DNA of 64,000 nucleotides from Knoellia koreensis. Its GTDB lineage: Bacteria; Actinomycetota; Actinomycetes; Actinomycetales; Dermatophilaceae. This document shows positions 1 to 64,000 of the stretch, in pieces. The position numbers and the translations under genes were made by a program. The DNA lies in the NCBI RefSeq assembly GCF_013041615.1, contig NZ_JABEPQ010000001.1:1170976-1234975 (forward strand), given 5' to 3'. Under the pieces are notes generated by a model that was not told the origin of the DNA, ran no database searches, and was given only the letters and a program-made list of their open reading frames with translations. Each line of letters starts with the position of its first letter. Within the stretch, counting starts at the first letter, position 1.

Positions 1-123
1 CGGCGCCTGGGCCACGGTGCCCGCGGCGCTCGCGACGCCGGAGCCGGCGGTCGAGGTGTGGTAGCTGAACAGCAGCACCAGCGAGGTGAGGGTGGACAGG
101 GACCAGACGGTGATGCGTCGCAC
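1..123 (-). CDS. FMN-binding domain protein, N-terminal fragment (partial)
   Basis: Only the first 41 codons lie in the window; the gene runs off the left edge. It starts at GTG (complement 121-123) with an AGGAG ribosome binding site 7 nt upstream that overlaps the end of the preceding ferric-reductase gene. The visible residues are a short basic start followed by a hydrophobic segment (VWSLSTLTSLVLLFSYHTST), as in an exported or membrane-anchored protein. Short exported proteins with an FMN-binding domain often follow ferric-reductase-like genes in actinobacteria, and the N-terminus resembles them; the FMN-binding domain itself is outside the window, so the name is inferred from start and context. 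Confidence 0.6.
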   Translation of the reverse strand, partial: MRRITVWSLSTLTSLVLLFSYHTSTAGSGVASAAGTVAQAP

Positions 124-132
124 GGGATGCTC

Positions 133-1557
133 CTAGTAGCTGAAACGTTCGAGGTGGATGTGCTCGGCGGGGACGCCGCAGGCGAGGGCGGCCTTGCGCG
201 CGGCCGTCATCCAGCCGTCCGAGCCGCAGACGTAGACCTCGTGCTCGGCGACGTCGGGGACGAGCTCGGCCAGCGCCTGCGCATCGGTGAGGTGGGCGGC
301 TGACTGCGGCAGCCAGCTGTCGCGACCCACCAGGCGCGACCCCAGGACGGTTACGTAACGGGCGCCCCGCTGCCCCGCGAGGGTGTCCAGCTCGGCGCAG
401 TGGACGAGCTCCTCGGCACTGCGTGCACGGTGCACCACGGTGACGTCGCCCGGCTGCTGCGGCAGCCCCTCGAGCAGGGCACGCATCGGCGTGATGCCGA
501 TGCCGGCGCCCATCAGGAGCACCTTGCGGCGGGTCCGGACCCCGTCGTGGAGCCGCCCATAGGGGCCCTCGACTAGGACGCGCGTGCCGGGCTTCAGCGT
601 CGCCAGCCGCGTCGACCCATCACCGAGATGCGCTGCGGTGAAACGCAGTTCGCGACCGCTCGGTGCGGCGGACAGCGAGTAGGGATTGGCCCGCGACCAC
701 CCGGGCCCGCCGAGGAACCGCCACTGGAAGAACTGTCCCGGCCGGGCCGCGAGCCGCGCCACGCCGGGCCCGCCGACCACGACCGACGTCACGCCGGGCC
801 CCTCCTGCGCCACTGCGACCACGCGAAGCGGCGCGCGCAATGAGCGCCACGCAGGCACCCCCAGACGGAACACGAGCACGGCACCCGCGCACGCGGCATA
901 CAACGTCCACCAGAACACGGTCGCGGTGCGCGAGCTGAGGAACTCCTGACCGGTCCACAGCTGGTGCGGGAGGGCCAGCCCGGCGCCGAGGTAGCCGTAG
1001 AGGTGGATGAGGTGCCACGACTCGTAGCGCAGTCGGCGCCTCGCCCTCTTGACCGAGGTGACCACGACCATGCACAGGGCGAGGGTGCCGGCGATGGCGA
1101 GCAGCATGCCCGGGTAGTTGAGCGTGAAGTCGACGATCGTGCCCCACAGGCCGAGCGGGCTCGCGGCGGCATACCCCAGGGTGATGAGGACGAGGTGCGC
1201 CCACAGCAGGGTGAACGACGTGAACCCGACATAGCGGTGGGTGCGCGCCAGACCGTCCTGCCCCCACGCCTGCTCGAACCACGGCACCCGCGCCATGAGG
1301 AACACCTGCACCAGCAGGAGGGCCGAGGCGACGAGCCCGGTGAGGCGGCCGATGCTCGTGAGAGCACCGGAGACCGTGCCGAGCTCCTGGATGCCACCGC
1401 CTGCAACCCAGAGGGCGACGACGAAGGTGAGGATCGCCCAGAAGAGTGAGAGGGACGCGTCGCGCCACCAGTGCGGCACGGGCCGGGGCGTGCGATGGCG
1501 GTATGCCGCGTCGGCGGCTGTGGAGCCGGGAGCGGCATCCGCGGTGGTCGTGGTCAT
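133..1557 (-). CDS. Ferric-reductase-like transmembrane oxidoreductase
   Basis: A 474-residue membrane flavocytochrome-type reductase. Residues about 35-220 form the hydrophobic ferric-reductase domain with several histidines in helices (haem ligands in this family). A cytosolic ferredoxin-reductase half follows: the FAD-binding motif RANPYSLSAAP and the NAD(P)-binding motif GAGIGITPM are both present. It probably moves electrons from NAD(P)H across the membrane to an extracytoplasmic acceptor, perhaps the FMN-binding protein encoded 9 nt downstream. I chose the ATG at 1557 (MTTTTADAAPG); the open frame continues upstream but that part overlaps the divergent gene and has no domain. The physiological acceptor cannot be told from sequence. 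Confidence 0.85.
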   Translation of the reverse strand: MTTTTADAAPGSTAADAAYRHRTPRPVPHWWRDASLSLFWAILTFVVALWVAGGGIQELGTVSGALTSIGRLTGLVASALLLVQVFLMARVPWFEQAWGQDGLARTHRYVGFTSFTLLWAHLVLITLGYAAASPLGLWGTIVDFTLNYPGMLLAIAGTLALCMVVVTSVKRARRRLRYESWHLIHLYGYLGAGLALPHQLWTGQEFLSSRTATVFWWTLYAACAGAVLVFRLGVPAWRSLRAPLRVVAVAQEGPGVTSVVVGGPGVARLAARPGQFFQWRFLGGPGWSRANPYSLSAAPSGRELRFTAAHLGDGSTRLATLKPGTRVLVEGPYGRLHDGVRTRRKVLLMGAGIGITPMRALLEGLPQQPGDVTVVHRARSAEELVHCAELDTLAGQRGARYVTVLGSRLVGRDSWLPQSAAHLTDAQALAELVPDVAEHEVYVCGSDGWMTAARKAALACGVPAEHIHLERFSY

Positions 1558-1665
1558 GGTTGGAGTGTCAGGGTCAATGCTGTGTGGTTGCTGTGGGACG
1601 GCCATGACGCCGGTGGGAGTCCGTCCCGGGGAGCAGCTGTCACCAAGGCGTGGTTGTCTGGCGGC

Positions 1666-2226
1666 ATGGCAGACGACACGAACGACAGCGGCACCACCGA
1701 CAACGCGGCCTCGGTGGCCGCGCTCGACACCGGGCTCGACCAGCTCGCCGAGCTGGTGGCGACCGTGGGGCCGGACGACCTCGACAAGCCCACACCGTGC
1801 ACCGACTGGCAGGTGCGCGACCTCGTCGACCACGTGCTCCACAGCACCGCCGGCATGGCCAAGGCCGCGCGGGGCGAGCAGGTGGACTGGTCGGCGCCCA
1901 CACCCCACGCCGACGACCCGGTGGCTGCCTTCGGCGAGCGTGCGCAGGAGCTGCGGACGGTCATGGCCGACGCGGGCGATGCCGCCAACGCCGACTGGCA
2001 GCTCGCCGAGATCGCCACGCACAGCTGGGATCTCGCGACGGCGCTGGGCCGCTCGACGGCCGACCTCGACCCGGTGGTGGCCGAGCGCGGGTTGGCATTC
2101 ATGCGGTCACAGCTGACGCCGGACAAGCGGGGGGCAGCCTTCAAGCCCGAGCAGCGGGCCCCGGAGGGTGCGGACGCCTACGGCCGCATTGCGGCCTTTG
2201 CCGGCCGAGAGGTCCGGCAGACCTAG
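1666..2226 (+). CDS. TIGR03086-type metal-binding protein (maleylpyruvate isomerase N-terminal/DinB-like fold)
   Basis: 186 residues. The N-terminal half has the family hallmarks PTPCTDWQVRDLVDHVLHS, where the Asp/His-rich helix supplies one metal ligand, and IATHSWDLATALG supplies further histidines of the DinB/mycothiol-dependent maleylpyruvate isomerase four-helix bundle. Proteins of this group are often mycothiol-linked, which fits an actinobacterium, but the substrate is unknown. Start chosen at ATG 1666 (MADDTND) because homologous sequence begins shortly after it; no strong ribosome binding site is visible. Divergent from the ferric reductase and convergent with the P-loop kinase. Confidence 0.75.
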   Translation: MADDTNDSGTTDNAASVAALDTGLDQLAELVATVGPDDLDKPTPCTDWQVRDLVDHVLHSTAGMAKAARGEQVDWSAPTPHADDPVAAFGERAQELRTVMADAGDAANADWQLAEIATHSWDLATALGRSTADLDPVVAERGLAFMRSQLTPDKRGAAFKPEQRAPEGADAYGRIAAFAGREVRQT

Positions 2227-2286
2227 GCAGCCGCCATCCATCGACGGGCCAGCGCGGCTGACGGCGCGGCGGGCCGGGTCGACGCG

Positions 2287-2961
2287 TCAGCCAGGTGCGA
2301 CGATGCGGCCGTCGACGACCACGAGGTCGGCACCCGTTGATTCGCGCAGGACCCTGCGGGCGTTGGCCTCGTCGGACCGGTCGACCCACGCCGTCGCGTC
2401 GGCAGGCTCGCGCCCCGCTTCGACATGGCGGACGATGAGCCGCTCGCGGCGCACGTCGTCGGCCAGCGCCACCAGCCACGCCTCGTCGAGCAGGGCCCGC
2501 ACCGGCCGCCAGGCCGGGTCGTCGAGCAGCAGGTAGTTGCCCTCGGTGACGACGACGTCCACCTCCACCCCGATGGCGATCGCATCGGCCTCCGCCTCCC
2601 CCACCGCATGGTCGAAGGCCGGTGCGGTCACGACCCGGCGCGGTGAGGTGCGTAGCGAAGCCAGCACCGCGGCATACCCCTCTGCGTCGAAGGTGTCGGG
2701 CGCTCCCTTGCGGTCGCGACGCCCGAGCCGGTCCAGTTCCGCGTTGGGAAGGTGGAAGCCGTCCATCGGGACGTGACCCACGCGGCCGCTCAGACCTGGG
2801 TCGGCACCGACCGTCGCGAGCAACCCGGCCACGAGCGTCGTCTTGCCGGCACCGGGCGGTCCTGCGATCCCGAGCACCCGACGGCGACCGTCGCCGCGCG
2901 CCCGATCGGCCAGCGCGCGCACCCGGCTCACCAGTCGCGGGTCGACTGCGGTCAGGTCCAC
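2287..2961 (-). CDS. Nucleoside/nucleotide kinase family protein (uridine-kinase/pantothenate-kinase-like P-loop)
   Basis: 224 residues with a Walker A motif GIAGPPGAGKTT near residue 32 and the downstream signature VPMDGFHLPNAELDRLG, typical of the uridine kinase, phosphoribulokinase and pantothenate kinase family, followed by DTFDAEGY and EGNYLLLDDPAW. These residues bind ATP and the phosphate-acceptor substrate; which small molecule is phosphorylated (a nucleoside, a sugar or fructose-like compound) is not decidable here. It starts at GTG (complement 2959-2961), overlapping the TauE/SafE stop by 10 nt, so it is the last gene of the proS-HAD-TauE run and probably translationally coupled. 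Confidence 0.8.
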   Translation of the reverse strand: MDLTAVDPRLVSRVRALADRARGDGRRRVLGIAGPPGAGKTTLVAGLLATVGADPGLSGRVGHVPMDGFHLPNAELDRLGRRDRKGAPDTFDAEGYAAVLASLRTSPRRVVTAPAFDHAVGEAEADAIAIGVEVDVVVTEGNYLLLDDPAWRPVRALLDEAWLVALADDVRRERLIVRHVEAGREPADATAWVDRSDEANARRVLRESTGADLVVVDGRIVAPG

Positions 2962-3734
2962 AGCCCGAACACCTGACCGCCGATCCGCACGATGAAGGCG
3001 ACCAGCACCACGACGAAGACGACCCGCACGAACCGGCTGCCCCTGGCCACCGCCATGCGCGCGCCGGTGTAGCCCCCGAGCAGGTTGGCCGCCGCCATGA
3101 CGAGGCCGATGCCCCACATGACGTGGCCACCGGGCGCGAAGACGGCGAGTGCGCCGAGGTTGGTGGCGAAGTTCGCGATCTTGGCCTTGGCGCTGGCCTC
3201 GAGGAAGGCGTAGCCCATCAACCCGACGAGCGCGAAGACGAGGAACGAGCCGGTGCCCGGGCCGAGGGCGCCGTCGTAGACACCGATGCAGAACCCGGTG
3301 ATCATCGCGACGACGGTGTGCCGGTGCCCGTCGAAGCGCAGCGCGGTCTCCTGCCCGAGGGCCGGTCGAGCGATCGTGTAGGTGCCGACGAGGACGAGCA
3401 TCACGAGGATGATCGGGTTGAAGGCCGACTTGGGGATGTGCAGGCCGATGAGGGCACCGGCCGCCGACCCGACGAAGGCCACGGCAGCCATCGGCAGCGC
3501 CGTGCGCAGGTCGGGCCTCACTCGGCGCCAGTAGGTGAGGGACGATGTGGCGGTCCCGGCGATCGACGCAATCTTGTTGGTGGCCAAGAGCTGTGCCGGC
3601 GACGCACCGGGGAAACCCAGCAGCAGCGCGGGCAGCTGCACGAGGCCACCGCCACCCACCACGGCGTCGATCCAGCCCGCGCCGAACCCGGCCAGGGCCA
3701 TGAGCAGGACGACGGAGAGCTCGACGTCCCCCAC
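2952..3734 (-). CDS. TSUP-family (TauE/SafE) membrane permease
   Basis: 260 residues, almost entirely hydrophobic, with about seven or eight transmembrane segments. The family signatures are present: GFGAGWIDAVVGGGGLVQLP near the N-terminus and GVYDGALGPGTGSFL in the second half, the pseudo-symmetric repeat of the TauE/SafE superfamily. Members move sulfite, sulfoacetate, thiosulfate or other small organic anions; the substrate cannot be assigned. The GTG start at 3734 directly abuts the stop codon of the HAD hydrolase gene and its 3' end overlaps the kinase gene, so the three are likely one transcript. Confidence 0.85.
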   Translation of the reverse strand: MGDVELSVVLLMALAGFGAGWIDAVVGGGGLVQLPALLLGFPGASPAQLLATNKIASIAGTATSSLTYWRRVRPDLRTALPMAAVAFVGSAAGALIGLHIPKSAFNPIILVMLVLVGTYTIARPALGQETALRFDGHRHTVVAMITGFCIGVYDGALGPGTGSFLVFALVGLMGYAFLEASAKAKIANFATNLGALAVFAPGGHVMWGIGLVMAAANLLGGYTGARMAVARGSRFVRVVFVVVLVAFIVRIGGQVFGLWT

Positions 3735-4538
3735 TCAGCGCCGCCCGCGGGACGGCTCCGCCAGGGCGCACCACTCGGCCACGATGTCGAGCACGTCGCC
3801 CAGCTCGTTGACCTGGCCGTCCGGCGTGACGTCCACCGCCACCTGCTGCGACACCGGGATCTCGCTGTGCGGCACCCAGATCGCGCGCATGCCCACCTGC
3901 TGCGGACCGTGCACGTCCTCGTACGGCCGGTCGCCGACATAGACCGCTCGCTCGGGCGCGACATCGACCGCGGCGCAGGCTGCCTCGAACGCCTCGGCGT
4001 GCGGCTTCACGACATGGATCTCCGAGGAGTAGACGTCGCCGTCGATGAGGTCGAGCACCCCGTCACGCTCGAAGATGCCCCGGTGGTAGTCGCGCGACCA
4101 GATCGTGTTGGAAAGAACGCCGACGCGAATTCCCCTGTCGCGCAAGGCTTCCCACAGTGGTCGGACCTGTGGGTCGGTGAACGTGTGCGGTTCCCAGAAG
4201 CCTTGGTATGCCGCGAGCGCCAGGTGGTGCCGGTCGTGCGCCGGGTCGACGCCGGCGTCGGCGAGGATCGCGTCGATCGACGCGCTCTCGTGGGAGTCGC
4301 GACCGCGCGCCCAGGCCCGGTCCTCGGCGGCGAGGATGCGCGCGGCCAGGTCCTCGGCAGCCGCCAGGTCCTCCTTCGACACCTCGTCCGAGTCGACCGG
4401 CACACCGTGCACCTCGCGGGCGAAGACCCGCCACTGGCTGGACATGTCGACCGTGTGCCACGGCGTCAACGTGCCGCCCCAGTCGAAGATCACCGCCTCG
4501 ACCGTCTGCACCTCCGCGTGCTCCCCCGCCGCCGCCAT
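3735..4538 (-). CDS. HAD-family hydrolase
   Basis: 267 residues. Motif I is FDWGGTLTPW near residue 18: the nucleophilic Asp is present but the usual second Asp (acid/base, two residues on) is Gly, as in the FDWGGTL branch of HAD proteins. Motif II is VLSNTIW, and motif III/IV lie in VKPHAEAFEAA and VYVGDRPYEDV, so the fold is complete. Likely a phosphatase or a degenerate/altered member; substrate unknown. ATG at 4538 overlaps the proS stop by one base (TGATG), indicating coupling to proS. Confidence 0.82.
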   Translation of the reverse strand: MAAAGEHAEVQTVEAVIFDWGGTLTPWHTVDMSSQWRVFAREVHGVPVDSDEVSKEDLAAAEDLAARILAAEDRAWARGRDSHESASIDAILADAGVDPAHDRHHLALAAYQGFWEPHTFTDPQVRPLWEALRDRGIRVGVLSNTIWSRDYHRGIFERDGVLDLIDGDVYSSEIHVVKPHAEAFEAACAAVDVAPERAVYVGDRPYEDVHGPQQVGMRAIWVPHSEIPVSQQVAVDVTPDGQVNELGDVLDIVAEWCALAEPSRGRR

Positions 4539-6379
4539 CAGGACCCGGCGCTCCCCGTGCCCTCGGCGTTCGCGGTGTCCACGGCTTCCTTGGCGCCCGC
4601 GCCGCCGCGCACCTCGCGCACGATCTCGGCCACGGCGTCGCCGACGGCGACCTCGCGACGCTCACCGCTGCGGCGGTCCTTGATCTCGATGACGCCGTTC
4701 TCGAGCGACTTGCCCACGACGACGATGGTCGGGACGCCGATGAGCTCGGAGTCCTTGAACTTCACGCCGGGGCTGACCTTCTGCCGGTCGTCGTAGAGCA
4801 CCGACAGCCCGGCGGCCTCGAGCTCACGGGTCAGCTGCTCCCCCGTCTCGAAGACCTCGGGGTCACGTGTGACGTCCTTGCCGGTCGCCACGAGGTGCAC
4901 GTCGACCGGGCTGAGCTCGCGCGGCCAGACGATGCCGAGGTCGTCGTGGTTGCCCTCGACGACGGCAGCGACCGCGCGCGAGACGCCCACGCCATAGGAC
5001 CCCATGATGACGGTCTGGAGCTTGCCGTTCTGGTCGAGCACCTTGAGGTCGAGCGCCTCGGCGTACTTGGTGCCGAGCTGGAAGATGTGCCCCATCTCGA
5101 TGCCTCGGGCCGACTCCAACGCGTGCCCGCAGGACGGGCAGGCGTCGCCGACCCGCACGTCTGCGGCCTCGATGACACCGTCGGCCTCGAAGTCGCGACC
5201 CTTCACCAGGTCGATGAAGTGCTGGCCCTCCCAGTTCGCACCGGTCACCCAGCGCGTGCCGTCGACGACGCGCGGGTCGAGCAGGTAGCGGATGCCGGAC
5301 GTGCCCTCCGACCCGAGCACGTTGGGCCCGATGTAGCCCTTGACGAGAGTCGGGTTGGCGGCAAAGTCCTTTTCCTCGAAGGGTTCCACGCTGGCCGGCT
5401 CGACCTGCGCACCCAGTCGCTTCTCGTCGATCTCGCGGTCACCGGGGATGCCGATGGCCAGCGGCTCGCGCGTGCCGTCGGGGTGAACGAGCGTGACGAG
5501 CACGTTCTTCAAGGTGTCCGCAGCCACCCACTCGCGCCCGTCCGAGCGCGGGAAGTGCTCGTTGAGGTGGGCCACCAGGGTCTCGATCGTCGGGGTGTCC
5601 GGCGTCGACTCGGCGTGCGCACCCGGCGTCCCCTCGAAGGGGACCGCCTCGGGAACCGGCACCCGCACGGCCTCGACGTTCGCGGCATACCCGCAGTGGG
5701 GGCAGTGCACGTAGGTGTCCTCGCCGTTCTCGGCGGTCGCGAGGAACTCCTCGGACTTCGAGCCGCCCATGGCGCCGGCCATCGCCTGGACGATGACGTA
5801 GTGGAAGCCGAGCCGGTCGAAGATGCGGATGTAGGCGTCGCGGTGCAGCTGGTAGCTCTTGTCGAGCCCGGCCTCGTCGATGTCGAACGAGTAGCTGTCC
5901 TTCATGACGAACTCGCGCCCGCGCAGGACGCCCGCGCGCGGCCGCGCCTCGTCGCGGTACTTCGTCTGGATCTGGTAGATCGCGAGCGGCAGGTCCTTGT
6001 AGGACGAGAACAGGTCCTTGACCGCGAGGGTGAACATCTCCTCGTGCGTCGGCCCGAGCAGGTAGTCGTCGTCCTTGCGGTCCTTGAGCCGGAAGATGTT
6101 GTCGCCGTACTCCTCCCAGCGCCCGCTCGCCTCGTAGGGCGCCTTGGGCAGCAGCGCCGGGAACAGCAGCTCCTGCGCGCCGATCGCGTCCATCTCGTCG
6201 CGGACGATCTTCTCGACGTTGCGCAGCACCCGCAGGCCCATCGGCAGCCACGTGTAGATGCCGGGGCTCACCCGGCGGATGTACCCGGCCCGGACGAGCA
6301 GCTGGTGACTCGGCACCTCGGCGTCCGCCGGGTTCTCGCGAAGGGTTCGCAGGAACAGGGACGACATGCGCAGGGCCAC
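4538..6379 (-). CDS. proS: Prolyl-tRNA synthetase
   Basis: 613 residues, bacterial-type ProRS that charges tRNA-Pro with proline. Class II motif 2 region ([20 protein letters not shown]) and motif 3-type [14 protein letters not shown] are visible, and a long insertion (editing/INS domain) lies between motifs 2 and 3, with a CxxC pair (CPHCGY). The C-terminal anticodon-binding domain runs from about residue 500. GTG at 6379 is preferred over the ATG four codons later because AAGGAG sits 6 nt upstream of it. Distance to the DoxX gene is about 200 nt and contains two palindromes and a GTATGCCGCG word. Confidence 0.95.
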
Positions 6380-6495
6380 GTGGCTCTCCTTCGGGTGGTG
6401 GAGGCCCCGTCGCGGGGCCGCCGCCAAGGATATCGGCCGGTATGCCGCCCGCTCACCGCGGTTTCGCCCGTCCCCTCCCAGCCGTGGCCCCTCGT

Positions 6496-6566
6496 GAACT
6501 TTGGGCCAAAGTTCGGCCAGGACGGGAAGGTTCACAGCACCGGCGAACTTTGGGCCAAAGTTCGCC
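6496..6566. repeat. Twin palindromes GAACTTTGGGCCAAAGTTC upstream of proS
   Basis: The 19-base palindrome GAACTTTGGGCCAAAGTTC occurs at 6496-6514 and again at 6545-6563; the second copy extends to 12-base arms (6542-6566). They are 49 nt apart, between the DoxX stop and the proS start, and would be in the proS 5' leader or promoter. Possibilities are tandem hairpins ending the upstream transcript, or two binding sites for a dimeric regulator. Confidence 0.7.
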
Positions 6567-6582
6567 AGGGTATGCCGCGTGG

Positions 6583-6984
6583 TCAGGGGCGGCGAGAAGC
6601 CTTGAGGGCGGTGCGGATGAGGGGCAGCTGGAGCGGCAACCGGGCCAGGGTGGCAGCGAACGCGACCCGCGACGAGGTGTCCTGCCGGCGCTGCGCCCGC
6701 TTGCCGTAGTTGGCGCTCATCTGGACGTTCCCAGGCGCGACGGCGACCAGCAGCGCGGCACTGGCCCACCCGGCATACCGACGCGTCCTCGGGTGCACCA
6801 GCCCGGCCGCGCACACCAGCTCGGCCACGCCGGACAGGTAGACGATCTCGCGGCGACGCGGCAGGGACTTCGGCACGAGCGGCTCGAACACCTCCGGCTT
6901 GACGAGGTGCGTGGTGCCGGAGGTGGCGAACAGCGCGGCGAGTCCGGCGATGTCCTTGGTCAGCGGTGCGGCGGGAGTCCTCAC
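6583..6984 (-). CDS. DoxX-family membrane protein
   Basis: 133 residues with four predicted hydrophobic helices and the DoxX-type pattern [20 protein letters not shown] ... [20 protein letters not shown]. Role in the family is poorly defined (thiol/redox-linked membrane complexes in some actinobacteria). GTG start at 6984 overlaps the preceding stop as GTGA, so it is co-translated with the GNAT and small membrane protein genes upstream. No catalytic residues can be pointed to. Confidence 0.7.
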
Positions 6985-7250
6985 GAGCCGCCATCCTGCC
7001 GCAGCCCGCGCACCCGCGCGCGCCACCACAGCGTGAGTCCCACCACGGAGACGACCGCCAGGGCGATGCCGACCACGAGCCACGTGCGGCCGCGGGTGTC
7101 CTGCCCGGGCACCGCCACGAGGAACACCCCGAACGCCAGCAGACTCCCCCAGAACCACGCCCCGAGGGTGCCCGGCCCGGCCGGCTCGCTGTCCGACGCA
7201 GGTTCCGGCGCGGGCTCCGGCGCGGACGAGGTCGAGTGGTCGTCGGTCAC
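6981..7250 (-). CDS. Small two-helix membrane protein, function unknown
   Basis: 89 residues. An acidic, Pro/Ala-rich N-terminus (about 28 residues) is followed by two hydrophobic segments ([19 protein letters not shown] and [20 protein letters not shown]) and a basic tail, suggesting a two-pass inner membrane protein with both ends cytoplasmic. It starts at GTG overlapping the GNAT stop (GTGA) and ends overlapping the DoxX start in the same way. I do not recognise a named family. Confidence 0.65.
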
Positions 7251-8092
7251 AGCAGGACGGTCGAGAACGAGCCGACCTCGACGAACCCGACCTTCTCGTA
7301 CGTCGCGCGGGCGCTGGCGTTGAAGTCGTTGACGTACAACGTGACCCAGCGCGCCCGGGTCGTCATCACCTGCTCCACGACCGAGGCCATCAGGGCCGTC
7401 GCGAGCCCCTGCCCGCGCAGGTGCGGCGCCAGCCACACACCCTGGATCTGCGCGCACCCGAGCGCCACCGACCCGACGTCGGCCTTGAACACGACCGCGC
7501 CGTCCTCGATGACGACGAACGTGTGGCCGCGGTCGATGAGGGCGAGCAGCGCCGACCGGTATGCCGCGCCGGAACCGGTGTAGGGCGGGTAACCGATCTC
7601 GCCCTCGAACATGTGCGCCGCAGCCGGCATCACGAGGTCGACCTCGTCCTCGGTCGCCGGTCGCACCCGCTCGTCGAGCTCGACCCCCCGGCTCGAGGGC
7701 AGCGTCGTCATGCTCATGAGGGGTTGGTTGGACCGCACGGCCCGCGCCGGACCCCACGTCGGCTCGAGCTGGCGCCACAGCTCGGTCACCTGTTCCTGCG
7801 GCCCGAGGATCGACGCGCAGTGCCGCCGCCAGCGCCGCACCCGCTCGGAGAACCAGCCCAGGCTCTCGTCCGTGGCCTCGACGGGCACGAGGTTGGCGCT
7901 GGACCAGCACAGCGACTGCAGCCGGCCGCCCTCCTTGTGCCCGAGCACCGTTCCCGGCTGGGTCTGCAGGGCACCCTCGAGCAGTCGCGCGGCCACGAAC
8001 ACGTTGGCGGCCAGGTCGCGCGAGCAGACCTCGAGGGCGGAGTCGCGGTCCGACGCGGACAGTGCCTGGACCGGGTTGCGGGTGCGGAGCAC
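7247..8092 (-). CDS. DUF4081-GNAT N-acetyltransferase
   Basis: 281 residues. The N-terminal half (about 1-120) matches the DUF4081 type of domain that precedes GNAT in actinobacteria; the C-terminal half is a GNAT acetyltransferase with the acetyl-CoA-binding motif A IQGVWLAPHLRGQGLATALM (RGQGLA loop) and the motif B region YVNDFNASARATYEKVGF. Substrate unknown. In many actinobacteria this gene lies directly after ispG; here about 3.6 kb of other genes separate the two. Start is GTG at 8092. Confidence 0.85.
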   Translation of the reverse strand: MLRTRNPVQALSASDRDSALEVCSRDLAANVFVAARLLEGALQTQPGTVLGHKEGGRLQSLCWSSANLVPVEATDESLGWFSERVRRWRRHCASILGPQEQVTELWRQLEPTWGPARAVRSNQPLMSMTTLPSSRGVELDERVRPATEDEVDLVMPAAAHMFEGEIGYPPYTGSGAAYRSALLALIDRGHTFVVIEDGAVVFKADVGSVALGCAQIQGVWLAPHLRGQGLATALMASVVEQVMTTRARWVTLYVNDFNASARATYEKVGFVEVGSFSTVLL

Positions 8093-8192
8093 GAGGTCAG
8101 CCTACGGTCACGGCCGCGCGCCCACCCGGTCAACGCCGAGACCGCCCTCGAGACCGCGTGCCATCGGCGTCGCGGCTGCGAGACTGTGGATC

Positions 8193-8582
8193 ATGGAGCG
8201 CGACGACCTGGTCCGGCTGCGGCAGGCCCGCGACCGGATCGACCGCGACTACGCCGAGCCGCTCGACGTGCCGTCGCTCGCCCGTGCGGCGCACATGTCG
8301 ACCGGCCACTTCCAGCGGTCGTTCAAGGCGGCCTTCGGTGAGACTCCCTACTCGTGGCTGATGACCCGCCGGGTCGAGCGCGCGATGTGGCTGCTGCGGG
8401 GCGGCTCGAGCGTCACCGACGCCTGCATGGAGGTCGGCTGCACCTCGCTGGGGTCGTTCAGCGCGCGCTTCACCGAGCTCGTGGGCGAGACCCCGAGCGC
8501 GTATGCCGCGAGGTCCCACGAGGGGCTCGTGGGAGTTCCCGGGTGCATCGCCAAGCAGGTGACCCGCCCGCGGCGCGAGTGA
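8193..8582 (+). CDS. AraC-family transcriptional regulator (DNA-binding domain only)
   Basis: 129 residues that are essentially one AraC/XylS DNA-binding domain: two helix-turn-helix units, the first around LARAAHMSTGHFQRSFKAAF and the second around VTDACMEVGCTSLGSFSARF. No ligand-binding or dimerisation domain is attached, as in SoxS/MarA-type short regulators. ATG 8193 is used because the upstream in-frame sequence has no domain and overlaps the divergent GNAT gene. The divergent arrangement suggests it may control GNAT or itself; target unknown. Confidence 0.85.
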   Translation: MERDDLVRLRQARDRIDRDYAEPLDVPSLARAAHMSTGHFQRSFKAAFGETPYSWLMTRRVERAMWLLRGGSSVTDACMEVGCTSLGSFSARFTELVGETPSAYAARSHEGLVGVPGCIAKQVTRPRRE

Positions 8583-8614
8583 CGAGTCGGTCCTCGCCGC
8601 TGGTTCGTGTCCGC

Positions 8615-8935
8615 TCAGCGGGCGGAGCTGTAGGCGGGCGCCTCGGCTGCGTTGGAGGACCCGGCATGCCCGCCGGTGAGCTCGCTGCGGTGCTCTGCGG
8701 CGTTGGCCGAGGAGGTGCCGTTGGTGACGGTGCCCCAGGTGGCGAACAGCGTCGAGCCGTACAGGATGCTGCCAGTCGAGCCCTCTGCGTCGTGCCAGCT
8801 TCTGTGCAGGCCTCGTGTCGTGGTTCCTTCGCCTCGGGTCGAGGCGTGCGCCGCGGCGCAACCCGCGCCCAGCGAGATCGCCGCGGCGACAGCGACCGCA
8901 AAGGCAGGCAGCCGGTTGGTGTGTGTGCGCTTCAT
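8615..8935 (-). CDS. Small exported protein, function unknown
   Basis: 106 residues with a clear signal peptide: basic MKRTHTNR, hydrophobic LPAFAVAVAAAISLGAG, then a Cys and an AHA-S signal peptidase I-like site. The lone Cys after GAG could be a lipidation site, but the lipobox lacks the usual Leu at -3. The mature part is Ser/Thr/Gly-rich with no domain I recognise. AAGGGA lies 8 nt before the ATG. Its 5' leader contains a 13-base tandem repeat. It follows the ECF sigma/propeller operon on the same strand and could be a target of it. Confidence 0.6.
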   Translation of the reverse strand: MKRTHTNRLPAFAVAVAAAISLGAGCAAAHASTRGEGTTTRGLHRSWHDAEGSTGSILYGSTLFATWGTVTNGTSSANAAEHRSELTGGHAGSSNAAEAPAYSSAR

Positions 8936-8951
8936 GGCGTGTCCCTTCTAC

Positions 8952-8997
8952 TGACTGGTTGAGGTGTCTGGCTGAGGTGCCTGGCTGGGGTTCCTGG
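8952..8997. repeat. Degenerate 13-base tandem repeat in a 5' leader
   Basis: Three units (TGACTGGTTGAGG, TGTCTGGCTGAGG, TGCCTGGCTGGGG) and a partial fourth (TTCCTGG) lie head to tail just upstream of the small exported protein gene. They may be a slippage product or iterated regulatory half-sites in the leader. Confidence 0.65.
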
Positions 8998-9118
8998 TGA
9001 CTGTGTTGTCCCTGCTGGGCGGCTGAAGGCAGGCTTGCGCCGACCTCGCTCCCGCCGGGTGGTCCCGCGCAGCTGGAGCGCGCATCGTGGTGTGGGTGAA
9101 GGAGATTCGGTCCGGCGG

Positions 9119-10168
9119 TCAGGGCGGAGCCGGGACCGAACGCCATGCGACCGTGCCGATCCAACGCACGGAGTCGTTGATGGGGGCGGAGAACAGTGTG
9201 GTGAGGCGGCGGTCGGCTCCGACCTCGACCACGCTGGCGCGGTCCCGACCCACGGCGGACACGACCACGCGCCCTTGCGGTGAGACGTCCATCGACGGGC
9301 GCACCGGGGTGTAGCACTCGCAGTGGCCGAGCTGAGCGACGACGCGCACGTCCTTGCCGTCGGCGCGGATCTCGCGCACCGAGAGGTCGTTGCTGTGGCC
9401 GTCCTGAAGGCCACGCCACTGCAGGTACAGGAAGCTGCGGCCTCCCGGCAGCCACCGGGGATCGCCGACGTCCACGTGGAGGTCGAAGGTGCACACCAGC
9501 TCGGAGTGACCGCTGTCCAGGTCGACCGTCATGACGGCCTGACTCGTCCCGGCCGTGCCGGTCATGGCGACCTGGCCGGCCATGTTCACGTCCAGCCCGG
9601 TGATCGACCAGTTCGAGGGCAGGGGGACCGTGCTCGCCGTGCCGACGCCGACCGGGATCAGCACCAGGGCGTGCGGTGCTGCCGTGACAACGCTGGAGGA
9701 GTCCGGGGACCAGGCCACCGGGCACGACGCCTGCCGGCACGGGCCGAGCTTGCGGTCGCCACCGGTGGCGATGTCGACGACGTGCACAACATCGCCGGCG
9801 CTGTAGGCGAGCGCCGAGCCGTCCGGGGCGAACGACATGGACGCAGCCGCATTCGCTTTGACCTTGGCGGTCAGTGTCGGCAGCGACCCACCGAGCGCGG
9901 TCAACCCGGCCATGCCGTCCTGGAAGACGAGTGTCTCCACCGTCGTGGGACGGGGCGGGGTGGCGGGCAGCGCCTGCCGGCGCGGCCACGGGGTGGTGAG
10001 GACGAGCAGCGCGATCACCGTGGCCGCTACGGCGGCCACCGCCCAGCCGACTCGCCTGCGGTTTCGGGCGTGGTGCAACGCGCTCAGCCCGGTCTCGACG
10101 TCAAGGGTGCGCTCGGTGTCCGCCCACAGGTCGGCCGCTGCGCTGCGTGCGAGCTCGTCGAGGCTCAT
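9119..10168 (-). CDS. Single-pass membrane protein with WD40/PD40-type beta-propeller, probable anti-sigma partner
   Basis: 349 residues. A cytoplasmic stretch of about 40 residues (MSLDELARSAAADLWADTER) precedes one transmembrane helix (VGWAVAAVAATVIALLVLTT), and the remaining ~270 residues look like an extracytoplasmic propeller with TolB/PD40-like blades (SFAPDGSALAYSAGD, VAWSPDSSSVV, DPRWLPGGRSFLYLQW). The gene overlaps the ECF sigma factor gene by 4 nt (ATGA), the usual arrangement of a sigma factor with its membrane regulator. The N-terminus lacks the zinc motif HxxxCxxC, so it is not a ZAS-type anti-sigma factor; regulatory function is inference. Confidence 0.7.
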   Translation of the reverse strand: MSLDELARSAAADLWADTERTLDVETGLSALHHARNRRRVGWAVAAVAATVIALLVLTTPWPRRQALPATPPRPTTVETLVFQDGMAGLTALGGSLPTLTAKVKANAAASMSFAPDGSALAYSAGDVVHVVDIATGGDRKLGPCRQASCPVAWSPDSSSVVTAAPHALVLIPVGVGTASTVPLPSNWSITGLDVNMAGQVAMTGTAGTSQAVMTVDLDSGHSELVCTFDLHVDVGDPRWLPGGRSFLYLQWRGLQDGHSNDLSVREIRADGKDVRVVAQLGHCECYTPVRPSMDVSPQGRVVVSAVGRDRASVVEVGADRRLTTLFSAPINDSVRWIGTVAWRSVPAPP

Positions 10169-10719
10169 GGCTGCACCTCCGCTGGACGACCCATGCTGCG
10201 AGCGAGCGACTGCCGTGCGCGGCTCAGGTGCACCTTCACCGAACCCTCGGAGACCTCAAGCGTGCGGGCGACCTCAGCCACCGAGAGGTCGAACACGTAG
10301 AACAACGCCACCACCTGGCCCTGTCGTCGCGGCAGGGACCGCACGAGCCGCCAGAAGTCCTCGGAGGTGCCGCTCTGCTCGACGACCTGCGGCGCCCCGG
10401 TCCGCCGGAACGCCCGCACCTCCGCCAACCCGCGCCGGAACTGCGAGACCGCCAGGTTGGCGCAGACCCGGCGCACGTACGCCTCAGGGTGCGCCAGCTC
10501 CCGGACCGTCGACCAACGGCGGTAGGCCACCATCATCGCCTCCTGTGCCACGTCCTCCCCCAACCCGGGCGGGGCCAGCGCCCGAGCCAGCACCACCAGC
10601 CCCGTGAGTTCGGCGCGGTAGAACTCCTCGAACGAACGGCCGTGCTCGGTGAAGAAGGCCGGCGCAAGCCCCTCGCCCGGCTTCGGCAGCCGGGCGTCGA
10701 CCCGCGGGGCGTTCGTCAT
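10165..10719 (-). CDS. SigE-family ECF RNA polymerase sigma factor
   Basis: 184 residues containing region 2 (FEEFYRAELTGLVVLARAL ... LGEDVAQEAMMVAYRRW, the core-binding and -10 recognition part) and region 4 (SLPRRQGQVVALFYVFDLS ... VSEGSVKVHLSRARQSLAR, the -35 HTH). It belongs to the small sigma factors common in actinobacteria that direct cell-envelope or stress promoters. I use ATG 10719 (MTNAPRV); an in-frame GTG at 10743 would add eight residues, and neither has a strong ribosome binding site. Co-translated with the downstream membrane propeller gene. Confidence 0.85.
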   Translation of the reverse strand: MTNAPRVDARLPKPGEGLAPAFFTEHGRSFEEFYRAELTGLVVLARALAPPGLGEDVAQEAMMVAYRRWSTVRELAHPEAYVRRVCANLAVSQFRRGLAEVRAFRRTGAPQVVEQSGTSEDFWRLVRSLPRRQGQVVALFYVFDLSVAEVARTLEVSEGSVKVHLSRARQSLARSMGRPAEVQP

Positions 10720-10905
10720 GCCCACTGATCGCCTCAGGGGCACCCGTGGGTTGACACTGGGGGACAGATTTCAGGACGCCGGCCCATCCCGTCACGATCC
10801 CAAGGAGGCAACCGTGAGGGATCCACCGCAAGTTGGAGGTCGCTACGAACGTCTGGTCAGGATCGGAGAAGCGCTCCGGCGCGACCCCGCCATAGCGTCA
10901 CCGCC

Positions 10906-11418
10906 ATGACCACGACACAGGCAAACCAGACACCGTCCACCACGACCCCGGCGGCCATGAAGTCTCTGGCCGTCGCGAACGTCTTCGTCTTCACCAACGA
11001 CACCGAGGCATCGCTGTCCTTCTACCGCGACACCCTCGGGTGCGCCGTCCACACCGACGTGACCAACGGCAACTTCCGCTGGGTCACCCTCACCCCGCCG
11101 ACCCAGCCGGAGCTCGAGATCACCGTGCACAACTACACCGGTGGCGGGTCGATCCCCATGTCCGACTCCGATGCGGAGGCGTTGCACGACCTGCTCGCCA
11201 AGGGCCTGCTGGCCGCGCTGATCTTCAACGTCGACGACGTCGACGCGGTGTTCGAGCACGTGCAGGCATCTGGTGCCGAGGTGCTCCAGGAGCCGGCAGA
11301 CCAGTTCTACGGGGTGCGCGACTGCGCGTTCCGCGACCCGGTCGGCAACATGGTGCGGTTCAAGCAGGACCTCCCCGCCGACCGGGTGCCGGCCCAGCCG
11401 AGCGACTGGCAGGAGTGA
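10906..11418 (+). CDS. VOC (glyoxalase/bleomycin-resistance) family protein
   Basis: 170 residues. After a Thr-rich tail of ~17 residues the VOC fold starts with LAVANVFVFTNDTEASLSFYRDTLG and ends with DCAFRDPVGNMVRFKQDL, the C-terminal half carrying the usual metal-ligand region. These small dimeric enzymes or binding proteins act on diverse substrates; none can be assigned. Stand-alone transcription unit, divergent from the ECF sigma gene and followed by a hairpin terminator. Confidence 0.85.
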   Translation: MTTTQANQTPSTTTPAAMKSLAVANVFVFTNDTEASLSFYRDTLGCAVHTDVTNGNFRWVTLTPPTQPELEITVHNYTGGGSIPMSDSDAEALHDLLAKGLLAALIFNVDDVDAVFEHVQASGAEVLQEPADQFYGVRDCAFRDPVGNMVRFKQDLPADRVPAQPSDWQE

Positions 11419-11442
11419 CGCGTGTGCCACCCGCAGTGGCAA

Positions 11443-11480
11443 GCCGCGAGGGCCAAGGCAGCCGCCTCGGCCCTCGCGGC
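11443..11480 (+). terminator. Perfect 12-bp hairpin after the VOC gene
   Basis: GCCGCGAGGGCC at 11443-11454 is exactly complementary to GGCCCTCGCGGC at 11469-11480, with a 14-base loop, 25 nt after the VOC stop codon. There is no T-run, as is common for actinobacterial terminators. Confidence 0.65.
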
Positions 11481-11540
11481 CTCAGCCTGTGCCGGGCAGG
11501 CCGGCGCATCACCGGGTGCGCAGGTGGGTAGACAGGAGCC

Positions 11541-11666
11541 ATGCGCCTCGGAAGAAACGTGGAAGTCCGTCCGCTCGGTGGCGGTCCCGGCTGCCTCGCG
11601 ATGATCGCAATCTCGGTCCTCGCCTCGGTCGTCCTGACCGTGCTGCTGAACCTGCTCCTGCGCTGA
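11541..11666 (+). CDS. 41-residue single-pass membrane peptide
   Basis: A short frame with a good ribosome binding site (GACAGGAGCC directly before ATG 11541). The product begins with a basic, Gly-rich segment (MRLGRNVEVRPLGGGPGCL) and ends with one hydrophobic helix (MIAISVLASVVLTVLLNLLL) and a final Arg. A clean helix, RBS and stop support a real gene; function unknown. It converges with ispG, whose stop lies only 16 nt away on the other strand. Confidence 0.6.
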   Translation: MRLGRNVEVRPLGGGPGCLAMIAISVLASVVLTVLLNLLLR

Positions 11667-11681
11667 GGCGAACCGCCGCCC

Positions 11682-12842
11682 TCAGCCGACGGTGACGGTG
11701 GGTGCTCCAGCGGACTCACCGTCGACGGGCTCGCCCATCTCCTCGGCGATGCGCATCGCTTCCTCGATCAGGGTCTCCACGATGGCCGACTCGGGCACGG
11801 TCTTGATGACCTCGCCCTTGACGAAGATCTGGCCCTTGCCGTTGCCGGAGGCGACACCGAGGTCGGCCTCGCGGGCCTCGCCGGGACCGTTGACGACGCA
11901 GCCCATGACGGCGACGCGCAGCGGCACCTCCATGCCCTCGAGTCCCGCGGTCACCTCGTCGGCGAGCTTGTAGACGTCGACCTGCGCGCGTCCGCACGAC
12001 GGGCACGACACGATCTCGAGCTTGCGCGGGCGCAGGTTGAGCGACTGCAGGATCTGCGTGCCGACCTTGACCTCCTCGACCGGAGGCGCCGACAGCGAGA
12101 CGCGGATGGTGTCGCCAATTCCCTTGGACAGCAACGCTCCGAACGCCGTCGCCGACTTGATGGTGCCCTGGAACGCCGGCCCGGCCTCGGTCACCCCGAG
12201 GTGCAGCGGCCAGTCGCCGCGCTCGGCCAGCAGCTCGTAGGCGCGGACCATGACGACGGGGTCGTTGTGCTTCACCGAGATCTTGAAGTCGTGGAAGTCG
12301 TGCTCCTCGAAGAGCGACGCCTCCCAAACGGCCGACTCGACCAGGGCCTCGGCGGTCGGCTTGCCGTACTTCTCCAGCAGCCGCTTGTCGAGCGAGCCCG
12401 CGTTGACGCCGATGCGGATCGAGACGCCGGCCTCCTTGGCGCGCCGCGCGATCTCCCCCACCTGGTCGTCGAACTGGCGGATGTTGCCCGGGTTGACGCG
12501 CACGGCCGCGCACCCGGCGTCGATCGCGGCATACACGTAGTTGGGCTGGAAGTGGATGTCGGCGATCACCGGGATCTGCGACTTGCCGGCGATCGCGGGC
12601 AGCGCCTCGGCGTCGTCGCGGCTCGGGACGGCGACGCGCACGATGTCGCACCCGGCCGCGGTGAGCTCGGCGATCTGCTGGAGCGTCGCGTTGACGTCCG
12701 TGGTCGGGGTCGTGCACATCGACTGCACCGAGATGGGTGCGTCGCCGCCGACGTCGACCTTGCCCACCTTGATCTTGCGCGTCTTGCGCCGGGGCGCGAG
12801 GACGGGCGGGGGCAGGGCCGGCATACCGAGACCAACACTCAT
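11682..12842 (-). CDS. ispG: 4-hydroxy-3-methylbut-2-en-1-yl diphosphate synthase (GcpE)
   Basis: 386 residues. IspG reductively converts ME-cPP to HMBPP in the MEP isoprenoid pathway using a [4Fe-4S] cluster. The N-terminal TIM barrel is intact ([28 protein letters not shown]), and the cluster ligands are in SCPSCGR and [11 protein letters not shown] near the C-terminus. Start at ATG 12842 ([14 protein letters not shown]) matches the usual actinobacterial N-terminus; an ATG six codons upstream is possible. The other MEP gene dxr and rseP are 6-8 kb upstream on the same strand, separated by inserted genes. Confidence 0.96.
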
Positions 12843-12968
12843 GCGTCCATTATCCGTCATCGCCCGCGAGCCCCTCACCGCGGTGGGTGGTCGGGTCATC
12901 CTCGAGAGGTATGCCGCGTGGTCCCGCGGGCGGACGCGCGCGGCTTGCGTGCCCCCTAGCCTTGGCGG

Positions 12969-14141
12969 GTGACCGATGTGTGGGGCGATGCGTGGCGGCC
13001 GTCGCGGCGCGGTGTTGCGCTCGACGTGGTCGGGGCTGCCGGCTTCACGCTGGTGATGGCCCTGCTGCACGGGAGCCTCGGCCGTTCGGCGGTCGTGGCG
13101 GCGGTGTTGCTGGGCCTGGCGTTGGCCGTCCGCCGGGTGTCCTGGCAGGCGATGTCCGTGTTGGCCTTCACCAGTGCCGTGGTGCAGGTGACAACCTTCA
13201 ACATCGCCTATCTGGCCGACGCGGCATACCCCCTGCTCTTCTTCACCCTTGGTGGCCACCGGGCGCCCACGGTGCGGCGCTTCGGACTCGTCGCAGCGGT
13301 GGTGGCGACCGTGGTGGGTGGACTCTTCCCCGCGCTGGTCCAGGACGCGCCGCAGCGTTCGATCTTCGAGACCGTCGCCGTGTGTGCCGGGCTGGCGGCC
13401 CTCACGGCGGTGTTCACGGCTGGCGGATGGGTCGCGGGATACCTGCGGTGGCAGCGCCGCCAGGCCGTCCAGGCTCGCGTCGATGCCCAGCTCGAGGCGG
13501 CCGAGCGACGCCGCCTGGGCGAGCTCTACGACGTCGAGCAGGAGCGGCGACGCATCGCCGCCGACATGCACGACGTGGTGGCGCACTCCTGGGCCGTCGT
13601 CGCGGCCCAGAGCGACGGGGCACGCTACGCGCTGCGGCAGGACCCCGCGGCCGCGGAGCGCGCCCTTGAAGTCATCGGCGACACGGCGCGGACGGCGATC
13701 ACCGACCTGCGCACCATCGTCGCGCAGCTGCGCGACCCCGCGCTGGCGCCGACCACACCCGGCTACGCCCAGCAGCAGGAGGTCATCGACCGCATGCGCG
13801 CCTCCGGGATGGACCTGCAGGCGCGCGAGACCGGCACCCGCGACGAGTCACCGCTGGTGGCGTTGACCGCGCACCGGCTCCTCGCCGAGTCGCTCACCAA
13901 CGCACTCAAGCACGGGGACCTGTCGGAACCGGTCGTGCTCACCCAGGACTGGGACGACGGCTACCGTCTCACCGTGACCAACCGCGTCAGCGCCACCCCG
14001 GCAACCGACGGCGACACGGGGCACGGGTTGGTCGGGATGGCCGAGCGGACCACCGTGGCGGGCGGCACCTTCGAGGCCGGGCGTGAGGGTGATGTGTGGG
14101 CCGTCCGGGTGCACCTGCCGACGGCGGGAGGATCGTCGTGA
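12969..14141 (+). CDS. Sensor histidine kinase, HisKA_3 (NarL/DesK) type
   Basis: 390 residues. The first ~160 residues hold several hydrophobic helices (a membrane sensor without a large extracellular domain). The dimerisation/phosphoacceptor helix has [20 protein letters not shown] with the phosphorylated His at residue 201; the ATPase domain follows, with an N-box region around [18 protein letters not shown] and a G-box [11 protein letters not shown]. Start is GTG 12969. It overlaps the response regulator by GTGA, and both precede an ABC transporter, an arrangement typical of systems that sense and expel or resist membrane-active compounds. Confidence 0.92.
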
Positions 14142-14785
14142 CAATCCGCGTGGCGCTGGTCGACGACCAGGCGATGTTCCGCGCCGGCATCGCGATGGTG
14201 ATCGGCAGCCAGGACGACCTGGAGGTCGTCGGCGAGGCCGCCGACGGCGCCGAGGCGGTCGCCCTGGTCACCTCGGCTCGCCCCGACGTGGTCCTGATGG
14301 ACGTCCGTATGCCGCGGATGGACGGAGTCGAAGCGAGCCGAAGGATCGTGGCCGAGTTCGGCGACAGCGCACCAAAAGTGTTGGTGCTGACCACTTTCGA
14401 CCTCGACGATCTCGTGGCCGACGCGATCGAGGCAGGGGCGAGCGGGTTCGTCCTCAAGGAGTCTGCGCCCGAGCTGCTGCTCGCGGCGATCCGCGCCGTG
14501 GCCGACGGCACCCAGGTCGTGGCAGCCGGCGCGACGCGAGCCGTCTTCGAGCGCTTCCGGGAGCGCGCAACGACGGCACCCGGTGCGGAGTACGAGCGAC
14601 TCACCCCGCGCGAGCGGGAGATCATGCTGCGGGCGGCACAGGGGCTGTCGAACGCCGAGATCGCCGAGGCCGAGTTCCTGTCCGAGGCCACCGTGAAGAC
14701 GCACGTCTCGCGCATCCTCACCAAGCTCGACCTGCGCGACCGCGTGCAGCTCGTCGTCTACGCCTACGAGCACGGCCTCCTCTGA
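14138..14785 (+). CDS. NarL/LuxR-type response regulator
   Basis: 215 residues: receiver domain with the acidic pair in VALVDDQAMFRAG, the phosphoacceptor Asp55 in VVLMDVRMPRMDG, and the conserved Thr/Lys (VLTTFD, FVLKESAP); then a C-terminal LuxR HTH (LTPREREIMLRAAQGLSNAEIA ... ATVKTHVSRILTKL). Partner of the histidine kinase encoded just upstream. Start GTG 14138 overlaps the kinase stop (GTGA). The likely target is the ABC transporter promoter in 14786-14959. Confidence 0.93.
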   Translation: MTIRVALVDDQAMFRAGIAMVIGSQDDLEVVGEAADGAEAVALVTSARPDVVLMDVRMPRMDGVEASRRIVAEFGDSAPKVLVLTTFDLDDLVADAIEAGASGFVLKESAPELLLAAIRAVADGTQVVAAGATRAVFERFRERATTAPGAEYERLTPREREIMLRAAQGLSNAEIAEAEFLSEATVKTHVSRILTKLDLRDRVQLVVYAYEHGLL

Positions 14786-14835
14786 CGCCTCGACACATAC
14801 CCCCCGTTGCGCGACGAACGTCGGGTCAGCAAGCC

Positions 14836-14890
14836 GAGGTATGCCGCGCAACGAGGGTTATGCAAGGGTCGCCACCACGCGGCATACCTC
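14836..14890. repeat. Inverted pair of GAGGTATGCCGCG
   Basis: GAGGTATGCCGCG (14836-14848) and its exact complement CGCGGCATACCTC (14878-14890) flank 29 nt in the gap between the response regulator and the ABC operon. A competing stem, CGTTGCGCG (14805-14813) with CGCGCAACG (14845-14853), overlaps the left arm. It may end the two-component transcript, or act as a switch with the alternative stem. Confidence 0.7.
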
Positions 14891-14959
14891 TTGAGATGTA
14901 TGCGAAATCGATCCCTGGCCTGATGTGGCGACCCCCGCCTGGTCCCTAGCGTTGCAGGC

Positions 14960-15739
14960 ATGACTTCATCAATCTCCTTGCAGCACAACCAAACCCAGCC
15001 GGTGCTCGCGATGCACCAGGTGTCCAAGCTCTATGGCGAGGGCAGCGGTCGCGTGGCCGCGCTCGACGAGGTGAGCGTCGCGATCCCGCGTGGTGGGTTC
15101 ACCGCGATCATGGGCCCGTCGGGCTCCGGCAAGTCGACGTTCATGAACGTCGCCGCGGGTCTCGACGACGCCACGAGTGGCGAGGTCGTGCTGGCCGGCC
15201 AGCCGCTGTCCAAGCTCGGCGACGAGGGACGGACGGTCCTGCGCCGTGAGCAGGTGGGCTTCGTCTTCCAGGCCTTCAACCTCGTGCCCACCCTGTCGGC
15301 GCTGGAGAACATCCTGCTGCCGTTCGACCTCGCTGGCCGCAAGGTCACGGCCGAGCAGCGGCAGTGGATCGACCAGCTCGTACACACCCTCGGCCTCGCC
15401 GAGCGCATCGACCACCGCCCCAGCGAGCTCTCGGGTGGCCAGCAGCAGCGCGTCGCCATCGCGCGCGCCCTGGCGAGCCAGCCGGCGATCATCTTCGCCG
15501 ACGAGCCCACGGGCAACCTCGACTCGCGCAGCTCGCGCGAGGTGCTGACCCTGCTGCGCACGGCCAGCCGCGAGTACGGCCAGACCATCGCCATGGTCAG
15601 CCACGACCCGGTCGCCGCGTCCTACGCCGACCGCATCCTCGTCATCGCCGACGGTCGCATCGTCGGCGACCACGGCCCGCTCACGCCGCAGCAGATCTCC
15701 GACCTGCTCATCGGCTTCGAGATCGGAGCCCCGGCATGA
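14960..15739 (+). CDS. ABC transporter ATP-binding protein (MacB/LolD type)
   Basis: 259 residues. Complete nucleotide-binding domain: Walker A GPSGSGKSTF, Q-loop FQAFNLVPTLSALEN, signature [15 protein letters not shown], Walker B IIFADEPTGNLD and H-loop MVSHDPVA. The ADEPTGNLDS ending is characteristic of the MacB/LolD/BceA group that powers mechanotransmission rather than simple uptake. It overlaps the permease start by ATGA. Together with the upstream two-component genes it forms a Bce/DesK-like stress-response module; the inducing compound is unknown. Confidence 0.92.
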   Translation: MTSSISLQHNQTQPVLAMHQVSKLYGEGSGRVAALDEVSVAIPRGGFTAIMGPSGSGKSTFMNVAAGLDDATSGEVVLAGQPLSKLGDEGRTVLRREQVGFVFQAFNLVPTLSALENILLPFDLAGRKVTAEQRQWIDQLVHTLGLAERIDHRPSELSGGQQQRVAIARALASQPAIIFADEPTGNLDSRSSREVLTLLRTASREYGQTIAMVSHDPVAASYADRILVIADGRIVGDHGPLTPQQISDLLIGFEIGAPA

Positions 15740-17127
15740 ACGCCCGCAATCTCACCCTTGGCTCGTTGCGCGAGCTGGGCACGGTCGGCCTCGTGGCCGG
15801 GCTGTGCGGTGCGTATGCCGCCACCCTGATCATGGCTGCGTCGATGCTGGGCGCGCTCGATGACGGCAGTGGCAGTGGTGCCGACGCCATGCTGACCGTC
15901 GTGGCGAGCGTGTTCATCGGTATCGCCCTCTACGTCGGCACCGTCGTCATCATCAACGCGGTCGACACCGTCATCTCGGGGCGTCTGCGGCACATCGCCC
16001 TCCTGCGGCTCCTCGGTTCCAGCGCCCGCAGCCTGCGCCGGTCGGTCATGCGCAGCACGGTCACCGTTGGGGCGGTTGGCGCAGCCGCCGGTCTCCTGGC
16101 GGGCACGGCGCTGGCCGACGTCGTCCGCATCGTCCTCGTCTCGCGGGGCACGATGCCGAAGGGGGACTACCCACTCGTGAGCCCGCAGCTGGCCGTCGCG
16201 TTCGTGCTGATCGCGGCGTCCGCCATGGTGGCCGGCTGGCTGGGATCCCGTGTGGTGCTGGGGGTTTCGCCTGCGACCGCACTCGCCGGCACCACGGCAT
16301 ACCGTCGCGCTCCCCTGCGCAAGTCGGTGCTGCGCGCGGTCCTCGCCGTGCTCTTCCTCGGTGGCGGGTTCGCAGTGCTGGGCCTCGGTGCCATGGTCGG
16401 CGAGTCGTCGGAGATGGGCTTCTTCATCGCCTTCCTCGGATCGGTCGCGTCGGCGACGGGCCTGCTCATCGGGGCACGGTTCGTCATCCCGCGCGTGGTC
16501 TCGATGTTCAGCCGGCTGCTCGGGGGTGACCCGTCGAGCCGCATCGCCCGGCGCAACGCCGTGCTCGACCCCCTGCGCACGACCCGGTCCACGATGGGAC
16601 TGGTCATCGGGGTGACCCTCGTGACGACCTTCGCCTCGGGCATGCGAGCGCTCAGCGACTCCGTGTCGTCCTGGGATCTCGACCCTGAGCAGGCCGCCAT
16701 GGCGCGCCAAGTGCTGAGCGTCGCCTCGACCGTGCTGATCTGCATCATCGTGATCTCCTCGATCATCGCCGCGGTCGGGTTCGTCAGCACGATGTCGCTC
16801 ACCGTGCTGCAGCGGCACCGGGAGATCGGGTTGCTGCGCGCCTTGGGCTTCACCCGCTCGCAGGTGCGGACGATGATCACCAAGGAGTCCGTGGCCCTCT
16901 CTGCGTCGGCGGTGCTGTTCGGGATCGCCCTCGGGTTGGTCTATGGCACCCTCGGGGCCCAGTCCCTGGTTGGCGTGATGACGACCGGGCTCGTGTGGGG
17001 GCTGCCGTTGCCCGCACTCATCGTGATCGCCCTCGCCGGTCTCGTGCTGGTGCTGGTGTCGTCGCGCCGTCCCGCCCGCCGGGCCGTCGCCGTCACCCCG
17101 GTCGAGGCCCTGCGCATCGAGGCCTGA
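15736..17127 (+). CDS. FtsX-like permease
   Basis: 463 residues with about eight hydrophobic segments arranged as two FtsX-type halves (around residues 60-175 and 310-450). The second half ends with TVLQRHREIGLLRALGFTRSQVRTM followed by a three-helix bundle and the C-terminal PARRAVAVTPVEALRIEA, both hallmarks of the MacB/FtsX superfamily. It is the membrane partner of the ATPase encoded immediately upstream. Likely substrates are lipophilic or peptide compounds; not determinable here. Confidence 0.9.
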   Translation: MNARNLTLGSLRELGTVGLVAGLCGAYAATLIMAASMLGALDDGSGSGADAMLTVVASVFIGIALYVGTVVIINAVDTVISGRLRHIALLRLLGSSARSLRRSVMRSTVTVGAVGAAAGLLAGTALADVVRIVLVSRGTMPKGDYPLVSPQLAVAFVLIAASAMVAGWLGSRVVLGVSPATALAGTTAYRRAPLRKSVLRAVLAVLFLGGGFAVLGLGAMVGESSEMGFFIAFLGSVASATGLLIGARFVIPRVVSMFSRLLGGDPSSRIARRNAVLDPLRTTRSTMGLVIGVTLVTTFASGMRALSDSVSSWDLDPEQAAMARQVLSVASTVLICIIVISSIIAAVGFVSTMSLTVLQRHREIGLLRALGFTRSQVRTMITKESVALSASAVLFGIALGLVYGTLGAQSLVGVMTTGLVWGLPLPALIVIALAGLVLVLVSSRRPARRAVAVTPVEALRIEA

Positions 17128-17141
17128 GCCCTCCCCGACTT

Positions 17142-17201
17142 GTTGCCGGTCGCTCGGCATGCGGCGACCACAACGCGTGAGTATGCCGAGTGGCCGGCAA
17201 C
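17142..17201 (+). terminator. Long imperfect hairpin after the FtsX-like gene
   Basis: Arms 17142-17160 and 17183-17201 pair over 19 bases apart from a short mismatch: outer stem GTTGCCGG/CCGGCAAC and inner stem CTCGGCAT/ATGCCGAG, the latter including a GTATGCC word. It begins 14 nt after the permease stop codon, so it is probably the operon terminator. Confidence 0.65.
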
Positions 17202-17275
17202 GAGTCGCGCGGTGGGGCATCGGACCCTGTGGACAAGCCCTCGGACTCGAGTTGTATTGCTGCTTCACTGGCCCG

Positions 17276-18244
17276 ATGGGAACGGGGAAGGATGAGGACA
17301 AGCTGCGGATGTCAGCGTTGGACGCCGAGATTCGTTCTGCGGCAACAGATTCAGCCTGCGAGGCCACGCTAGCAGCTCGGACGCAGGCTCTCTTCACCGA
17401 GGTCCGACGACTTGAGCTGCTGGTCGAGGAGCGTCGTCAACGCGCCCTCGACGAGGCTCGGGACGTGACGCGATTGGAGCGCACGTCCTGGACGCGAGGG
17501 TTGGCGAGTTTTCGGGGACGCCTCTCCCGTGACATCGAGCGGGAGAGCGCCGAGGCGTCCGAGGCCAGTGACGCCCTGAGCGATGCTGAGGCGAAGCTGT
17601 CTCAGCTGCGACGGGAGCGGGATGCGGTCGTGGCGCAGGCCAAGCAGGTCCAAGGCGCGTCGGATCGCCTGGGCGCAGCCATGGAGGCGAAGGATGCAGC
17701 GCTACGCGCGTCAGGGTCGTCGGTGGGGCTCCGCCTGGCTGAGTTGGCCGAGCAGATCACCAGATTCACCGTGGAACTGTCGCGTCTCGACCACGTCGCG
17801 GCCCTGGGTGAGGGAGCCGACCTGGACCTGGGCCGTGCGCTGGAGTCTGCCCGGTCCACCGACGTGTGGGCGTCGGTGGACACCGTCGGCGGCGGCCTGG
17901 TGGCATCCGTCGCCAAGTTCGAGCGTCTCGAGGGTGCTGAGCGCGAGCTGGCAAGCGCCCGGGCGAGCGTCGACCGCTTTCGCAGGGAACTACGGGGCAG
18001 CCATGTTCCACGGGTTCCTGAGCTCTCCGTCGGCAGGACGGCCAAGGTGGTCGACATTCTCGCGGACAACCTGCTCAGCGACCTGGCGGTTCAGCAGAAG
18101 GTCCGCGGTGTCGCCGCCGAGCTCGAGAACACTCGACGGCAGGTCCAGCGTGCGCTCGACGACGTGCGTCGGAAGGCTGCCGACGCCCGAGCACGGCTGG
18201 CCGGCCTGAACGAGGATCGCCGCGCCCTGCTCATGCCGGAATGA
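17276..18244 (+). CDS. Coiled-coil protein, function unknown
   Basis: 322 residues dominated by Ala/Arg/Glu-rich heptad-like sequence in several blocks (for example RRLELLVEERRQRALDEARD, ASDALSDAEAKLSQLRRERD and, near the end, NTRRQVQRALDDVRRKAADA). No signal peptide, membrane helix or enzymatic motif is seen; between the coils is a more globular stretch (residues ~170-270). GC content and codon choice look slightly less extreme than neighbours. ATG 17276 is used, with ATG 17309 an alternative; neither has a convincing ribosome binding site. Not recognised; it could be a structural or phage-shock-like cytoplasmic protein. Confidence 0.6.
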   Translation: MGTGKDEDKLRMSALDAEIRSAATDSACEATLAARTQALFTEVRRLELLVEERRQRALDEARDVTRLERTSWTRGLASFRGRLSRDIERESAEASEASDALSDAEAKLSQLRRERDAVVAQAKQVQGASDRLGAAMEAKDAALRASGSSVGLRLAELAEQITRFTVELSRLDHVAALGEGADLDLGRALESARSTDVWASVDTVGGGLVASVAKFERLEGAERELASARASVDRFRRELRGSHVPRVPELSVGRTAKVVDILADNLLSDLAVQQKVRGVAAELENTRRQVQRALDDVRRKAADARARLAGLNEDRRALLMPE

Positions 18245-18252
18245 CCCCCCGC

Positions 18253-18381
18253 ACTTCGGGCCACCCACGCTTGACCCGCACCGGCACACCGAGCCGCAGT
18301 GGCCCGAAGTCGAAGACCGCCAGCACTTCGGGCCACCCGCGCTTGGTCCGCACTCCAACACCGAGCCGTAGTGGCCCGAAG
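18253..18381. repeat. Two tandem hairpins CTTCGGGCCAC...GTGGCCCGAAG at a convergent junction
   Basis: Unit 1 (18253-18310) and unit 2 (18325-18381) start 72 nt apart. Each begins with ACTTCGGGCCAC and ends with GTGGCCCGAAG, giving 11-12 bp perfect stems around a ~34-nt interior that is similar between the two. They lie between two genes whose stops face each other (coiled-coil protein and rseP), suggesting a bidirectional terminator. A third copy is at 27776-27831. Confidence 0.75.
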
Positions 18382-18394
18382 GGGACAGGCGATG

Positions 18395-19762
18395 TCAGCC
18401 GCCGAGGTTCACGGGCTTCACGACATCGGCATAGATCAGCAGCACCGACATCACGATCAGCACCGATGACACGGCATACGCCACCGGCAATGCCTTGGCG
18501 ACGTCGACGTGGCCGGGGTCCGGGCGCTTCAGGAGCCGCGCCACTGACCGCTTGAGCCCCTCCCACAACGCACCTGCGACGTGGCCGCCGTCGAGCGGCA
18601 GCAGGGGCACGAGGTTGAACACGAACAGCGCCATGTTGAGCGACACCAGCAGGCTCAGCAGGAAGACGATCGGGTTGATCCCGTTGGGTCCACCGATCCA
18701 CGAGATGTCGCCGGAGGCGGCCTCGCCGGCCATCCGCCCGACACCCACCACGGACACCGGCCCGTTCGGGTCGCGCTCCCCCTCACCGAAGGCGGCCTGC
18801 GCGACGCCGGCCATCTTCTGCGGGATGCGCAGGATGACACCGGCCGTGGCCTTGAGCTGCTCACCGACGATGGCCGGGACCGCCGTCACGGGCTGCGGCT
18901 CGAACGCGATCGGGGTCTGTGAGGAGATGCCGATGAAGCCCGCGTCCACCGTGACCGGCTTGCCCGACGCGTCGACCACGGGCTGCCCGTCGGCGCTGAC
19001 CTGCTGCACGGAGTTCTTGATCGGGGTGACCGACAGGGTCGTCCGCGAGCCGTCGCGCTCCACGACGACCGGAGTGGCCTGGTCGATGCGGGGCCGCACC
19101 AGCCGCGAGACGTCGCTGGTCCGGTTCACGGGCTCGCCGTTGATCGAGACGATGAGGTCACCCGGCTTGAAACCGGCCTTGAGCGCCGGCGTCTGCGGGT
19201 CCGACGCGGCACACGTCTTCTTGGCCGTCGCCTCGCTGGCGGGAACCACGCACTGGCTCACCGCCGCGACGCTTGCACCGTCCTTGGGCGTGGCCACGCC
19301 ATAGAGCGTCACGATCCCGGTGAGCAGGACGACCGCGATGAGCAGGTTCATCATCGGGCCGCCGAGCATGACGACGACCTTCTTCCACACCGGCAGCTTG
19401 TAGAACACGCGGTCCTCGTCGCCGGGCTTGATCTCCTCCAGGCTCAGCTGACGCGCCTCGTCGGCGAGCTGGGAGAAGCGGCCCGTCGAGGACACGCGCA
19501 GCGTGCCGGGCGCGTCACCCGGGCGCGGCGGGAACATGCCGATCATCCGGATGTAGCCACCGAGCGGAATCCACTTGATGCCGTACTCGGTCTCGCCCCG
19601 GCGCCGGGACCACACGGTCGGCCCGAAACCCACCATGTACTGCGTCACCTTGACGCCGAACTTCTTCGCCGGCACCAGGTGGCCGATCTCGTGCAGCCCG
19701 ATGGACAGCCCGACACCGAGCGCCACGAACAGCACCCCGAGCACGTAGAGCAGGACGGTCAT
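18395..19762 (-). CDS. rseP: Site-2 protease / RIP metalloprotease (M50 family)
   Basis: 455 residues. The N-terminal membrane helix carries the zinc motif HEIGH at residues 24-28; a PDZ domain occupies the middle (FKPGDLIVSINGEPV), and the C-terminal helices contain the second metal motif NLVPLLPLDGGHV. The enzyme cleaves transmembrane anti-sigma factors or signal peptides inside the membrane (Rip1/RseP). ATG 19762 overlaps the dxr stop (ATGA), matching the usual dxr-rseP-ispG order. A substrate candidate could be the membrane regulator next to the ECF sigma factor at 9119-10719, which is inference only. Confidence 0.94.
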   Translation of the reverse strand: MTVLLYVLGVLFVALGVGLSIGLHEIGHLVPAKKFGVKVTQYMVGFGPTVWSRRRGETEYGIKWIPLGGYIRMIGMFPPRPGDAPGTLRVSSTGRFSQLADEARQLSLEEIKPGDEDRVFYKLPVWKKVVVMLGGPMMNLLIAVVLLTGIVTLYGVATPKDGASVAAVSQCVVPASEATAKKTCAASDPQTPALKAGFKPGDLIVSINGEPVNRTSDVSRLVRPRIDQATPVVVERDGSRTTLSVTPIKNSVQQVSADGQPVVDASGKPVTVDAGFIGISSQTPIAFEPQPVTAVPAIVGEQLKATAGVILRIPQKMAGVAQAAFGEGERDPNGPVSVVGVGRMAGEAASGDISWIGGPNGINPIVFLLSLLVSLNMALFVFNLVPLLPLDGGHVAGALWEGLKRSVARLLKRPDPGHVDVAKALPVAYAVSSVLIVMSVLLIYADVVKPVNLGG

Positions 19763-20985
19763 GACCGCGCCCCCTGCCCCGTTGCATCGTCCATGGTCGC
19801 CAAGCCCAGCACCTTTCCTGCCCGTGCGCGCGCCCACTCGTCGGCGCGCAACACGTCCTCAACGGACAGCTCGCCCGAATCGATCCCCGACCCGGCATGC
19901 TCCTCCACGACGCGCGCCACCGTGTCGACGATGTCGACGAAGCCGATGTGCCCGTCGTGGAACGCATCGACCGCCACCTCGTTCGCGGCGTTGTAGACCG
20001 CCGGGTACGTTCCCCCCGCCGCGCCGACCTGCCGCGCCAGCCGCACCGCGGGGAACGCGTCGTCGTCGAGCGGCTCGAACTCCCATGTCTGCGCCTTGGT
20101 CCAGTCCACCGGCACGTCGACGTCGGCCAGCCGCTCCGGCCACGACAGCCCGAGCGCGATCGGCACGAGCATCCGCGGCGGACCCGCCTGCGCGATGGTC
20201 GACCCGTCGACGAACTCGACCATCGAGTGGATCAGCTGCTGCGGGTGCACGACGACCTCGATCGCCTCGAACGGGATGTCGAAGAGCAGGTGCGCCTCGA
20301 TCACCTCGAGCCCCTTGTTGACCAGCGTGGCCGAGTTGGTCGTGATGACCCGCCCCATCGAGAAGTTGGGGTGGGCGAGCGCGTCGGCCGGCGTCACGTC
20401 GCGCAGCGACTCGCGCGACCGCCCCCGGAACGGCCCGCCGCTCGCCGTCACGACGAGCCGCCGCACCTCCGAAGCCGTGCCGCCGCGCAGGCTCTGCGCG
20501 ATGGCGGAGTGCTCGGAGTCGACCGGCACGATCTGGTCCGGTCGCGCCGCCGCCTTGACGAGCGGCCCGCCGACGATGAGCGACTCCTTGTTGGCCAGCG
20601 CGAGCGTCGACCCGGCCGCGAGCGCGGCGAGCGTCGGCCGCAGCCCGATCGAGCCGGTGATCCCATTGAGCACCACGTCGGCGCCGGACCCCGCGGCCGT
20701 CACCGCGGCCTCGTCCCCGACCACGACGGCGGGCCGGTATGCCGCGCGGCCGGCCGCCGCGGCATACGCCCCTATCGCCTCGGCGACCGCCTCGTGGGTG
20801 CCACGGGCGACGGCGACGAGGTCGACCTCGAAGGCGACGGCTTGCTCGGCGAGCAGGTCGAGGTTTGAGCCCGCGGACAGCGCGGTCACCCGGAACCGGT
20901 CGGGGTTGCGGGCGATGACGTCGAGCGCCTGGGTGCCGATCGAGCCGGTCGACCCGAGCACGGCGACGCTGCGAGGGGAAGTCAC
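19759..20985 (-). CDS. dxr: 1-deoxy-D-xylulose 5-phosphate reductoisomerase
   Basis: 408 residues, second enzyme of the MEP pathway, converting DXP to MEP with NADPH. The NADPH-binding motif VAVLGSTGSIGTQALDVI is at the N-terminus; the metal and substrate site regions LALANKESLIVGG, PVDSEHSAIAQSL and VTASGGPFRGRS are intact, and PHPNFSMG-type ALAHPNFSMGRVI is present. GTG 20985 gives the usual N-terminus; an ATG at 21003 would add six residues. Overlaps rseP by 4 nt. An unusual inverted GTATGCCGCG pair lies inside the coding sequence. Confidence 0.96.
   Translation of the reverse strand: MTSPRSVAVLGSTGSIGTQALDVIARNPDRFRVTALSAGSNLDLLAEQAVAFEVDLVAVARGTHEAVAEAIGAYAAAAGRAAYRPAVVVGDEAAVTAAGSGADVVLNGITGSIGLRPTLAALAAGSTLALANKESLIVGGPLVKAAARPDQIVPVDSEHSAIAQSLRGGTASEVRRLVVTASGGPFRGRSRESLRDVTPADALAHPNFSMGRVITTNSATLVNKGLEVIEAHLLFDIPFEAIEVVVHPQQLIHSMVEFVDGSTIAQAGPPRMLVPIALGLSWPERLADVDVPVDWTKAQTWEFEPLDDDAFPAVRLARQVGAAGGTYPAVYNAANEVAVDAFHDGHIGFVDIVDTVARVVEEHAGSGIDSGELSVEDVLRADEWARARAGKVLGLATMDDATGQGARS
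20737..20767. repeat. Inverted GTATGCCGCG pair inside dxr
   Basis: GTATGCCGCG (20737-20746) and CGCGGCATAC (20758-20767) are separated by 11 GC-only bases, so a 10-bp stem could form within the dxr message. The segment encodes an Ala/Tyr-rich stretch (AYAAAAGRAAYR) near residue 75, which looks like a tolerant surface insertion. Confidence 0.6.
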
Positions 20986-21028
20986 CCACCCATTGTCACC
21001 CATCGGCGCCGTGGGCCGGACGCGACCG

Positions 21029-21376
21029 TCAGCGCTCGACGACGGTTGCGGCAAACGTGGGCCGTTCGGACTCCACGTCGTCGAGCACCTGGACGATTCC
21101 GGCATACGCGTCGGGGTGCTCCGCACGCAGGTTCGCGGTGCCGTCCCAGATGACGTGCACCGGCGCCGGCGCCTCGTGCACGTAGGTCAGCAGGCAGTCG
21201 AAGAGCGCGTCGAGGTTGTGGCCGTACCAGTCGGGGAAGCGCAGGGCCTCCCCGAAGAGCCGCAGCGAGTCGCGCTTGTCGTCACCGGCGGGGACCACCT
21301 CGACGTCCACCCCCTCCCGCTGGAGCGAACGCACGAGGTCGGCGATGGCGGTGTCGGGGCCGAGCGTGGTGGTCAT
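21029..21376 (-). CDS. Barstar-family ribonuclease inhibitor
   Basis: 115 residues with the barstar core: a short N-terminal strand, then ALRFPDWYGHNLDALFDCLLTY, which contains the acidic helix (the Asp residues that plug the barnase active site), and VHVIWDGTANLR. It should neutralise the ribonuclease encoded directly upstream in the same operon; the two genes overlap by ATGA so inhibitor is made with the toxin. Cytoplasmic, no signal peptide. Confidence 0.9.
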   Translation of the reverse strand: MTTTLGPDTAIADLVRSLQREGVDVEVVPAGDDKRDSLRLFGEALRFPDWYGHNLDALFDCLLTYVHEAPAPVHVIWDGTANLRAEHPDAYAGIVQVLDDVESERPTFAATVVER

Positions 21377-21861
21377 GGGTCCTCCACGATGACCGAGAAC
21401 GAGTCGTAGTGGTCGGCGGTCCAGTAGAGCTCCCCCTGCTGGCCGGTGATGATGCGGCGGGCGCCCCGGTCGTTCTCCCCCGGCGTGGGCACGGTGTACT
21501 CGCGGTAGTAGCCGCGCTGCTTGCCGGGCAGGATCCGCTCCCGGTTCTGGAACACGACGCCGTCACGGTCGTAGGGGAACGGTCCGCCGGCCTTGATGAG
21601 GTCCACGGTCTTGCGCGCCTCGGGCGGCAGGTCGGAGACCGACACGGTTGGCAGGCCACTGGTGTCGCCGCCGCGGGTGGGCTGCCGAGGCGTCCCGCCA
21701 CCGTTGCTCGGCGCGACGGCCGTGGCGCGTGTCTGACCACCCGGGGCGTCGGTGCCGCTGCCGGAGGAGCCGCGCTCGGCCCACCACCACAGTCCCAGCA
21801 CGAGGACGCACGCCAGCACCAGCCCGAGGGTGCGCAGGGTGCGGCGCTGCTGCGGCGACAT
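21373..21861 (-). CDS. Barnase-type guanyl-specific ribonuclease with N-terminal membrane anchor
   Basis: 162 residues. A signal peptide or anchor (TLRTLGLVLACVLVLGLWWW) is followed by a ~45-residue Gly/Thr/Pro-rich linker and a microbial RNase domain: LPPEARKTVDLIKAGGPFPY, REYTVPTPGENDRGARRIIT (general base Glu and catalytic Arg) and LYWTADHYDSFSVI (catalytic His). It should cleave RNA after G outside the cell. The linker and first helix could keep it attached to the envelope. Paired with barstar downstream for self-protection. Confidence 0.88.
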   Translation of the reverse strand: MSPQQRRTLRTLGLVLACVLVLGLWWWAERGSSGSGTDAPGGQTRATAVAPSNGGGTPRQPTRGGDTSGLPTVSVSDLPPEARKTVDLIKAGGPFPYDRDGVVFQNRERILPGKQRGYYREYTVPTPGENDRGARRIITGQQGELYWTADHYDSFSVIVEDP

Positions 21862-21914
21862 GGGCCCAACCTAGGCCAGCGGCATACCCGCTCGCGGCCT
21901 CAGACCCCCGACGG

Positions 21915-22985
21915 TCACTCGCGGAAGACCCGCTCCTCGATGAGCTGCTCCTCCACGACCCGGCCCTCGGGGTCGAACCGGCCCTGGTCGAACCGCTTCT
22001 GGAACTCCAGCTCGAGGTGGTCGATGCCGCCCCGGTTCTTCTCGATCGACACGACGACCCACTGACGGAACCGCTCGGCGTTGCCGAGGTGGTAGACGAG
22101 GTGGTGCTTGGCGACGACGTCGTACTTGTCGTTGAGCATGAGGACGACGTCGGACTCGTAGGCGAGGGCGGACGACCCGCGCAGGTCGTGCACGCGCATC
22201 CGCTTGCCGGGCGCGAGGCTGCCCTTGTCGGCGGCTGCGATGGCCACGACGGGCGCGCCAAGCTCTAGCGCGAGGTCCTTGAGCCGCTCGACGACCGTGG
22301 CGATGCGTTCGTCCTCGCCCATGCCCTCCTTGCCGATCGGCACCTTCTGCAGGTAGTCGACGACGACCAGGGGTGGCCGCCCGTCACGCGCGCTCAGCTC
22401 CGAGACCGTCGAGGCGATGATGTCGGGGGTGGTGTGCCGACCGTTGCTGGCGTGGATGTGCAGACGTTCCCCGTATGCCGCGACCGCGGCGAGCGCCTGC
22501 GGCCCACCGGTCGCGTCGGCAAACCGTCCGGCGACGGTGTTGGCGCGGCTGTGCCTGGCCTCGAAGAGCGACCGGACGCCGGTGAGGGTGACTGCGTCAG
22601 CTCCCTCCGCCTCGGCTGCCTCCATCGCGAGCAGCCGCTCGAGGACCGAGTGCGCGTCGTGCTCGTAGGAGAACAGCACGCCGGTGCGGCCGCCAGCGAC
22701 GGTGTTGCGCAGCAGCTGCAGCGCCATCGCCGTCTTGCCGAGCCCTTGTGGCCCGCCCAGCAGGACCAGCTCACCGGACCGCAGGCCACCGGTCAGTGCG
22801 GAGTCGAGCGCGTCGAAGCCCGTCGGCCAGACCCGGGCACCCGCCGCTCGCCCGCTCTGGAGCCGCTCGTCGGTCTCGACCAGCACGTCGGCGAGCGAGC
22901 GCAGCGGCTGGCCACCACGAGCCGCCGACCGCGTCAGCGGCGCCGCGTGCAGTCGGGACACCGACCCGAGGTCGTCCACAGCCAT
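21915..22985 (-). CDS. DnaB-like helicase C-terminal domain protein
   Basis: 356 residues built around a RecA/DnaB-type ATPase: Walker A GGPQGLGKTAMALQLL at about residue 80, Walker B-like PPLVVVDYLQKVP, and the DnaB C-terminal elements LRGSSALAYESDVVLML and EKNRGG. The N-terminal primase-interaction domain of replicative DnaB is missing, so this is not the main replicative helicase. It could serve in recombination, repair or an accessory replication task. Downstream (same strand) lie barnase and barstar after a 53-nt gap; a functional link is not evident. Confidence 0.8.
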   Translation of the reverse strand: MAVDDLGSVSRLHAAPLTRSAARGGQPLRSLADVLVETDERLQSGRAAGARVWPTGFDALDSALTGGLRSGELVLLGGPQGLGKTAMALQLLRNTVAGGRTGVLFSYEHDAHSVLERLLAMEAAEAEGADAVTLTGVRSLFEARHSRANTVAGRFADATGGPQALAAVAAYGERLHIHASNGRHTTPDIIASTVSELSARDGRPPLVVVDYLQKVPIGKEGMGEDERIATVVERLKDLALELGAPVVAIAAADKGSLAPGKRMRVHDLRGSSALAYESDVVLMLNDKYDVVAKHHLVYHLGNAERFRQWVVVSIEKNRGGIDHLELEFQKRFDQGRFDPEGRVVEEQLIEERVFRE

Positions 22986-23001
22986 GCCCGTGATTGAACC
23001 G

Positions 23002-23030
23002 CGAAAAGTGCTGCGGTGCGGTGCTTTTCG
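23002..23030. promoter_or_regulatory. Inverted repeat CGAAAAG...CTTTTCG upstream of the DnaB-like gene
   Basis: CGAAAAG at 23002-23008 and CTTTTCG at 23024-23030 lie 16 nt before the start codon in an unusually A/T-containing stretch; this could be an operator covering the translation-initiation region or promoter. Confidence 0.35.
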
Positions 23031-23127
23031 CTCGATCAGGTGGTGCGGGTCGTGCACCAACGGGGCAAATCGGGGTGCTCCGGACAGGCCGCGACGCGGG
23101 CGACCCGTCCGTTACTTCGTCCCGTCG

Positions 23128-24588
23128 TTACGGCGCGATGCCGACGTAGGTCGTCTCGAGGTACTCCTCGATGCCCTCGAAGCCGCCCTCGCGCCCGAAA
23201 CCGGACGCCTTGACACCGCCGAACGGCGCGGCGGGGTTGGAGATGATGCCCTGGTTGATGCCCACCATGCCGTACTCCAGGCCCTCGCTGACCCGGATGA
23301 CCCGGCCGACGTCCTGGGTGAAGACGTAGCTCGCGAGGCCGTACTCGGTGCTGTTGGCCTTGCGGATGGCCTCTGCCTCGGTGCGGAACGTCGTGATCGG
23401 CGCGACCGGACCGAAGATCTCCTCGGTCATCATGCGCGCGTTCATCGGGACGTCGGTGATGACGGTGGGCTCGAAGAAGTACCCGCGTCCCGGCACCTGG
23501 TTGCCGCCGGTCACGATGGTGGCGCCCTTGGCCGTCGCGTCCGCGACGAGCTCGGAGACCCCGTCGCGGGCCTTGCCGTCGATGAGCGGCCCGACGTCGA
23601 CACCCTTCTTGGTGCCCTTGCCGACGGTGAGCGCAGCCATCTTCGCGGCGAACTTGCGGCTGAACTCCCCGGCCACCGACTCGTGCACGATGAACCGGTT
23701 GGCTGCCGTGCAGGCCTCACCGATGTTGCGCATCTTGGCCAGCATCGCGCCGTCGACGGCGCGGTCGAGGTCGGCGTCCTCGAAGACGAGGAACGGCGCG
23801 TTGCCGCCCAGCTCCATCGACACGCGCAGCAGCTGCTCGGCCGACTGCTCGACCAGCCGGCGACCCACCCCCGTCGAACCGGTGAAGGTCAGCTTGCGCA
23901 GGCGCGGGTCGCGGATCAGCGGCTCCATCACCTCACCGGTGTGATCGGTGGTCACGACGTTGAGGACACCGGCCGGAAGGCCGCAGTCCATCAGCAGCTG
24001 AGCGAGGGCGAGCATCGTCAGCGGCGTCTGGCTGGCCGGCTTGACGACCATGGTGCAGCCGGCGGCGATGGCGGGACCGATCTTGCGAGTCCCCATGGCC
24101 AGCGGGAAGTTCCACGGCGTGATCATCAGTGTCGGCCCGACCGGCTTCTTCATGGTGAGCAGACGGGTGGCGCCGTTGGGCGCGACCGACCAGCGGCCGT
24201 GGATGCGGACCGCTTCCTCGCTGAACCACCGGAAGAACTCGGCGCCGTAGACGACCTCACCCTTGGACTCGGCCAGGGTCTTGCCCATCTCGAGCGTCAT
24301 CAGCATCGCGAACTCGTCGGCCCGCTCGCTGATCTGCTCGAAGGCAGCCCGCAGGATCTCGCCGCGGTCGCGCGGCGGCGTCTTGGCCCAATCTGCCTGT
24401 GCCGAGGCGGCTGCGTCGAGGGCTGCCTTGCCGTCGGCGACGGTGGCGTCGGCGACCCGCGCCAGGGTGGCACCACTGGACGGGTCCTCGACGGCGATGG
24501 TGGTGCCGTCGCTCGAGTCACGCCACTTGCCCGCGATGAGCAGCTGCTTGGGGACCGAGTCGAGCAGGGCCTTCTGCGTGGGTGCCAT
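23128..24588 (-). CDS. gabD: NAD(P)-dependent succinate-semialdehyde dehydrogenase
   Basis: 486 residues, aldehyde dehydrogenase superfamily. The catalytic Glu is in MELGGNAPF and the catalytic Cys in GEACTAANR; cofactor motifs ITPWNFPLAM and FTGSTGVGR are intact. The NIGEACTAANRF and MKKPVGPTLMITPWNFP sequences fit the succinate-semialdehyde branch, which oxidises succinate semialdehyde to succinate as the last step of GABA breakdown. It overlaps the agmatinase gene by one base (TGATG), which ties it to arginine/putrescine degradation rather than to a separate aldehyde route. Confidence 0.88.
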   Translation of the reverse strand: MAPTQKALLDSVPKQLLIAGKWRDSSDGTTIAVEDPSSGATLARVADATVADGKAALDAAASAQADWAKTPPRDRGEILRAAFEQISERADEFAMLMTLEMGKTLAESKGEVVYGAEFFRWFSEEAVRIHGRWSVAPNGATRLLTMKKPVGPTLMITPWNFPLAMGTRKIGPAIAAGCTMVVKPASQTPLTMLALAQLLMDCGLPAGVLNVVTTDHTGEVMEPLIRDPRLRKLTFTGSTGVGRRLVEQSAEQLLRVSMELGGNAPFLVFEDADLDRAVDGAMLAKMRNIGEACTAANRFIVHESVAGEFSRKFAAKMAALTVGKGTKKGVDVGPLIDGKARDGVSELVADATAKGATIVTGGNQVPGRGYFFEPTVITDVPMNARMMTEEIFGPVAPITTFRTEAEAIRKANSTEYGLASYVFTQDVGRVIRVSEGLEYGMVGINQGIISNPAAPFGGVKASGFGREGGFEGIEEYLETTYVGIAP

Positions 24589-25703
24589 CAGTGGTCGCCT
24601 CCGTTATCCGTCCGTATGCCGCGGGCTTCGGTGTCGTGGTGGGTCTCGTGCGTGTGGTGGTGCGGGATGTGGCCCTGCGGGATCGCGCCGTTGCGGCCGG
24701 ACAGCAGCGGCAGCGACGGGTCCCACTTCGTGCCGTCACGCTCGTCCTGGCGCCGTCGCGCGATGGCCGAAAGTGCTTCGAGCACAACGCGGTTGGCGAG
24801 TGCGGCGGTGATGTCGGCATGGTCGTAGGGCGGGCTGACCTCGACGACGTCCACCCCGACGACGGGCAGCTCGAGGCAGATGCGGCGCACCGAGTCCAGC
24901 AGCTGGCGTGCGCTGAGGCCGCCCGGCTCGGGGGTGCCGGTGCCGGGGGCGTGCCCCGGGTCGCACACGTCGATGTCGACCGACAGGAACACGCCCTCGC
25001 ACTCGTCCGTGGCGATGGCAAATGCGTCGGTCAGCACCTCGTCGAGACCGCGATGCACGATCTCGGTCATCTCGTACGACCGCATCTCCTGCTCGGCCAT
25101 CCAGTCCAGCGTCTCCGGCGGCGGCCAGTAGCCGCGCAGCCCCACCTGGAGGAACCGGTCACCCCGCAGCGCACCCGACTCGATGAGCCGGCGCATCGGC
25201 TGGCCGTGCCCCCACAGCGACCCGAACTCGATGTCGCCGGTATCGGCGTGGGCGTCGAAGTGGATCATCGAGATCCGACCGTGCCCCATGACGTTGGCGA
25301 CGCCCTTGGCGTCGGGGTAGGCGATGGAGTGGTCCCCTCCGAGCACCACCGGGATCGCCCCGGCGCGTGCGACCTTCTCGACGGCCGCCTCGAGGGCCGG
25401 CAGCGCCGTCTCGATGTCGCCGGAGTACATCTCGACGTCGCCGGCGTCGAGGACCTTGAGGTCGACCAGGCCGTCGGTGCGCAGCGCCAGCGACGGCCGC
25501 GAGCCGTCGTGGGGCAGGTAGTCGGTCATCCGGATGGCCTGCGGTCCAAAGCGCGTACCCGCGCGGTGCGACGTCCCCCCGTCGAAAGGCGCACCGACGA
25601 TCACGACGTCGGCGCCGGCATACGTGCTCTCGTCGTCGAGGTCACAGCGATCGACGCCGAGGAAGGTGAAGTCGGGTCCGTACTGCTGTCCGTAGCGCGC
25701 CAC
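24588..25703 (-). CDS. speB: Agmatinase/ureohydrolase family enzyme
   Basis: 371 residues. The binuclear manganese centre of ureohydrolases is fully present: GGDHSIAYP, HFDAHADTGD and SVDIDVCDPGHAPG. It would release urea from agmatine to give putrescine (or from a related guanidino compound). The product ends in an unusual His-rich tail (HIPHHHTHETHHDTEARG) that may bind metal. GTG 25703 gives the normal N-terminus (RYGQQYGPDFTFLGV); a GTG eight codons upstream is possible. Co-translated with gabD. Confidence 0.85.
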   Translation of the reverse strand: MARYGQQYGPDFTFLGVDRCDLDDESTYAGADVVIVGAPFDGGTSHRAGTRFGPQAIRMTDYLPHDGSRPSLALRTDGLVDLKVLDAGDVEMYSGDIETALPALEAAVEKVARAGAIPVVLGGDHSIAYPDAKGVANVMGHGRISMIHFDAHADTGDIEFGSLWGHGQPMRRLIESGALRGDRFLQVGLRGYWPPPETLDWMAEQEMRSYEMTEIVHRGLDEVLTDAFAIATDECEGVFLSVDIDVCDPGHAPGTGTPEPGGLSARQLLDSVRRICLELPVVGVDVVEVSPPYDHADITAALANRVVLEALSAIARRRQDERDGTKWDPSLPLLSGRNGAIPQGHIPHHHTHETHHDTEARGIRTDNGGDH

Positions 25704-25788
25704 GGAACCCAACCTAGTGCCCGCCACAGCGTGACGGCAGCCCGGTCACCGGGTGTGGTGACCGGGCTGCCGAGGGCCTGGCGCCGGG

Positions 25789-27207
25789 TCAGCGGCGGTC
25801 GAGCCCCAGAGCACGCGAGATGGTGAAGAACAGGTCGGTCTGGTCGGTGAGACCGACGACGTTCGCGGCCTGCGGGCCGTAGCCCGCGACCCGTAGCTGC
25901 GAACCTGTGTGCTGCTGCGAGCCACCCGCCGGGGCGGTGCCGTAGCTGATCGTCAGCGGCGAACCGTCCTTGGTCAGCAGGTTGGCGGTGATGCCGGGCG
26001 TGGTGGAGCCACCCTCGACGATCTGGCTGGTGTGTGCGTGGTCCGCGGTCACGAGGACCGTGGTGTTGCCGTCCTTCTTGGCGAACGCGAGCGCCTGCTG
26101 CACGGCCTCGTCGAGGTCGATGGCCTCACCGATCTGGCCGCAGGCGTTGGCGGCGTGGTCCTGCTTGTCGATGCTGGCGCCCTCGACCTGGAGGAAGAAG
26201 CCCTTGCTGCCCTTCTTGCCCTTGGTGTCGAGCAGCTCGATCGCCTTCTTGGTCATGTCGGCGAGCTTCGGCTGGGTCGCGGGACGGGCCGGGTTGGGGG
26301 TGCAGCGCACCGGTGCGGCGGCGCCGCCGGTCGGGGTGGCAGCCGGGCCCACCCAGCGAACCGGCATGTTGCCACTGGCGAAGAGGCCGAGCAGCGGCTG
26401 CTCCTGGTCGGCCTTGGTCACGGCAGCCAGACCGGCCGCGTCGGTCACGGTGCGGTAGCCGCGGGCGTCCGCCTGCTGCGCGAGGGTGCGACCGGCATAC
26501 TCGCCGGCCTTGGCCGTCTCGGCGAAGGTGGCGGCGCCGCCACCGAGGGTGACGTCCGGTCGCGTCTTGAGCATCTGCTCGGTGATCGAACCGGGGCCGC
26601 CGTTCTCGAGCGCAGCCTCCGGGCAGGTGGTGCTGGTCTTGGTGGGGCCGTAGCAGGAACGGGCCGAGATGTGCGAGACCTGGACGGCCGGGGTGGCGTC
26701 CTGGATCTCCGACGTCGTGACATTGCCGGTTTTGAGGCCGCGCTTCTTGGCCAGCTCCAGCAGGGTCTCCTGCGGCTTGCCCTTGATGTCGACGGACACG
26801 GCGTTGTCGTAGGTCTTGGTGCCGGTGGCCCACGCGCTGCCCGTGGCGGCCGAGTCGGGCGCGTAGTCCGGCTTGCCGTCCTTGGTCAGGGAGTAGGTCG
26901 TGTACTGACCCGTCAGCGGCAGGGCGTCGATGCCGGGCAGCCGCCCGGCCGCGCCGTACTCGTAGTAGCGGGCCGAGGTGATCTCCGAGTCACCCATGCC
27001 GTCACCGATGAGCAGGATGACGTTCTTGGCCTTCCCGCCGTCGAGGGCCTTCTTGACGGACTTGGTCTGGTCGCCCTGGAGGCGCTGGGCGCCACCGTGG
27101 GAGGCGAGGTTGGCACCGGCGTATGCCGTCGTGCCGACGAGTGCGAGCGTGCCGACCGCGACCACGGCAAAGGTCGATCGGCGGGCCAGTCTGGTGCGAA
27201 GTGTCAT
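25789..27207 (-). CDS. Alkaline phosphatase (PhoA family), secreted
   Basis: 472 residues with an N-terminal signal peptide ([18 protein letters not shown]). Metal and active-site motifs of PhoA-type phosphomonoesterases are all there: [11 protein letters not shown], the phosphoserine nucleophile in [24 protein letters not shown] and TADHAHTSQ. It would liberate phosphate from organic esters outside the cell and is likely induced by phosphate starvation: the leader contains an 11-nt direct repeat resembling an actinobacterial PHO box. ATG 27207 is the first start that gives a proper signal peptide. Confidence 0.92.
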
Positions 27208-27226
27208 GCGCCCACCCCAATGGGCG

Positions 27227-27250
27227 CAGGTTAACAACGGGCGAAGAACC
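27227..27250 (-). promoter_or_regulatory. Candidate PHO box upstream of alkaline phosphatase
   Basis: On the minus strand GTTCTTCGCCC is followed directly by GTTGTTAACCT, an 11-nt direct repeat of the GTTNNNN kind bound by PhoP in streptomycetes. It lies about 20-45 nt before the start codon of the phosphatase gene. The match is partial. Confidence 0.35.
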
Positions 27251-27339
27251 TGTGCAGCCTTCACGAATGTCGGGCTCCACTTCTAGGCTCGCCACCGCGA
27301 GGCCCCGACCCGGGGCGTCCCGAGCAAGGAGTGCGCACC

Positions 27340-27765
27340 ATGGCCATGAAGCTCAACCCCTACCTCACCTTCGACGGCACGGCTCGCGAGGCGATGGAGT
27401 TCTACAAGTCGGCGCTCGGCGGCGAGCTGACGACCAGCACGTTCGGCGAGTTCGGCGCACCCGAGGGCGTCAACGCCGATGGCATCATGCACGCCCAGCT
27501 CGAGACGGGCGCCGGCTTCACGCTCATGGCCTCCGACACCCCGCCCGGGCAGCCCGCGAGCACCGGCAGCTCGATCTCGGTGAGCCTGTCCGGTGACGAC
27601 AGCGACGCACTGCGCGGCTACTGGGATGCCCTGTCACAGGGCGGCACCGTCGTGATGCCGCTGGAGAAGCAGATGTGGGGCGACGAGTTCGGCATGCTCG
27701 TCGACCGGTTCGGCACGTCCTGGATGGTCAACATCGCCGGAGAGGGCAACCAGCAGCAGGGCTGA
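27340..27765 (+). CDS. VOC family protein, PhnB-like
   Basis: 141 residues of the PhnB/3-demethylubiquinone methyltransferase-like VOC branch: MKLNPYLTFDGTAREAMEFY at the start, MHAQLETGAGFTLMASD in the middle and KQMWGDEFGMLVDRFGTSWM at the end. A good ribosome binding site (AAGGAG, 8 nt spacing) precedes ATG 27340. Function not known. It is followed by a hairpin shared with the convergent potC gene. Confidence 0.88.
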   Translation: MAMKLNPYLTFDGTAREAMEFYKSALGGELTTSTFGEFGAPEGVNADGIMHAQLETGAGFTLMASDTPPGQPASTGSSISVSLSGDDSDALRGYWDALSQGGTVVMPLEKQMWGDEFGMLVDRFGTSWMVNIAGEGNQQQG

Positions 27766-27775
27766 CACCGCCACG

Positions 27776-27831
27776 CTTCGGGCCACGGGGCGCTGACGGC
27801 GCACCCACCACCAGGGCCCAGTGGCCCGAAG
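27776..27831. terminator. Third CTTCGGGCCAC...GTGGCCCGAAG hairpin
   Basis: CTTCGGGCCAC (27776-27786) pairs exactly with GTGGCCCGAAG (27821-27831). It fills the 69-nt gap between the converging VOC and potC genes, with stop codons 10 and 3 nt away, so it is well placed as a bidirectional terminator. The interior differs from the copies at 18253-18381. Confidence 0.75.
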
Positions 27832-27834
27832 TCG

Positions 27835-28737
27835 CTACTTGCGGCGGCTGTTGCCGATCACCTGCCCGGCGATCACCAGCGCGACCGCGATGACGAACAT
27901 CGAGAACCCGATCACGTTGGCCTGGGCGGGGATTCCGCGCAGGTAGGACACGTAGACGAACTTGGGGAACGTCGTCTCGTCACCGGACACGAAGTTCGTG
28001 ATGATGAAGTCGTCGAACGACAACGAGAACGACAACAGGGCCGCCCCCACGATGCCGGGGAGCACCAGTGGGAAGGTGACGCGCCAGAACGTGCCGCCCG
28101 GCCCGGCATACAGGTCCTGGGCCGCCTCCTCGAGCCGCGGGTCGAGCGACTGGAGGCGCGCCTTCACCGTCACCACGACGAAGCTGATGCAGAACATGAT
28201 GTGGGCGATGACGATCGTCCAGAAGCCCAGTCTCAGCCCGAACCGCGAGAACCCCTGCACGAAGATCGTCAGCAGGCTCGCACCGAGCACGATCTCCGGT
28301 GTGGCCATCGGGATGAAGATGAGCACGTTGCTCGTCGACCGACCACGGAACCTGTGTCGTACCAACGCAAAGGCGAGCATCGTCCCGAGGATCGTCGCAA
28401 CCACCGTGGCGATGCTGCCGACCTTGAGCGAGGTCACGAGCGCGTCGCACACGCCCGGTGCACCGCACGGGTTCTTCCAGTGCTTGAGCGTCGGGCCGGC
28501 GTCGCCGTTCCACACGATGTTGGACTTGCGGTAGTCGTTGAACGAGAAGACGAACGTGTAGGCCACCGGCACGAAAAGGTAGACCAGCACCACGATGGCC
28601 GCGATGATGGCGAACCGGTTCGCGAACCAGGTACGGACCCGCTGGAGGGCCGGCGGTCGGTAGCCGCCGGCGGTGTCAGCGGCGCCGTCTGCGGTCCTGC
28701 GGCCACCCACCGCGGCGGCCTTGGTGGAGGCGGTCAT
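27835..28737 (-). CDS. potC: Polyamine ABC transporter permease
   Basis: 300 residues with six transmembrane helices after a ~35-residue cytoplasmic tail. The binding-protein-dependent permease signature (EAA loop) is in RLEEAAQDLYAGPGGTFWRV. The sequence IPMATPEIVLGASLL and FDDFIITNFVSG are typical of PotC/YdcV. One-base overlap (TGATG) with potB. Forms the channel of the spermidine/putrescine importer with PotB. Confidence 0.9.
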   Translation of the reverse strand: MTASTKAAAVGGRRTADGAADTAGGYRPPALQRVRTWFANRFAIIAAIVVLVYLFVPVAYTFVFSFNDYRKSNIVWNGDAGPTLKHWKNPCGAPGVCDALVTSLKVGSIATVVATILGTMLAFALVRHRFRGRSTSNVLIFIPMATPEIVLGASLLTIFVQGFSRFGLRLGFWTIVIAHIMFCISFVVVTVKARLQSLDPRLEEAAQDLYAGPGGTFWRVTFPLVLPGIVGAALLSFSLSFDDFIITNFVSGDETTFPKFVYVSYLRGIPAQANVIGFSMFVIAVALVIAGQVIGNSRRK

Positions 28738-29657
28738 CAGAGCAGCTCCTCGGTGCCGAAGCGGCGGATGTAGAGGAACACCATCGCGAGGATCAGCGCC
28801 ATCAACGTGAACGACAGCGCCGCCGCGACCGGGAAGCCGCCGAGCACCTTGAAGAACTGGCTCTCGATGACGTTGCCGACCATCTTGGTGCTGCGGTCCG
28901 AACCCAGCAGATCGGCGTTGACGTAGTCACCCGCTGCCGGGATGAACGTCAACAGCGTCCCCGCGATCACGCCGGGCATCGACATCGGCAGCGTCACCGT
29001 GCGAAACGTGGTGAAACCATTGGCGTACAGGTCTCCCCCGGCCTCGATGACGCGAGCATCCGCACGCTCCAGCGACGCGTAGATCGGCAGCACCATGAAC
29101 GGCAGGAAGTTGTAGGTCAGGCCGGCGACGACCGCCATCCACGTCTCGGTGATGTGCCCACCGGGCAACAGGTGCAGGAACTTCAGCGTCGACGCCACCG
29201 GCCCGTCGTCGGCCAGGATCTGCCGCCACGCGATCGTGCGCAGGATGAACGAGGTGAAGAACGGCGCGATGACGCAGATCATCATCACGTTGCGCCACTT
29301 CCCGGCCTTGAACGCCATGGCGTACGCCAACGGGTAGGCGAGGATGAACGCGAAGAAGGTGGCCAGACCGGCATACAGCAGCGACCGCCCGAAGTGCCCC
29401 GCGAACTCGGTGAGCGCGGTCCCGTAGTTGCCGATGTTGACGTCGCGGTAGTAGTAGCCCGGGTAGCCGGGGAAGCCCGACTGCAGCGACACCGTGAAGA
29501 GCTGCACCAGCGGAATGACGAAGAACAGCAGGAGCCACAGGCCACCGGGCAGGAGCAGGAGGTATGCCGTCCACGACCGCTTGCGTGCACCTCCCGCAGG
29601 TGCCGGGTCGGCATGCGTGGTGCCGCCGCCCGCGACGTGAGCCGAGGCGACGGTCAT
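28737..29657 (-). CDS. potB: Polyamine ABC transporter permease
   Basis: 306 residues; six transmembrane helices, EAA-loop region EAGGDLYANGFTTFRTVTLP, and PotB-like stretches such as YPLAYAMAF and LPFMVLPIYASLERAD. It starts at ATG 29657 overlapping the potA stop by ATGA. With PotC it forms the translocation pore; order A-B-C-D differs from D-first operons but is common in actinobacteria, with potD transcribed first here. Confidence 0.9.
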   Translation of the reverse strand: MTVASAHVAGGGTTHADPAPAGGARKRSWTAYLLLLPGGLWLLLFFVIPLVQLFTVSLQSGFPGYPGYYYRDVNIGNYGTALTEFAGHFGRSLLYAGLATFFAFILAYPLAYAMAFKAGKWRNVMMICVIAPFFTSFILRTIAWRQILADDGPVASTLKFLHLLPGGHITETWMAVVAGLTYNFLPFMVLPIYASLERADARVIEAGGDLYANGFTTFRTVTLPMSMPGVIAGTLLTFIPAAGDYVNADLLGSDRSTKMVGNVIESQFFKVLGGFPVAAALSFTLMALILAMVFLYIRRFGTEELL

Positions 29658-30922
29658 GACGGCACCGCCAACGCGTCGGGGTCGCTACCCGAGCCGTCGC
29701 CCGTGCCGTCGCCCGACGTGTCTGCGGACTGGTGGGCGCGCGGCTCGGCCTTGGCTGCGTCCGGGTCGGCGACGGTCGCGGCGGCCGCCTCGACGTCGTT
29801 GACCGGCACCCCGAACGCGTGCCCGGACTCCCACTCGAGCCACACCTCGTCACCGGGGCGCAGGTGGTTGCGCTCGACGTCGAGGTTCTGCTCGTAGACG
29901 GCCCAGGTCGTGCCGGAGGCCACCGTGACGAGGAACTGCGTCGCGACACCGGTGAAGGACACGTCGACGACTGTTGCCTTCACGTCGTTGCCGGCGCCGT
30001 CGGGCCGCTGGTCGCGGATGCGGACCTTCTCGGGCCGGACGCCGAACGTGATGGCGCCGTCGTGAACCGTGCTGCGGGACTTGGGGATTCGCACCGTGGT
30101 GCCCGCCACCTCGACGACCAGGTCGTCGCCGTCCGTGCCGGTCACCCGGCCGTCGCCGAGGTTGGACTGGCCGAGGAAGTTGGCCACGAACGAGGTCTTG
30201 GGCAGGTCGTAGAGGACCTCCGGGTGACCCATCTGCTCGATGCGTCCGTGGTTCATGACGGCGACCGTGTCGGCCATCGTCATGGCCTCCTCCTGGTCGT
30301 GCGTCACGTGGATGAAGGTCAGGCCGACCTCGGTCTGGATGCGCTTGAGCTCCACCTGCATCTGCCGGCGCAGCTTGAGGTCGAGGGCACCGAGCGGCTC
30401 GTCGAGCAGGAGCACCTCGGGCCGGTTGACCAGCGCCCGGGCGACCGCGACGCGCTGCTGCTGGCCACCGGAGAGCTGGGCCGGCTTGCGCGCGGCGAGG
30501 TGGCTCATCTGCACGAGCTCGAGCGCGTCGTCGGCGAGCTTGCCCGCGTCGGCCTCTCCCCGGCGCTTGGGCCCGAACGCCACGTTGTCGCGGATCGTGA
30601 GGTGGGGGAAGAGCGCGTAGCTCTGGAAGACCGTGTTGACGGGCCGCTCGTAGGGACGCGACCCGGTGAGGTCGGTGTCGCCGATGAGGATGCGGCCGCG
30701 GGTCGGCTGCTCCAGGCCCGCCACCATCCGCAGCGTCGTCGTCTTGCCGCAGCCGGACGGCCCGAGCAGGGCGAAGAACGACCCGCGCGGCACCTCCAGG
30801 CCCAGGTCGTCGACCGCGGTGAAGTCACCGAACTCCTTGGTGACGCCGGTGAGCCGCAGGTTTCCGCGCGCCTCCCGGAACCCGCGCGTGGCCTTGCTGC
30901 CGTTGCCGCCGAAGATGCTCAT
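29654..30922 (-). CDS. potA: Polyamine ABC transporter ATP-binding protein
   Basis: 422 residues. Nucleotide-binding domain with Walker [15 protein letters not shown], signature [15 protein letters not shown], Walker [13 protein letters not shown] and H-loop [11 protein letters not shown], then a C-terminal TOBE/OB regulatory region (GVRPEKVRI). The last ~50 residues are an acidic, Asp/Ala-rich extension ([15 protein letters not shown] ...) not needed for the fold. It energises PotBC. One-base overlap with potD. Confidence 0.92.
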
Positions 30923-32171
30923 CAGTTGCCCACCACCTTGGCCCAGGCGGCGCTGTACTCGGCGTCCTCCTGGGGCGTCAGGGCCCGGAAGCCCTTGATG
31001 TTGTTGTCCTTGAGGTAGGCCGCGCTGGGGAAGATGAACGGGCTCTTGGCGAGCTCGGGGTCGATCTTCTCCATCTCGGCCTGGGCGCCCTGCACCGGGC
31101 AGACGTAGTTGACGTACGCGGCCACGGTCGCCGCCACGTCGGGTTGGTAGTAGTAGTCCATCAACGTCATGGCGTTCTTCCGGTGCGTCGAGGTGATGGG
31201 GATCATCATGTTGTCGCTCCAGAGCATCCCGCCGCTCTCGGGGATCTGGAACTGCCAGTGGTCGTTCTCGGTCTCGGCGCGCAGGACGAACAGGTCACCG
31301 CTCCACACGATGCCGGCGACGGCGTTGCCCGACTTGAGGTCCTCGAGGTAGCTGTTTCCCTTGACCCGCCGGATGTAGCCGTCGGCGATCCGCTTGTCGA
31401 TCTCCGCCGTGGCCGCCTCGAACTGCTGCTTGCCGAAGCCCTGCGACGGGTCGACACCCTGGCTGAGCATGATCAGCCCGAGGGTGTCGCGGAACTCGCT
31501 GAGGACCACGATCCGGCCCTTGAGGTCCGGCGCCCAGAGGTCGTCGAGGGTCTTGAGGTGGCGCCCGACCTTGCTGCGGTCGTAGCCGATCCCGGCGAAC
31601 CCGCTCTGCCACGTCAGCGAGTGCTCGCGCCCCGGGTCGAACGACACGTCCTTGAGCGCGTCGAGCAGGTTGCTCGCGTGCGGCATCCGGATCAGCTCCA
31701 GCGGCTGGCAGAGCTGCTCGCGGATCACCCGGTTGGCCATCCAGTCGGTGAAGACGAAGATGTCTCGGTCGATGTCCTGCCCGGCCCGCAGCTGTGGGGC
31801 GATCTTGTTGAAGTAGGAGTCGTTGTCGTCGACGTCCTCGGTGTAGGTCGCCTTGATGCCGGTCTTCTTGATGAACGCCTCGAGCGTCGGGTAGTTCTTG
31901 GCATCCTCGTCGTAGTCGAGGTAGGCGGTCCAGTTCGCCCACCGCACCACCTTCTCGGTGGCCGAGAGGTCCTGCGGCAGCTTCGCCGCGGCGACGCCGC
32001 CACCGGCCGGTGGGGCCGGTGGGGCACACGCCGACAGGGCTGCAGCTGCACCACCCAGCAGGGCGCCACCGAGGACGTTGCGCCGGGTCAACGGTCGCCC
32101 ACGCGCGCTGTCGCGGGCAGCGCGGACCAGGCCGCGGGTGAGGGGGTCTGCGGGGGGCGCAGCGGCTTCAT
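30922..32171 (-). CDS. potD: Polyamine ABC transporter substrate-binding lipoprotein, apparent 5' frameshift
   Basis: The main frame (30922-32091 if begun at TTG) gives 389 residues: Arg-Arg signal (LTRRNVLGGALLGGAAAALSAC) with lipobox LSAC, then a periplasmic-binding fold like PotD/PotF (VVRWANWTAYLDY, NKIAPQLRAGQDIDRD, SGGMLWSDNMMIP). The upstream in-frame codons read PADPLTRGLVRAARD, as in related binding proteins, but reach no start. A good ATG with GAGG 6 nt upstream lies at 32171 in the next frame; adding one base to the six-G run at 32152-32157 (+ strand) would join the two as MKPLRPPADPLTRGL. Sequencing error, slippage-corrected gene or true mutation cannot be told apart. Confidence 0.85.
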
Positions 32172-32313
32172 TGGCGCCTCATTCTTCGTGGGGTCCCGCC
32201 CCGGCCGGGGACTCGGTGCCGCGCCCCGATGACGGGGTATGCCGCGTGCTCCGGTCCCCGGGTCCGCCGGGTGCGAGGTGGGGTGGTGCGTCGGTCGTGC
32301 CGGGCGGTGCCGG

Positions 32314-33771
32314 TCAGCTCTCGATGTTGGCCATGACGTGCTTGATGCGGGTGTAGTCCTCGAAGCCGTACATCGACAGGTCCTTGCCGTAGCCGGACTT
32401 CTTGAAGCCGCCGTGGGGCATCTCTGCCACGAGCGGGATGTGGGTGTTGATCCACACGCAGCCGAAGTCGAGTGCCTTCGACACACGCATGGCGCGGCCG
32501 AAGTCCTTGGTCCACACGCTCGAGGCAAGGCCGTACTCGACGCCGTTGGCCCAGCGGATCGCCTCCTGCTCGTCGGTGAACTGCTGGACCGTGATGACCG
32601 GGCCGAAGATCTCGTCCTGGATCGCCTCGTCGTCCTGGCGCAGCCCGTCGAGCACGGTCGGCTCGAGGAAGAAGCCGTTGCCGAGGTCGGACTTGCGCTG
32701 CCCACCGGCGGCGACCTTGGCGTGGTCGGGCAGCCGGTCGAGGAAGCCCTGGATCCGCTCGAGCTGGTTCGCGTTGTTGACCGGGCCGAGCAGCGCGTCC
32801 TCGTCGTCCGGCATACCCACCTTGGCCTCGCCCTTGGCGAACTCGCCGAGCGCGGCGACGAAGTCGTCGTGGATGCGCGGCGCGGCCAGCACCCGGGTGG
32901 CGGCGGTGCAGTCCTGGCCGGCGTTGAAGTAGCCCGCGGTCGCGATGCCCTCGACCGCGGCCTCGATGTCGGCGTCGTCGAAGACGATGACCGGAGCCTT
33001 GCCGCCCAGCTCGAGGTGGACCCGCTTGACGTCGCGGCTGGCGCTCTCGGCCACCTGGATGCCAGCGCGCACCGAACCGGTGATCGCCACGAGCTGCGGG
33101 GTCCGGTGCTCGACGAGGGCGCGTCCGGTCTCGCGGTCACCGGTGACGACGTTGAAGGTTCCGGCGGGCAGGAACTCCGAGGCGATCTCGGCCATGAGCA
33201 GCGTGGTCTCGGGCGTGGTGTCCGACGGCTTGAGGACCACGGCGTTGCCCGCGGCCAGCGCCGGGGCGATCTTCCACATCGCCATCATCATCGGGTAGTT
33301 CCACGGCGTGACCTGGCCGACGACGCCGATCGGCTCGCGCCGGATCCAGCTGGTGTGGCCGCGCATGTACTCGCCCGAGCTGCGGCCCTCGAGCACGCGG
33401 GCCGCGCCGGCGAAGAACCGCAGCTGGTCGACCATCGGCGGCACCTCCTCGCTCGCGGTGAGCGCCCACGGCTTGCCGGTGTTCTCGGCCTCGAGCTTGA
33501 CGAACTCGTCGGCCCGCGCCTCGATGGCGTCGGCGAACTTGAGCAGCGCCTGCTGGCGCTCGCCCGGCGTGGTCTGGCCCCACTCCTCGAAGGCCTTGGA
33601 GGCGGCGGCGTAAGCCGCGTCGACGTCGGCCTCGGTGGAGACGGGCGCCTTGGCGACGACCTCGGCGGTGGCGGGGTTGACGATGTCGGAGGTGGCGTCG
33701 GTCTGCGCGTCGACGTACTCACCGCCGACGAAGTTGCGCAGGGTGCGGGGGCTGGCGGCCGTGGCTGTCAC
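32314..33771 (-). CDS. Gamma-aminobutyraldehyde (PatD/PuuC-like) dehydrogenase
   Basis: 485 residues, aldehyde dehydrogenase superfamily. Catalytic Glu in [16 protein letters not shown], catalytic Cys in [13 protein letters not shown] and cofactor loop [11 protein letters not shown]. The NAGQDCTAA and [20 protein letters not shown] sequences are characteristic of aminobutyraldehyde/betaine aldehyde-type enzymes. Between potD and a putrescine aminotransferase it most likely oxidises 4-aminobutanal to GABA. GTG 33771 is chosen since GGAG lies 5 nt upstream. Divergent from the Lrp regulator. Confidence 0.88.
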
Positions 33772-33834
33772 TGACACTCCAAAGTCGGGTCGGGTGCGGA
33801 TTCCGTGCCTTCGCACTGTAGTCCCCGCAGATAC

Positions 33835-33892
33835 GTTTTCAATAGGTTCAGCCCTGAAAACTGTCCAAATCAATGCCCTTCTCAGCATTTGG
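33835..33892. promoter_or_regulatory. Candidate Lrp operator in the divergent intergenic region
   Basis: An A/T-rich patch in this GC-rich genome has two inverted repeats: GTTTTCA (33835-33841) with TGAAAAC (33855-33861), and CCAAAT (33865-33870) with ATTTGG (33887-33892). It lies between the ALDH gene and the Lrp-family regulator, where autoregulatory Lrp sites are expected. Confidence 0.45.
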
Positions 33893-33952
33893 CCACGGAT
33901 TTCGTCGTGTCAGGACTTGCGCCAAACGGAACTGAGGGGACACCATGGCGTC

Positions 33953-34429
33953 GTGGCACGCATCCAGAAGCCGGCCCCCGAGGTCAAGCTCGACGACGTC
34001 TCCAAGGCGATCATCGAGCTGCTCCAGGATGACGGTCGCCAGGCCTACGCCACGATCGCCAAACGCGTCGGCCTCTCCGAGGCGGCCGTCCGGCAGCGGG
34101 TGCAACGCCTCCTCGACCAGGAGGTCATGCAGATCGTTGCCGTCACCGATCCCCTGCAGGTGGGGTTCCGGCGCCAGGCGATGATCGGCATCCGCGTCGA
34201 CGGCGACCTCACACCGGTCGCCGACGCGCTGACCGCCATGGACGAGGTCGCCTACGTCGTCACCACCGCCGGCTCCTTCGACATCCTGGTCGAGGTCGTC
34301 TGCGAGGACGACGACGACCTCCTCCAGCTGCTCACCGGCAGCATCCGCACGCTGCCCGGCGTGCAGAGCACCGAGACGTTCGTCTACCTGAAACTCAACA
34401 AACAGCACTACAACTGGGGTACCCGATGA
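33953..34429 (+). CDS. Lrp/AsnC-family transcriptional regulator
   Basis: 158 residues: N-terminal HTH (AIIELLQDDGRQAYATIAKR, LSEAAVRQRVQRLL) and C-terminal RAM ligand-binding domain (AMIGIRVDGDLTPVADALTA, GSFDILVEVVCEDDDDLLQL). It begins at GTG 33953 and its stop overlaps the aminotransferase start (ATGA). Lying in the middle of polyamine genes, it probably controls the aminotransferase operon and the divergent ALDH/pot genes in response to an amino acid or polyamine. Confidence 0.9.
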   Translation: MARIQKPAPEVKLDDVSKAIIELLQDDGRQAYATIAKRVGLSEAAVRQRVQRLLDQEVMQIVAVTDPLQVGFRRQAMIGIRVDGDLTPVADALTAMDEVAYVVTTAGSFDILVEVVCEDDDDLLQLLTGSIRTLPGVQSTETFVYLKLNKQHYNWGTR

Positions 34430-35847
34430 CCACCACGCCCACGCCCGCCACGACCAGCTCCGCGCCGGGCACCACGCCCGCCGGCACGGCATACGCCGAC
34501 GCCGCCCGCGACCACCTCTGGATGCACTTCACCCGGCACTCCACCTACTACGACGGCGGCCAGGTGCCCGTCATCGTCAAGGGCGAGGGCCACAAGATCT
34601 GGGACGACAAGGGCAAGGAGTACATCGACGGCCTCGCCGGGCTGTTCGTCGTCCAGGTCGGGCACGGTCGCGCCGAGCTCGCCGAGGCGGCGGCCAAGCA
34701 GGCCAAGGACCTCGCGTTCTTCCCGCTGTGGTCCTACGCCCACCCCAAGGCCATCGAGCTGGCCGAGCGGCTCGCCGCCGGAGCCCCCGGCGACCTCAAC
34801 CGCGTCTTCTTCACCACCGGTGGTGGTGAGGCCGTCGAGACCGCGTGGAAGCTCGCCAAGCAGTACTTCAAGCTCAAGGGCAAGCCCACCAAGACCAAGG
34901 TGATCAGCCGCAACGTCGCCTACCACGGCACCCCGCAGGGCGCGCTGTCGATCACCGGCATCCCCGACGCCAAGGCCGTCTTCGAGCCGCTCGTGCCGGG
35001 CACGTTCAAGGTGCCGAACACCAACCTCTACCGCGCGCCGGAGCACCTGCGCGAGGACGAGAAGGCGTTCGGTCGCTGGGCCGCCGACCGCATCGCCGAG
35101 GCCATCGAGTTCGAGGGCCCCGACACCGTCGCGGCCGTCTTCCTCGAGCCCGTGCAGAACTCCGGCGGCTGCTTCCCGCCGCCGCCCGGGTACTTCGAGC
35201 GGGTCCGGGAGATCTGCGACGAGTACGACGTGCTGCTGGTGTCCGACGAGGTCATCTGCGCCTTCGGTCGCATCGGGTCGATGTTCGCCTGCGACGACTT
35301 CAACTACGTGCCCGACATCATCACCTGCGCCAAGGGCATGACGTCCGGCTACTCCCCCATCGGCGCGATGATCGCCAGCGACAAGCTGTTCGAGCCGTTC
35401 AAGCACGGCACGACGATGTTCCCGCACGGGTTCACCTTCGGTGGCCACCCTGTGTCGTCGGCGGTCGCGATGGCCAACCTCGACATCTTCGAGCGTGAGG
35501 GACTCAACGACCACGTCAAGGAGAACGCGCCGAAGTTCCGCCAGACCCTCGAGCGGCTGCTCGACCTGCCGATCGTGGGCGACGTCCGCGGCGCCGGGTA
35601 CTTCTACGGCATCGAGCTGGTCAAGGACAAGGAAACCCGCGAGACCTTCAACGACGACGAGGCCGAGCGACTGCTGCGCGGCTACCTGTCCAAGGCCCTG
35701 TTCGACGCCGGCATCTACTGCCGCGCCGACGACCGGGGCGACCCCGTCGTCCAGCTCGCGCCGCCGCTGACCATCGGGCAGGCCGAGTTCGACGACATCG
35801 AGAGCCGCCTGCGCTCGGTGCTCCAGGGCGCCCAGCAACACCTGTGA
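34426..35847 (+). CDS. Putrescine/omega-amino-acid aminotransferase (class III, PLP)
   Basis: 473 residues. Class III aminotransferase features: the PLP Lys in DIITCAKGMTSGYSPIGAM, LLVSDEVICAFGRIGSMF just before it, and NRVFFTTGGGEAVETAWKLA. The N-terminus DHLWMHFTRHSTYYDGGQVP resembles SpuC-like putrescine:pyruvate aminotransferases. With the ALDH encoded divergently it would turn putrescine into GABA. Start ATG 34426 overlaps the Lrp stop. Confidence 0.9.
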   Translation: MTTTPTPATTSSAPGTTPAGTAYADAARDHLWMHFTRHSTYYDGGQVPVIVKGEGHKIWDDKGKEYIDGLAGLFVVQVGHGRAELAEAAAKQAKDLAFFPLWSYAHPKAIELAERLAAGAPGDLNRVFFTTGGGEAVETAWKLAKQYFKLKGKPTKTKVISRNVAYHGTPQGALSITGIPDAKAVFEPLVPGTFKVPNTNLYRAPEHLREDEKAFGRWAADRIAEAIEFEGPDTVAAVFLEPVQNSGGCFPPPPGYFERVREICDEYDVLLVSDEVICAFGRIGSMFACDDFNYVPDIITCAKGMTSGYSPIGAMIASDKLFEPFKHGTTMFPHGFTFGGHPVSSAVAMANLDIFEREGLNDHVKENAPKFRQTLERLLDLPIVGDVRGAGYFYGIELVKDKETRETFNDDEAERLLRGYLSKALFDAGIYCRADDRGDPVVQLAPPLTIGQAEFDDIESRLRSVLQGAQQHL

Positions 35848-35848
35848 G

Positions 35849-37282
35849 GTGACGCAGCCGCTCTGGTGGGAGGCGGACCACGGGGCGACGGCCCACCCCC
35901 CGACACCAATCCCCGCGTCGGTAAGCCACCCAAATGGACGATCGTTGACGTCAACAATCTTCCAAATGGGTGACTTGCCGACGCGCGCGGACGTCGTCAT
36001 CGTCGGTGGCGGGTTCACCGGGCTGTGGACCGCCTACTACCTGCTGGCCGCTGAACCCGCGCTCGACGTGCTCGTCCTCGAGGCCGAGCACGTCGGGTTC
36101 GGGGCCAGCGGCCGCAACGGCGGCTGGGTCTCGGCCCTCTGGCCGGTCGGCCCGGAAGCGTTGGCGCGCAAGGCCGGTCGCGACGCGGCCGCTGCCATGG
36201 TGACGGCGCTGCAGGACACCGTGGTCGAGGTCGGGCGCGTGACCGCGGCCGAGCACATCGACTGCGGCTTCCACCGGGGCGGCACCGTTGCCCTCGCGCG
36301 CTCGAGTGCCCAGGCCGAGCGGGCCCGCGCCGAGGTGGCGCACTCCGACGCCTGGGGCATGGGGACGAGCTGGCTGAATGCCGCGGAGGCACGAGAGCGC
36401 CTCGCCGCCACCAACGTGCACGGGGCGACGTTCAACCCGCACTGCGCGCGGGTGCACCCCCGGCGTCTCGTCGACGGCCTCGCCAGGACGGTCCGCGGCC
36501 TCGGCGCCGAGGTGGTCGAAGGCGCACGGGTCACGGCCATCGAGCCGGGCCTGGTCCGCGTCGACACCGGTGACGGCAGCGAACGAAATGTCTTGGCACG
36601 TCACGTGATTCGTGCCACCGAGGCATGGACAGCACGGCTGCCCGGCGAACGCCGCACCACCGCTCCGGTCTACTCCCTCATGGTCGCGACGGAGCCGCTG
36701 CGCCCCGAGCAGTGGGACGAGATCGGCCTGGCCGACGCCGAGGTCTTCAGCGACCACCGGCACGTCATCATCTACGGCCAGCGCACCGTCGACGACCGCC
36801 TCGCGTTCGGCGGCCGGGGCGCGCCCTACCACTTCGGCTCCCGCATCCGGCCCGAGTTCGACCACGAGGCAGCGGTTTTCGCCGACCTGCGCAAAACCCT
36901 CACCGGCCTGCTCCCCCAGCTCGGCGGCGTGGAGTTCACGCACGCCTGGGGCGGCCCGCTCGGCATCGCCCGCGACTGGAACCCCTCCGTCGGGCTCGAC
37001 CCGGCGACCGGCCTCGGGTGGGCCGGTGGCTACGTCGGCGACGGGGTCGCGGCGACCAACCTCGCCGGGCGCACCCTCGCCGACCTGGTGCTCGAACGGC
37101 ATACCCCGCTCACCGCCCTCCCGTGGGTCGGGCACCACAGCCGGCGCTGGGAGCCCGAACCCCTGCGCTGGCTCGGCGTCAACGCCGGGCTGCGCGTCGC
37201 CGCCGCCGCCGACCGCGAGGAGGCCCGCACCGGGCGGCCCGCCCGGCTCGGCCACGCGCTCTCACTGCTCACCGGTCACTAG
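35849..37282 (+). CDS. FAD-dependent amine/amino-acid oxidoreductase (PuuB/DAO family)
   Basis: 477 residues from GTG 35849, which begins one base after the aminotransferase stop; residues ~1-12 (TQPLWWEADHG) resemble the N-terminus of homologues. The FAD Rossmann motif VVIVGGGFTGLWTAYYL starts near residue 49, and GFGASGRNGGWVSALWP and GGYVGDGVAATNLAGRTLAD follow, as in gamma-glutamylputrescine oxidase and related DAO enzymes. A 67-bp palindromic repeat lies in the first part of the frame, read as VSHPNGRSLTSTIFQMGDLPT. If that is not translated, translation may begin at ATG 35966 (439 residues), inside the repeat. Likely oxidises polyamines or amino acids in the same regulon. Confidence 0.85.
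   Translation: MTQPLWWEADHGATAHPPTPIPASVSHPNGRSLTSTIFQMGDLPTRADVVIVGGGFTGLWTAYYLLAAEPALDVLVLEAEHVGFGASGRNGGWVSALWPVGPEALARKAGRDAAAAMVTALQDTVVEVGRVTAAEHIDCGFHRGGTVALARSSAQAERARAEVAHSDAWGMGTSWLNAAEARERLAATNVHGATFNPHCARVHPRRLVDGLARTVRGLGAEVVEGARVTAIEPGLVRVDTGDGSERNVLARHVIRATEAWTARLPGERRTTAPVYSLMVATEPLRPEQWDEIGLADAEVFSDHRHVIIYGQRTVDDRLAFGGRGAPYHFGSRIRPEFDHEAAVFADLRKTLTGLLPQLGGVEFTHAWGGPLGIARDWNPSVGLDPATGLGWAGGYVGDGVAATNLAGRTLADLVLERHTPLTALPWVGHHSRRWEPEPLRWLGVNAGLRVAAAADREEARTGRPARLGHALSLLTGH
35917..35983. repeat. 67-bp palindromic element, copy A, in the 5' part of a coding sequence
   Basis: The element begins GTCGGTAAGCCACCC and ends GGGTGACTTGCCGACG around a perfect 12-bp core GTTGACGTCAAC, and is nearly self-complementary over its full length. 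Copy B at 59338-59404 matches it at 60 of 67 positions. Here it overlaps the start region of the FAD oxidoreductase gene without a stop in frame. Confidence 0.85.
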
Positions 37283-37291
37283 GGTCGGGTC

Positions 37292-38461
37292 ATGGCCCTG
37301 CCACCCGACCTGCCCCCGAGCACCGAGATCGAGTCGCTCACGGACCTCGACGCCGCCCTGGCATCCGGACGTCCACTGCACGGCCTGCGGCTGCAGGACC
37401 TCGACCTCACCGCGCACTGCGACCAGCTCCTGGCGCGCACCGACCTCGAGGGCCTGGTGGTGCTCGGCGGACAGCTGCCACCCGAGCTGGATGCCCACCT
37501 GCGCACGCACGGGGCGCTCATCTTCCCGACCGACCCGCACGCGCCCATCGACCCCTACCGGGCGGCCCTCTACACGCCGCAGGAGCTGTACGGCGGGCTG
37601 CGCGAGAAGGGGTACGAGTCGACGCCGGACTACCTCGCCTACGAGTGGGCGCGTGACGCCGCTCGCGAGCGCGACGCCTTCGTCACCCTGCTGCGCGCCA
37701 TCCACGACGACTCCGTCAGCGACGCGCTGATCGAGTTCGTGGGAGACCGACCCGTCGTGGGCGTGATGGGTGGGCACGCGCTGGAGCGCGGCACCCAGGA
37801 GTATGCCGCGGCGGCCCGGCTCGGCCACACGCTCGCCAAGGCGGGGCTGCTCGTGGTGACCGGCGGCGGACCCGGCGCGATGGAAGCGGCGAACCTGGGA
37901 GCGTTGTGCGAGAACGCGATCCAGCTCGACGACGCACTCGAGCGGTTGGCGGCGGTGCCGTCGTTCCGGCCGTCCGTGCAGGACTGGGCGCTTCTGGCGC
38001 TGGACGTCCGTGACTCGATCACACCCAGCACCGAGCCGACCAGCCTCGGCATCCCGACGTGGTTCTACGGCCACGAGCCGCCGAACGTCTTCTGCGACGG
38101 CATCGCCAAGTACTTCTCCAACGCGGTGCGCGAGGACGGGCTGCTCGCCCGCGCGACCGGCGGGCTCATCGTGCTCGAGGGCGCGGCGGGCACGGTGCAG
38201 GAGATCTTCCAGGCCGTCACCCCGCGCTACTACGCGACCGACGAGACGCCAGTACCGCCCCTGGTCCTCGTGGGGCGGGAGTACTGGACCACGAAGGTCC
38301 CGGTGTGGCCGGCCCTGGAGGCGCTGGGCCGCGATCGGAGGCTGGGCGCGGCGACCCACCTCGTCGACTCCCCCGAGGAAGCAGCCGACATCGTGTGCAG
38401 TCTCAACCCGCCCACCGACCCCCAGCTCACGCCGCCGCCCCTGACACCACCAGCGACCTGA
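37292..38461 (+). CDS. LOG-family / Rossmann-fold nucleotide-binding protein
   Basis: 389 residues. The C-terminal two-thirds is a Rossmann-type domain with VVGVMGGHALERGTQEYAAA, VTGGGPGAMEAANLGA and, in place of the canonical PGGxGTxxE, LEGAAGTVQEIFQAV, so the first Gly pair is altered. LOG proteins release cytokinin-type bases from nucleotides; this longer form is a group of unknown function. It begins 9 nt after the oxidoreductase stop and overlaps the next gene by one base, so likely in the same transcript. Confidence 0.75.
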   Translation: MALPPDLPPSTEIESLTDLDAALASGRPLHGLRLQDLDLTAHCDQLLARTDLEGLVVLGGQLPPELDAHLRTHGALIFPTDPHAPIDPYRAALYTPQELYGGLREKGYESTPDYLAYEWARDAARERDAFVTLLRAIHDDSVSDALIEFVGDRPVVGVMGGHALERGTQEYAAAARLGHTLAKAGLLVVTGGGPGAMEAANLGALCENAIQLDDALERLAAVPSFRPSVQDWALLALDVRDSITPSTEPTSLGIPTWFYGHEPPNVFCDGIAKYFSNAVREDGLLARATGGLIVLEGAAGTVQEIFQAVTPRYYATDETPVPPLVLVGREYWTTKVPVWPALEALGRDRRLGAATHLVDSPEEAADIVCSLNPPTDPQLTPPPLTPPAT

Positions 38462-38970
38462 TGCGGCTCGCCGACCTCGCCCAGAAGGACTTCACCTACA
38501 CCCCGAGGGGCCTCACCCTCGACGGTCCGCTGCCGCCCGGCTTCCACCACCTGGAGGTGCGGCGCCGCATCGGCCGCGGCGACGCGGCATACCGGTCCGC
38601 GAGCGAGGCCGTGATGACCTTCGGTGCCCAACGCGGGTGTGGCCTGCGGCCGCGGGCGACGGCCGGCCGCGCGGCACCGGGGGTCGACCTCCTGAGCCGG
38701 CTGCTCGTCGTGCCGGTGCCGTGCCGGGTGGTCTGGGCGGTCGAGGAAGCAGACCGCACCGGCTTCGGTTACGGCACCCTCGAAGGGCACGTCGAGAGCG
38801 GCGAGGAGGGCTTCCTGGTCGAGCGGGAGGGCGAGGACGTGTATGCCGTGATCCGCGCCTACTCGGTGCCGACGCACCCGATCGCACGGCTGGGTGGGCC
38901 CGTCACCAGCCAGCTGCAGCGACTGGCGGCCCTCGGCTACATCGCTGCCCTGCGCCGATCCGCCTCCTGA
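38461..38970 (+). CDS. DUF1990 family protein
   Basis: 169 residues matching the DUF1990 family: N-terminal FTYTPRGLTLDGPLPPGFHHL, the central HHLEVRRRIGRGDAAYRSA and EADRTGFGYGTLEGHVESGE, ending with the typical AYSVPTHPIARLGGPVTSQL. These small cytoplasmic proteins have no established function. ATG overlaps the preceding stop by TGATG. Confidence 0.8.
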   Translation: MRLADLAQKDFTYTPRGLTLDGPLPPGFHHLEVRRRIGRGDAAYRSASEAVMTFGAQRGCGLRPRATAGRAAPGVDLLSRLLVVPVPCRVVWAVEEADRTGFGYGTLEGHVESGEEGFLVEREGEDVYAVIRAYSVPTHPIARLGGPVTSQLQRLAALGYIAALRRSAS

Positions 38971-38993
38971 AAGGCTTTGCCGCACAGGCTGAC

Positions 38994-40544
38994 TCAGGCT
39001 CCCGGAGGGGCGACGAGCACCAGCACCGCAGTCATGCCGAGTACGGCGAAGGCCGTCGCGAGCTCCGCGCCCATCACCACGGCCAGCGCGTGCACACCGG
39101 GGCTGAGGGCGATGCGCTCGGGTGAGTTCAGGCGCCGGAACGTCACGTCGTGGGCGTAGCGACGGCCGTGGTTGCCGAGGGCCAGCATCGCGCCGAACAG
39201 CAGGACCTTGACCACCAGGACCAGGCCGTAGGAGGACGACACCAGGGCGTCGACACCCCCGGTCACGAGGACGGCGTGGACCGCGCCGGTCACGACCAAC
39301 AGCACCACGCTGGCGAAGGCGACCGTCGAGAACCGCGGGATCACCTCGTCGAGAACCGTGACGTTCTCCTGCGGGATGATCACGACGGCCAGCGCCACGA
39401 GCCCGCCCAGCCAGCCTGCCGTCGCGAGCAGGTGGCCCAGGGTCACCGGAACCTTGACGAGCAACCAGCCGCCCTCGACCGCGTTGGACTGCACGACGAG
39501 GGTGAGGGCGAGCAGGACCACCACGGCCAGGGACGCGGTGCGGCGCCGGCCGACCACCGGCTCGGCGGCGAGGTCACTGAGGAATCCAGCCAGCCCGACG
39601 AGCACCGCCACCCGCACCAGCACCGCGACACCGTCCTCACGGGGCACCGCCTGCAAGACGCCGCCCCCGTGGGCCGACCAGGGCACGAGCACCAGGAGCA
39701 CGCTGGCGACCGCGCACACCACGACCCCGTCGCGAAGGAGCCGACGCAGCCGCTGGTCGGCCTGCCCTTCGGGCCAGACGAGCGCCCAGAAGACGAGGGT
39801 GCCCGCGACCATCGCGTACCCGGCATACACCAGCACGCGCAGCTCGAGGGAGCCCTCGTCGCCGGACGCGCAGACCCGCGCGTCCCGTGCGAGGCGCGGG
39901 CACAGGAGGTTGAGCACCGACTCGTCGCCGGTGCGGAGCATGACCTCGGCGTCCATGGCGACGGTGCTGATCGGCGCCACGACGCCCAGCCCACGCCCCA
40001 CGTCCGAGGGCAGGCTGCGCCGGGTCGTGCCGTCCAGGACGTAGCGCAGCTCGACCATCCGGGTCGGTCCCCCGAGGTCGACGACGACGGTGCGGCGCAA
40101 CCGGTCCGGGGCCTCCACCGGGCGGCCATCGGCGACCACCTGCAGGTCGCGGACCACCGGGACGACGGAGTCCAGGCCACTGCCGGCCCCCGCCACGTCC
40201 GGCGGCGCGAGGGCCAAGGTGGCACGCTCGCGCTCGAAGAGTGCCTGCTCCGCGACCTCGAGGCTTCCATCGGACCGAACCGCCACCCGCATCGCCACCC
40301 CGGGGTTCGTGGTGCCCGGGCCGGCCTCGTCTTCGGCAGGCGGGGCGGAACGCGACGACGGCGTGGGACTGGCGGTGGGTGTCGGGCTCCCCTTCGCGAC
40401 GCTCGGCGATGCAGCAGCCCGGTCCAGGGCGCGTGCCCGGTCCAGCTCCATGCGGGGCACTCCGCGGTCCGCCACCACCACGGCACCGGCGAGGAGCACC
40501 GCCGCCGCACCCACGGCCAACCCTCGTCGCACCCCTGGGCGCAC
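38994..40544 (-). CDS. Membrane protein with N-terminal extracytoplasmic domain and C-terminal CopD-like domain
   Basis: 516 residues. A signal/anchor helix (LAVGAAAVLLAGAVVVA), a Ser/Pro/Thr-rich linker and a ~160-residue beta-rich extracytoplasmic region (RTVVVDLGGPTRMVELRYVL ...) precede about eight transmembrane helices; the last part (ATAGWLGGLVALAVVIIP ... SYGLVLVVKVLLFGAMLALG) resembles CopD of copper-resistance systems. Copper transport is plausible, but the usual copper-binding CopC partner is not adjacent. Convergent with DUF1990 and divergent from the DUF4397 gene. Confidence 0.7.
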   Translation of the reverse strand: MRPGVRRGLAVGAAAVLLAGAVVVADRGVPRMELDRARALDRAAASPSVAKGSPTPTASPTPSSRSAPPAEDEAGPGTTNPGVAMRVAVRSDGSLEVAEQALFERERATLALAPPDVAGAGSGLDSVVPVVRDLQVVADGRPVEAPDRLRRTVVVDLGGPTRMVELRYVLDGTTRRSLPSDVGRGLGVVAPISTVAMDAEVMLRTGDESVLNLLCPRLARDARVCASGDEGSLELRVLVYAGYAMVAGTLVFWALVWPEGQADQRLRRLLRDGVVVCAVASVLLVLVPWSAHGGGVLQAVPREDGVAVLVRVAVLVGLAGFLSDLAAEPVVGRRRTASLAVVVLLALTLVVQSNAVEGGWLLVKVPVTLGHLLATAGWLGGLVALAVVIIPQENVTVLDEVIPRFSTVAFASVVLLVVTGAVHAVLVTGGVDALVSSSYGLVLVVKVLLFGAMLALGNHGRRYAHDVTFRRLNSPERIALSPGVHALAVVMGAELATAFAVLGMTAVLVLVAPPGA

Positions 40545-40682
40545 CTGCCACCCCCTCGCCAGCTCCCGGAACCCGCCCAGTCGACCACAGCACCATCGAA
40601 GGCACCTACGTCGTTTGGGGGGCGTATGGCCACCAGTGCGCGCCTACCGTGCCGAGAACGGCCACACCACGCAGGGGGACCC

Positions 40683-41498
40683 ATGCGCAGTTCGTCGCTT
40701 CGTACCACCAAGGTCCGGGCCACCAGGCTTCGCTCCACCAGGCTTCGCGCCATGGCCACGCTGACCACCGTCGTGGGCGGCGCAGCAGCGGTGGCGCTGA
40801 CATCGGGTGCGGCCGCCTCGGCCCAGTCGGGCGCGACCGTCTACGTCGTCCAGGGCCTGCCGAACACCACCGTGGACGTGCGCGTCGACGACAAGGTCGT
40901 GCAGAAGGCGGTCCCCGGCGCCACCCTGGCGGGTCCCTTCACGGTTGCGGCCGGCTCCCGGACGATCAGCTTCACCGCAGGGGGCAAGGAGCTGCTGACC
41001 CGGTCGCTGAAGCTCAAGTCCGGGCAGAACACCGACCTCGTGCTCCACCTGCCCGTCGACCCGAAGGCCACCCCCGTGGTGACCCAGTTCGACAACAGCC
41101 TGTCGGCGGTGCCCGACAACAAGGCCTCCGTCGTCGTCACCCACACGGCCGCCGTCCCGCCGGCCGACGTCGTCGTCGACGGGAAGGTGCTCTTCGCCAA
41201 CATCGCCAACGGTGAGTCGCTCAGCGTGGTCGTCCCGCCGACGACCTACTCGGTGAAGATCGTCCCGGCCGGGGAGAGCGGCCCGGCGGTGCTGGGGCCG
41301 ATCGACCTCACCGTCAAGGGCGGCTCCCTCAACCGGGTGTTCGCCGTGGGCGACCCGGCGAGCACCACCATGCGCGTCGTCACCCAGGTCATCGACGCAC
41401 CCGCCAAGGGCTCCAGCTCGGCCCCCTCGCGGGTGGACACGGGCAACGGTGGGCAGGTCGCCGGCTACCGGCCGTGGGTCGTGCCGTTCGGACGGTGA
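40683..41498 (+). CDS. DUF4397 domain protein, exported
   Basis: 271 residues. A long basic N-terminus followed by the hydrophobic segment TTVVGGAAAVALTSGAAASA and an Ala-x-Ala cleavage site indicates export. The mature part is two DUF4397-like Ig-type beta repeats (VYVVQGLPNTTVDVRVDDKV and VVVTHTAAVPPADVVVDGKV). GGGGGA just before ATG 40683 is a good ribosome binding site. It overlaps the class F sortase start by GTGA; the pair is common in actinobacteria, though this DUF4397 protein has no LPXTG-type tail. Confidence 0.85.
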   Translation: MRSSSLRTTKVRATRLRSTRLRAMATLTTVVGGAAAVALTSGAAASAQSGATVYVVQGLPNTTVDVRVDDKVVQKAVPGATLAGPFTVAAGSRTISFTAGGKELLTRSLKLKSGQNTDLVLHLPVDPKATPVVTQFDNSLSAVPDNKASVVVTHTAAVPPADVVVDGKVLFANIANGESLSVVVPPTTYSVKIVPAGESGPAVLGPIDLTVKGGSLNRVFAVGDPASTTMRVVTQVIDAPAKGSSSAPSRVDTGNGGQVAGYRPWVVPFGR

Positions 41499-42151
41499 CG
41501 TCCGCGCGGCCGGACCGCACCGGACGTGCGGTGGCGCTGGCGACCGGTGCCACGCTGGCGTTCCTGCTCGGCGGGTGCAGCCCGTCCCCCGCCCCCGCGA
41601 GCCCGGGCGCCGCGACACCAAGTGCTGGGCGCACCACCGAGGACGGCTCGGTCCCGACTCCCGTCCGCACTGGTCGCACCGCGGCGAGCGAGCGCGTGCG
41701 GTTCGTCCCCACCAGCATCGTGCTGCCGGGTGCCGCACCCATGCGGGTCGTGCCGGCCACGACGCGGCAGGGCGTGCTCGCCGTGCCGGACGACCTCGCG
41801 GTCGCGGGCTGGTGGGACGGCGGCGCCTGGGCGGGAGACCCGTACGGCACCACCGTCATCGCCGCGCACGTCGACTCCGCCGAGAAGGGCGTCGGACTGT
41901 TCGCCGACCTCCTCGACGTCAGGCCGGGCGCGGTGGTGACGGTGCGCGCGGGCCGGCGGCACGCGGCATACCGGGTCACGACGACGAAGACCGTGCTCAA
42001 GCAGGCCCTGGTGACCGGCACCAAGGCCTTCGACCAGCGGGGGCCCCATCGGCTCGTGCTGGTGACCTGCACCGGGAGGTTCGACCCCGCGACCCGCAGC
42101 TACGACTCGAACTTCGTCGTGTTCGCCGAGCCCGTCGGCCCGGCGGCCTGA
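41495..42151 (+). CDS. Class F sortase
   Basis: 218 residues: N-terminal membrane anchor or lipoprotein-type signal (TGATLAFLLGGCSPSP), a linker of ~60 residues, then a sortase beta-barrel. Catalytic residues His125 in TVIAAHVDSAEKG, Cys192 in LVLVTCTGRFD and the adjacent Arg195 are all present. It would join surface proteins to the envelope; no sorting signal is visible in the adjacent protein. GTG 41495 overlaps the DUF4397 stop. Confidence 0.88.
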   Translation: MTSARPDRTGRAVALATGATLAFLLGGCSPSPAPASPGAATPSAGRTTEDGSVPTPVRTGRTAASERVRFVPTSIVLPGAAPMRVVPATTRQGVLAVPDDLAVAGWWDGGAWAGDPYGTTVIAAHVDSAEKGVGLFADLLDVRPGAVVTVRAGRRHAAYRVTTTKTVLKQALVTGTKAFDQRGPHRLVLVTCTGRFDPATRSYDSNFVVFAEPVGPAA

Positions 42152-42158
42152 GCGGCGC

Positions 42159-43043
42159 CTACTGGAAGACGATGGTGCGGCGGCCGCGCAGCACCACCCG
42201 GTGCTCGGCGTGCCACCGCAGCGCCCGGGCGAAGGCCATCGCCTCGAGCTCCTGCCCCACCCGGGCCAGCTCGGCGGGGCTCATCCGGTGGTCGACCCGG
42301 CGGAAGTCCTGCTCGATGATCGGCCCCTCGTCGAGGTCGGCGGTGACGTAGTGGGCGGTCGCGCCGATGACCTTGACGCCACGGTCGTGGGCCTGGGTGT
42401 AGGGCTTGGCGCCCTTGAAGCTCGGCAGCAGCGAGTGGTGGATGTTGATGATGCGGCCCGGGAAGTCGGCGCACAGCTGCGGCGACAGGATCTGCATGTA
42501 GCGCGCCAGCCCGATGCTGTCGGCGTCGTAGGTGTCGACGAGCCGGCGCAGCTCGGCCTCGGCCTCCGGCTTGGTATCGCGCGTGACCGGCACGTGGTGG
42601 AAGGGCACCCCGTGCCACTCGGCGAGGGCGCGGAAGTCCTCGTGGTTGGACACGATCGCCGGCACCTCGATCGGCAGCCCACCGCTGCCGACGCGGAAGA
42701 GGACGTCGTTGAGGACGTGACCCTGCTGGCTCACCATGAGCAGCACGCGTCGCGGCACGGCGAGATCGTGCACCGCCGCGGTCATCCCGAACTCGGCGAC
42801 CACGTCGGCCAGCGCCGCCTCGACCTCCTCGGCGGCCACCGGCGCCCCCTCCCGCGCCAGGTGCATCCGCAGGTGGAACTCGCCGCTGCTGGCGTCGCCG
42901 AACTGCTGCGCGTCCACGATCGTGAGCCCTTGCTCGAGCATCACGCCCGATACGGCGTGGACGATGCCCACGCGGTCCGGGCACGACACGGTCAGGACGA
43001 ACTCCCGCCCGGGAGTCGGGGCCGGCGGTGTCTGCAGGTGCAC
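42159..43043 (-). CDS. purU: Formyltetrahydrofolate deformylase
   Basis: 294 residues: an N-terminal ACT domain (FVLTVSCPDRVGIVHAVSGV) and a C-terminal formyl-transferase fold with the catalytic NIHHSLLPSFKGAKPY and VTADLDEGPIIEQ (Asn, His, Asp). It hydrolyses 10-formyl-THF to THF and formate, balancing one-carbon pools for purine synthesis. GTG 43043. Confidence 0.94.
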   Translation of the reverse strand: MHLQTPPAPTPGREFVLTVSCPDRVGIVHAVSGVMLEQGLTIVDAQQFGDASSGEFHLRMHLAREGAPVAAEEVEAALADVVAEFGMTAAVHDLAVPRRVLLMVSQQGHVLNDVLFRVGSGGLPIEVPAIVSNHEDFRALAEWHGVPFHHVPVTRDTKPEAEAELRRLVDTYDADSIGLARYMQILSPQLCADFPGRIINIHHSLLPSFKGAKPYTQAHDRGVKVIGATAHYVTADLDEGPIIEQDFRRVDHRMSPAELARVGQELEAMAFARALRWHAEHRVVLRGRRTIVFQ

Positions 43044-43115
43044 GCAGCCAGCCTACGGACGCAGGCGCCAACCCGACGAGGAGTCTGAGCCGCGGACACT
43101 GGGTCAGCAAAGACA

Positions 43116-43133
43116 CGTATCATGACTGATACG
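43116..43133. promoter_or_regulatory. Inverted repeat CGTATCA-TGAC-TGATACG before vapB
   Basis: A perfect 7-bp inverted repeat with a 4-nt centre, 25 nt before the vapB start codon. Its place and symmetry fit the autoregulatory operator of a VapBC pair, bound by the AbrB-like antitoxin. Confidence 0.6.
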
Positions 43134-43158
43134 CGATAGGCCATACGCGGAGGTTCGC

Positions 43159-43389
43159 ATGCGACTGAACAGCAAGGGGCAGGTCACCATCCCGGCCGAG
43201 CTGCGGCACAAGCACGGGTTCATGGAGGGTGACGAGGTGGATGTGGTCGAGGACGGCACGTCCCTGCGAATCGTCCACCGCACCAAGGCGACCTCCCGCG
43301 GGGCACGCGTGGTGCAGCGGATGCGTGGACGGGCCGCCAAGGGTGGCCCGTCCACCGATGAGCTGATGGAGCTGCTGCGTGGGCGGTGA
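43159..43389 (+). CDS. vapB: AbrB-type antitoxin (VapB)
   Basis: 76 residues with an N-terminal swapped-hairpin AbrB domain (MRLNSKGQVTIPAELRHKHG, GDEVDVVEDGTSLRIV) and a basic, flexible C-terminal tail that would bind the toxin. GGAGG 6 nt before ATG 43159. It overlaps the vapC start by 11 nt. Confidence 0.88.
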   Translation: MRLNSKGQVTIPAELRHKHGFMEGDEVDVVEDGTSLRIVHRTKATSRGARVVQRMRGRAAKGGPSTDELMELLRGR

Positions 43390-43798
43390 GCGGCCCGTCA
43401 CCTTGGTGGACACCAACGTCCTGCTGGATGTGGCCACCGACGACCCCGACTGGGGCCGCTGGTCATCGGACGCCCTCGCCCGGGCGCTCGACCGAGGCGA
43501 TGCCTGCATCAATCCCATCGTGTATGCCGAGGTCTCCACTAGGTTCGACCGCATCGAGGACCTCGATGCCTTCCTTCCGGAGACCGCGTTCCGCCGAGAA
43601 CAGTTGCCCTACAGCGCAGGCTTCGTGGCCGCCAAGGCGTTCCTGCGATACCGGCGACGTGGCGGCCAGCGCCACACTCCCCTGCCCGACTTCTACATCG
43701 GAGCGCACGCAGCGGTGAACGGGTACCGACTCCTGACGCGCGATGCGAAGCGCTACCGCTCCTACTTCCCGGGTCTGGTCCTCGACGCGCCCACCTGA
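43379..43798 (+). CDS. vapC: PIN-domain toxin (VapC)
   Basis: 139 residues of the PIN ribonuclease fold. Acidic metal ligands: Asp in LVDTNVLLDV, Glu in VYAEVSTRF, and Asp in LPDFYIGAHA and LLTRDAKRY. It should cleave RNA (tRNA or rRNA in characterised VapCs) when not held by VapB. Start GTG 43379; the functional core begins at VTLVDTN. Confidence 0.88.
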   Translation: MGGERPVTLVDTNVLLDVATDDPDWGRWSSDALARALDRGDACINPIVYAEVSTRFDRIEDLDAFLPETAFRREQLPYSAGFVAAKAFLRYRRRGGQRHTPLPDFYIGAHAAVNGYRLLTRDAKRYRSYFPGLVLDAPT

Positions 43799-43878
43799 CC
43801 CGTTGCGCTGCGGGCGAGGCACAGCACCTCAGAGAGGTCTGGGCTTGCTCGCGTAGTTCCCTGGACCCCGGCCGGGTG

Positions 43879-43917
43879 GAGGTATTCGCCCACCGGACGC
43901 CGGTCGCCGAATACCTC
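43879..43917. terminator. Hairpin GAGGTATTCG...CGAATACCTC between vapC and rlmN
   Basis: Ten-base perfect arms (43879-43888 and 43908-43917), with further CCGG pairing near the loop. It sits between converging vapC and rlmN genes and probably ends both transcripts. Confidence 0.65.
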
Positions 43918-43931
43918 GAACGCGGTGGTCG

Positions 43932-45143
43932 TCAGGCGGTCGCGGCCGCGAGCTGGCCGCAGGCGCCGTCGATGTCCTGCCCGCGGGTGTCACGGATGGT
44001 CGTCGGTATGCCGTGTGCGCGCAGCCGCTCGACGAACTGCTGCTCGACACCGGGGCGCGACGCCGTCCATTTCGAGCCGGGCGTGGGGTTGAGCGGGATC
44101 GGGTTGACGTGGACCCAGCCCTTGCCGCGGGCGGCGAGCTTCTCACCGAGCAGGTCGGCGCGCCAGGCCTGGTCGTTGATGTCGCGGATGAGGGCGTACT
44201 CGATGCTGACCCGGCGTCCGGTCGTCTCGTAGTAGCGGTGCGCGGCGTCGAGTGCCTCGTCGACCTTCCACCGCGTGTTGATCGGCACCAGCTCGTCGCG
44301 CAGCTCGTCGTCCGGTGCGTGCAGCGACAGCGCGAGGGTGACCGGGATCCCTTCTCCCGCAAGCTTGTCGATCGCCGGCACGAGTCCCACGGTCGACATG
44401 GTGATGCCGCGCGCCGACATGCCGAGACCGTCGGGGGCGGGGTCGGTCAGCCGGCGGATCGCGCCGATGGCGGCCTTGTAGTTGGCCAGCGCCTCCCCCA
44501 TGCCCATGAAGACGACGTTGGAGATGCGGGTGGGCCCGGTGAAGTCGGGTATGCCGTCCTCGTCGCCGAGCTCGGCCGCGTCACCGGCCACGTCGTCACC
44601 ACCGGTGCCGAGCTCACCCCGGCGCAGCATGCGCGCGGCATACACGACCTGCTCGACGATCTCGGCCGTCGACATGTTGCGGGTGAGGCCCGCCTGGCCG
44701 GTCGCGCAGAACGGGCAGTTCATGCCGCACCCGGCCTGGCTGGAGATGCAGATGGTGACCCGCTTGGGGTAGCGCATCAGCACCGACTCGACGATGGCGC
44801 CGTCGTGCAGCCGCCACGCCGACTTGATGGTGGCGCCGTCGTCGGCCGTGCGCTGGACGATCGGCGTGAGCAGCGACGGCAGCAGCGTCGAGACCAGCTC
44901 GTCGCGGATGCCCTTGGGCAGGTCGGTCATGTCGTCGGGTGACTCGACGAGCCGCTCGAAGTAGTGCGTCGACAGCTGCTTGGCCCGGAACCCCTTGTGC
45001 CCCAACGCCTCGACGGCCTCCTTGCGCTCGGCGGCGCTGAGGTCGGCGAGGTGGCGCGGCGGCTTGCCGCGGCGGGGGGCGCTGAACGTCAGCTGGCCGG
45101 GACGCGGCCGGTCGGCCGTGGGCGAGGGGAGGTCGGTCGTCAT
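43932..45143 (-). CDS. rlmN: 23S rRNA (adenine(2503)-C(2))-methyltransferase
   Basis: 403 residues, radical SAM enzyme. The iron-sulfur motif [19 protein letters not shown] (CxxxCxxC), the SAM contacts GMGEALANY and the conserved C-terminal Cys in DIDGACGQL are visible. It methylates A2503 of 23S rRNA and tRNA A37. The stop of this gene and the cdsA gene (16-nt gap) suggest a shared transcript from pyrH on. Confidence 0.94.
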
Positions 45144-45159
45144 GGCGAGACCCAGTGTC

Positions 45160-46020
45160 TCAGGTGGTCGGCACGACCCAGGCGAGCAGGGCCCACGCCA
45201 GGGGTGCCACCAGCAGCAGCGAGTCGAGCCGGTCCATGATGCCGCCGTGCCCCGGCAGGACGTTGCTCATGTCCTTGATGCCGAGGTCGCGCTTGATCGT
45301 CGACTCCGCCAGGTCCCCGACGGTGGCCGCCACGGCCGCGCAGGCACCCAACAGGGCGCCGCCCCACCACGGTCCGTCGAGCAGAAAGTGCACCGCGATC
45401 GCGCCGCCCACCGCGCTTGTCACCACCGACCCCGCGAAGCCCTCCCACGACTTCTTGGGGCTCACCGACGGCGCCATGGGGTGGCGTCCGAAGGCGACGC
45501 CCGCGGCATACCCACCGACATCGCTCAGCACGGTGACCAGGATGAAGACGACGATCCGGCGCGCACCGTCGGGCGCCGCCAGCATCAGCGCGGCGAACCC
45601 CGCGAGGAACCCCGGGTAGACGGCGACGAAGAACCCGCCGGCGATGTCGCGCACGGCACCGGCCACCCCGTCGGCGATCCGCCAGATCAGCACTCCGACG
45701 CAGGTCAGGCCGAGGGTCACGATGAGGGCCTCACCACCGCCGACGTAGGCCGACAGCAGCATGCTCACCGCGCCGACGAGCGTCGGCACGAGCGGCACCT
45801 CGATCGAGACCCGGGTCAGGGCCCGCCGCAGCTCCCACACGCCGAGCGCGATCGCCGCGATGATCACGGCGAGCATCAGTTCCTTGCGGAGCACGAGCGA
45901 GCCGATGATGACTGCCCCGAGCCCCACCCCGACACCAATCGCGGCGGGCAGGTTGCGCCCTGCACGCGACGGCGTGGCCGGGGTCTCGCGGCGGGTGCTG
46001 CGGGACTCCGGCGAGGTCAC
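45160..46020 (-). CDS. cdsA: Phosphatidate cytidylyltransferase
   Basis: 286 residues, about eight transmembrane helices, and the CDP-diglyceride synthase signature [20 protein letters not shown] plus GGIMDRLDS at the C-terminus. It makes CDP-diacylglycerol for phospholipid synthesis. GTG 46020 is preferred over GTG 46032 since GGAG lies 6 nt upstream. 30 nt after frr. Confidence 0.93.
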
Positions 46021-46050
46021 GGACGGCTCCACGGACGGTCGGCGAACCCC

Positions 46051-46608
46051 TCAGACCTCGAGGAGCTCGGCCTCCTTGCCCTTGAGCAGGTCGTCCACCG
46101 AGTCGACGTACTTCTTGGTGGTGGCGTCGAGCTCCTTCTCACCGCGTGCGCCGTCGTCCTCGCCGACCTCGCCGTCCTTGACGAGCTTGTCGATCTCGTC
46201 CTTGGCCTTACGGCGGATGTTGCGGATGGACACCTTGGCGTCCTCACCCTTCTGCCGGGCGAGCTTGATGTAGTCCTTGCGGCGTTCCTCGGTGAGCTGC
46301 GGCAGGACGCACCGGATGACGTTGCCGTCGTTGCTGGGGTTGACGCCCAGGTCGGACTCGCGCAGTGTCTTCTCGATCTCGTTCATCGCGCCCTTGTCGA
46401 ACGGCGTGATGAGGATGGTGCGGGCCTCGGGCGTCTGGAACGACGCGAGCTGCTGCAGCGGCGTCGGGGCGCCGTAGTAGTCGACCATGAGCTTGTTGAA
46501 CATGCCCGGCGTCGCGCGCCCGGTGCGGATGCCCGCGAAGTCCTCCTTGGCGACCTCGACGGCCTTCTCCATCTTCTCCTCGGCCTCGAACAGGCTGTCC
46601 TCGATCAT
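46051..46608 (-). CDS. frr: Ribosome recycling factor
   Basis: 185 residues of the standard RRF length, with the helical tail-and-domain II pattern ([60 protein letters not shown]). It splits post-termination ribosomes with EF-G. GAGGAG 7 nt before ATG 46608. Upstream of it lies pyrH, 122 nt away. Confidence 0.96.
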
Positions 46609-46730
46609 GTCTTGCTCCTCGTCCCGCGTCGCCGCGTGCGCTCCGCTTGTGGTGGTCAGTCTGGCGTATGCCGCGTGGCCGGGTCGTGCGCGTCGGTGCC
46701 CCTGCCGCGCTCGGACCGGCCCGCCCGGGC

Positions 46731-47507
46731 TCAGCCCGGGACGACCAGGGTCCCGATTCTTTCACCCCGCAGGGCGCGGACGACGTTGCCTTCGCCCTCC
46801 ATGCCGAACACGACCATGGGCAGCTTGTTGTCCATGCAGAGGCTGAAGGCGGCGGCGTCGACCACGCGCAGGCCCCGCTGGAGAGCCTCCTGGTAGGTGA
46901 TCTCGTCGAACTTGTGGGCGCCGGGGTTGGTGCGCGGGTCGGAGTCGTAGACCCCGTCGACGCCGTTCTTGCTCATCAGCACGGCGTCGCACTTGATCTC
47001 CAGGGCCCGCTGAGCGCTGACCGTGTCCGTGGAGAAGAACGGCATACCGGCCCCCGCGCCGAAGATCACGACGCGCCCCTTCTCGAGGTGGCGGATCGCG
47101 CGGCGAGGGATGTACGGCTCGGCGACCTGGCCCATCGCGATGGCGGTCTGGACGCGGGTGTCGATGCCTTCCTTCTCCAGGAAGTCCTGCAGCGCAAGGC
47201 AGTTCATGACCGTGCCGAGCATGCCCATGTAGTCGGCGCGGGTGCGGTCCATGCCCTGCTGCTGCAGCTCGGCCCCGCGGAAGAAGTTGCCGCCACCGAT
47301 GACGACGGCGACCTCGATGCCCTCGCGGACCGCCTCGGCGATCTGGCGGGCGACCGCGCGCACGACGTCGGGGGCGAGCCCGATCTTGCCGCCGCCGAAG
47401 ACCTCTCCGCTGAGCTTGAGCAGGACGCGCCGGGGTTCGTCCCGGGAGGAGGGAGTGGTCGCGTCAGCCGCGGAGTCGGGGGCGGTGGGCTCGGGCGCGA
47501 CGGACAC
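46731..47507 (-). CDS. pyrH: UMP kinase
   Basis: 258 residues. Amino acid kinase fold: [49 protein letters not shown] and [15 protein letters not shown]. Makes UDP from UMP. AGGAGG 7 nt before GTG 47507; a ~20-residue Ala/Asp/Pro-rich tail precedes the catalytic fold. In the actinobacterial backbone it normally follows tsf directly; here ~8 kb of other genes intervene. Confidence 0.95.
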
Positions 47508-47656
47508 GTCGGGTCCTCCTGGGTGGCTCGGGGGTTCCTGCGCATACTTCCACATTCCCCGTGGGCTCACTTCTCCGGCAGCGTGGCAGGGTATGCCGTG
47601 GAGTCGCCGCCCGCGTGACCGCGCGGGCACCCAGCCCCCGACCTTCAGGAGCGTTG

Positions 47657-49618
47657 ATGAAGTCCGGCATCATCCCCGGTCACCGGGACGAGTCCGTCCG
47701 CCCCCAGGACGACCTGTTCGCCCACGCCAACGGCACCTGGGTGCGCGAGACCGAGATCCCCGGCGACCGGGGCCGCTGGGGCACGTTCGACCTGCTGCGG
47801 GAGCAGTCCGACGAGCGGGTGCGCACCATCATCGAGACGGCCGCCGCGGACACCGAGGCCGAGCCCGGCTCGGCGACCCGCAAGGTCGGCGACCTCTACA
47901 ACTCGTTCATGGACGAGGAGCGTGCCGAGGAGCTCGGGCTCGAGCCGGTGCGCGCCGACCTCGAGGCCATCGCTGCGGTGAAGACGCCCGGGGAGCTGTT
48001 CGGCCTCATGGGCCGCCTCCAGCGCCAGGGCGTCTCCGGGCTCATCGCGATGGGCGTGGCCCCCGATGCCGGCAACCCCGAGGAGTACATCGTCTACGTC
48101 GGGCAGGACGGCCTCGGCCTGCCCGACGAGTCCTACTACCGCGAGGAGCGGCACGAAGCCGTCCGCACGGCATACCTGCCCCACGTCGCGCGCCTGCTCG
48201 CCATGGCGGGCATTGGGGACGGGTCCACGGGTGAGGGTTCGCCGGCGGCGAACGTGGTCGACCTCGAGACCCGGCTCGCGTCGCACCACTGGGACAACGT
48301 CGCGACCCGTGACGCCGTCAAGTCCTACAACCCCAAGGCCTGGGACGAGCTCGTCGCGCTCGCGCCCGACCTGCCGTGGCAGGAGTGGGTCGACGGGCTC
48401 GGCGCCGGTGACGCGCTGGCCAAGGTCGTCGTCGGTGAGCCGAGCTTCCTCGAGGGCGTCCAGCAGGAGCTCGCGGAGGTTCCGCTCGAGACATGGAAGA
48501 CGTGGCTGGCGTTCCACCTGCTCGCCTCCGCGGCGCCGCTGCTGAGCAAGGAGTGGGTCGACGCGGAGTTCGACTTCACCGGTCGCGTCATCAGCGGGCT
48601 GCCCGAGAACCGCGCGCGCTGGAAGCGCGGAGTCGCCCTCGTCGAGGGCGCCGTCGGTGAGGCAGTGGGCCAGCTGTACGCCGCGGAGTACTTCCCGCCG
48701 GCCGCCAAGGAGCGGATGCTCGAGCTGGTCGGCAACCTCGTCGAGGCGTTCCGACGCTCGTTCGAGGGGCTCGACTGGATGGGCCCCGAGACCCGTTCAC
48801 AGGCACTGGAGAAGCTGTCGACGTTCCGGCCCAAGGTGGGCTACCCCGACGTGTGGCGCGACTACTCGAAGCTCACGATCGACAACGACCTGGTCGGAAA
48901 CGTCAAGCGTGCCAACGAGTTCGAGTTCCAGCGCCAGCTCGACAAGCTGGGCGGGCCGATCGACCGCGACGAGTGGCTGATGCTGCCGCAGACGGTCAAC
49001 GCCTACTACCACCCGCTGATGAACGAGATCGTCTTCCCGGCCGGCATCCTCCAGCCGCCGTTCTTCGACCTGGAGGCCGACGACGCCGTCAACTACGGCG
49101 GCATCGGTGCGGTGATCGGCCACGAGATCGGGCACGGGTTCGACGACCAGGGCTCGCGCTACGACGCCAAGGGCGCGCTGCGCGACTGGTGGACCGAGGA
49201 GGACCGGGCCCGTTTCGACGAGCGCACCCAGGCGCTCATCGAGCAGTTCAGCCAGCTCTCGCCCGTCGCGGCGCCGGACGAGAAGGTGAACGGTGCACTG
49301 ACCGTCGGTGAGAACATCGGCGACCTCGGCGGCCTCGCCATCGGCTACGCGGCATACCGAATCGCCTCTGAGGGCAAGGAGGTTGGTGAGATCGACGGGT
49401 ACACCGGACCCCAGCGGTTCTTCCTCGGATGGGCGCAGGTGTGGTCCGGCAAGGCGCGGCCCGAGGAGGCCAAGCGGCTGCTCGCGATCGACCCGCACTC
49501 CCCGACCGAGGTGCGCGCCAACGCGGTGCGCAACACCGACGAGTTCCACGAGGCGTTCGGAGTGACCGAGGGTGACGGCATGTGGCTCGCGCCCGAGCAG
49601 CGCGTCCACATCTTCTGA
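47657..49618 (+). CDS. M13-family zinc metallopeptidase (PepO/neprilysin-like)
   Basis: 653 residues. The zinc site [11 protein letters not shown] (HExxH at 489-493) and the third ligand Glu552 in [13 protein letters not shown] are in place; [20 protein letters not shown], upstream of them, forms the usual substrate site. C-terminal residue pair W at [12 protein letters not shown] is family-like. There is no signal peptide, so it is cytoplasmic or released otherwise; it would act on oligopeptides. AGGAG 6 nt before ATG 47657. Confidence 0.93.
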
Positions 49619-49628
49619 GGAGCGAGCA

Positions 49629-50123
49629 ATGGGCGACGAGCGCGAGATCCTCACCTGGGAGCTGTTCGGGACGGCGGTGCGCGAGCTGGCCACCGCGGTC
49701 GCGGCCGACTACCGGCCCGACATGGTGCTGTCGATCGCCCGCGGAGGGCTGCTCATCGGCGGTGGGCTGGGCTACGCCCTCGGCATCAAGAACACCTACA
49801 CCATGAACGTCGAGTTCTACACCGGTGTCGACCAGCGGCTGGAGGTGCCGCGGATCCTGCCTCCGGCGCCCGACTTCGTCGACCTGCACGACGCCCGCAT
49901 CCTCATCGCCGACGACGTCGCCGACACCGGCCACACGCTGCGGTCGGTGCAGGAGTTCGTGGCCGGCAAGGTCGGCGAGGTGCGCACCGCGGTGATCTAC
50001 GAGAAGTCGCACTCGGTGGTCAAGCCCGACTACGTGTGGCGCCGCACCGACCTGTGGATCAACTTCCCGTGGAGCGACAAGCCACCGGTCACCGAGGACG
50101 CCGGCGCGGTCCTCGACGCCTGA
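49629..50123 (+). CDS. Purine-type phosphoribosyltransferase
   Basis: 164 residues: the PRPP-binding loop ILIADDVADTGHTLRSVQEF and DMVLSIARGGLLIGGGL are typical type I PRTase features, close to Gpt/xanthine phosphoribosyltransferases. Exact base specificity cannot be set. GAGGAG before ATG 49629 and 10 nt after the peptidase stop suggest cotranscription. Confidence 0.88.
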   Translation: MGDEREILTWELFGTAVRELATAVAADYRPDMVLSIARGGLLIGGGLGYALGIKNTYTMNVEFYTGVDQRLEVPRILPPAPDFVDLHDARILIADDVADTGHTLRSVQEFVAGKVGEVRTAVIYEKSHSVVKPDYVWRRTDLWINFPWSDKPPVTEDAGAVLDA

Positions 50124-50129
50124 CGCCGG

Positions 50130-51035
50130 TCAGCGTCCCTCGCCCGCACCCAGCAGGTAGGGCACCGCGGCGCCGGCCATCCCCACCTGGTCGTGGGCCA
50201 CGCCGGGCACCTCGGCGAGCACCCAGCGGAACGGGACGTCGTCGCGCTGCGCAACGGCCCGCGCCCGGGCGAAGAACTCCTTCCCACGCGCCAGCCGGGT
50301 ATCACCCTGGGCCATCGCGCCGTCGTCCTGACGCAGGTTCTCGGTCTCGGTGTCCTCCTCCCCCAACAGCACGATGAGCCGGCGCCCGAAGGCAGCGCGC
50401 GCATCGAAGGCCGGAGCATGATCTCCCTTGAGCCCGTAGGGGAAACGCTCCGAGTCGTCGGGCATGGTGTACCACCCGGCATTGGCCGCGACGGCCGTCG
50501 TCACGGGGGCATCCGGCACCAGCTCGACGTACCGGTGCACGAACTGCGCCCCCGCCGAGTGCCCGAACATCACGAACCCCTCCTGTGAGCCGCCGATGCG
50601 CTCACGAGTCCGCTCGAACAGCGGCTCGATGTAGCCGTAGGCACCGTCCTCGACCCCGGGGTTGCGCCGGTCGCGCCCGTCGGGGTCGGCCAGCCCGCCC
50701 AGGTTGTAGTTCTCCGCACCGGGGAAGTCCTCCCGGCTGAACTGCGGCACGACGACCACCACATCGCGGTCGCGCACGAGCCCGGCCCACGTGTTGCGGT
50801 AGTCGGCGCCGTTGCGGTCGGTGCCGTGCATGACCACGAGGATCGTGGCGTCGCGAGTGGCCCGGGCCCCGGTCACGTAGTAGACGGGGATGTCCTTGCG
50901 GCCCTCCAGGCGCAACGTGAACTTGCCGCTGCCGAGCAGAGCGGACAGAGATGCGGCGCCACCGGACGGCTGGCTGGAACAGGCGCCGAGCGTGAGGCTG
51001 GTCAAGACGAGCAGAGCTCCCAGAAGTCGTCGCAT
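50130..51035 (-). CDS. Exported alpha/beta-hydrolase-like lipoprotein
   Basis: 301 residues with a lipoprotein signal (LLVLTSLTLGACSSQ; lipobox LGAC) and a Ser-rich linker. Hydrolase features include MHGTDRNGADY and the nucleophile elbow GFVMFGHSAGAQFVHRY (GHSAG), with late VPGVAHDQVG as probable His. It may be an esterase or poly-hydroxy-acid depolymerase-like enzyme; substrate unknown. Convergent with the phosphoribosyltransferase and downstream of CapA by 15 nt. Confidence 0.75.
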   Translation of the reverse strand: MRRLLGALLVLTSLTLGACSSQPSGGAASLSALLGSGKFTLRLEGRKDIPVYYVTGARATRDATILVVMHGTDRNGADYRNTWAGLVRDRDVVVVVPQFSREDFPGAENYNLGGLADPDGRDRRNPGVEDGAYGYIEPLFERTRERIGGSQEGFVMFGHSAGAQFVHRYVELVPDAPVTTAVAANAGWYTMPDDSERFPYGLKGDHAPAFDARAAFGRRLIVLLGEEDTETENLRQDDGAMAQGDTRLARGKEFFARARAVAQRDDVPFRWVLAEVPGVAHDQVGMAGAAVPYLLGAGEGR

Positions 51036-51050
51036 GTCATCGCACGGCCA

Positions 51051-52196
51051 TCAGAACCGGAGGGTGCCCACACCACCGGGCCACGCCACGGCCGGACCCA
51101 ACGCGGTGCGGGCCTGGGCCAGCTGCGCGGGAGGGCACGGTCTGGGCACGTAGTCCACGAGGGTGTTGTCCGTCTGGATGCACCGGAAGGTGAGTACTCC
51201 GCTGCCGCTGGGCTCCCAGCGCAGGTTGGCGATCGCGCCCAGTCCGGGCCGCCCGTAGGTGTCGAACCGTCCCGGGGCGCCGAAGACGAAGTTGCCGATG
51301 CCGTAGGCGACCGGCATGCCCTTGACGACCTCGACCGCCTGGAGTGTGTGCGAGCCGCTGCCGATCACGACGTCGTACCCGGCATCGGCGAAAACCCCTG
51401 CCCAGTAACGCTGTTGGTAGTTCACGTCGTCGTAGTTGTCGCCCCAGTGGACGAACGCGACGACCTTGGTGGCCCCGTTGTCCCGGGCCACCCGGATCGC
51501 CCGCTCGATGCGGTCAGGCTTGAGCGGCAGCATGCCCGGAGTCACCTCGGTGCTGCGGTGCATGGCGCCGAAGTTCTCGCCGAACGACACCACCGCCACA
51601 TCGTGCTGGGATGAGCGCACCAGCAGTGGCATCGACGCCTCGGCCATGGTGGGGCCGGCTCCGAACGTGGCGATCTCATTGGACCTCGCCGCCGCGAGGG
51701 TGTCGCTGAGCCCCGCACCTCCGCGGTCCATGGCGTGGTTGTTGCCGAGGTTGAGGGCGTCGACGCCGAGGTCGCGCAGGGCCGGGAGGTATGCCGGGTC
51801 GCTGGCATAGGAGTACTTCGCACCTCGGTTGGCGGGTGGGGCGGCGGCCGTGAAGGGGGTCTCGGAGTTGATGACCAGGTAGTCGGACGCGGCCACGAGT
51901 GGCCGCACCCCCGCGAGGAGCGGCACGACGCCCACGGCGGCCAGCTTCTCCGCGGCTCCGTCACCGAACATGCTGTCGCCGCCGAACGTCAGGTCGAGCA
52001 CCCCGTCGGGCAGCGACGGGACCATTGCCTCGACCACCGGCTCGGGTGGCGGAGCCGCAACGGCGAGCTGCCAGCTGAGGGCTCCGCCGGTGCCAAGCGC
52101 GGTCGCGAGGCACAGGGCGATGAGGCGTCGGTCGCGGCGCAGGTGCCGGCCGGCGGGACGACGGGCACGGCGACGGAAGATCGGACGGGCCACCAT
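51051..52196 (-). CDS. CapA-family metallophosphatase-like protein, membrane-anchored
   Basis: 381 residues. A very basic start (MVARPIFRRRARRPAGRHLR) and one helix (LIALCLATALGTGGALSWQL) place the rest outside. The CapA/PGA-synthesis fold is evident: DLTFGGDSMFG, NLGNNHAMDRGGAG, FVHWGDNYDDV, VIGSGSHTLQAV and YGIGNFVFG, holding the His/Asp/Asn metal ligands. ATG 52196 overlaps the ABC gene stop by one base (TGATG). CapA is involved in gamma-polyglutamate export or anchoring; here it accompanies an exporter and an NTPase, but CapB, CapC are absent. Confidence 0.88.
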   Translation of the reverse strand: MVARPIFRRRARRPAGRHLRRDRRLIALCLATALGTGGALSWQLAVAAPPPEPVVEAMVPSLPDGVLDLTFGGDSMFGDGAAEKLAAVGVVPLLAGVRPLVAASDYLVINSETPFTAAAPPANRGAKYSYASDPAYLPALRDLGVDALNLGNNHAMDRGGAGLSDTLAAARSNEIATFGAGPTMAEASMPLLVRSSQHDVAVVSFGENFGAMHRSTEVTPGMLPLKPDRIERAIRVARDNGATKVVAFVHWGDNYDDVNYQQRYWAGVFADAGYDVVIGSGSHTLQAVEVVKGMPVAYGIGNFVFGAPGRFDTYGRPGLGAIANLRWEPSGSGVLTFRCIQTDNTLVDYVPRPCPPAQLAQARTALGPAVAWPGGVGTLRF

Positions 52197-53977
52197 CACA
52201 GACCCGCCGCCGGCCATCGGGTGTTCCGCGCAGACCTGGTGCGCCACAACCGGTCCCGGTACTCCTCACCGGTCAGCACGGTCGCCGGTTCGTCGGGGTC
52301 CAGGACCCACACCGAGTCGGCCAGGGAGAGCGCATCGGGGTCCTGGGTCACCATCAGCACCGTGCCGCGGTGGCGCAGCAGGGCTTCGCGCACGAGGGAC
52401 CGAGACGTGGCGTCGAGGCCGGTCATGGGCTCGTCGAGCAGCAGGATCCTCGGGGTGCCCATCATCGCCCGGGCCAGGGAGACGAGCTGCCGGTCACCGG
52501 CGCTGAGGTTGGCGCCACCCTCGGTGACCCAGTCCGAGAGCCCGTGGTGACCGTGCCGCGCCAGCGACTCGTCGAGGCCGAGACCCTTGACCACGCGCTG
52601 GACCTCGGCATCGGAAGCCCGCTGCGCGGCATACGTCACGTTGCGTCGCACGGTCCCCCGCAGGAGCGGCAGGTCCGGGCTCGAGACGCCCATCATCGGG
52701 CCGACCGACGAGGGTGCCGTGTCGGCCAGGCGCTGGCCGTCGATGACGACGTCCCCGGAGGCCGGCTCGACGAGCCGCGCGAGGATGCCGAGCAGGGTCG
52801 ACTTGCCGCTGCCCGAGGGCCCGGTCACCGCGACCAGCTCGCCGCGGTCGGCCACGGCGGAGAAGCCGCGCAGGGCACCCGGCACGGTGACGTCGACGAA
52901 CTCGATCCGGCCACCGCGCACGGTGAGCGGCTCGAGGTCGTCCTCCCGTGGGTGACGGCTCGAGCTGACCAGGAAGTCGAGCACCTTCTGACGCGAGACC
53001 AGGCCGCGGTGCCAGTAGTCGTGCGCGAGACCGAGGGTGCGCACCGGCCGCGCGAGGTAGCGCGCGAGCAAGGCGCAGGCGATGACCTCCGGCATCGTCG
53101 TCGTGCCTCGGCGCACTCCCACGACCCCGACGGCGAGGACCGCCGCCACCGACACGAGCGAGGCACCCGCCGCCAGTCCGCGCAGCTGGCCGCGCAGGGC
53201 AGCCACGCGGCACAGGGCCCGGGTGAGCGAGTCGTTCTGGCGGGACAGGCGCGCATACTCGCCCGCGGTACGCCCGGACACCTGGCTCACCCGCACCGTG
53301 TTGAGCTGCTCGTCGATGTTGCCCATCAGCAGCGAGCGACGCCGACGCATCGTCCGCGTCGCCTCACGCATCGAGCGGCCGAACCCCAGCGACATGGCGG
53401 CCCCCAGGGCGAGGACGCACACGACGGCGAGCCCCATCCACAGGTCGAGCCAGAAGACGACCCCGAGGCCGACCGTGAGCACGATGGCGGCCGAGATCCC
53501 TTCCAGCAGACCGCGACTCAACCACATGCGCAGCATCGACAGGTCGCCGGTGAGGCGCAGCAGCAGCCCACCACGCGCGCGGTGCCGCAGGTGCTCGGGC
53601 CGCATCCGCTGCAGATGGGCGTACATGTCCATGCGCAACCGGCGCACCACCTCGTAGCCGGCCCGTTCGGCCCGGGTGAACTCCAGGGCTCGCGCCGCCC
53701 CGATGAGGACACCGAGACCGCCGAGGATGGCGGTGTCGCGCAGTCCGCCCTCGTAGGCCTGGACCGCCGCGTTTCCCACCCCGGTCGGTGTCAGCGACTC
53801 GATGACGCGGCGCGTGAGCACCACGAAGGCCGCGAGAGCGCCGGCCTGTACCAGCCCGAGGAACCCCACGACGACGAAGTCGGTGGGACGAAGGTCGAAG
53901 ACGTGGTCGAAGTCCTCTCGTTCCAACCGGTTTCGCTGTCGCGTGGCGCGGGCCTGCGCGGCGGCCGTGGCCGTCAC
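52196..53977 (-). CDS. ABC exporter, fused permease and ATPase
   Basis: 593 residues: six transmembrane helices in residues ~30-320 and an ATPase domain with Walker A GPSGSGKSTLLGIL, signature LSAGDRQLVSLARAM and Walker B ILLLDEPMTGLD. It is a half-size exporter that would work as a homodimer, of the type used for lipids, peptides or natural products. GTG 53977 overlaps the NTPase stop by GTGA. With CapA downstream it probably exports the product linked to the NTPase. Confidence 0.9.
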   Translation of the reverse strand: MTATAAAQARATRQRNRLEREDFDHVFDLRPTDFVVVGFLGLVQAGALAAFVVLTRRVIESLTPTGVGNAAVQAYEGGLRDTAILGGLGVLIGAARALEFTRAERAGYEVVRRLRMDMYAHLQRMRPEHLRHRARGGLLLRLTGDLSMLRMWLSRGLLEGISAAIVLTVGLGVVFWLDLWMGLAVVCVLALGAAMSLGFGRSMREATRTMRRRRSLLMGNIDEQLNTVRVSQVSGRTAGEYARLSRQNDSLTRALCRVAALRGQLRGLAAGASLVSVAAVLAVGVVGVRRGTTTMPEVIACALLARYLARPVRTLGLAHDYWHRGLVSRQKVLDFLVSSSRHPREDDLEPLTVRGGRIEFVDVTVPGALRGFSAVADRGELVAVTGPSGSGKSTLLGILARLVEPASGDVVIDGQRLADTAPSSVGPMMGVSSPDLPLLRGTVRRNVTYAAQRASDAEVQRVVKGLGLDESLARHGHHGLSDWVTEGGANLSAGDRQLVSLARAMMGTPRILLLDEPMTGLDATSRSLVREALLRHRGTVLMVTQDPDALSLADSVWVLDPDEPATVLTGEEYRDRLWRTRSARNTRWPAAGL

Positions 53978-55221
53978 GGCGTCACCAGCGACGGTTGACG
54001 ACGGGTGCGGCTCAGCTCGTGCGAGCTGACGAACTCGAGGTCGTCAACCCGCACCCGCGCAGCGTGCGCCAGACCCGCCTCACGGTCCCGCGCCACCGCG
54101 GCCTCCTCGAGCCCGGGAAGGTCGATGGGCCACGCCGGTGCCGCGATGGGCTCCGGCTCGCCGACAAGGCTCGGGTCGATCCCCAGGAGCGGCGCGACCA
54201 CCTGCGGGTCCTGGAGCTCCGGGATGCCGAGCGTCGGCAGCCCGAGCTCCTCCTGCGCCTCGCGAACCGCCAACGGCGACCTGGTGAGGGTGCCCGACAC
54301 GGCGACGACGTCGAACCCGTGCTCGGTCAGCGAGCGCACGCCCTGGGCAGCGCCCATCGCGTCAGACGCGGCGAGCACCACGACGTCGATGAGGTCGTGC
54401 ACGATCGGCGAGGTCAGCAGCCGACGGTTCTCCTGCTGGAAGACGCCGTCGGCGATCTCGACGAGGTTGACACCGCACCCACCCAGCGACAGGTGCCCGA
54501 CCAGCTGCGCCATGACGTCCTCGAGGACGGGGATCGGCTGCCGGAACGACGACGCGAGTCCCGCGTCGGTGAAGTCGAGCATCATGTGGGCGCCGGCGTC
54601 GAGCATGACCCAGTAGTCGTTGCCCGAGCCGGTGCCGGTCACCTTGGTGGCACCCGGGCGGACCCCGACCTTGGAGAGGCCGTGGAGGATGTAGTGCATC
54701 GTGGTGGTCTTGCCGGCGTTCATCGAGGTGCCGAGCACCGCCACCGTCCGCGGGCGGATGGCCGGCACGTCGATCATCGGCAGCCGGAAGTCGGCGACGT
54801 TGATCGGTCGTCCGGACTCGTCACCGACGAGGCCGATCGGCACGATGTCGGTGGCGGCCCGCACCGCCCGGCTGCGCGACTGGGCCTGCGAGGCGATGCC
54901 GCCACTGGCGACCAGCTGCACCGGCCCGAGGTGACGCGGCACGTAGGACTCGAACTGGTCGGTGGCGTAGCGGTCGGCGTAGGCGACGATGACGAGGTCG
55001 TCGACGTGCAGGTGGCTGCGCCGTCCGTGCGGCTGCTCGATGTGCTTGTGCTGCCCGAGCCGCTCGACGCGGGCGAGCACCACATCGCCGGAGCGTGGCC
55101 GCACGGCGCCGCCCACCAGCGTGCGCATCGCCTCGGGCGGAACCCGTCTGGTCGCGAACGACTGTTTCGCGGCAGCGCGCATTGCGGGGGTGACGGACCG
55201 CACCCAGGTCTGGCGCCTCAT
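53974..55221 (-). CDS. P-loop NTPase, DUF1611/BioD-like
   Basis: 415 residues. A ~130-residue N-terminal domain (PRSGDVVLARVERLGQHKHI ...) is followed by a P-loop at about residue 159 (VAVLGTSMNAGKTTTMHYIL) and a SIMIBI-class NTPase domain (VTGTGSGNDYWVMLDAGAHM, VNLVEIADGVFQQEN), similar in layout to DUF1611 (DgcN) and dethiobiotin synthetase-like proteins. Exact family and substrate are not known. ATG 55221 has no ribosome binding site of its own but overlaps the stop of a hexapeptide frame that does. Confidence 0.7.
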   Translation of the reverse strand: MRRQTWVRSVTPAMRAAAKQSFATRRVPPEAMRTLVGGAVRPRSGDVVLARVERLGQHKHIEQPHGRRSHLHVDDLVIVAYADRYATDQFESYVPRHLGPVQLVASGGIASQAQSRSRAVRAATDIVPIGLVGDESGRPINVADFRLPMIDVPAIRPRTVAVLGTSMNAGKTTTMHYILHGLSKVGVRPGATKVTGTGSGNDYWVMLDAGAHMMLDFTDAGLASSFRQPIPVLEDVMAQLVGHLSLGGCGVNLVEIADGVFQQENRRLLTSPIVHDLIDVVVLAASDAMGAAQGVRSLTEHGFDVVAVSGTLTRSPLAVREAQEELGLPTLGIPELQDPQVVAPLLGIDPSLVGEPEPIAAPAWPIDLPGLEEAAVARDREAGLAHAARVRVDDLEFVSSHELSRTRRQPSLVTP

Positions 55222-55238
55222 GGGCGTGCAGCAATCAT
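55218..55238 (-). CDS. Candidate leader peptide ORF (MIAARP)
   Basis: ATG ATT GCT GCA CGC CCA TGA: six sense codons preceded by AAGGAG at 7 nt spacing, the best ribosome binding site in this leader. Its TGA overlaps the NTPase ATG (ATGA), so ribosomes ending here could start the larger gene. It may be only a coupling device or may respond to amino acid supply. Confidence 0.45.
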   Translation of the reverse strand: MIAARP

Positions 55239-55487
55239 CGGTGGACTCCTTCGTCTGGCCGGAACTCCCTGCAGGACAGGCCTGCTCGCGCCCTCCGATG
55301 CGAACTCGGACAAGTCTGGCGGCCCCCGCAGTCACGGCGAATCCGACGAATGCCGTGAAAGTTCCGCCCTTCAATGCGTCAGATGCACCAGTTGAACGGA
55401 CAACCATCCTCGGGTTGGACGCGACAGCGGTTGTTTGCCGAAGCTACGTCCCGTTTGCCTAGACGGCAGGCCCGGTCGGGCGGGGCT

Positions 55488-55673
55488 TCAGAACCCGGCG
55501 TTGCGGAGCATGAACTCCGTCTCGGTGTCGCGCCCGCCGCGCGGATCCTCCGGCGGCTCGACCTGCTGCATCGTGCGCAGGTCGGCGGGGTCGACCCGCT
55601 CGGGCAAGCGGGTGAAGTCGGGCAGCGGGCGGCGGGGTGGGCCTGCCACCGTCGCCTTCATCCGCTTACGCAT
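55488..55673 (-). CDS. Short hypothetical protein
   Basis: 61 residues: MRKRMKATVAGPPRRPLPDF and a C-terminal acidic stretch (PEDPRGGRDTETEFMLRNAG) with no membrane helix or signal. Amino acid composition is plausible for a real soluble protein, but evidence is limited to the frame and a weak GGAG close to the ATG. Function unknown. Confidence 0.45.
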   Translation of the reverse strand: MRKRMKATVAGPPRRPLPDFTRLPERVDPADLRTMQQVEPPEDPRGGRDTETEFMLRNAGF

Positions 55674-55680
55674 GCTCCGA

Positions 55681-55743
55681 GTATGCCGCACGCGGCCCCT
55701 CGGGCGAAGGGACGCGGGCCGCCTCGCCAGGCACGCGGCATAC
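55681..55743. repeat. Inverted pair of GTATGCCGC downstream of tsf
   Basis: GTATGCCGC (55681-55689) and GCGGCATAC (55735-55743), with inner GCGGCCC/GGGCCGC arms between them, form a long hairpin between the short hypothetical gene and tsf. Confidence 0.65.
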
Positions 55744-55751
55744 GACGCAGC

Positions 55752-55783
55752 GAGGCCCCCCACCGCGGACGGTGAGGGGCCTC
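55752..55783 (-). terminator. Hairpin terminator after tsf
   Basis: GAGGCCCC and GGGGCCTC arms with an inner CACCG/CGGTG stem form a 13-bp helix with one mismatch, 21 nt downstream of the tsf stop codon. Well placed to end rpsB-tsf transcription. Confidence 0.7.
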
Positions 55784-55804
55784 GGGCTGAGGTGACGGCG
55801 GGCG

Positions 55805-56632
55805 TCAGGCGCCCACGCGGAAACGCTCGAAGCCAGCGATCGTGGCGCCGGCCTCCTCGACGACCTTCGCGACGGTCTTCTTGGCGTCCTTGGCGAACGG
55901 CTGCTCGAGGAGCACGTTCTCCTTGAAGAAGCCGTTGACGCGACCCTCGACGATCTTCGGGAGGGCGGCCTCGGGCTTGCCCTCCTCCTTCGCGGTGGCC
56001 TCGGCGACCCGACGCTCGTTCTCGACGGTCTCGGCGTCGACCTCGTCACGGGTCAGCACGGTCGGGCTGAACGCCGCGATGTGCATCGCCACGTCGCGCA
56101 GGGTGGCCTCGTCGCCCTCGCCGCCGACCAGGACACCGATCTGCGCGGGCAGGTCGGGGCTGGTCTTGTGCAGGTAGGACACGACGACGGGGGCCTCGAC
56201 GCGACCCACGCGCTTGACCTCGATCTTCTCGCCGATGGTCGCGTTGGCGTCGTCGAGCAGCTCCTTGACCGACTTGCCGTCACCGGCGTCGGCGGCCAGC
56301 AGCGCGTCCGCGTCAGCCGCACCAGCAGCGACCGCGGCGGCGAGCACCTGGTCGGCCAGCGCGATGAACTTCTCGCCCTTGGCGACGAAGTCGGTCTCGC
56401 ACAGGACCTCGACGAGGGTGCCCACGCCGCCCTCGGCCTTGGCGGTGACCAGACCGTTGGAGGTGGTGCGGCCCTCGCGCTTGGTGACGCCCTTGAGGCC
56501 CTTGACGCGCAGGATCTCGGTGGCCTTGGCCTTGTCGCCATCGGCCTCGTCGAGGGCCTTCTTGACGTCGAGCATGCCGGCGCCGGTCGACTCGCGCAGC
56601 GCCTTGATGTCAGCGGCGGTGTAGTTCGCCAT
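55805..56632 (-). CDS. tsf: Elongation factor Ts
   Basis: 275 residues of usual length: the EF-Tu-contacting N-terminal module (ALRESTGAGMLDVKKALDEA, the TDF-type CETDFVAKGEKFIALAD) and dimerisation core are present. It recharges EF-Tu with GTP. Follows rpsB at 124 nt on the same strand with a hairpin in between. Confidence 0.96.
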   Translation of the reverse strand: MANYTAADIKALRESTGAGMLDVKKALDEADGDKAKATEILRVKGLKGVTKREGRTTSNGLVTAKAEGGVGTLVEVLCETDFVAKGEKFIALADQVLAAAVAAGAADADALLAADAGDGKSVKELLDDANATIGEKIEVKRVGRVEAPVVVSYLHKTSPDLPAQIGVLVGGEGDEATLRDVAMHIAAFSPTVLTRDEVDAETVENERRVAEATAKEEGKPEAALPKIVEGRVNGFFKENVLLEQPFAKDAKKTVAKVVEEAGATIAGFERFRVGA

Positions 56633-56710
56633 GGGTGATTCTCAACTCGTTTCTGTCGATGAGTCGGATGAGTGTGAGGGGTGGGACGGGCTCGCGGCCG
56701 CGTCCCCGAT

Positions 56711-56742
56711 GCCGGGGCCGTTCAGTGCGAACAGGCCCCGGC
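56711..56742. promoter_or_regulatory. Strong hairpin between rpsB and tsf
   Basis: GCCGGGGCC and GGCCCCGGC arms with an inner GTTC/GAAC stem around five bases; located 15 nt after the rpsB stop. It could attenuate or process the joint rpsB-tsf transcript. Confidence 0.6.
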
Positions 56743-56756
56743 ACCAATGGAGTTCG

Positions 56757-57710
56757 TCAGGCGCCGGCGATCTTGTCGGCCTGCTCCTCGGTGACCTCGG
56801 TGACAGCCTTGGCCTCGTCGGCCGGCATGCCCTCGCTGTCGACGGCGGCGGTCTCGTCCGCGGCCTTCTTCACCGACGATGGGCCGGTCTCGGTGTCGGT
56901 GTCGGCAGCGGCCTGCTCGCTCGCGGCCTCCTGGCCGGCCAGCAGCTCGCGCTCCCACTCGGCCAGCGGCTCGTCGCCCGCGACGGCCTCGCCGTCACCG
57001 GCAGCGGCCTTGCCGCCCTGGCTGCGCTGGATGAGGCCCTCGGCCACGGCGTCGGCGATGACGCGGGTCAGCAGGGTGACCGAGCGGATCGCGTCGTCGT
57101 TGCCGGGGATCTTGTAGTCGACCTCGTCGGGGTCGCAGTTGGTGTCGAGGATCGCGATGACCGGCAGGCCGAGCTTGCGGGCCTCGTCAACCGCGAGGTG
57201 CTCCTTCTTGGTGTCGACGATCCACACGGCCGAGGGGACCTTGGCCATGTCGCGGATGCCGCCGAGGGTCTTCTCGAGCTTGTCCTTCTCCCGCTTGAGG
57301 ATGAGGAGCTCCTTCTTCGTGCGACCGGAGCCGGCCACGTCGTCGAAGTTGATCTCCTCGAGCTCCTTGAGCCGGGTGAGGCGCTTGGAGATGGTGTTGA
57401 AGTTGGTGAGCATGCCACCGAGCCAGCGGTGGTTGACGTACGGCATGCCGACGCGGGTCGCCTGCTCGGCGATCGGCTCCTGCGCCTGCTTCTTGGTGCC
57501 GACGAACAGGATCGAACCGCCGTGGGCGACGGTCTCCTTGACGAAGTCGTACGCGTTGTTGATGTACGTCAGCGACTGCTGCAGGTCGATGATGTAGATG
57601 CCGTTGCGCTCGGTCATGATGAAGCGCTTCATCTTCGGGTTCCAGCGACGGGTCTGGTGCCCGAAGTGGACGCCGCTCTCCAGGAGCTGGCGCATGGTGA
57701 CGACGGCCAT
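56757..57710 (-). CDS. rpsB: 30S ribosomal protein S2
   Basis: 317 residues. Core matches S2 ([80 protein letters not shown]). After residue ~235 comes a ~75-residue acidic, Ala/Glu-rich extension not found in short S2 proteins, but frequent in actinobacteria. AAGGAGGA about 8 nt before ATG 57710. Confidence 0.97.
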
Positions 57711-57977
57711 GCCGTGGTCCTCCTTGTGTCGTTGTCAGTTACGTCGGTGTGCCGCGTGGCTGCGACCACCTGCCTGGCGTCTGCAACGCACCCCGCCGGC
57801 ATACTGGCCGGACTGCCGTGGTGCGCCCCCGCTTCGTCGGCGAGCCGAGTCAGCGGGTGGAAGACGCGCGAATTCGACCGGCACGAGACCGGTCGTCCGA
57901 CCATGGTACGCCGTGCGGGGCTGAGCACGGTAATCCGGTCGCGCCGTGCGCCCGCACGCGGCTAGGGTCGCGGGCTT

Positions 57978-59222
57978 GTGACATCCATCCCCGCCCGCGT
58001 CGTCGAGTGGCTGGTCCCGGCGCGGATGGGGACGGCGTTCCGGTGGAACCTCGCCTCCTCGTGGGCCGGCCAGCTGGGTGACGGCATCGCCGTCGCCGCC
58101 GGACCATTGCTCGTGGCCTCGCTGACGCGCAACCCGACGCTCATCGCGGCCGCGGCCATGGTCCAGCACGTGCCCACGCTCCTGCTGGGGCTGTATGCCG
58201 GCGCCATCGCCGACCGCGTCGACCGGCGCCGCCTCGTGCTGGCCGCGAACCTCGTGCGGGTCGCGGTGCTGGCCGTGCTCGTCGTGACGATTGCGACCGG
58301 CCACATCTCGATCGGGTTGCTCCTTGGGGTGCTCTTCGCCGTCGGGGTGGCCGAGCTGTTCGCCGACACCGGGTGGCGTGCCGTGCTGCCGATGATCGTG
58401 CCCAAGGCCGACCTCGGCATCGGCAACGCGCGCCAGATGTCGGCCTTCCTCGTGGCCAACCAGATGGTGGGCCCGGCGGTCGGGGCGTCGCTGTTCGCCC
58501 TCGGCCAGGCCGTGCCGTTCGGGGTGCAGGGTGCCGCGCTCCTGCTGGCGGCCGCGCTGTTCACCAAGGTGCGGCTGCCCGCGTCGGCCGCTGGTGGTGC
58601 GAAGCCCGAGCAGCACATCGGGCGCGACATCACCGACGGGCTGCGGTGGATCTGGCACCACGCGCCCATCCGCACCCTGACCCTGGTCATCTTCATCTTC
58701 AACATCACCTGGGGCGCGCCGTTCGGCGTCCTCGTCTACTGGGCGCAGGAGCGACTGGGGCTGGGGTCGGTCGGGTTCGGGCTGCTCACGACTGCCTCGG
58801 CCGTCGGCGGGATCGTCTCGGTGCTGCTCTACGACCGGCTCGAGCGGATCGTTCCTCTCGCCCGACTGATGCGGATCTGCCTGTCGCTGGAGGTGGTGAC
58901 CCACCTGGCGCTCGCGCTCACCACGATCCCGTGGGTCGCAATGGCGATCATGGTCGTCTTCGGCGGCTACGCCTTCGTGTGGGGCTCGCTGTCCTCCGCA
59001 GTGCGGCAACGCGCGACACCGGACGAGTACCAGGGGCGCGTGGGCTCGGTCTACTGGCTCGGCCTCATCGTCGGGCTGCTGGTCGGGCAGTTCCTCGGCG
59101 GGCAGATCGCCTCGCACTTTGGGGCGGCGGCGCCGTTCTGGTTCGCCTTCGCTGGGTCCGGGATCACGCTGGTGCTGGTGTGGAGACAGCTGGCCCACAT
59201 CGCCCACGCCGAGGCCGACTGA
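57978..59222 (+). CDS. MFS transporter
   Basis: 414 residues with about 11-12 transmembrane helices. The loop 2-3 motif GAIADRVDRRRLVLAANLVR is the MFS signature. It belongs to the MFS group with an enterobactin exporter (EntS)-like layout (TAFRWNLASSWAGQLGDGIA; QRATPDEYQGRVGSVYWLGL). Substrate not inferable; an efflux role is likely. GTG 57978 and divergent from rpsB. Confidence 0.85.
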   Translation: MTSIPARVVEWLVPARMGTAFRWNLASSWAGQLGDGIAVAAGPLLVASLTRNPTLIAAAAMVQHVPTLLLGLYAGAIADRVDRRRLVLAANLVRVAVLAVLVVTIATGHISIGLLLGVLFAVGVAELFADTGWRAVLPMIVPKADLGIGNARQMSAFLVANQMVGPAVGASLFALGQAVPFGVQGAALLLAAALFTKVRLPASAAGGAKPEQHIGRDITDGLRWIWHHAPIRTLTLVIFIFNITWGAPFGVLVYWAQERLGLGSVGFGLLTTASAVGGIVSVLLYDRLERIVPLARLMRICLSLEVVTHLALALTTIPWVAMAIMVVFGGYAFVWGSLSSAVRQRATPDEYQGRVGSVYWLGLIVGLLVGQFLGGQIASHFGAAAPFWFAFAGSGITLVLVWRQLAHIAHAEAD

Positions 59223-59239
59223 CGCGGGCACGACCTGAC

Positions 59240-59284
59240 CCGATCCGCCCGATCCACCCGATCCGCCCGATCCACCCGATCCAC
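59240..59284. repeat. Nine-base tandem repeat CCGATCCRC
   Basis: Five consecutive 9-base units (CCGATCCGC or CCGATCCAC) start at 59240, 59249, 59258, 59267 and 59276, followed by a degenerate sixth (CCGGTCCGA), shortly after the MFS stop codon. A slippage-prone minisatellite. Confidence 0.8.
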
Positions 59285-59337
59285 CCGGTCCGACCGCGGC
59301 CGAAACGAGTCACCTGCCACGGCGCCGGCTCCGCCCC

Positions 59338-59404
59338 GTCGGTAAGCCACCCATGTGGAAGATCGTTGACGTCAACCATCGTCCAATTGGGTGACTTACC
59401 GACG
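59338..59404. repeat. 67-bp palindromic element, copy B
   Basis: Intergenic copy between the MFS gene and the converging PCD-VOC gene. Begins GTCGGTAAGCCACCC, ends GGGTGACTTACCGACG, with the GTTGACGTCAAC core; 60 of 67 positions match copy A (35917-35983). Here it could act as a terminator hairpin. Confidence 0.85.
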
Positions 59405-59424
59405 CCGGGGACGGTCTGGAGGTT

Positions 59425-60102
59425 TCAGCGGGCGGCGGGCGTGCAGACGCAGGACCGGTTGCCGTCGGGGTCCTCGAGCACCCAGTAGGCCGGGGCCGCC
59501 TTGTCGCTCACCAGCCGGCCACCGGCGTCGAGGGCGGCCTGGACCCTCGGCTCCCCCTCGTCCTCGGCGACCCACACGTCGAAGTGCCACCGCTGCTCGA
59601 AGTCCTGCTTCGGCAGGGCGGGCCCCTCGTCCTCCGGTCGCTCCGGTGGTGTCTGCCACCAGACCGTCGGCACCTGTCCGCTGGCGTCGTAGGGCTCGCC
59701 GCCCACGACCTCGCCACCCAGCAGCGCGGCGTAGTAGGCGGCATTGCGGCTGGTGTCGCCAGTGTCGAGGCCGAGCTCGAGCTGGGTGACGCCGCCCGTG
59801 TCGGCCGCGATCCCCAGCGATGCGGCCTGCTCACTGATCACCCGGGCCAGGTCGACATCCGCCTGGGTGACGCCGCCGGCGTGTGGACTCCCGACGCCGA
59901 CCACCAGGCTGGCCTCGGTCAGGGTGAGGTCGGCGTGCCGGCCGGCAGCGGTGGCCACCTCCCCGATCCGCGTGACCAGGCCCATGCCCGCGCCGAAGTC
60001 ACCCGTGGCGAACCTGGTCCTGAGCCGCCCCAGCAGGGGCCGCCAGTCCGCGAGTCCGGCCTCGGCCACCTGTTCCCTGGTCAGTCTCTCAGCCTGGGTC
60101 AT
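59425..60102 (-). CDS. PCD-like/VOC fusion protein
   Basis: 225 residues. The N-terminal ~100 residues resemble pterin-4a-carbinolamine dehydratase (RTRFATGDFGAGMGLVTRIG, GVTQADVDLARVISEQAAS), but the catalytic HHP motif position reads RHADLTL, so dehydratase activity is doubtful. The C-terminal ~120 residues are a VOC domain (LELGLDTGDTSRNAAYYAAL, WHFDVWVAEDE, YWVLEDPDGNRSCVC). Such fusions are common in actinobacteria; function unknown. ATG 60102. Confidence 0.78.
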   Translation of the reverse strand: MTQAERLTREQVAEAGLADWRPLLGRLRTRFATGDFGAGMGLVTRIGEVATAAGRHADLTLTEASLVVGVGSPHAGGVTQADVDLARVISEQAASLGIAADTGGVTQLELGLDTGDTSRNAAYYAALLGGEVVGGEPYDASGQVPTVWWQTPPERPEDEGPALPKQDFEQRWHFDVWVAEDEGEPRVQAALDAGGRLVSDKAAPAYWVLEDPDGNRSCVCTPAAR

Positions 60103-60210
60103 TCGTCTCTCCTCACAGGTCGGTGTGTCGTCCGCCGGCCACGCTAGGACCCGTTGCGGACGAACACCTTCCGCAAGTGCGAGGACTTTTCGGGACAGAC
60201 CGACCAGGGC

Positions 60211-60246
60211 GAGGTATGCCGCGGGGGCGAGCCCGCGGCATACCTC
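60211..60246 (-). terminator. Perfect hairpin built from GAGGTATGCCGCGGG
   Basis: Fifteen-base arms (60211-60225 and 60232-60246) with a six-base loop, 9 nt downstream of the M6-type metalloprotease stop codon on the minus strand. It has the two GTATGCCGC words in inverted orientation and is a strong terminator candidate. Confidence 0.8.
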
Positions 60247-60254
60247 ACCCCTGC

Positions 60255-62369
60255 TCAGCGGGCGATCGCGGTGCAGGTGGCGGTCGAGGTGCGGCTCGGG
60301 TCGCTCTCGCTCGTGGCCGTGAGGACGATCTTGCCCGGGCGCGTCCCGTCACCGGAGGCGAGGGCGTGGACTGGCACGGTCACGGTCTCGCCGGCCTTGG
60401 CGGTCGTCAGCGCGTTGGGCAGGTTGACCTGCCAGCCGGCGGAGGTCGTCGTGGCAGAGAGGCGGTAGACATCGTTGCCGAGGTACTGCGTCACGTCCTC
60501 CGGCTGGCCGGACGAATCCCCAACTCCCGCACCGGTGTTCGTGAGCTGGAACTGGCAGGTGGTGAGTCCGTCGGCGCCCTTCGGCGATGCCTTGCCCTTG
60601 AGCTTCACGCCGCGCCGCTGGTCGCCGGAACCGTCGAGCGAACGGACCGCGATGGTGTAGGTCAAGACGCCGTCGTCCGAGCGCTTGAGGTCCAGCACGT
60701 AGAAGTGGAGCCGGTTGGCCCCGTCGACGTACTCGTACTCGCTGCCGGAGTTGGTGCCGGCGTGGAACAGGCCGTCGGAGAGCTGGCGGTAGTCACCGAT
60801 GGTGATGGGCACCTTGGTGCCGTCCGGCAGGACGTAGTCGGTCATGTTGATGTCCTGCGGGTTGGCGTCGATGACCCACTCGAAGGGCGACCGGTCCTGG
60901 TTCTTGGACTTGGCCAGCAGCACACCGGAGTCGGGCGTGAACGAGTCGGCGCCCATCCGGTCGACGACCTCGACGGTGTAGTTGTCGTAACCGCCGCCAT
61001 CGCAGAACGGGTTCGTCGCCGTGCTGCACGCGGGCGACCGGTCGCCACCGTCGAGCGCGATGTTGACCCCGGACAGCCCGGTGTCGCCGGGCTGGACGAC
61101 GCGGGCGGTCACCGTCGCCACCGCCAGACCAGACTGCGCGAGGGCGTCGCGGGACAGCCGCAGGACGTTCTGCTCGTCCACCATGCCGAGGTCGATCTTG
61201 TTGCGCAGCATGTGTTGCGCGCCCATCGACCCACCGCCGGTCGCGGGGATGACCCACCGGCTGTGCGGACCGCCGGGACCATTGAAGGAGCCGCGACTGA
61301 GCATCTCCCAGATGCCCGTGTAGGAGCGTCTCGGCGGGTTGCCGTAGGGGTTGTTGTAGTTGTCGCCGATGCCGAGGATGTGGCTCAGCTCGTGGGCGTA
61401 GACACCCATGCCGCTGCTCTCGGCCTGCGTCGAGGAGCCCCCGCCGGCGTTGGGCCAGATGGTCGAGCCCGAGGCCCAGGACGTCCAGTCGACGTAGCGG
61501 GTGTCGGACCAGTTGGGCAGCGCCGGGTCGGGCGGGCCGAACTCGTCAGTGACGTCCTCCTTGGTCGGGAACTTCATCATCCCGAACTCCTGCCACGTCG
61601 AGGACTCGTCCTGACCGGCTGACAGGAAGAACACGAAGTCGTACTTGGCGCGGATGTCGGCGCCCTCGGCCGCCTGCCAGGCCGCGAAACCGTCGGTGCG
61701 GAGGTTGCGGGTGCAGGTGTCACCGGCCGGGCAGGCGCCCTGCCCCTGGAACTCCATGCCGTACTCGTGGTCCTTGCCGGGCATCTGGTACGGCCCGAAG
61801 GCGGTGAGGTCCACGCCGTAGCGACCGCCCGAGTCCTCCATCCAGTACTCGTGGATCGTGCGCCCCTGGTTGAGGGCACCCGGCTTGTTGAGGAAGTTCT
61901 CGTAGAACGTGGCCACCTCGGAGCGAGGCACGTTGCTCGCCTGGCTGCTCGGGTTGCCGAACACCGTCGACCCCTGCGGCTGGGTCACCACGAAGGGCTG
62001 GTTCGGGTAGTCGAGGAGCACCAGCGCGCCGTTGAACGTGTCCTTGGAGCCCTTGACGGCCGGGTCGTTCCAGCTCGTGCCCGGGGGTTTGACGTAGTCC
62101 TCCCACGTCATGTCGTCGGGGTTCTCCCAGTCCTGGGGGTCGATCGGACCTGGGAAGCCGGCAGCCTTGACCTCGTTCGCCATTCGGCGCTGGTCGGGCG
62201 AGCCGGTCGGCCCTCCCTGCTGCCACGGCTGCGTCTGCGGCCAGTGGTCGGCACGCCACGGCGTCGGCGCCGGGTCGGCGGCGGGGCTGGGGCCGGCCGA
62301 CGTGACGACCAGGGCCCCGACGGCGGCGAGGGCAAGCGGAACGAGGCGGCGAACAGTGCGGATGCTCAC
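60255..62369 (-). CDS. Secreted M6-family (immune inhibitor A-like) metalloprotease
   Basis: 704 residues with a signal peptide (RLVPLALAAVGALVVTSAG). Zinc motif HELSH (residues 326-330) in GVYAHELSHILGIGDNYN, preceded by an InhA/M6-type catalytic part (LVLLDYPNQPFVV, YWMEDSGGRYGVDLTAFG). The last ~120 residues form an Ig-like NEW3/CARDB-type beta domain (CQFQLTNTGAG, GETVTVPVHALASGDG). It is an extracellular protease. GTG 62369 is chosen to give a compact signal peptide; ATG 62426 would add 19 residues. Confidence 0.85.
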   Translation of the reverse strand: MSIRTVRRLVPLALAAVGALVVTSAGPSPAADPAPTPWRADHWPQTQPWQQGGPTGSPDQRRMANEVKAAGFPGPIDPQDWENPDDMTWEDYVKPPGTSWNDPAVKGSKDTFNGALVLLDYPNQPFVVTQPQGSTVFGNPSSQASNVPRSEVATFYENFLNKPGALNQGRTIHEYWMEDSGGRYGVDLTAFGPYQMPGKDHEYGMEFQGQGACPAGDTCTRNLRTDGFAAWQAAEGADIRAKYDFVFFLSAGQDESSTWQEFGMMKFPTKEDVTDEFGPPDPALPNWSDTRYVDWTSWASGSTIWPNAGGGSSTQAESSGMGVYAHELSHILGIGDNYNNPYGNPPRRSYTGIWEMLSRGSFNGPGGPHSRWVIPATGGGSMGAQHMLRNKIDLGMVDEQNVLRLSRDALAQSGLAVATVTARVVQPGDTGLSGVNIALDGGDRSPACSTATNPFCDGGGYDNYTVEVVDRMGADSFTPDSGVLLAKSKNQDRSPFEWVIDANPQDINMTDYVLPDGTKVPITIGDYRQLSDGLFHAGTNSGSEYEYVDGANRLHFYVLDLKRSDDGVLTYTIAVRSLDGSGDQRRGVKLKGKASPKGADGLTTCQFQLTNTGAGVGDSSGQPEDVTQYLGNDVYRLSATTTSAGWQVNLPNALTTAKAGETVTVPVHALASGDGTRPGKIVLTATSESDPSRTSTATCTAIAR

Positions 62370-62437
62370 AATTCGGACGGTAGACCTGCCCCAAGGCACT
62401 CGCCACCGGAAGTCTGCACACGGCATACCCTCAGGTC

Positions 62438-63595
62438 ATGTCGCGCCCACCCGGCAACCCGGCCCTCGCACCGTTCGGCACCACGATCTTCGCCGAGATG
62501 AGTGCGTTGGCCCTCGAGCACGACGCGATCAACCTCGGGCAGGGATTCCCCGACACGGACGGGCCGCGCGAGATGCTCGATGCCGCAAAGGCGGCGATCG
62601 ACGCCGGGCGCAACCAGTACCCACCGGGCCCTGGGGTGCCGGAACTGCTGGATGCCGTTGCGGCGCATCAGGATCGGTTCTACGGGATCGACCTCGACCC
62701 GCGACGCGAGGTGCTCGTGACGGTCGGTGCGACCGAGGCGATCGCGGCCACGATCCTCGCGTTGTGCGGCCCCGGCGACGAGGTGGTCACCTTCGAGCCC
62801 TACTACGACTCGTATGCCGCGTCGATCGCCCTCGCCGGCGCCACTCGCCGCACCTCGGTGCTGCGCTTCCCGGACTTCGCCGTCGACGAGGAGTCCCTGC
62901 GGGCGGCGTTCTCCCAGCGCACGCGCATGGTGCTGCTCAACACCCCACACAACCCGACCGGCAAGGTGTTCACGCGCTCCGAGCTCGAGCTGATCTGTTC
63001 TCTGGCGTGGGAGTTCGATGCCTGGGTGGTGACCGACGAGGTCTACGAGCACCTCGTGTTCGACGGCGTCGAGCACATCCCGGTCGCGACGCTGCCCGGC
63101 ATGAGGGAGCGGACGCTCACCATCTCCTCGGGCGGCAAGACGTTCTCGGCCACGGGGTGGAAGGTCGGTTGGGTGAGTGGACCGGCCGAGGCGGTCGCGG
63201 CGGTGCGGGCGGTCAAGCAGTTCCTCACCTTCGTGGGGTCGGGGCCGTTCCAGCCGGCCGTCGCCGTGGCCCTGGGCCTCGGTGACGACGTGTACGACGG
63301 GTTGTCGAAGTCGTTGCAGGACAAGCGAGACCTGCTCATCGACGGTCTGCGGTCGGCCGGCCTTGAGGTGTCGGTGCCGGCGGGCACCTACTTCGTCGTG
63401 GCCGATGCCGCTCCGCTCGGCGCGACCGACGGGCTGGCGTTCTGTCGCGAGCTGCCGGCCCGCGCCGGCGTGGTCGCCGTGCCGGTGTCGGTCTTTCACG
63501 ACGACAAGGACGCCGCGAGAACGTTGGTGCGGTTCGCCTTCTGCAAGCGCGACGAGGTGTTGCAGGAGGCCGTGCGCCGCCTGACCGCGCACTGA
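62438..63595 (+). CDS. PLP-dependent class I aminotransferase
   Basis: 385 residues, fold type I. PLP Lys in LTISSGGKTFSATGWKVGW, and INLGQGFPDTDGP, NQYPPGPGVPEL and NTPHNPTGKVF are typical of kynurenine/glutamine transaminase and YbdL-like methionine aminotransferases. Acts on an aromatic or sulfur amino acid probably. Divergent from the M6 protease. Confidence 0.88.
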   Translation: MSRPPGNPALAPFGTTIFAEMSALALEHDAINLGQGFPDTDGPREMLDAAKAAIDAGRNQYPPGPGVPELLDAVAAHQDRFYGIDLDPRREVLVTVGATEAIAATILALCGPGDEVVTFEPYYDSYAASIALAGATRRTSVLRFPDFAVDEESLRAAFSQRTRMVLLNTPHNPTGKVFTRSELELICSLAWEFDAWVVTDEVYEHLVFDGVEHIPVATLPGMRERTLTISSGGKTFSATGWKVGWVSGPAEAVAAVRAVKQFLTFVGSGPFQPAVAVALGLGDDVYDGLSKSLQDKRDLLIDGLRSAGLEVSVPAGTYFVVADAAPLGATDGLAFCRELPARAGVVAVPVSVFHDDKDAARTLVRFAFCKRDEVLQEAVRRLTAH

Positions 63596-63722
63596 AGCGC
63601 TGCCTGTCCCCGCCCACGACCCGAGCGTCACGGTCGTCCACAGGCTCTCCCGGTGAGACTGGCTGTCCACAGGTGGGCCCACGGCCCTCGCCCACCGGCC
63701 GAGTGGTCGCCACCGTGGAGGC

Positions 63723-64000
63723 ATGCCTTCACTCTCCGCCCTGCTGACCGTCACCCTGGTCGGTGGCGCGACCCTGCTCGTCGCGGGAGCGGCGAGCTCC
63801 ACGCCGGCGCAGCGAGCCGGGTCCGGCGAACAGTCCGTCGTGGCACCTGCGCTGCGGGAGCCGACCGGTGCCGGTGCCGCGCCGACCCCGGCTGCTCCCC
63901 CGGGCACCGCGAGCACACGCGCGCCGACCCAGACCGCTCCCCGGGGTCGCTGGCGTTGGCCGATCCTGCCCAGACCACCTGTGGCACGTCCGTTCGACGC
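63723..64000 (+). CDS. Exported protein, probable M23 peptidase N-terminus (partial)
   Basis: The frame is open to the window end (92 codons visible). A signal peptide (LSALLTVTLVGGATLLVAGA) is followed by an Ala/Pro/Thr-rich linker and RWRWPILPRPPVARPFDA, a stretch resembling the segment just before the LytM/M23 catalytic domain in actinobacterial peptidoglycan hydrolases. The catalytic domain is outside the window, so the family call is an inference. Confidence 0.6.
   Translation, partial: MPSLSALLTVTLVGGATLLVAGAASSTPAQRAGSGEQSVVAPALREPTGAGAAPTPAAPPGTASTRAPTQTAPRGRWRWPILPRPPVARPFD

Follow-up and report, generated by a model that had tools for sequence, protein, structure and literature searches.

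According to a 2025 paper, Neisseriaceae and Pasteurellaceae are the only families known to use short words for the selection of self DNA (PMC12616744). The uptake word of H. influenzae is reported to occur in 740 and 731 copies on the two strands, and the USS of the Pasteurellaceae (AAGTGCGGT; ACAAGCGGT) to be evenly spaced (PMC2238722), less evenly than a compaction signal would be (PMC1939737). According to the latter source, USS uptake does not depend on orientation, and certain mismatched forms occur in excess in uptake systems that are already known (PMC1939737).

In the window, that is, the whole 64,000-nt stretch of DNA analysed here, GTATGCC occurs 63 times (29 on the plus and 34 on the minus strand), in line with an earlier note on this DNA that had counted about 60 copies of GTATGCC or GGCATAC in equally common orientations. 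All 63 copies are followed by G; the word is therefore the 8-mer GTATGCCG, which is short and non-palindromic and has a density of about 1 per kb. The longer form GTATGCCGCG, to which most copies had been said to extend, accounts for only about half of them (31 copies; 16/15). The exact matches of GTATGCCG on either strand were as follows.

894..901, minus strand, word copy
1167..1174, minus strand, word copy
1501..1508, plus strand, word copy
2670..2677, minus strand, word copy
4206..4213, plus strand, word copy
5683..5690, minus strand, word copy
6440..6447, plus strand, word copy
6570..6577, plus strand, word copy
6771..6778, minus strand, word copy
7559..7566, plus strand, word copy
8501..8508, plus strand, word copy
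12527..12534, minus strand, word copy
12819..12826, minus strand, word copy
12909..12916, plus strand, word copy
13222..13229, minus strand, word copy
14307..14314, plus strand, word copy
14839..14846, plus strand, word copy, left arm of intergenic inverted pair 14839/14880, fold -29.0 kcal/mol
14880..14887, minus strand, word copy, right arm of pair 14839/14880
15813..15820, plus strand, word copy
16295..16302, minus strand, word copy
17181..17188, plus strand, word copy
18472..18479, minus strand, word copy
20737..20744, plus strand, word copy, left arm of pair 20737/20760 within predicted gene, fold -30.7 kcal/mol
20760..20767, minus strand, word copy, right arm of pair 20737/20760 within predicted gene
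21100..21107, minus strand, word copy
21880..21887, minus strand, word copy
22473..22480, plus strand, word copy
24614..24621, plus strand, word copy
25616..25623, minus strand, word copy
26493..26500, minus strand, word copy
27121..27128, plus strand, word copy
28104..28111, minus strand, word copy
29369..29376, minus strand, word copy
29562..29569, plus strand, word copy
32237..32244, plus strand, word copy
32809..32816, minus strand, word copy
34487..34494, minus strand, word copy
37097..37104, minus strand, word copy
37801..37808, plus strand, word copy
38585..38592, minus strand, word copy
38841..38848, plus strand, word copy
39821..39828, minus strand, word copy
41964..41971, minus strand, word copy
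43522..43529, plus strand, word copy
44006..44013, plus strand, word copy
44549..44556, plus strand, word copy
44636..44643, minus strand, word copy
45504..45511, minus strand, word copy
46666..46673, plus strand, word copy
47040..47047, minus strand, word copy
47591..47598, plus strand, word copy
48168..48175, minus strand, word copy
49350..49357, minus strand, word copy
51789..51796, plus strand, word copy
52627..52634, minus strand, word copy
55681..55688, plus strand, word copy, left arm of intergenic inverted pair 55681/55736, fold -37.4 kcal/mol
55736..55743, minus strand, word copy, right arm of pair 55681/55736
57797..57804, minus strand, word copy
58193..58200, plus strand, word copy
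60214..60221, plus strand, word copy, left arm of intergenic inverted pair 60214/60236, fold -40.6 kcal/mol
60236..60243, minus strand, word copy, right arm of pair 60214/60236
62421..62428, minus strand, word copy
62812..62819, plus strand, word copy

Counts over the whole genome (4.28 Mb) revealed 3,986 copies of GTATGCCG, 1,983 and 2,003 on the two strands, compared with 54 and 60 for the reversed word used as a control; copy number and strand balance thus resemble those reported for the H. influenzae word (PMC2238722). Markov models of order 3 and 4, trained on 524 kb of word-masked DNA, predicted 3.4 and 4.7 copies, respectively, in 504 kb of the same genome, where 452 were observed, an enrichment of about 100-fold. 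Chance, which the earlier note had expected to yield a handful of copies at about 72% GC, is excluded by this excess, and the GC content of the window is 70.5%. Copies with one mismatch numbered 351, compared with 254 (order 3) or 327 (order 4) expected, and lay inside the range of the control ratios (0.61–1.58 and 0.68–1.46, respectively); in contrast to known systems, in which some mismatched forms are reported to be over-represented (PMC1939737), an excess of one-mismatch forms is not clear here. The flanks of the copies share little, and no AT-rich flank, as found in USS, was seen around the 63 window copies. The 20 matches listed out of 3,232 papers in a literature text search for the word looked unrelated, judging by title and abstract.

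The word lies in both intergenic and coding DNA, as had been claimed, at densities of 1.75/kb and 0.75/kb, respectively, in the window genome; extragenic copies above expectation are also a feature of USS. Plus/minus pairs no more than 80 bp apart numbered 20, compared with 7.2 in simulations; 19 of the 20 were intergenic, and the inverted pairs form hairpins past gene ends. The three inverted pairs claimed in the window were located at most four bases from the positions previously given for them, and a fourth (20737/20760) lies within a predicted gene. Inverted pairs at gene ends, together with strand balance, are shared with USS; the arrangement of the pairs differs, since in H. influenzae the minus/plus order is reported for 69 of the 109 pairs that lie within 14 bp (PMC7811141), whereas 20 of the 29 opposite-strand pairs within 80 bp are plus/minus here. 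The DUS of the Neisseriaceae, ATGCCGTCTGAA, is likewise a short, non-palindromic word that occurs thousands of times, on either strand, with clade dialects around a fixed core and inverted pairs at terminators. ATGCCG is common to ATGCCGTCTGAA and GTATGCCG, by chance or not; however, CTG, reported as the DUS inner core (PMC12616744), is absent from GTATGCCG(CG), which is thus not a neisserial DUS proper.

Analysis of the spacing of the copies showed that each DNA strand is spaced separately, which is new here. Candidate sites were filled in 22% of cases when a same-strand copy lay within 250 bp, but in 68% when it lay 1.5–2.5 kb off, and opposite-strand copies had no such effect on site filling. 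This strand-wise spacing was found in three genera, with a weaker signal in G349, and the word was evenly spaced in all regions sampled. Because USS uptake is reported to be independent of orientation (PMC1939737), strand-wise spacing falls outside the classical model; it suggests that the word acts with polarity, and it also keeps a Chi-like role in play. No marked orientation bias along the chromosome was detected in 63 stretches from three genomes, two of them sampled around nearly the whole main contig (chi-square 6.3, 10.0 and 4.8 over 23, 20 and 20 stretches, respectively), in agreement with the earlier argument against a KOPS/FtsK signal; other replichore-polar signals were rejected as well. 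Stretches carrying defence genes in a relative were poor in GTATGCCG. Low GC as a proxy for such islands was dropped, since local GC and word density did not correlate (rho 0.15, p 0.15; 100 windows of 5 kb), though single stretches were word-poor.

Among 186 genomes of the Dermatophilaceae, to which the window genome belongs as a Pedococcus-like member, 108 carried at least 100 copies/Mb of GTATGCCG, by density classes set after the distribution was seen, whereas 114 genomes of other families contained at most about 51/Mb; apart from the share of GTATGCCGCG, the distributional features first noticed in the window hold in its own genome and in relatives. The core of the word is family-wide and its flanks are clade-specific dialects. 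Positional conservation between the genera of G000 and G150 was 0.65, compared with 0.15 for control 8-mers. Some genomes without GTATGCCG revealed replacement words: all seven Janibacter/Marihabitans-like genomes examined carry CGAAGGGGG, and a single Ornithinimicrobium-like genome carries GGTAGCGGC (each tree label of a named locus has one locus behind it). One family thus contains three different words, with replacement seen inside a genus as well as among related genera; USS also comprise more than one word type per family, namely two, which differ less than the replacement words of the Dermatophilaceae do. In the word-less genomes G203, G136, G274, G094, G050 and G341 no further word was established, with only candidate words in G203 (CGTAGACC) and G136 (G(A/G)CGTACG).

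The Tad/Flp-dependent competence of Micrococcus luteus is reported to require two tad clusters and comEA/comEC, and a dprA homologue is also reported there (PMC4322843); the window genome has homologues of all of these. The term 'uptake sequence' is absent from the main text of that paper (PMC4322843). We detected comEC, dprA and Tad-type (T2SSE-type) ATPases in every one of the 40 genomes tested, with or without the word, so that the proposed association with competence genes did not discriminate between the groups. The proteins of the two tad clusters, compared in crude stop-to-stop frames, were about equally conserved in both groups, and Tad pilins could not be singled out as receptor by differential conservation. 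Thus, no gene was found that ties the word to competence. Type IV pili, whose minor pilin ComP reads the DUS, were rejected as the machinery, since PilM was present in only 1 of the 40 genomes.

We favour, with moderate confidence, the reading of GTATGCCG as a putative DNA-uptake sequence by which naturally competent Dermatophilaceae would recognise self DNA, with word switching between lineages. A receptor on or near a Tad/Flp competence pilus would favour word-carrying DNA, which would cross ComEA/ComEC single-stranded and, assisted by DprA, undergo recombination. Copies would then accumulate through biased uptake and recombination at all places in the genome where proteins and terminators tolerate them. 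A polar word might, for example, set which strand enters. A change in receptor specificity would lead a lineage to rewrite its genome to another word, as may have happened with CGAAGGGGG in the Janibacter-/Marihabitans-like genomes and GGTAGCGGC in the Ornithinimicrobium-like genome.

Chi sites, too, are short words; they are read on a single strand, and some chromosomes contain them in excess. The main rival is a Chi-like signal, at which AdnAB or another helicase-nuclease acting on double-strand ends would read one strand and switch to recombination. Each strand would then need its own spaced copies, and the strand-wise spacing and exclusion fit such one-strand reading; all 40 genomes tested encode RecB-family nuclease domains, some of them in adjacent AdnAB-like pairs, and Chi words vary between species, so that replacement is compatible. 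However, AdnAB-like genes are also present in word-less genomes, the enrichment of GTATGCCG far exceeds that of the H. influenzae Chi, reported as not especially over-represented (PMC2238722), and neither the plus/minus pairs past gene ends nor the lack of orientation bias in the stretches sampled is accounted for. RecC was absent from 11 of 20 word-bearing genomes (present in 9 of 20) and present in 14 of 20 word-less genomes, among them all three that belong to mixed genera; this distribution rules out RecBCD as the reader. We consider a Chi-like role unlikely.

The 8-mer HIP1 (GCGATCGC) offers a further parallel: it is very dense, at levels similar to those of GTATGCCG, found in most members of its group with sporadic losses, tied to methyltransferases and reported to be replaced by other words in a few cyanobacterial genomes (PMC4390886). 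The adenines on both strands of GTATGCCG could be methylated; yet HIP1 and its replacement words are palindromes, unlike GTATGCCG, and strand-wise spacing and intergenic inverted pairs speak against upkeep of the word by an orphan DNA methyltransferase or by a repair bias linked to methylation, a reading that we regard as very unlikely. Little probability likewise attaches to binding of the word by a silencing or chromosome-organising protein: even spacing in all sampled regions and scarcity in defence-gene stretches agree with it, but orientation, plus/minus pairs at gene ends and replacement between related genera would stay unexplained. An origin of the word as a side effect of codon pairs, mutation bias or mobile repeats is hardly credible. 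In-gene copies are mostly read as Tyr-Ala or Ala-Tyr (250 of 320), with the TAT and GCA codons that the earlier note had described. However, copies also occur outside genes, on both strands, in all six frames and with little common flank. TAT was used at 152 of 177 Tyr codons where the word fits (86%), compared with 4.0% of the 2203 remaining Tyr codons of that genome; in the word-less G274, a member of a mixed genus, 0 of 14 Tyr codons in word context were TAT. Together with the Markov excess, this rules out an effect of codon context or composition alone.

If the uptake reading is true, this would be the first uptake sequence outside two Gram-negative families; more than 100 Gram-positive species of one family bear a genomic signature like that of uptake words. 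The chances are even, judging from sequence, that the word represents a third, independently evolved uptake-sequence system, the first in Gram-positives, working through a Tad pilus; the competence and uptake-word literature cited does not connect this kind of pilus with such specificity. Its polar word would have its own copies on each strand about every 2 kb, and at least three words in the family would be switched wholesale, like passwords or mating types deciding whose DNA enters. The signature and the word replacement would offer a natural experiment on the origin, spread and change of uptake words, and strand-wise spacing, a quantitative clue to mechanism, could be sought in known DUS/USS genomes.

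The gene caller in our scripts was crude and home-made, and tblastn was used for lower-GC genomes because the caller fails there; it probably also accounts for the low coding fractions obtained for G349 and G150 (0.69–0.71). The comEC of G302 is short because the contig ends within it. In G274, the reading frame of comEC is broken and tadC carries an insertion of about 37 kb. Competence loss was rejected as a general cause of word loss, since Terrabacter Root85 keeps the word though its tadC appears interrupted, and comEA and comEC are open in the word-less G203. Word replacement fits G302, g8 and g4.

The window contained 63 copies of GTATGCC (29 on the plus and 34 on the minus strand), and because G followed in all 63, the repeated unit is the 8-mer GTATGCCG. 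Extension to the 10-mer GTATGCCGCG, which the earlier note had attributed to most copies, was found in 31 of 63. In the whole genome holding the window (G000; 4.28 Mb), GTATGCCG occurred 1983 and 2003 times on the two strands (reversed word, 54 and 60) and GTATGCCGCG 888 and 889 times (reversed word, 6 and 8). Counting over 504 kb of G000 gave 452 copies of GTATGCCG, whereas third- and fourth-order Markov models, trained on 524 kb of G000 with the words masked, predicted 3.4 and 4.7, respectively; the proposed repetition above chance and the roughly equal use of both orientations were thus confirmed.

Word density in the analyzed stretches of G000 was 1.75/kb between genes and 0.75/kb within them, and density had no predictive relation to local GC in this genome. 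Adjacent plus/minus pairs within 80 bp numbered 20, compared with 7.2 in simulations, whereas minus/plus pairs (9 vs 7.9; 6 of 9 inside genes) were near expectation and same-orientation neighbours were rare (one plus/plus and one minus/minus vs ~7.6 each). All but one of the 20 plus/minus pairs were intergenic; 17 were centred 20–128 nt downstream of a predicted gene, two lay between divergent genes, and the pieces had predicted folding of −15 to −62 kcal/mol, which bears out the terminator-like hairpins noted earlier. In the relative G164, two stretches with defence genes (BrxL, Mu-like transposase, Type ISP enzyme; GC 65%) held 4 copies in 40 kb, compared with 19 in 40 kb of its other stretches; the two loci, L033 and L034 (contig C1, 0–20 and 40–60 kb), contributed 0 and 4 copies.

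The 320 coding copies in G000 used all six frames, and 250 of them encoded the Tyr-Ala (154) or, read from the opposite strand, Ala-Tyr (96) pairs in which TAT or GCA codons had been noted earlier. In word context (preceding codon ending in G, Ala plus G after Tyr), 152 of 177 Tyr codons (86%) were indeed TAT, compared with 4.0% of 2203 other Tyr codons, a background that omits Tyr codons after Ala. The relatives G349 (98/112 vs 20% elsewhere) and G150 (67/81 vs 14%) behaved alike, whereas TAT occupied the same context in 0/14 cases in the word-less G274 and in 1/19 in six other word-less sets pooled. Of the synonymously permissible coding positions, the word occupied 320/610 in G000 and 182/378 and 164/379 in the other two genomes. 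Same-place conservation was 0.68 between G000 and G164 and 0.65 between G000 and G150, which belongs to a different genus, compared with 0.22 and 0.15 for control 8-mers of equal GC; some word-poor pairs shared no sites (e.g., G164/Root101, 0/8). The pattern is that of a DNA word, and a codon effect does not explain it.

As judged from a Tad ATPase, whose closest named genomes were Pedococcus and Phycicoccus, G000 is Pedococcus-like, in the family Dermatophilaceae (Intrasporangiaceae). A family scan (186 genomes, 53 genera), divided into density classes chosen after the counts had been seen, placed 108 genomes of 31 genera at ≥100 copies/Mb of GTATGCCG, 13 genomes at 40–100 and 65 genomes of 22 genera at <40. 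Outside the family, GTATGCCGCG reached at most 22 copies (184 genomes of the order) and GTATGCCG at most ~51/Mb (114 genomes of the class), compared with 931/Mb in G000. In a survey of named genomes at a single locus of 8–21 kb each, those with multiple copies included Pedococcus, Knoellia, Serinicoccus, Ornithinimicrobium, Terrabacter, a Lapillicoccus MAG and Metallococcus (13 copies, yet also 5 of a control word), whereas no copy was found at the loci of Janibacter, Nostocoides, Kribbia and Austwickia. A quick tree of one protein (50 rows) placed word-less genomes within word-bearing groups and required at least seven state changes; three genera were mixed (g2, g99 and g107, with word-less G203, G274 and G302, respectively). 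The core 8-mer was found again in the sampled word-bearing genomes and its flanks varied: Pedococcus had GTATGCCG(CG), many other genomes had (TG) or (TC) at that place, and in G204 a C preceded 23 of 28 copies.

Lists of frequent words revealed CGAAGGGGG, shared by word-less Janibacter-like (g8) and g4 genomes; in the single-protein tree, G249 (g8) grouped with named Janibacter and G190 (g4) with Marihabitans. This word was strand-balanced at 1317–1939 copies in 7/7 genomes tested, out of 19 of these two genera in the scan, compared with 14–72 copies in 27 other genomes tested. Its density was 0.95/kb between and 0.31/kb within genes, with five plus/minus, two minus/plus and no same-orientation pairs within 80 bp; orientation alternation was not significant (31:23, p = 0.34, 64 copies). 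In G302, inside the Ornithinimicrobium group, GGTAGCGGC occurred 333 and 292 times on the two strands, compared with 31–112 in total in 38 other genomes, and its reverse (127 and 130) was near its level elsewhere. Thus at least two word-less lineages carry a replacement word and have not simply lost one. No word was established in the other word-less genomes examined (21–120 kb each); candidates were G(A/G)CGTACG in G136 (L047, L048) and CGTAGACC in G203 (L115, L135, L151, L292), ~4–13-fold over expectation in 40–80 kb.

Neighbouring copies in G000 were opposite in 295 cases and in the same orientation in 134 (p = 5e-15), or 259 and 129 for neighbours at least 100 bp apart. Same-strand spacing averaged 2.1 kb (CV ~0.65), and among 17 8-mers of similar frequency, itself included, the word ranked first in opposite neighbours and lowest in CV. 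Opposite neighbours also prevailed in 14 relatives pooled (193 vs 111, p = 3e-6; two of the 14 went the other way) and in 400 kb each of G349 (189:95) and G150 (170:74). When coding copies were redrawn among synonymous sites with intergenic copies fixed, none of 300 simulations reached the values of G000 or G150; G349 was weaker (orientation reached by 12/300, CV by 133/300). A direct test dropped sites less than 1.5 kb from the end of a stretch, which left 1170 possible coding sites. Among these, occupancy rose with distance from the nearest same-strand copy (0.22 at <250 bp, 0.41 at 0.5–1 kb, 0.68 at 1.5–2.5 kb, 0.63 beyond), whereas opposite-strand copies produced no such rise (0.40 at <100 bp, 0.54 at 100–250 bp, 0.38 at 1.5–2.5 kb, 0.34 beyond). 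Logistic coefficients were 0.53 and −0.10, respectively (permutation sd 0.04 each); the opposite-strand value in G349 was −0.34, so that opposite copies there rather cluster. In the 108 word-bearing genomes, the two strands were also more evenly represented than a binomial draw would give (sd of z, 0.78). We read this strand-wise spacing, together with the balanced strands, as a word that acts with polarity and must be present on each strand.

Several features, taken as a set, appear to match uptake sequences better than any other known system: the number of copies, their balance between strands, the excess between genes and the inverted pairs beyond gene ends, and, across genomes, the dialects, a distribution bounded by the family and the change of word between relatives. 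Two features fit poorly: one-mismatch copies of GTATGCCG showed no clear excess, unlike those of known uptake words, and spacing is strand-wise, whereas uptake of the Pasteurellaceae sequence (USS) is described as independent of orientation (PMC1939737). The USS of H. influenzae is reported to have equal strands and even spacing (PMC2238722, citing Karlin 1996), and the text consulted yielded no statement of separate per-strand spacing. Since a signal read on a single strand, like Chi, would produce strand-wise spacing, a Chi-like role is retained as an unlikely alternative to an uptake sequence. Both could be united by the guess that the word determines where strand import begins and with which polarity. 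A 2025 paper names Neisseriaceae and Pasteurellaceae as the only families known to discriminate DNA by such words (PMC12616744), and we found no report of one in Actinomycetota in searches of the open-licence literature.

Competence in Micrococcus luteus is reported to require two tad clusters and comEA/comEC (PMC4322843), and G000 holds a similar gene set:

Homologues of competence genes in G000 (contig, position, feature)
C9, ~85–91 kb: tad cluster A, adjoining a DECH helicase
C8, ~286–291 kb: tad cluster B homologue
C1, ~1097–1100 kb: comEA-comEC homologue
C1, 1237611: dprA, 2.6 kb outside the window

All 40 genomes of a contrast set (20 with the word, 20 without) carried comEC, dprA and T2SSE-type ATPases, and Tad protein conservation showed no clear difference between the two groups (20–47 loci). 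Word switching can account for this lack of contrast, because an altered word needs no gene loss; with that explanation, likeness is all that would link the word to competence. RecC was present in 9/20 word-bearing and 14/20 word-less genomes, a distribution on which RecBCD was rejected as the reader of the word, and RecB-family nuclease domains, including AdnAB-like pairs, occurred in 40/40. An extra RecB-like nuclease frame (~280–700 aa), a possible stand-in for RecBCD, was observed in G000 and in the 11 word-bearing genomes without RecC, in most of them 11–14 kb from the AdnAB-like pair, and also in word-less G278 and G337.

The comEC of word-less G274 (L152, ~9.1–11.4 kb) was split over two frames near residue 650, a break that could be genuine or a product of misassembly. 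Tad cluster A of G000 holds two genes between tadC and flp (L110, 5991–7675) that were not detected in this cluster in any of the 19 relatives compared. Inside the tadC of G274 lies a lower-GC element of ~37 kb (C1, ~271.6–308.6 kb; L288, L289, L140), which carries an IS3-like transposase and matches a tape-measure protein weakly. Terrabacter Root85 (L179) and Nostocoides F2B08 (L175) also have an apparently interrupted tadC; mobile elements may have inserted into this gene repeatedly.
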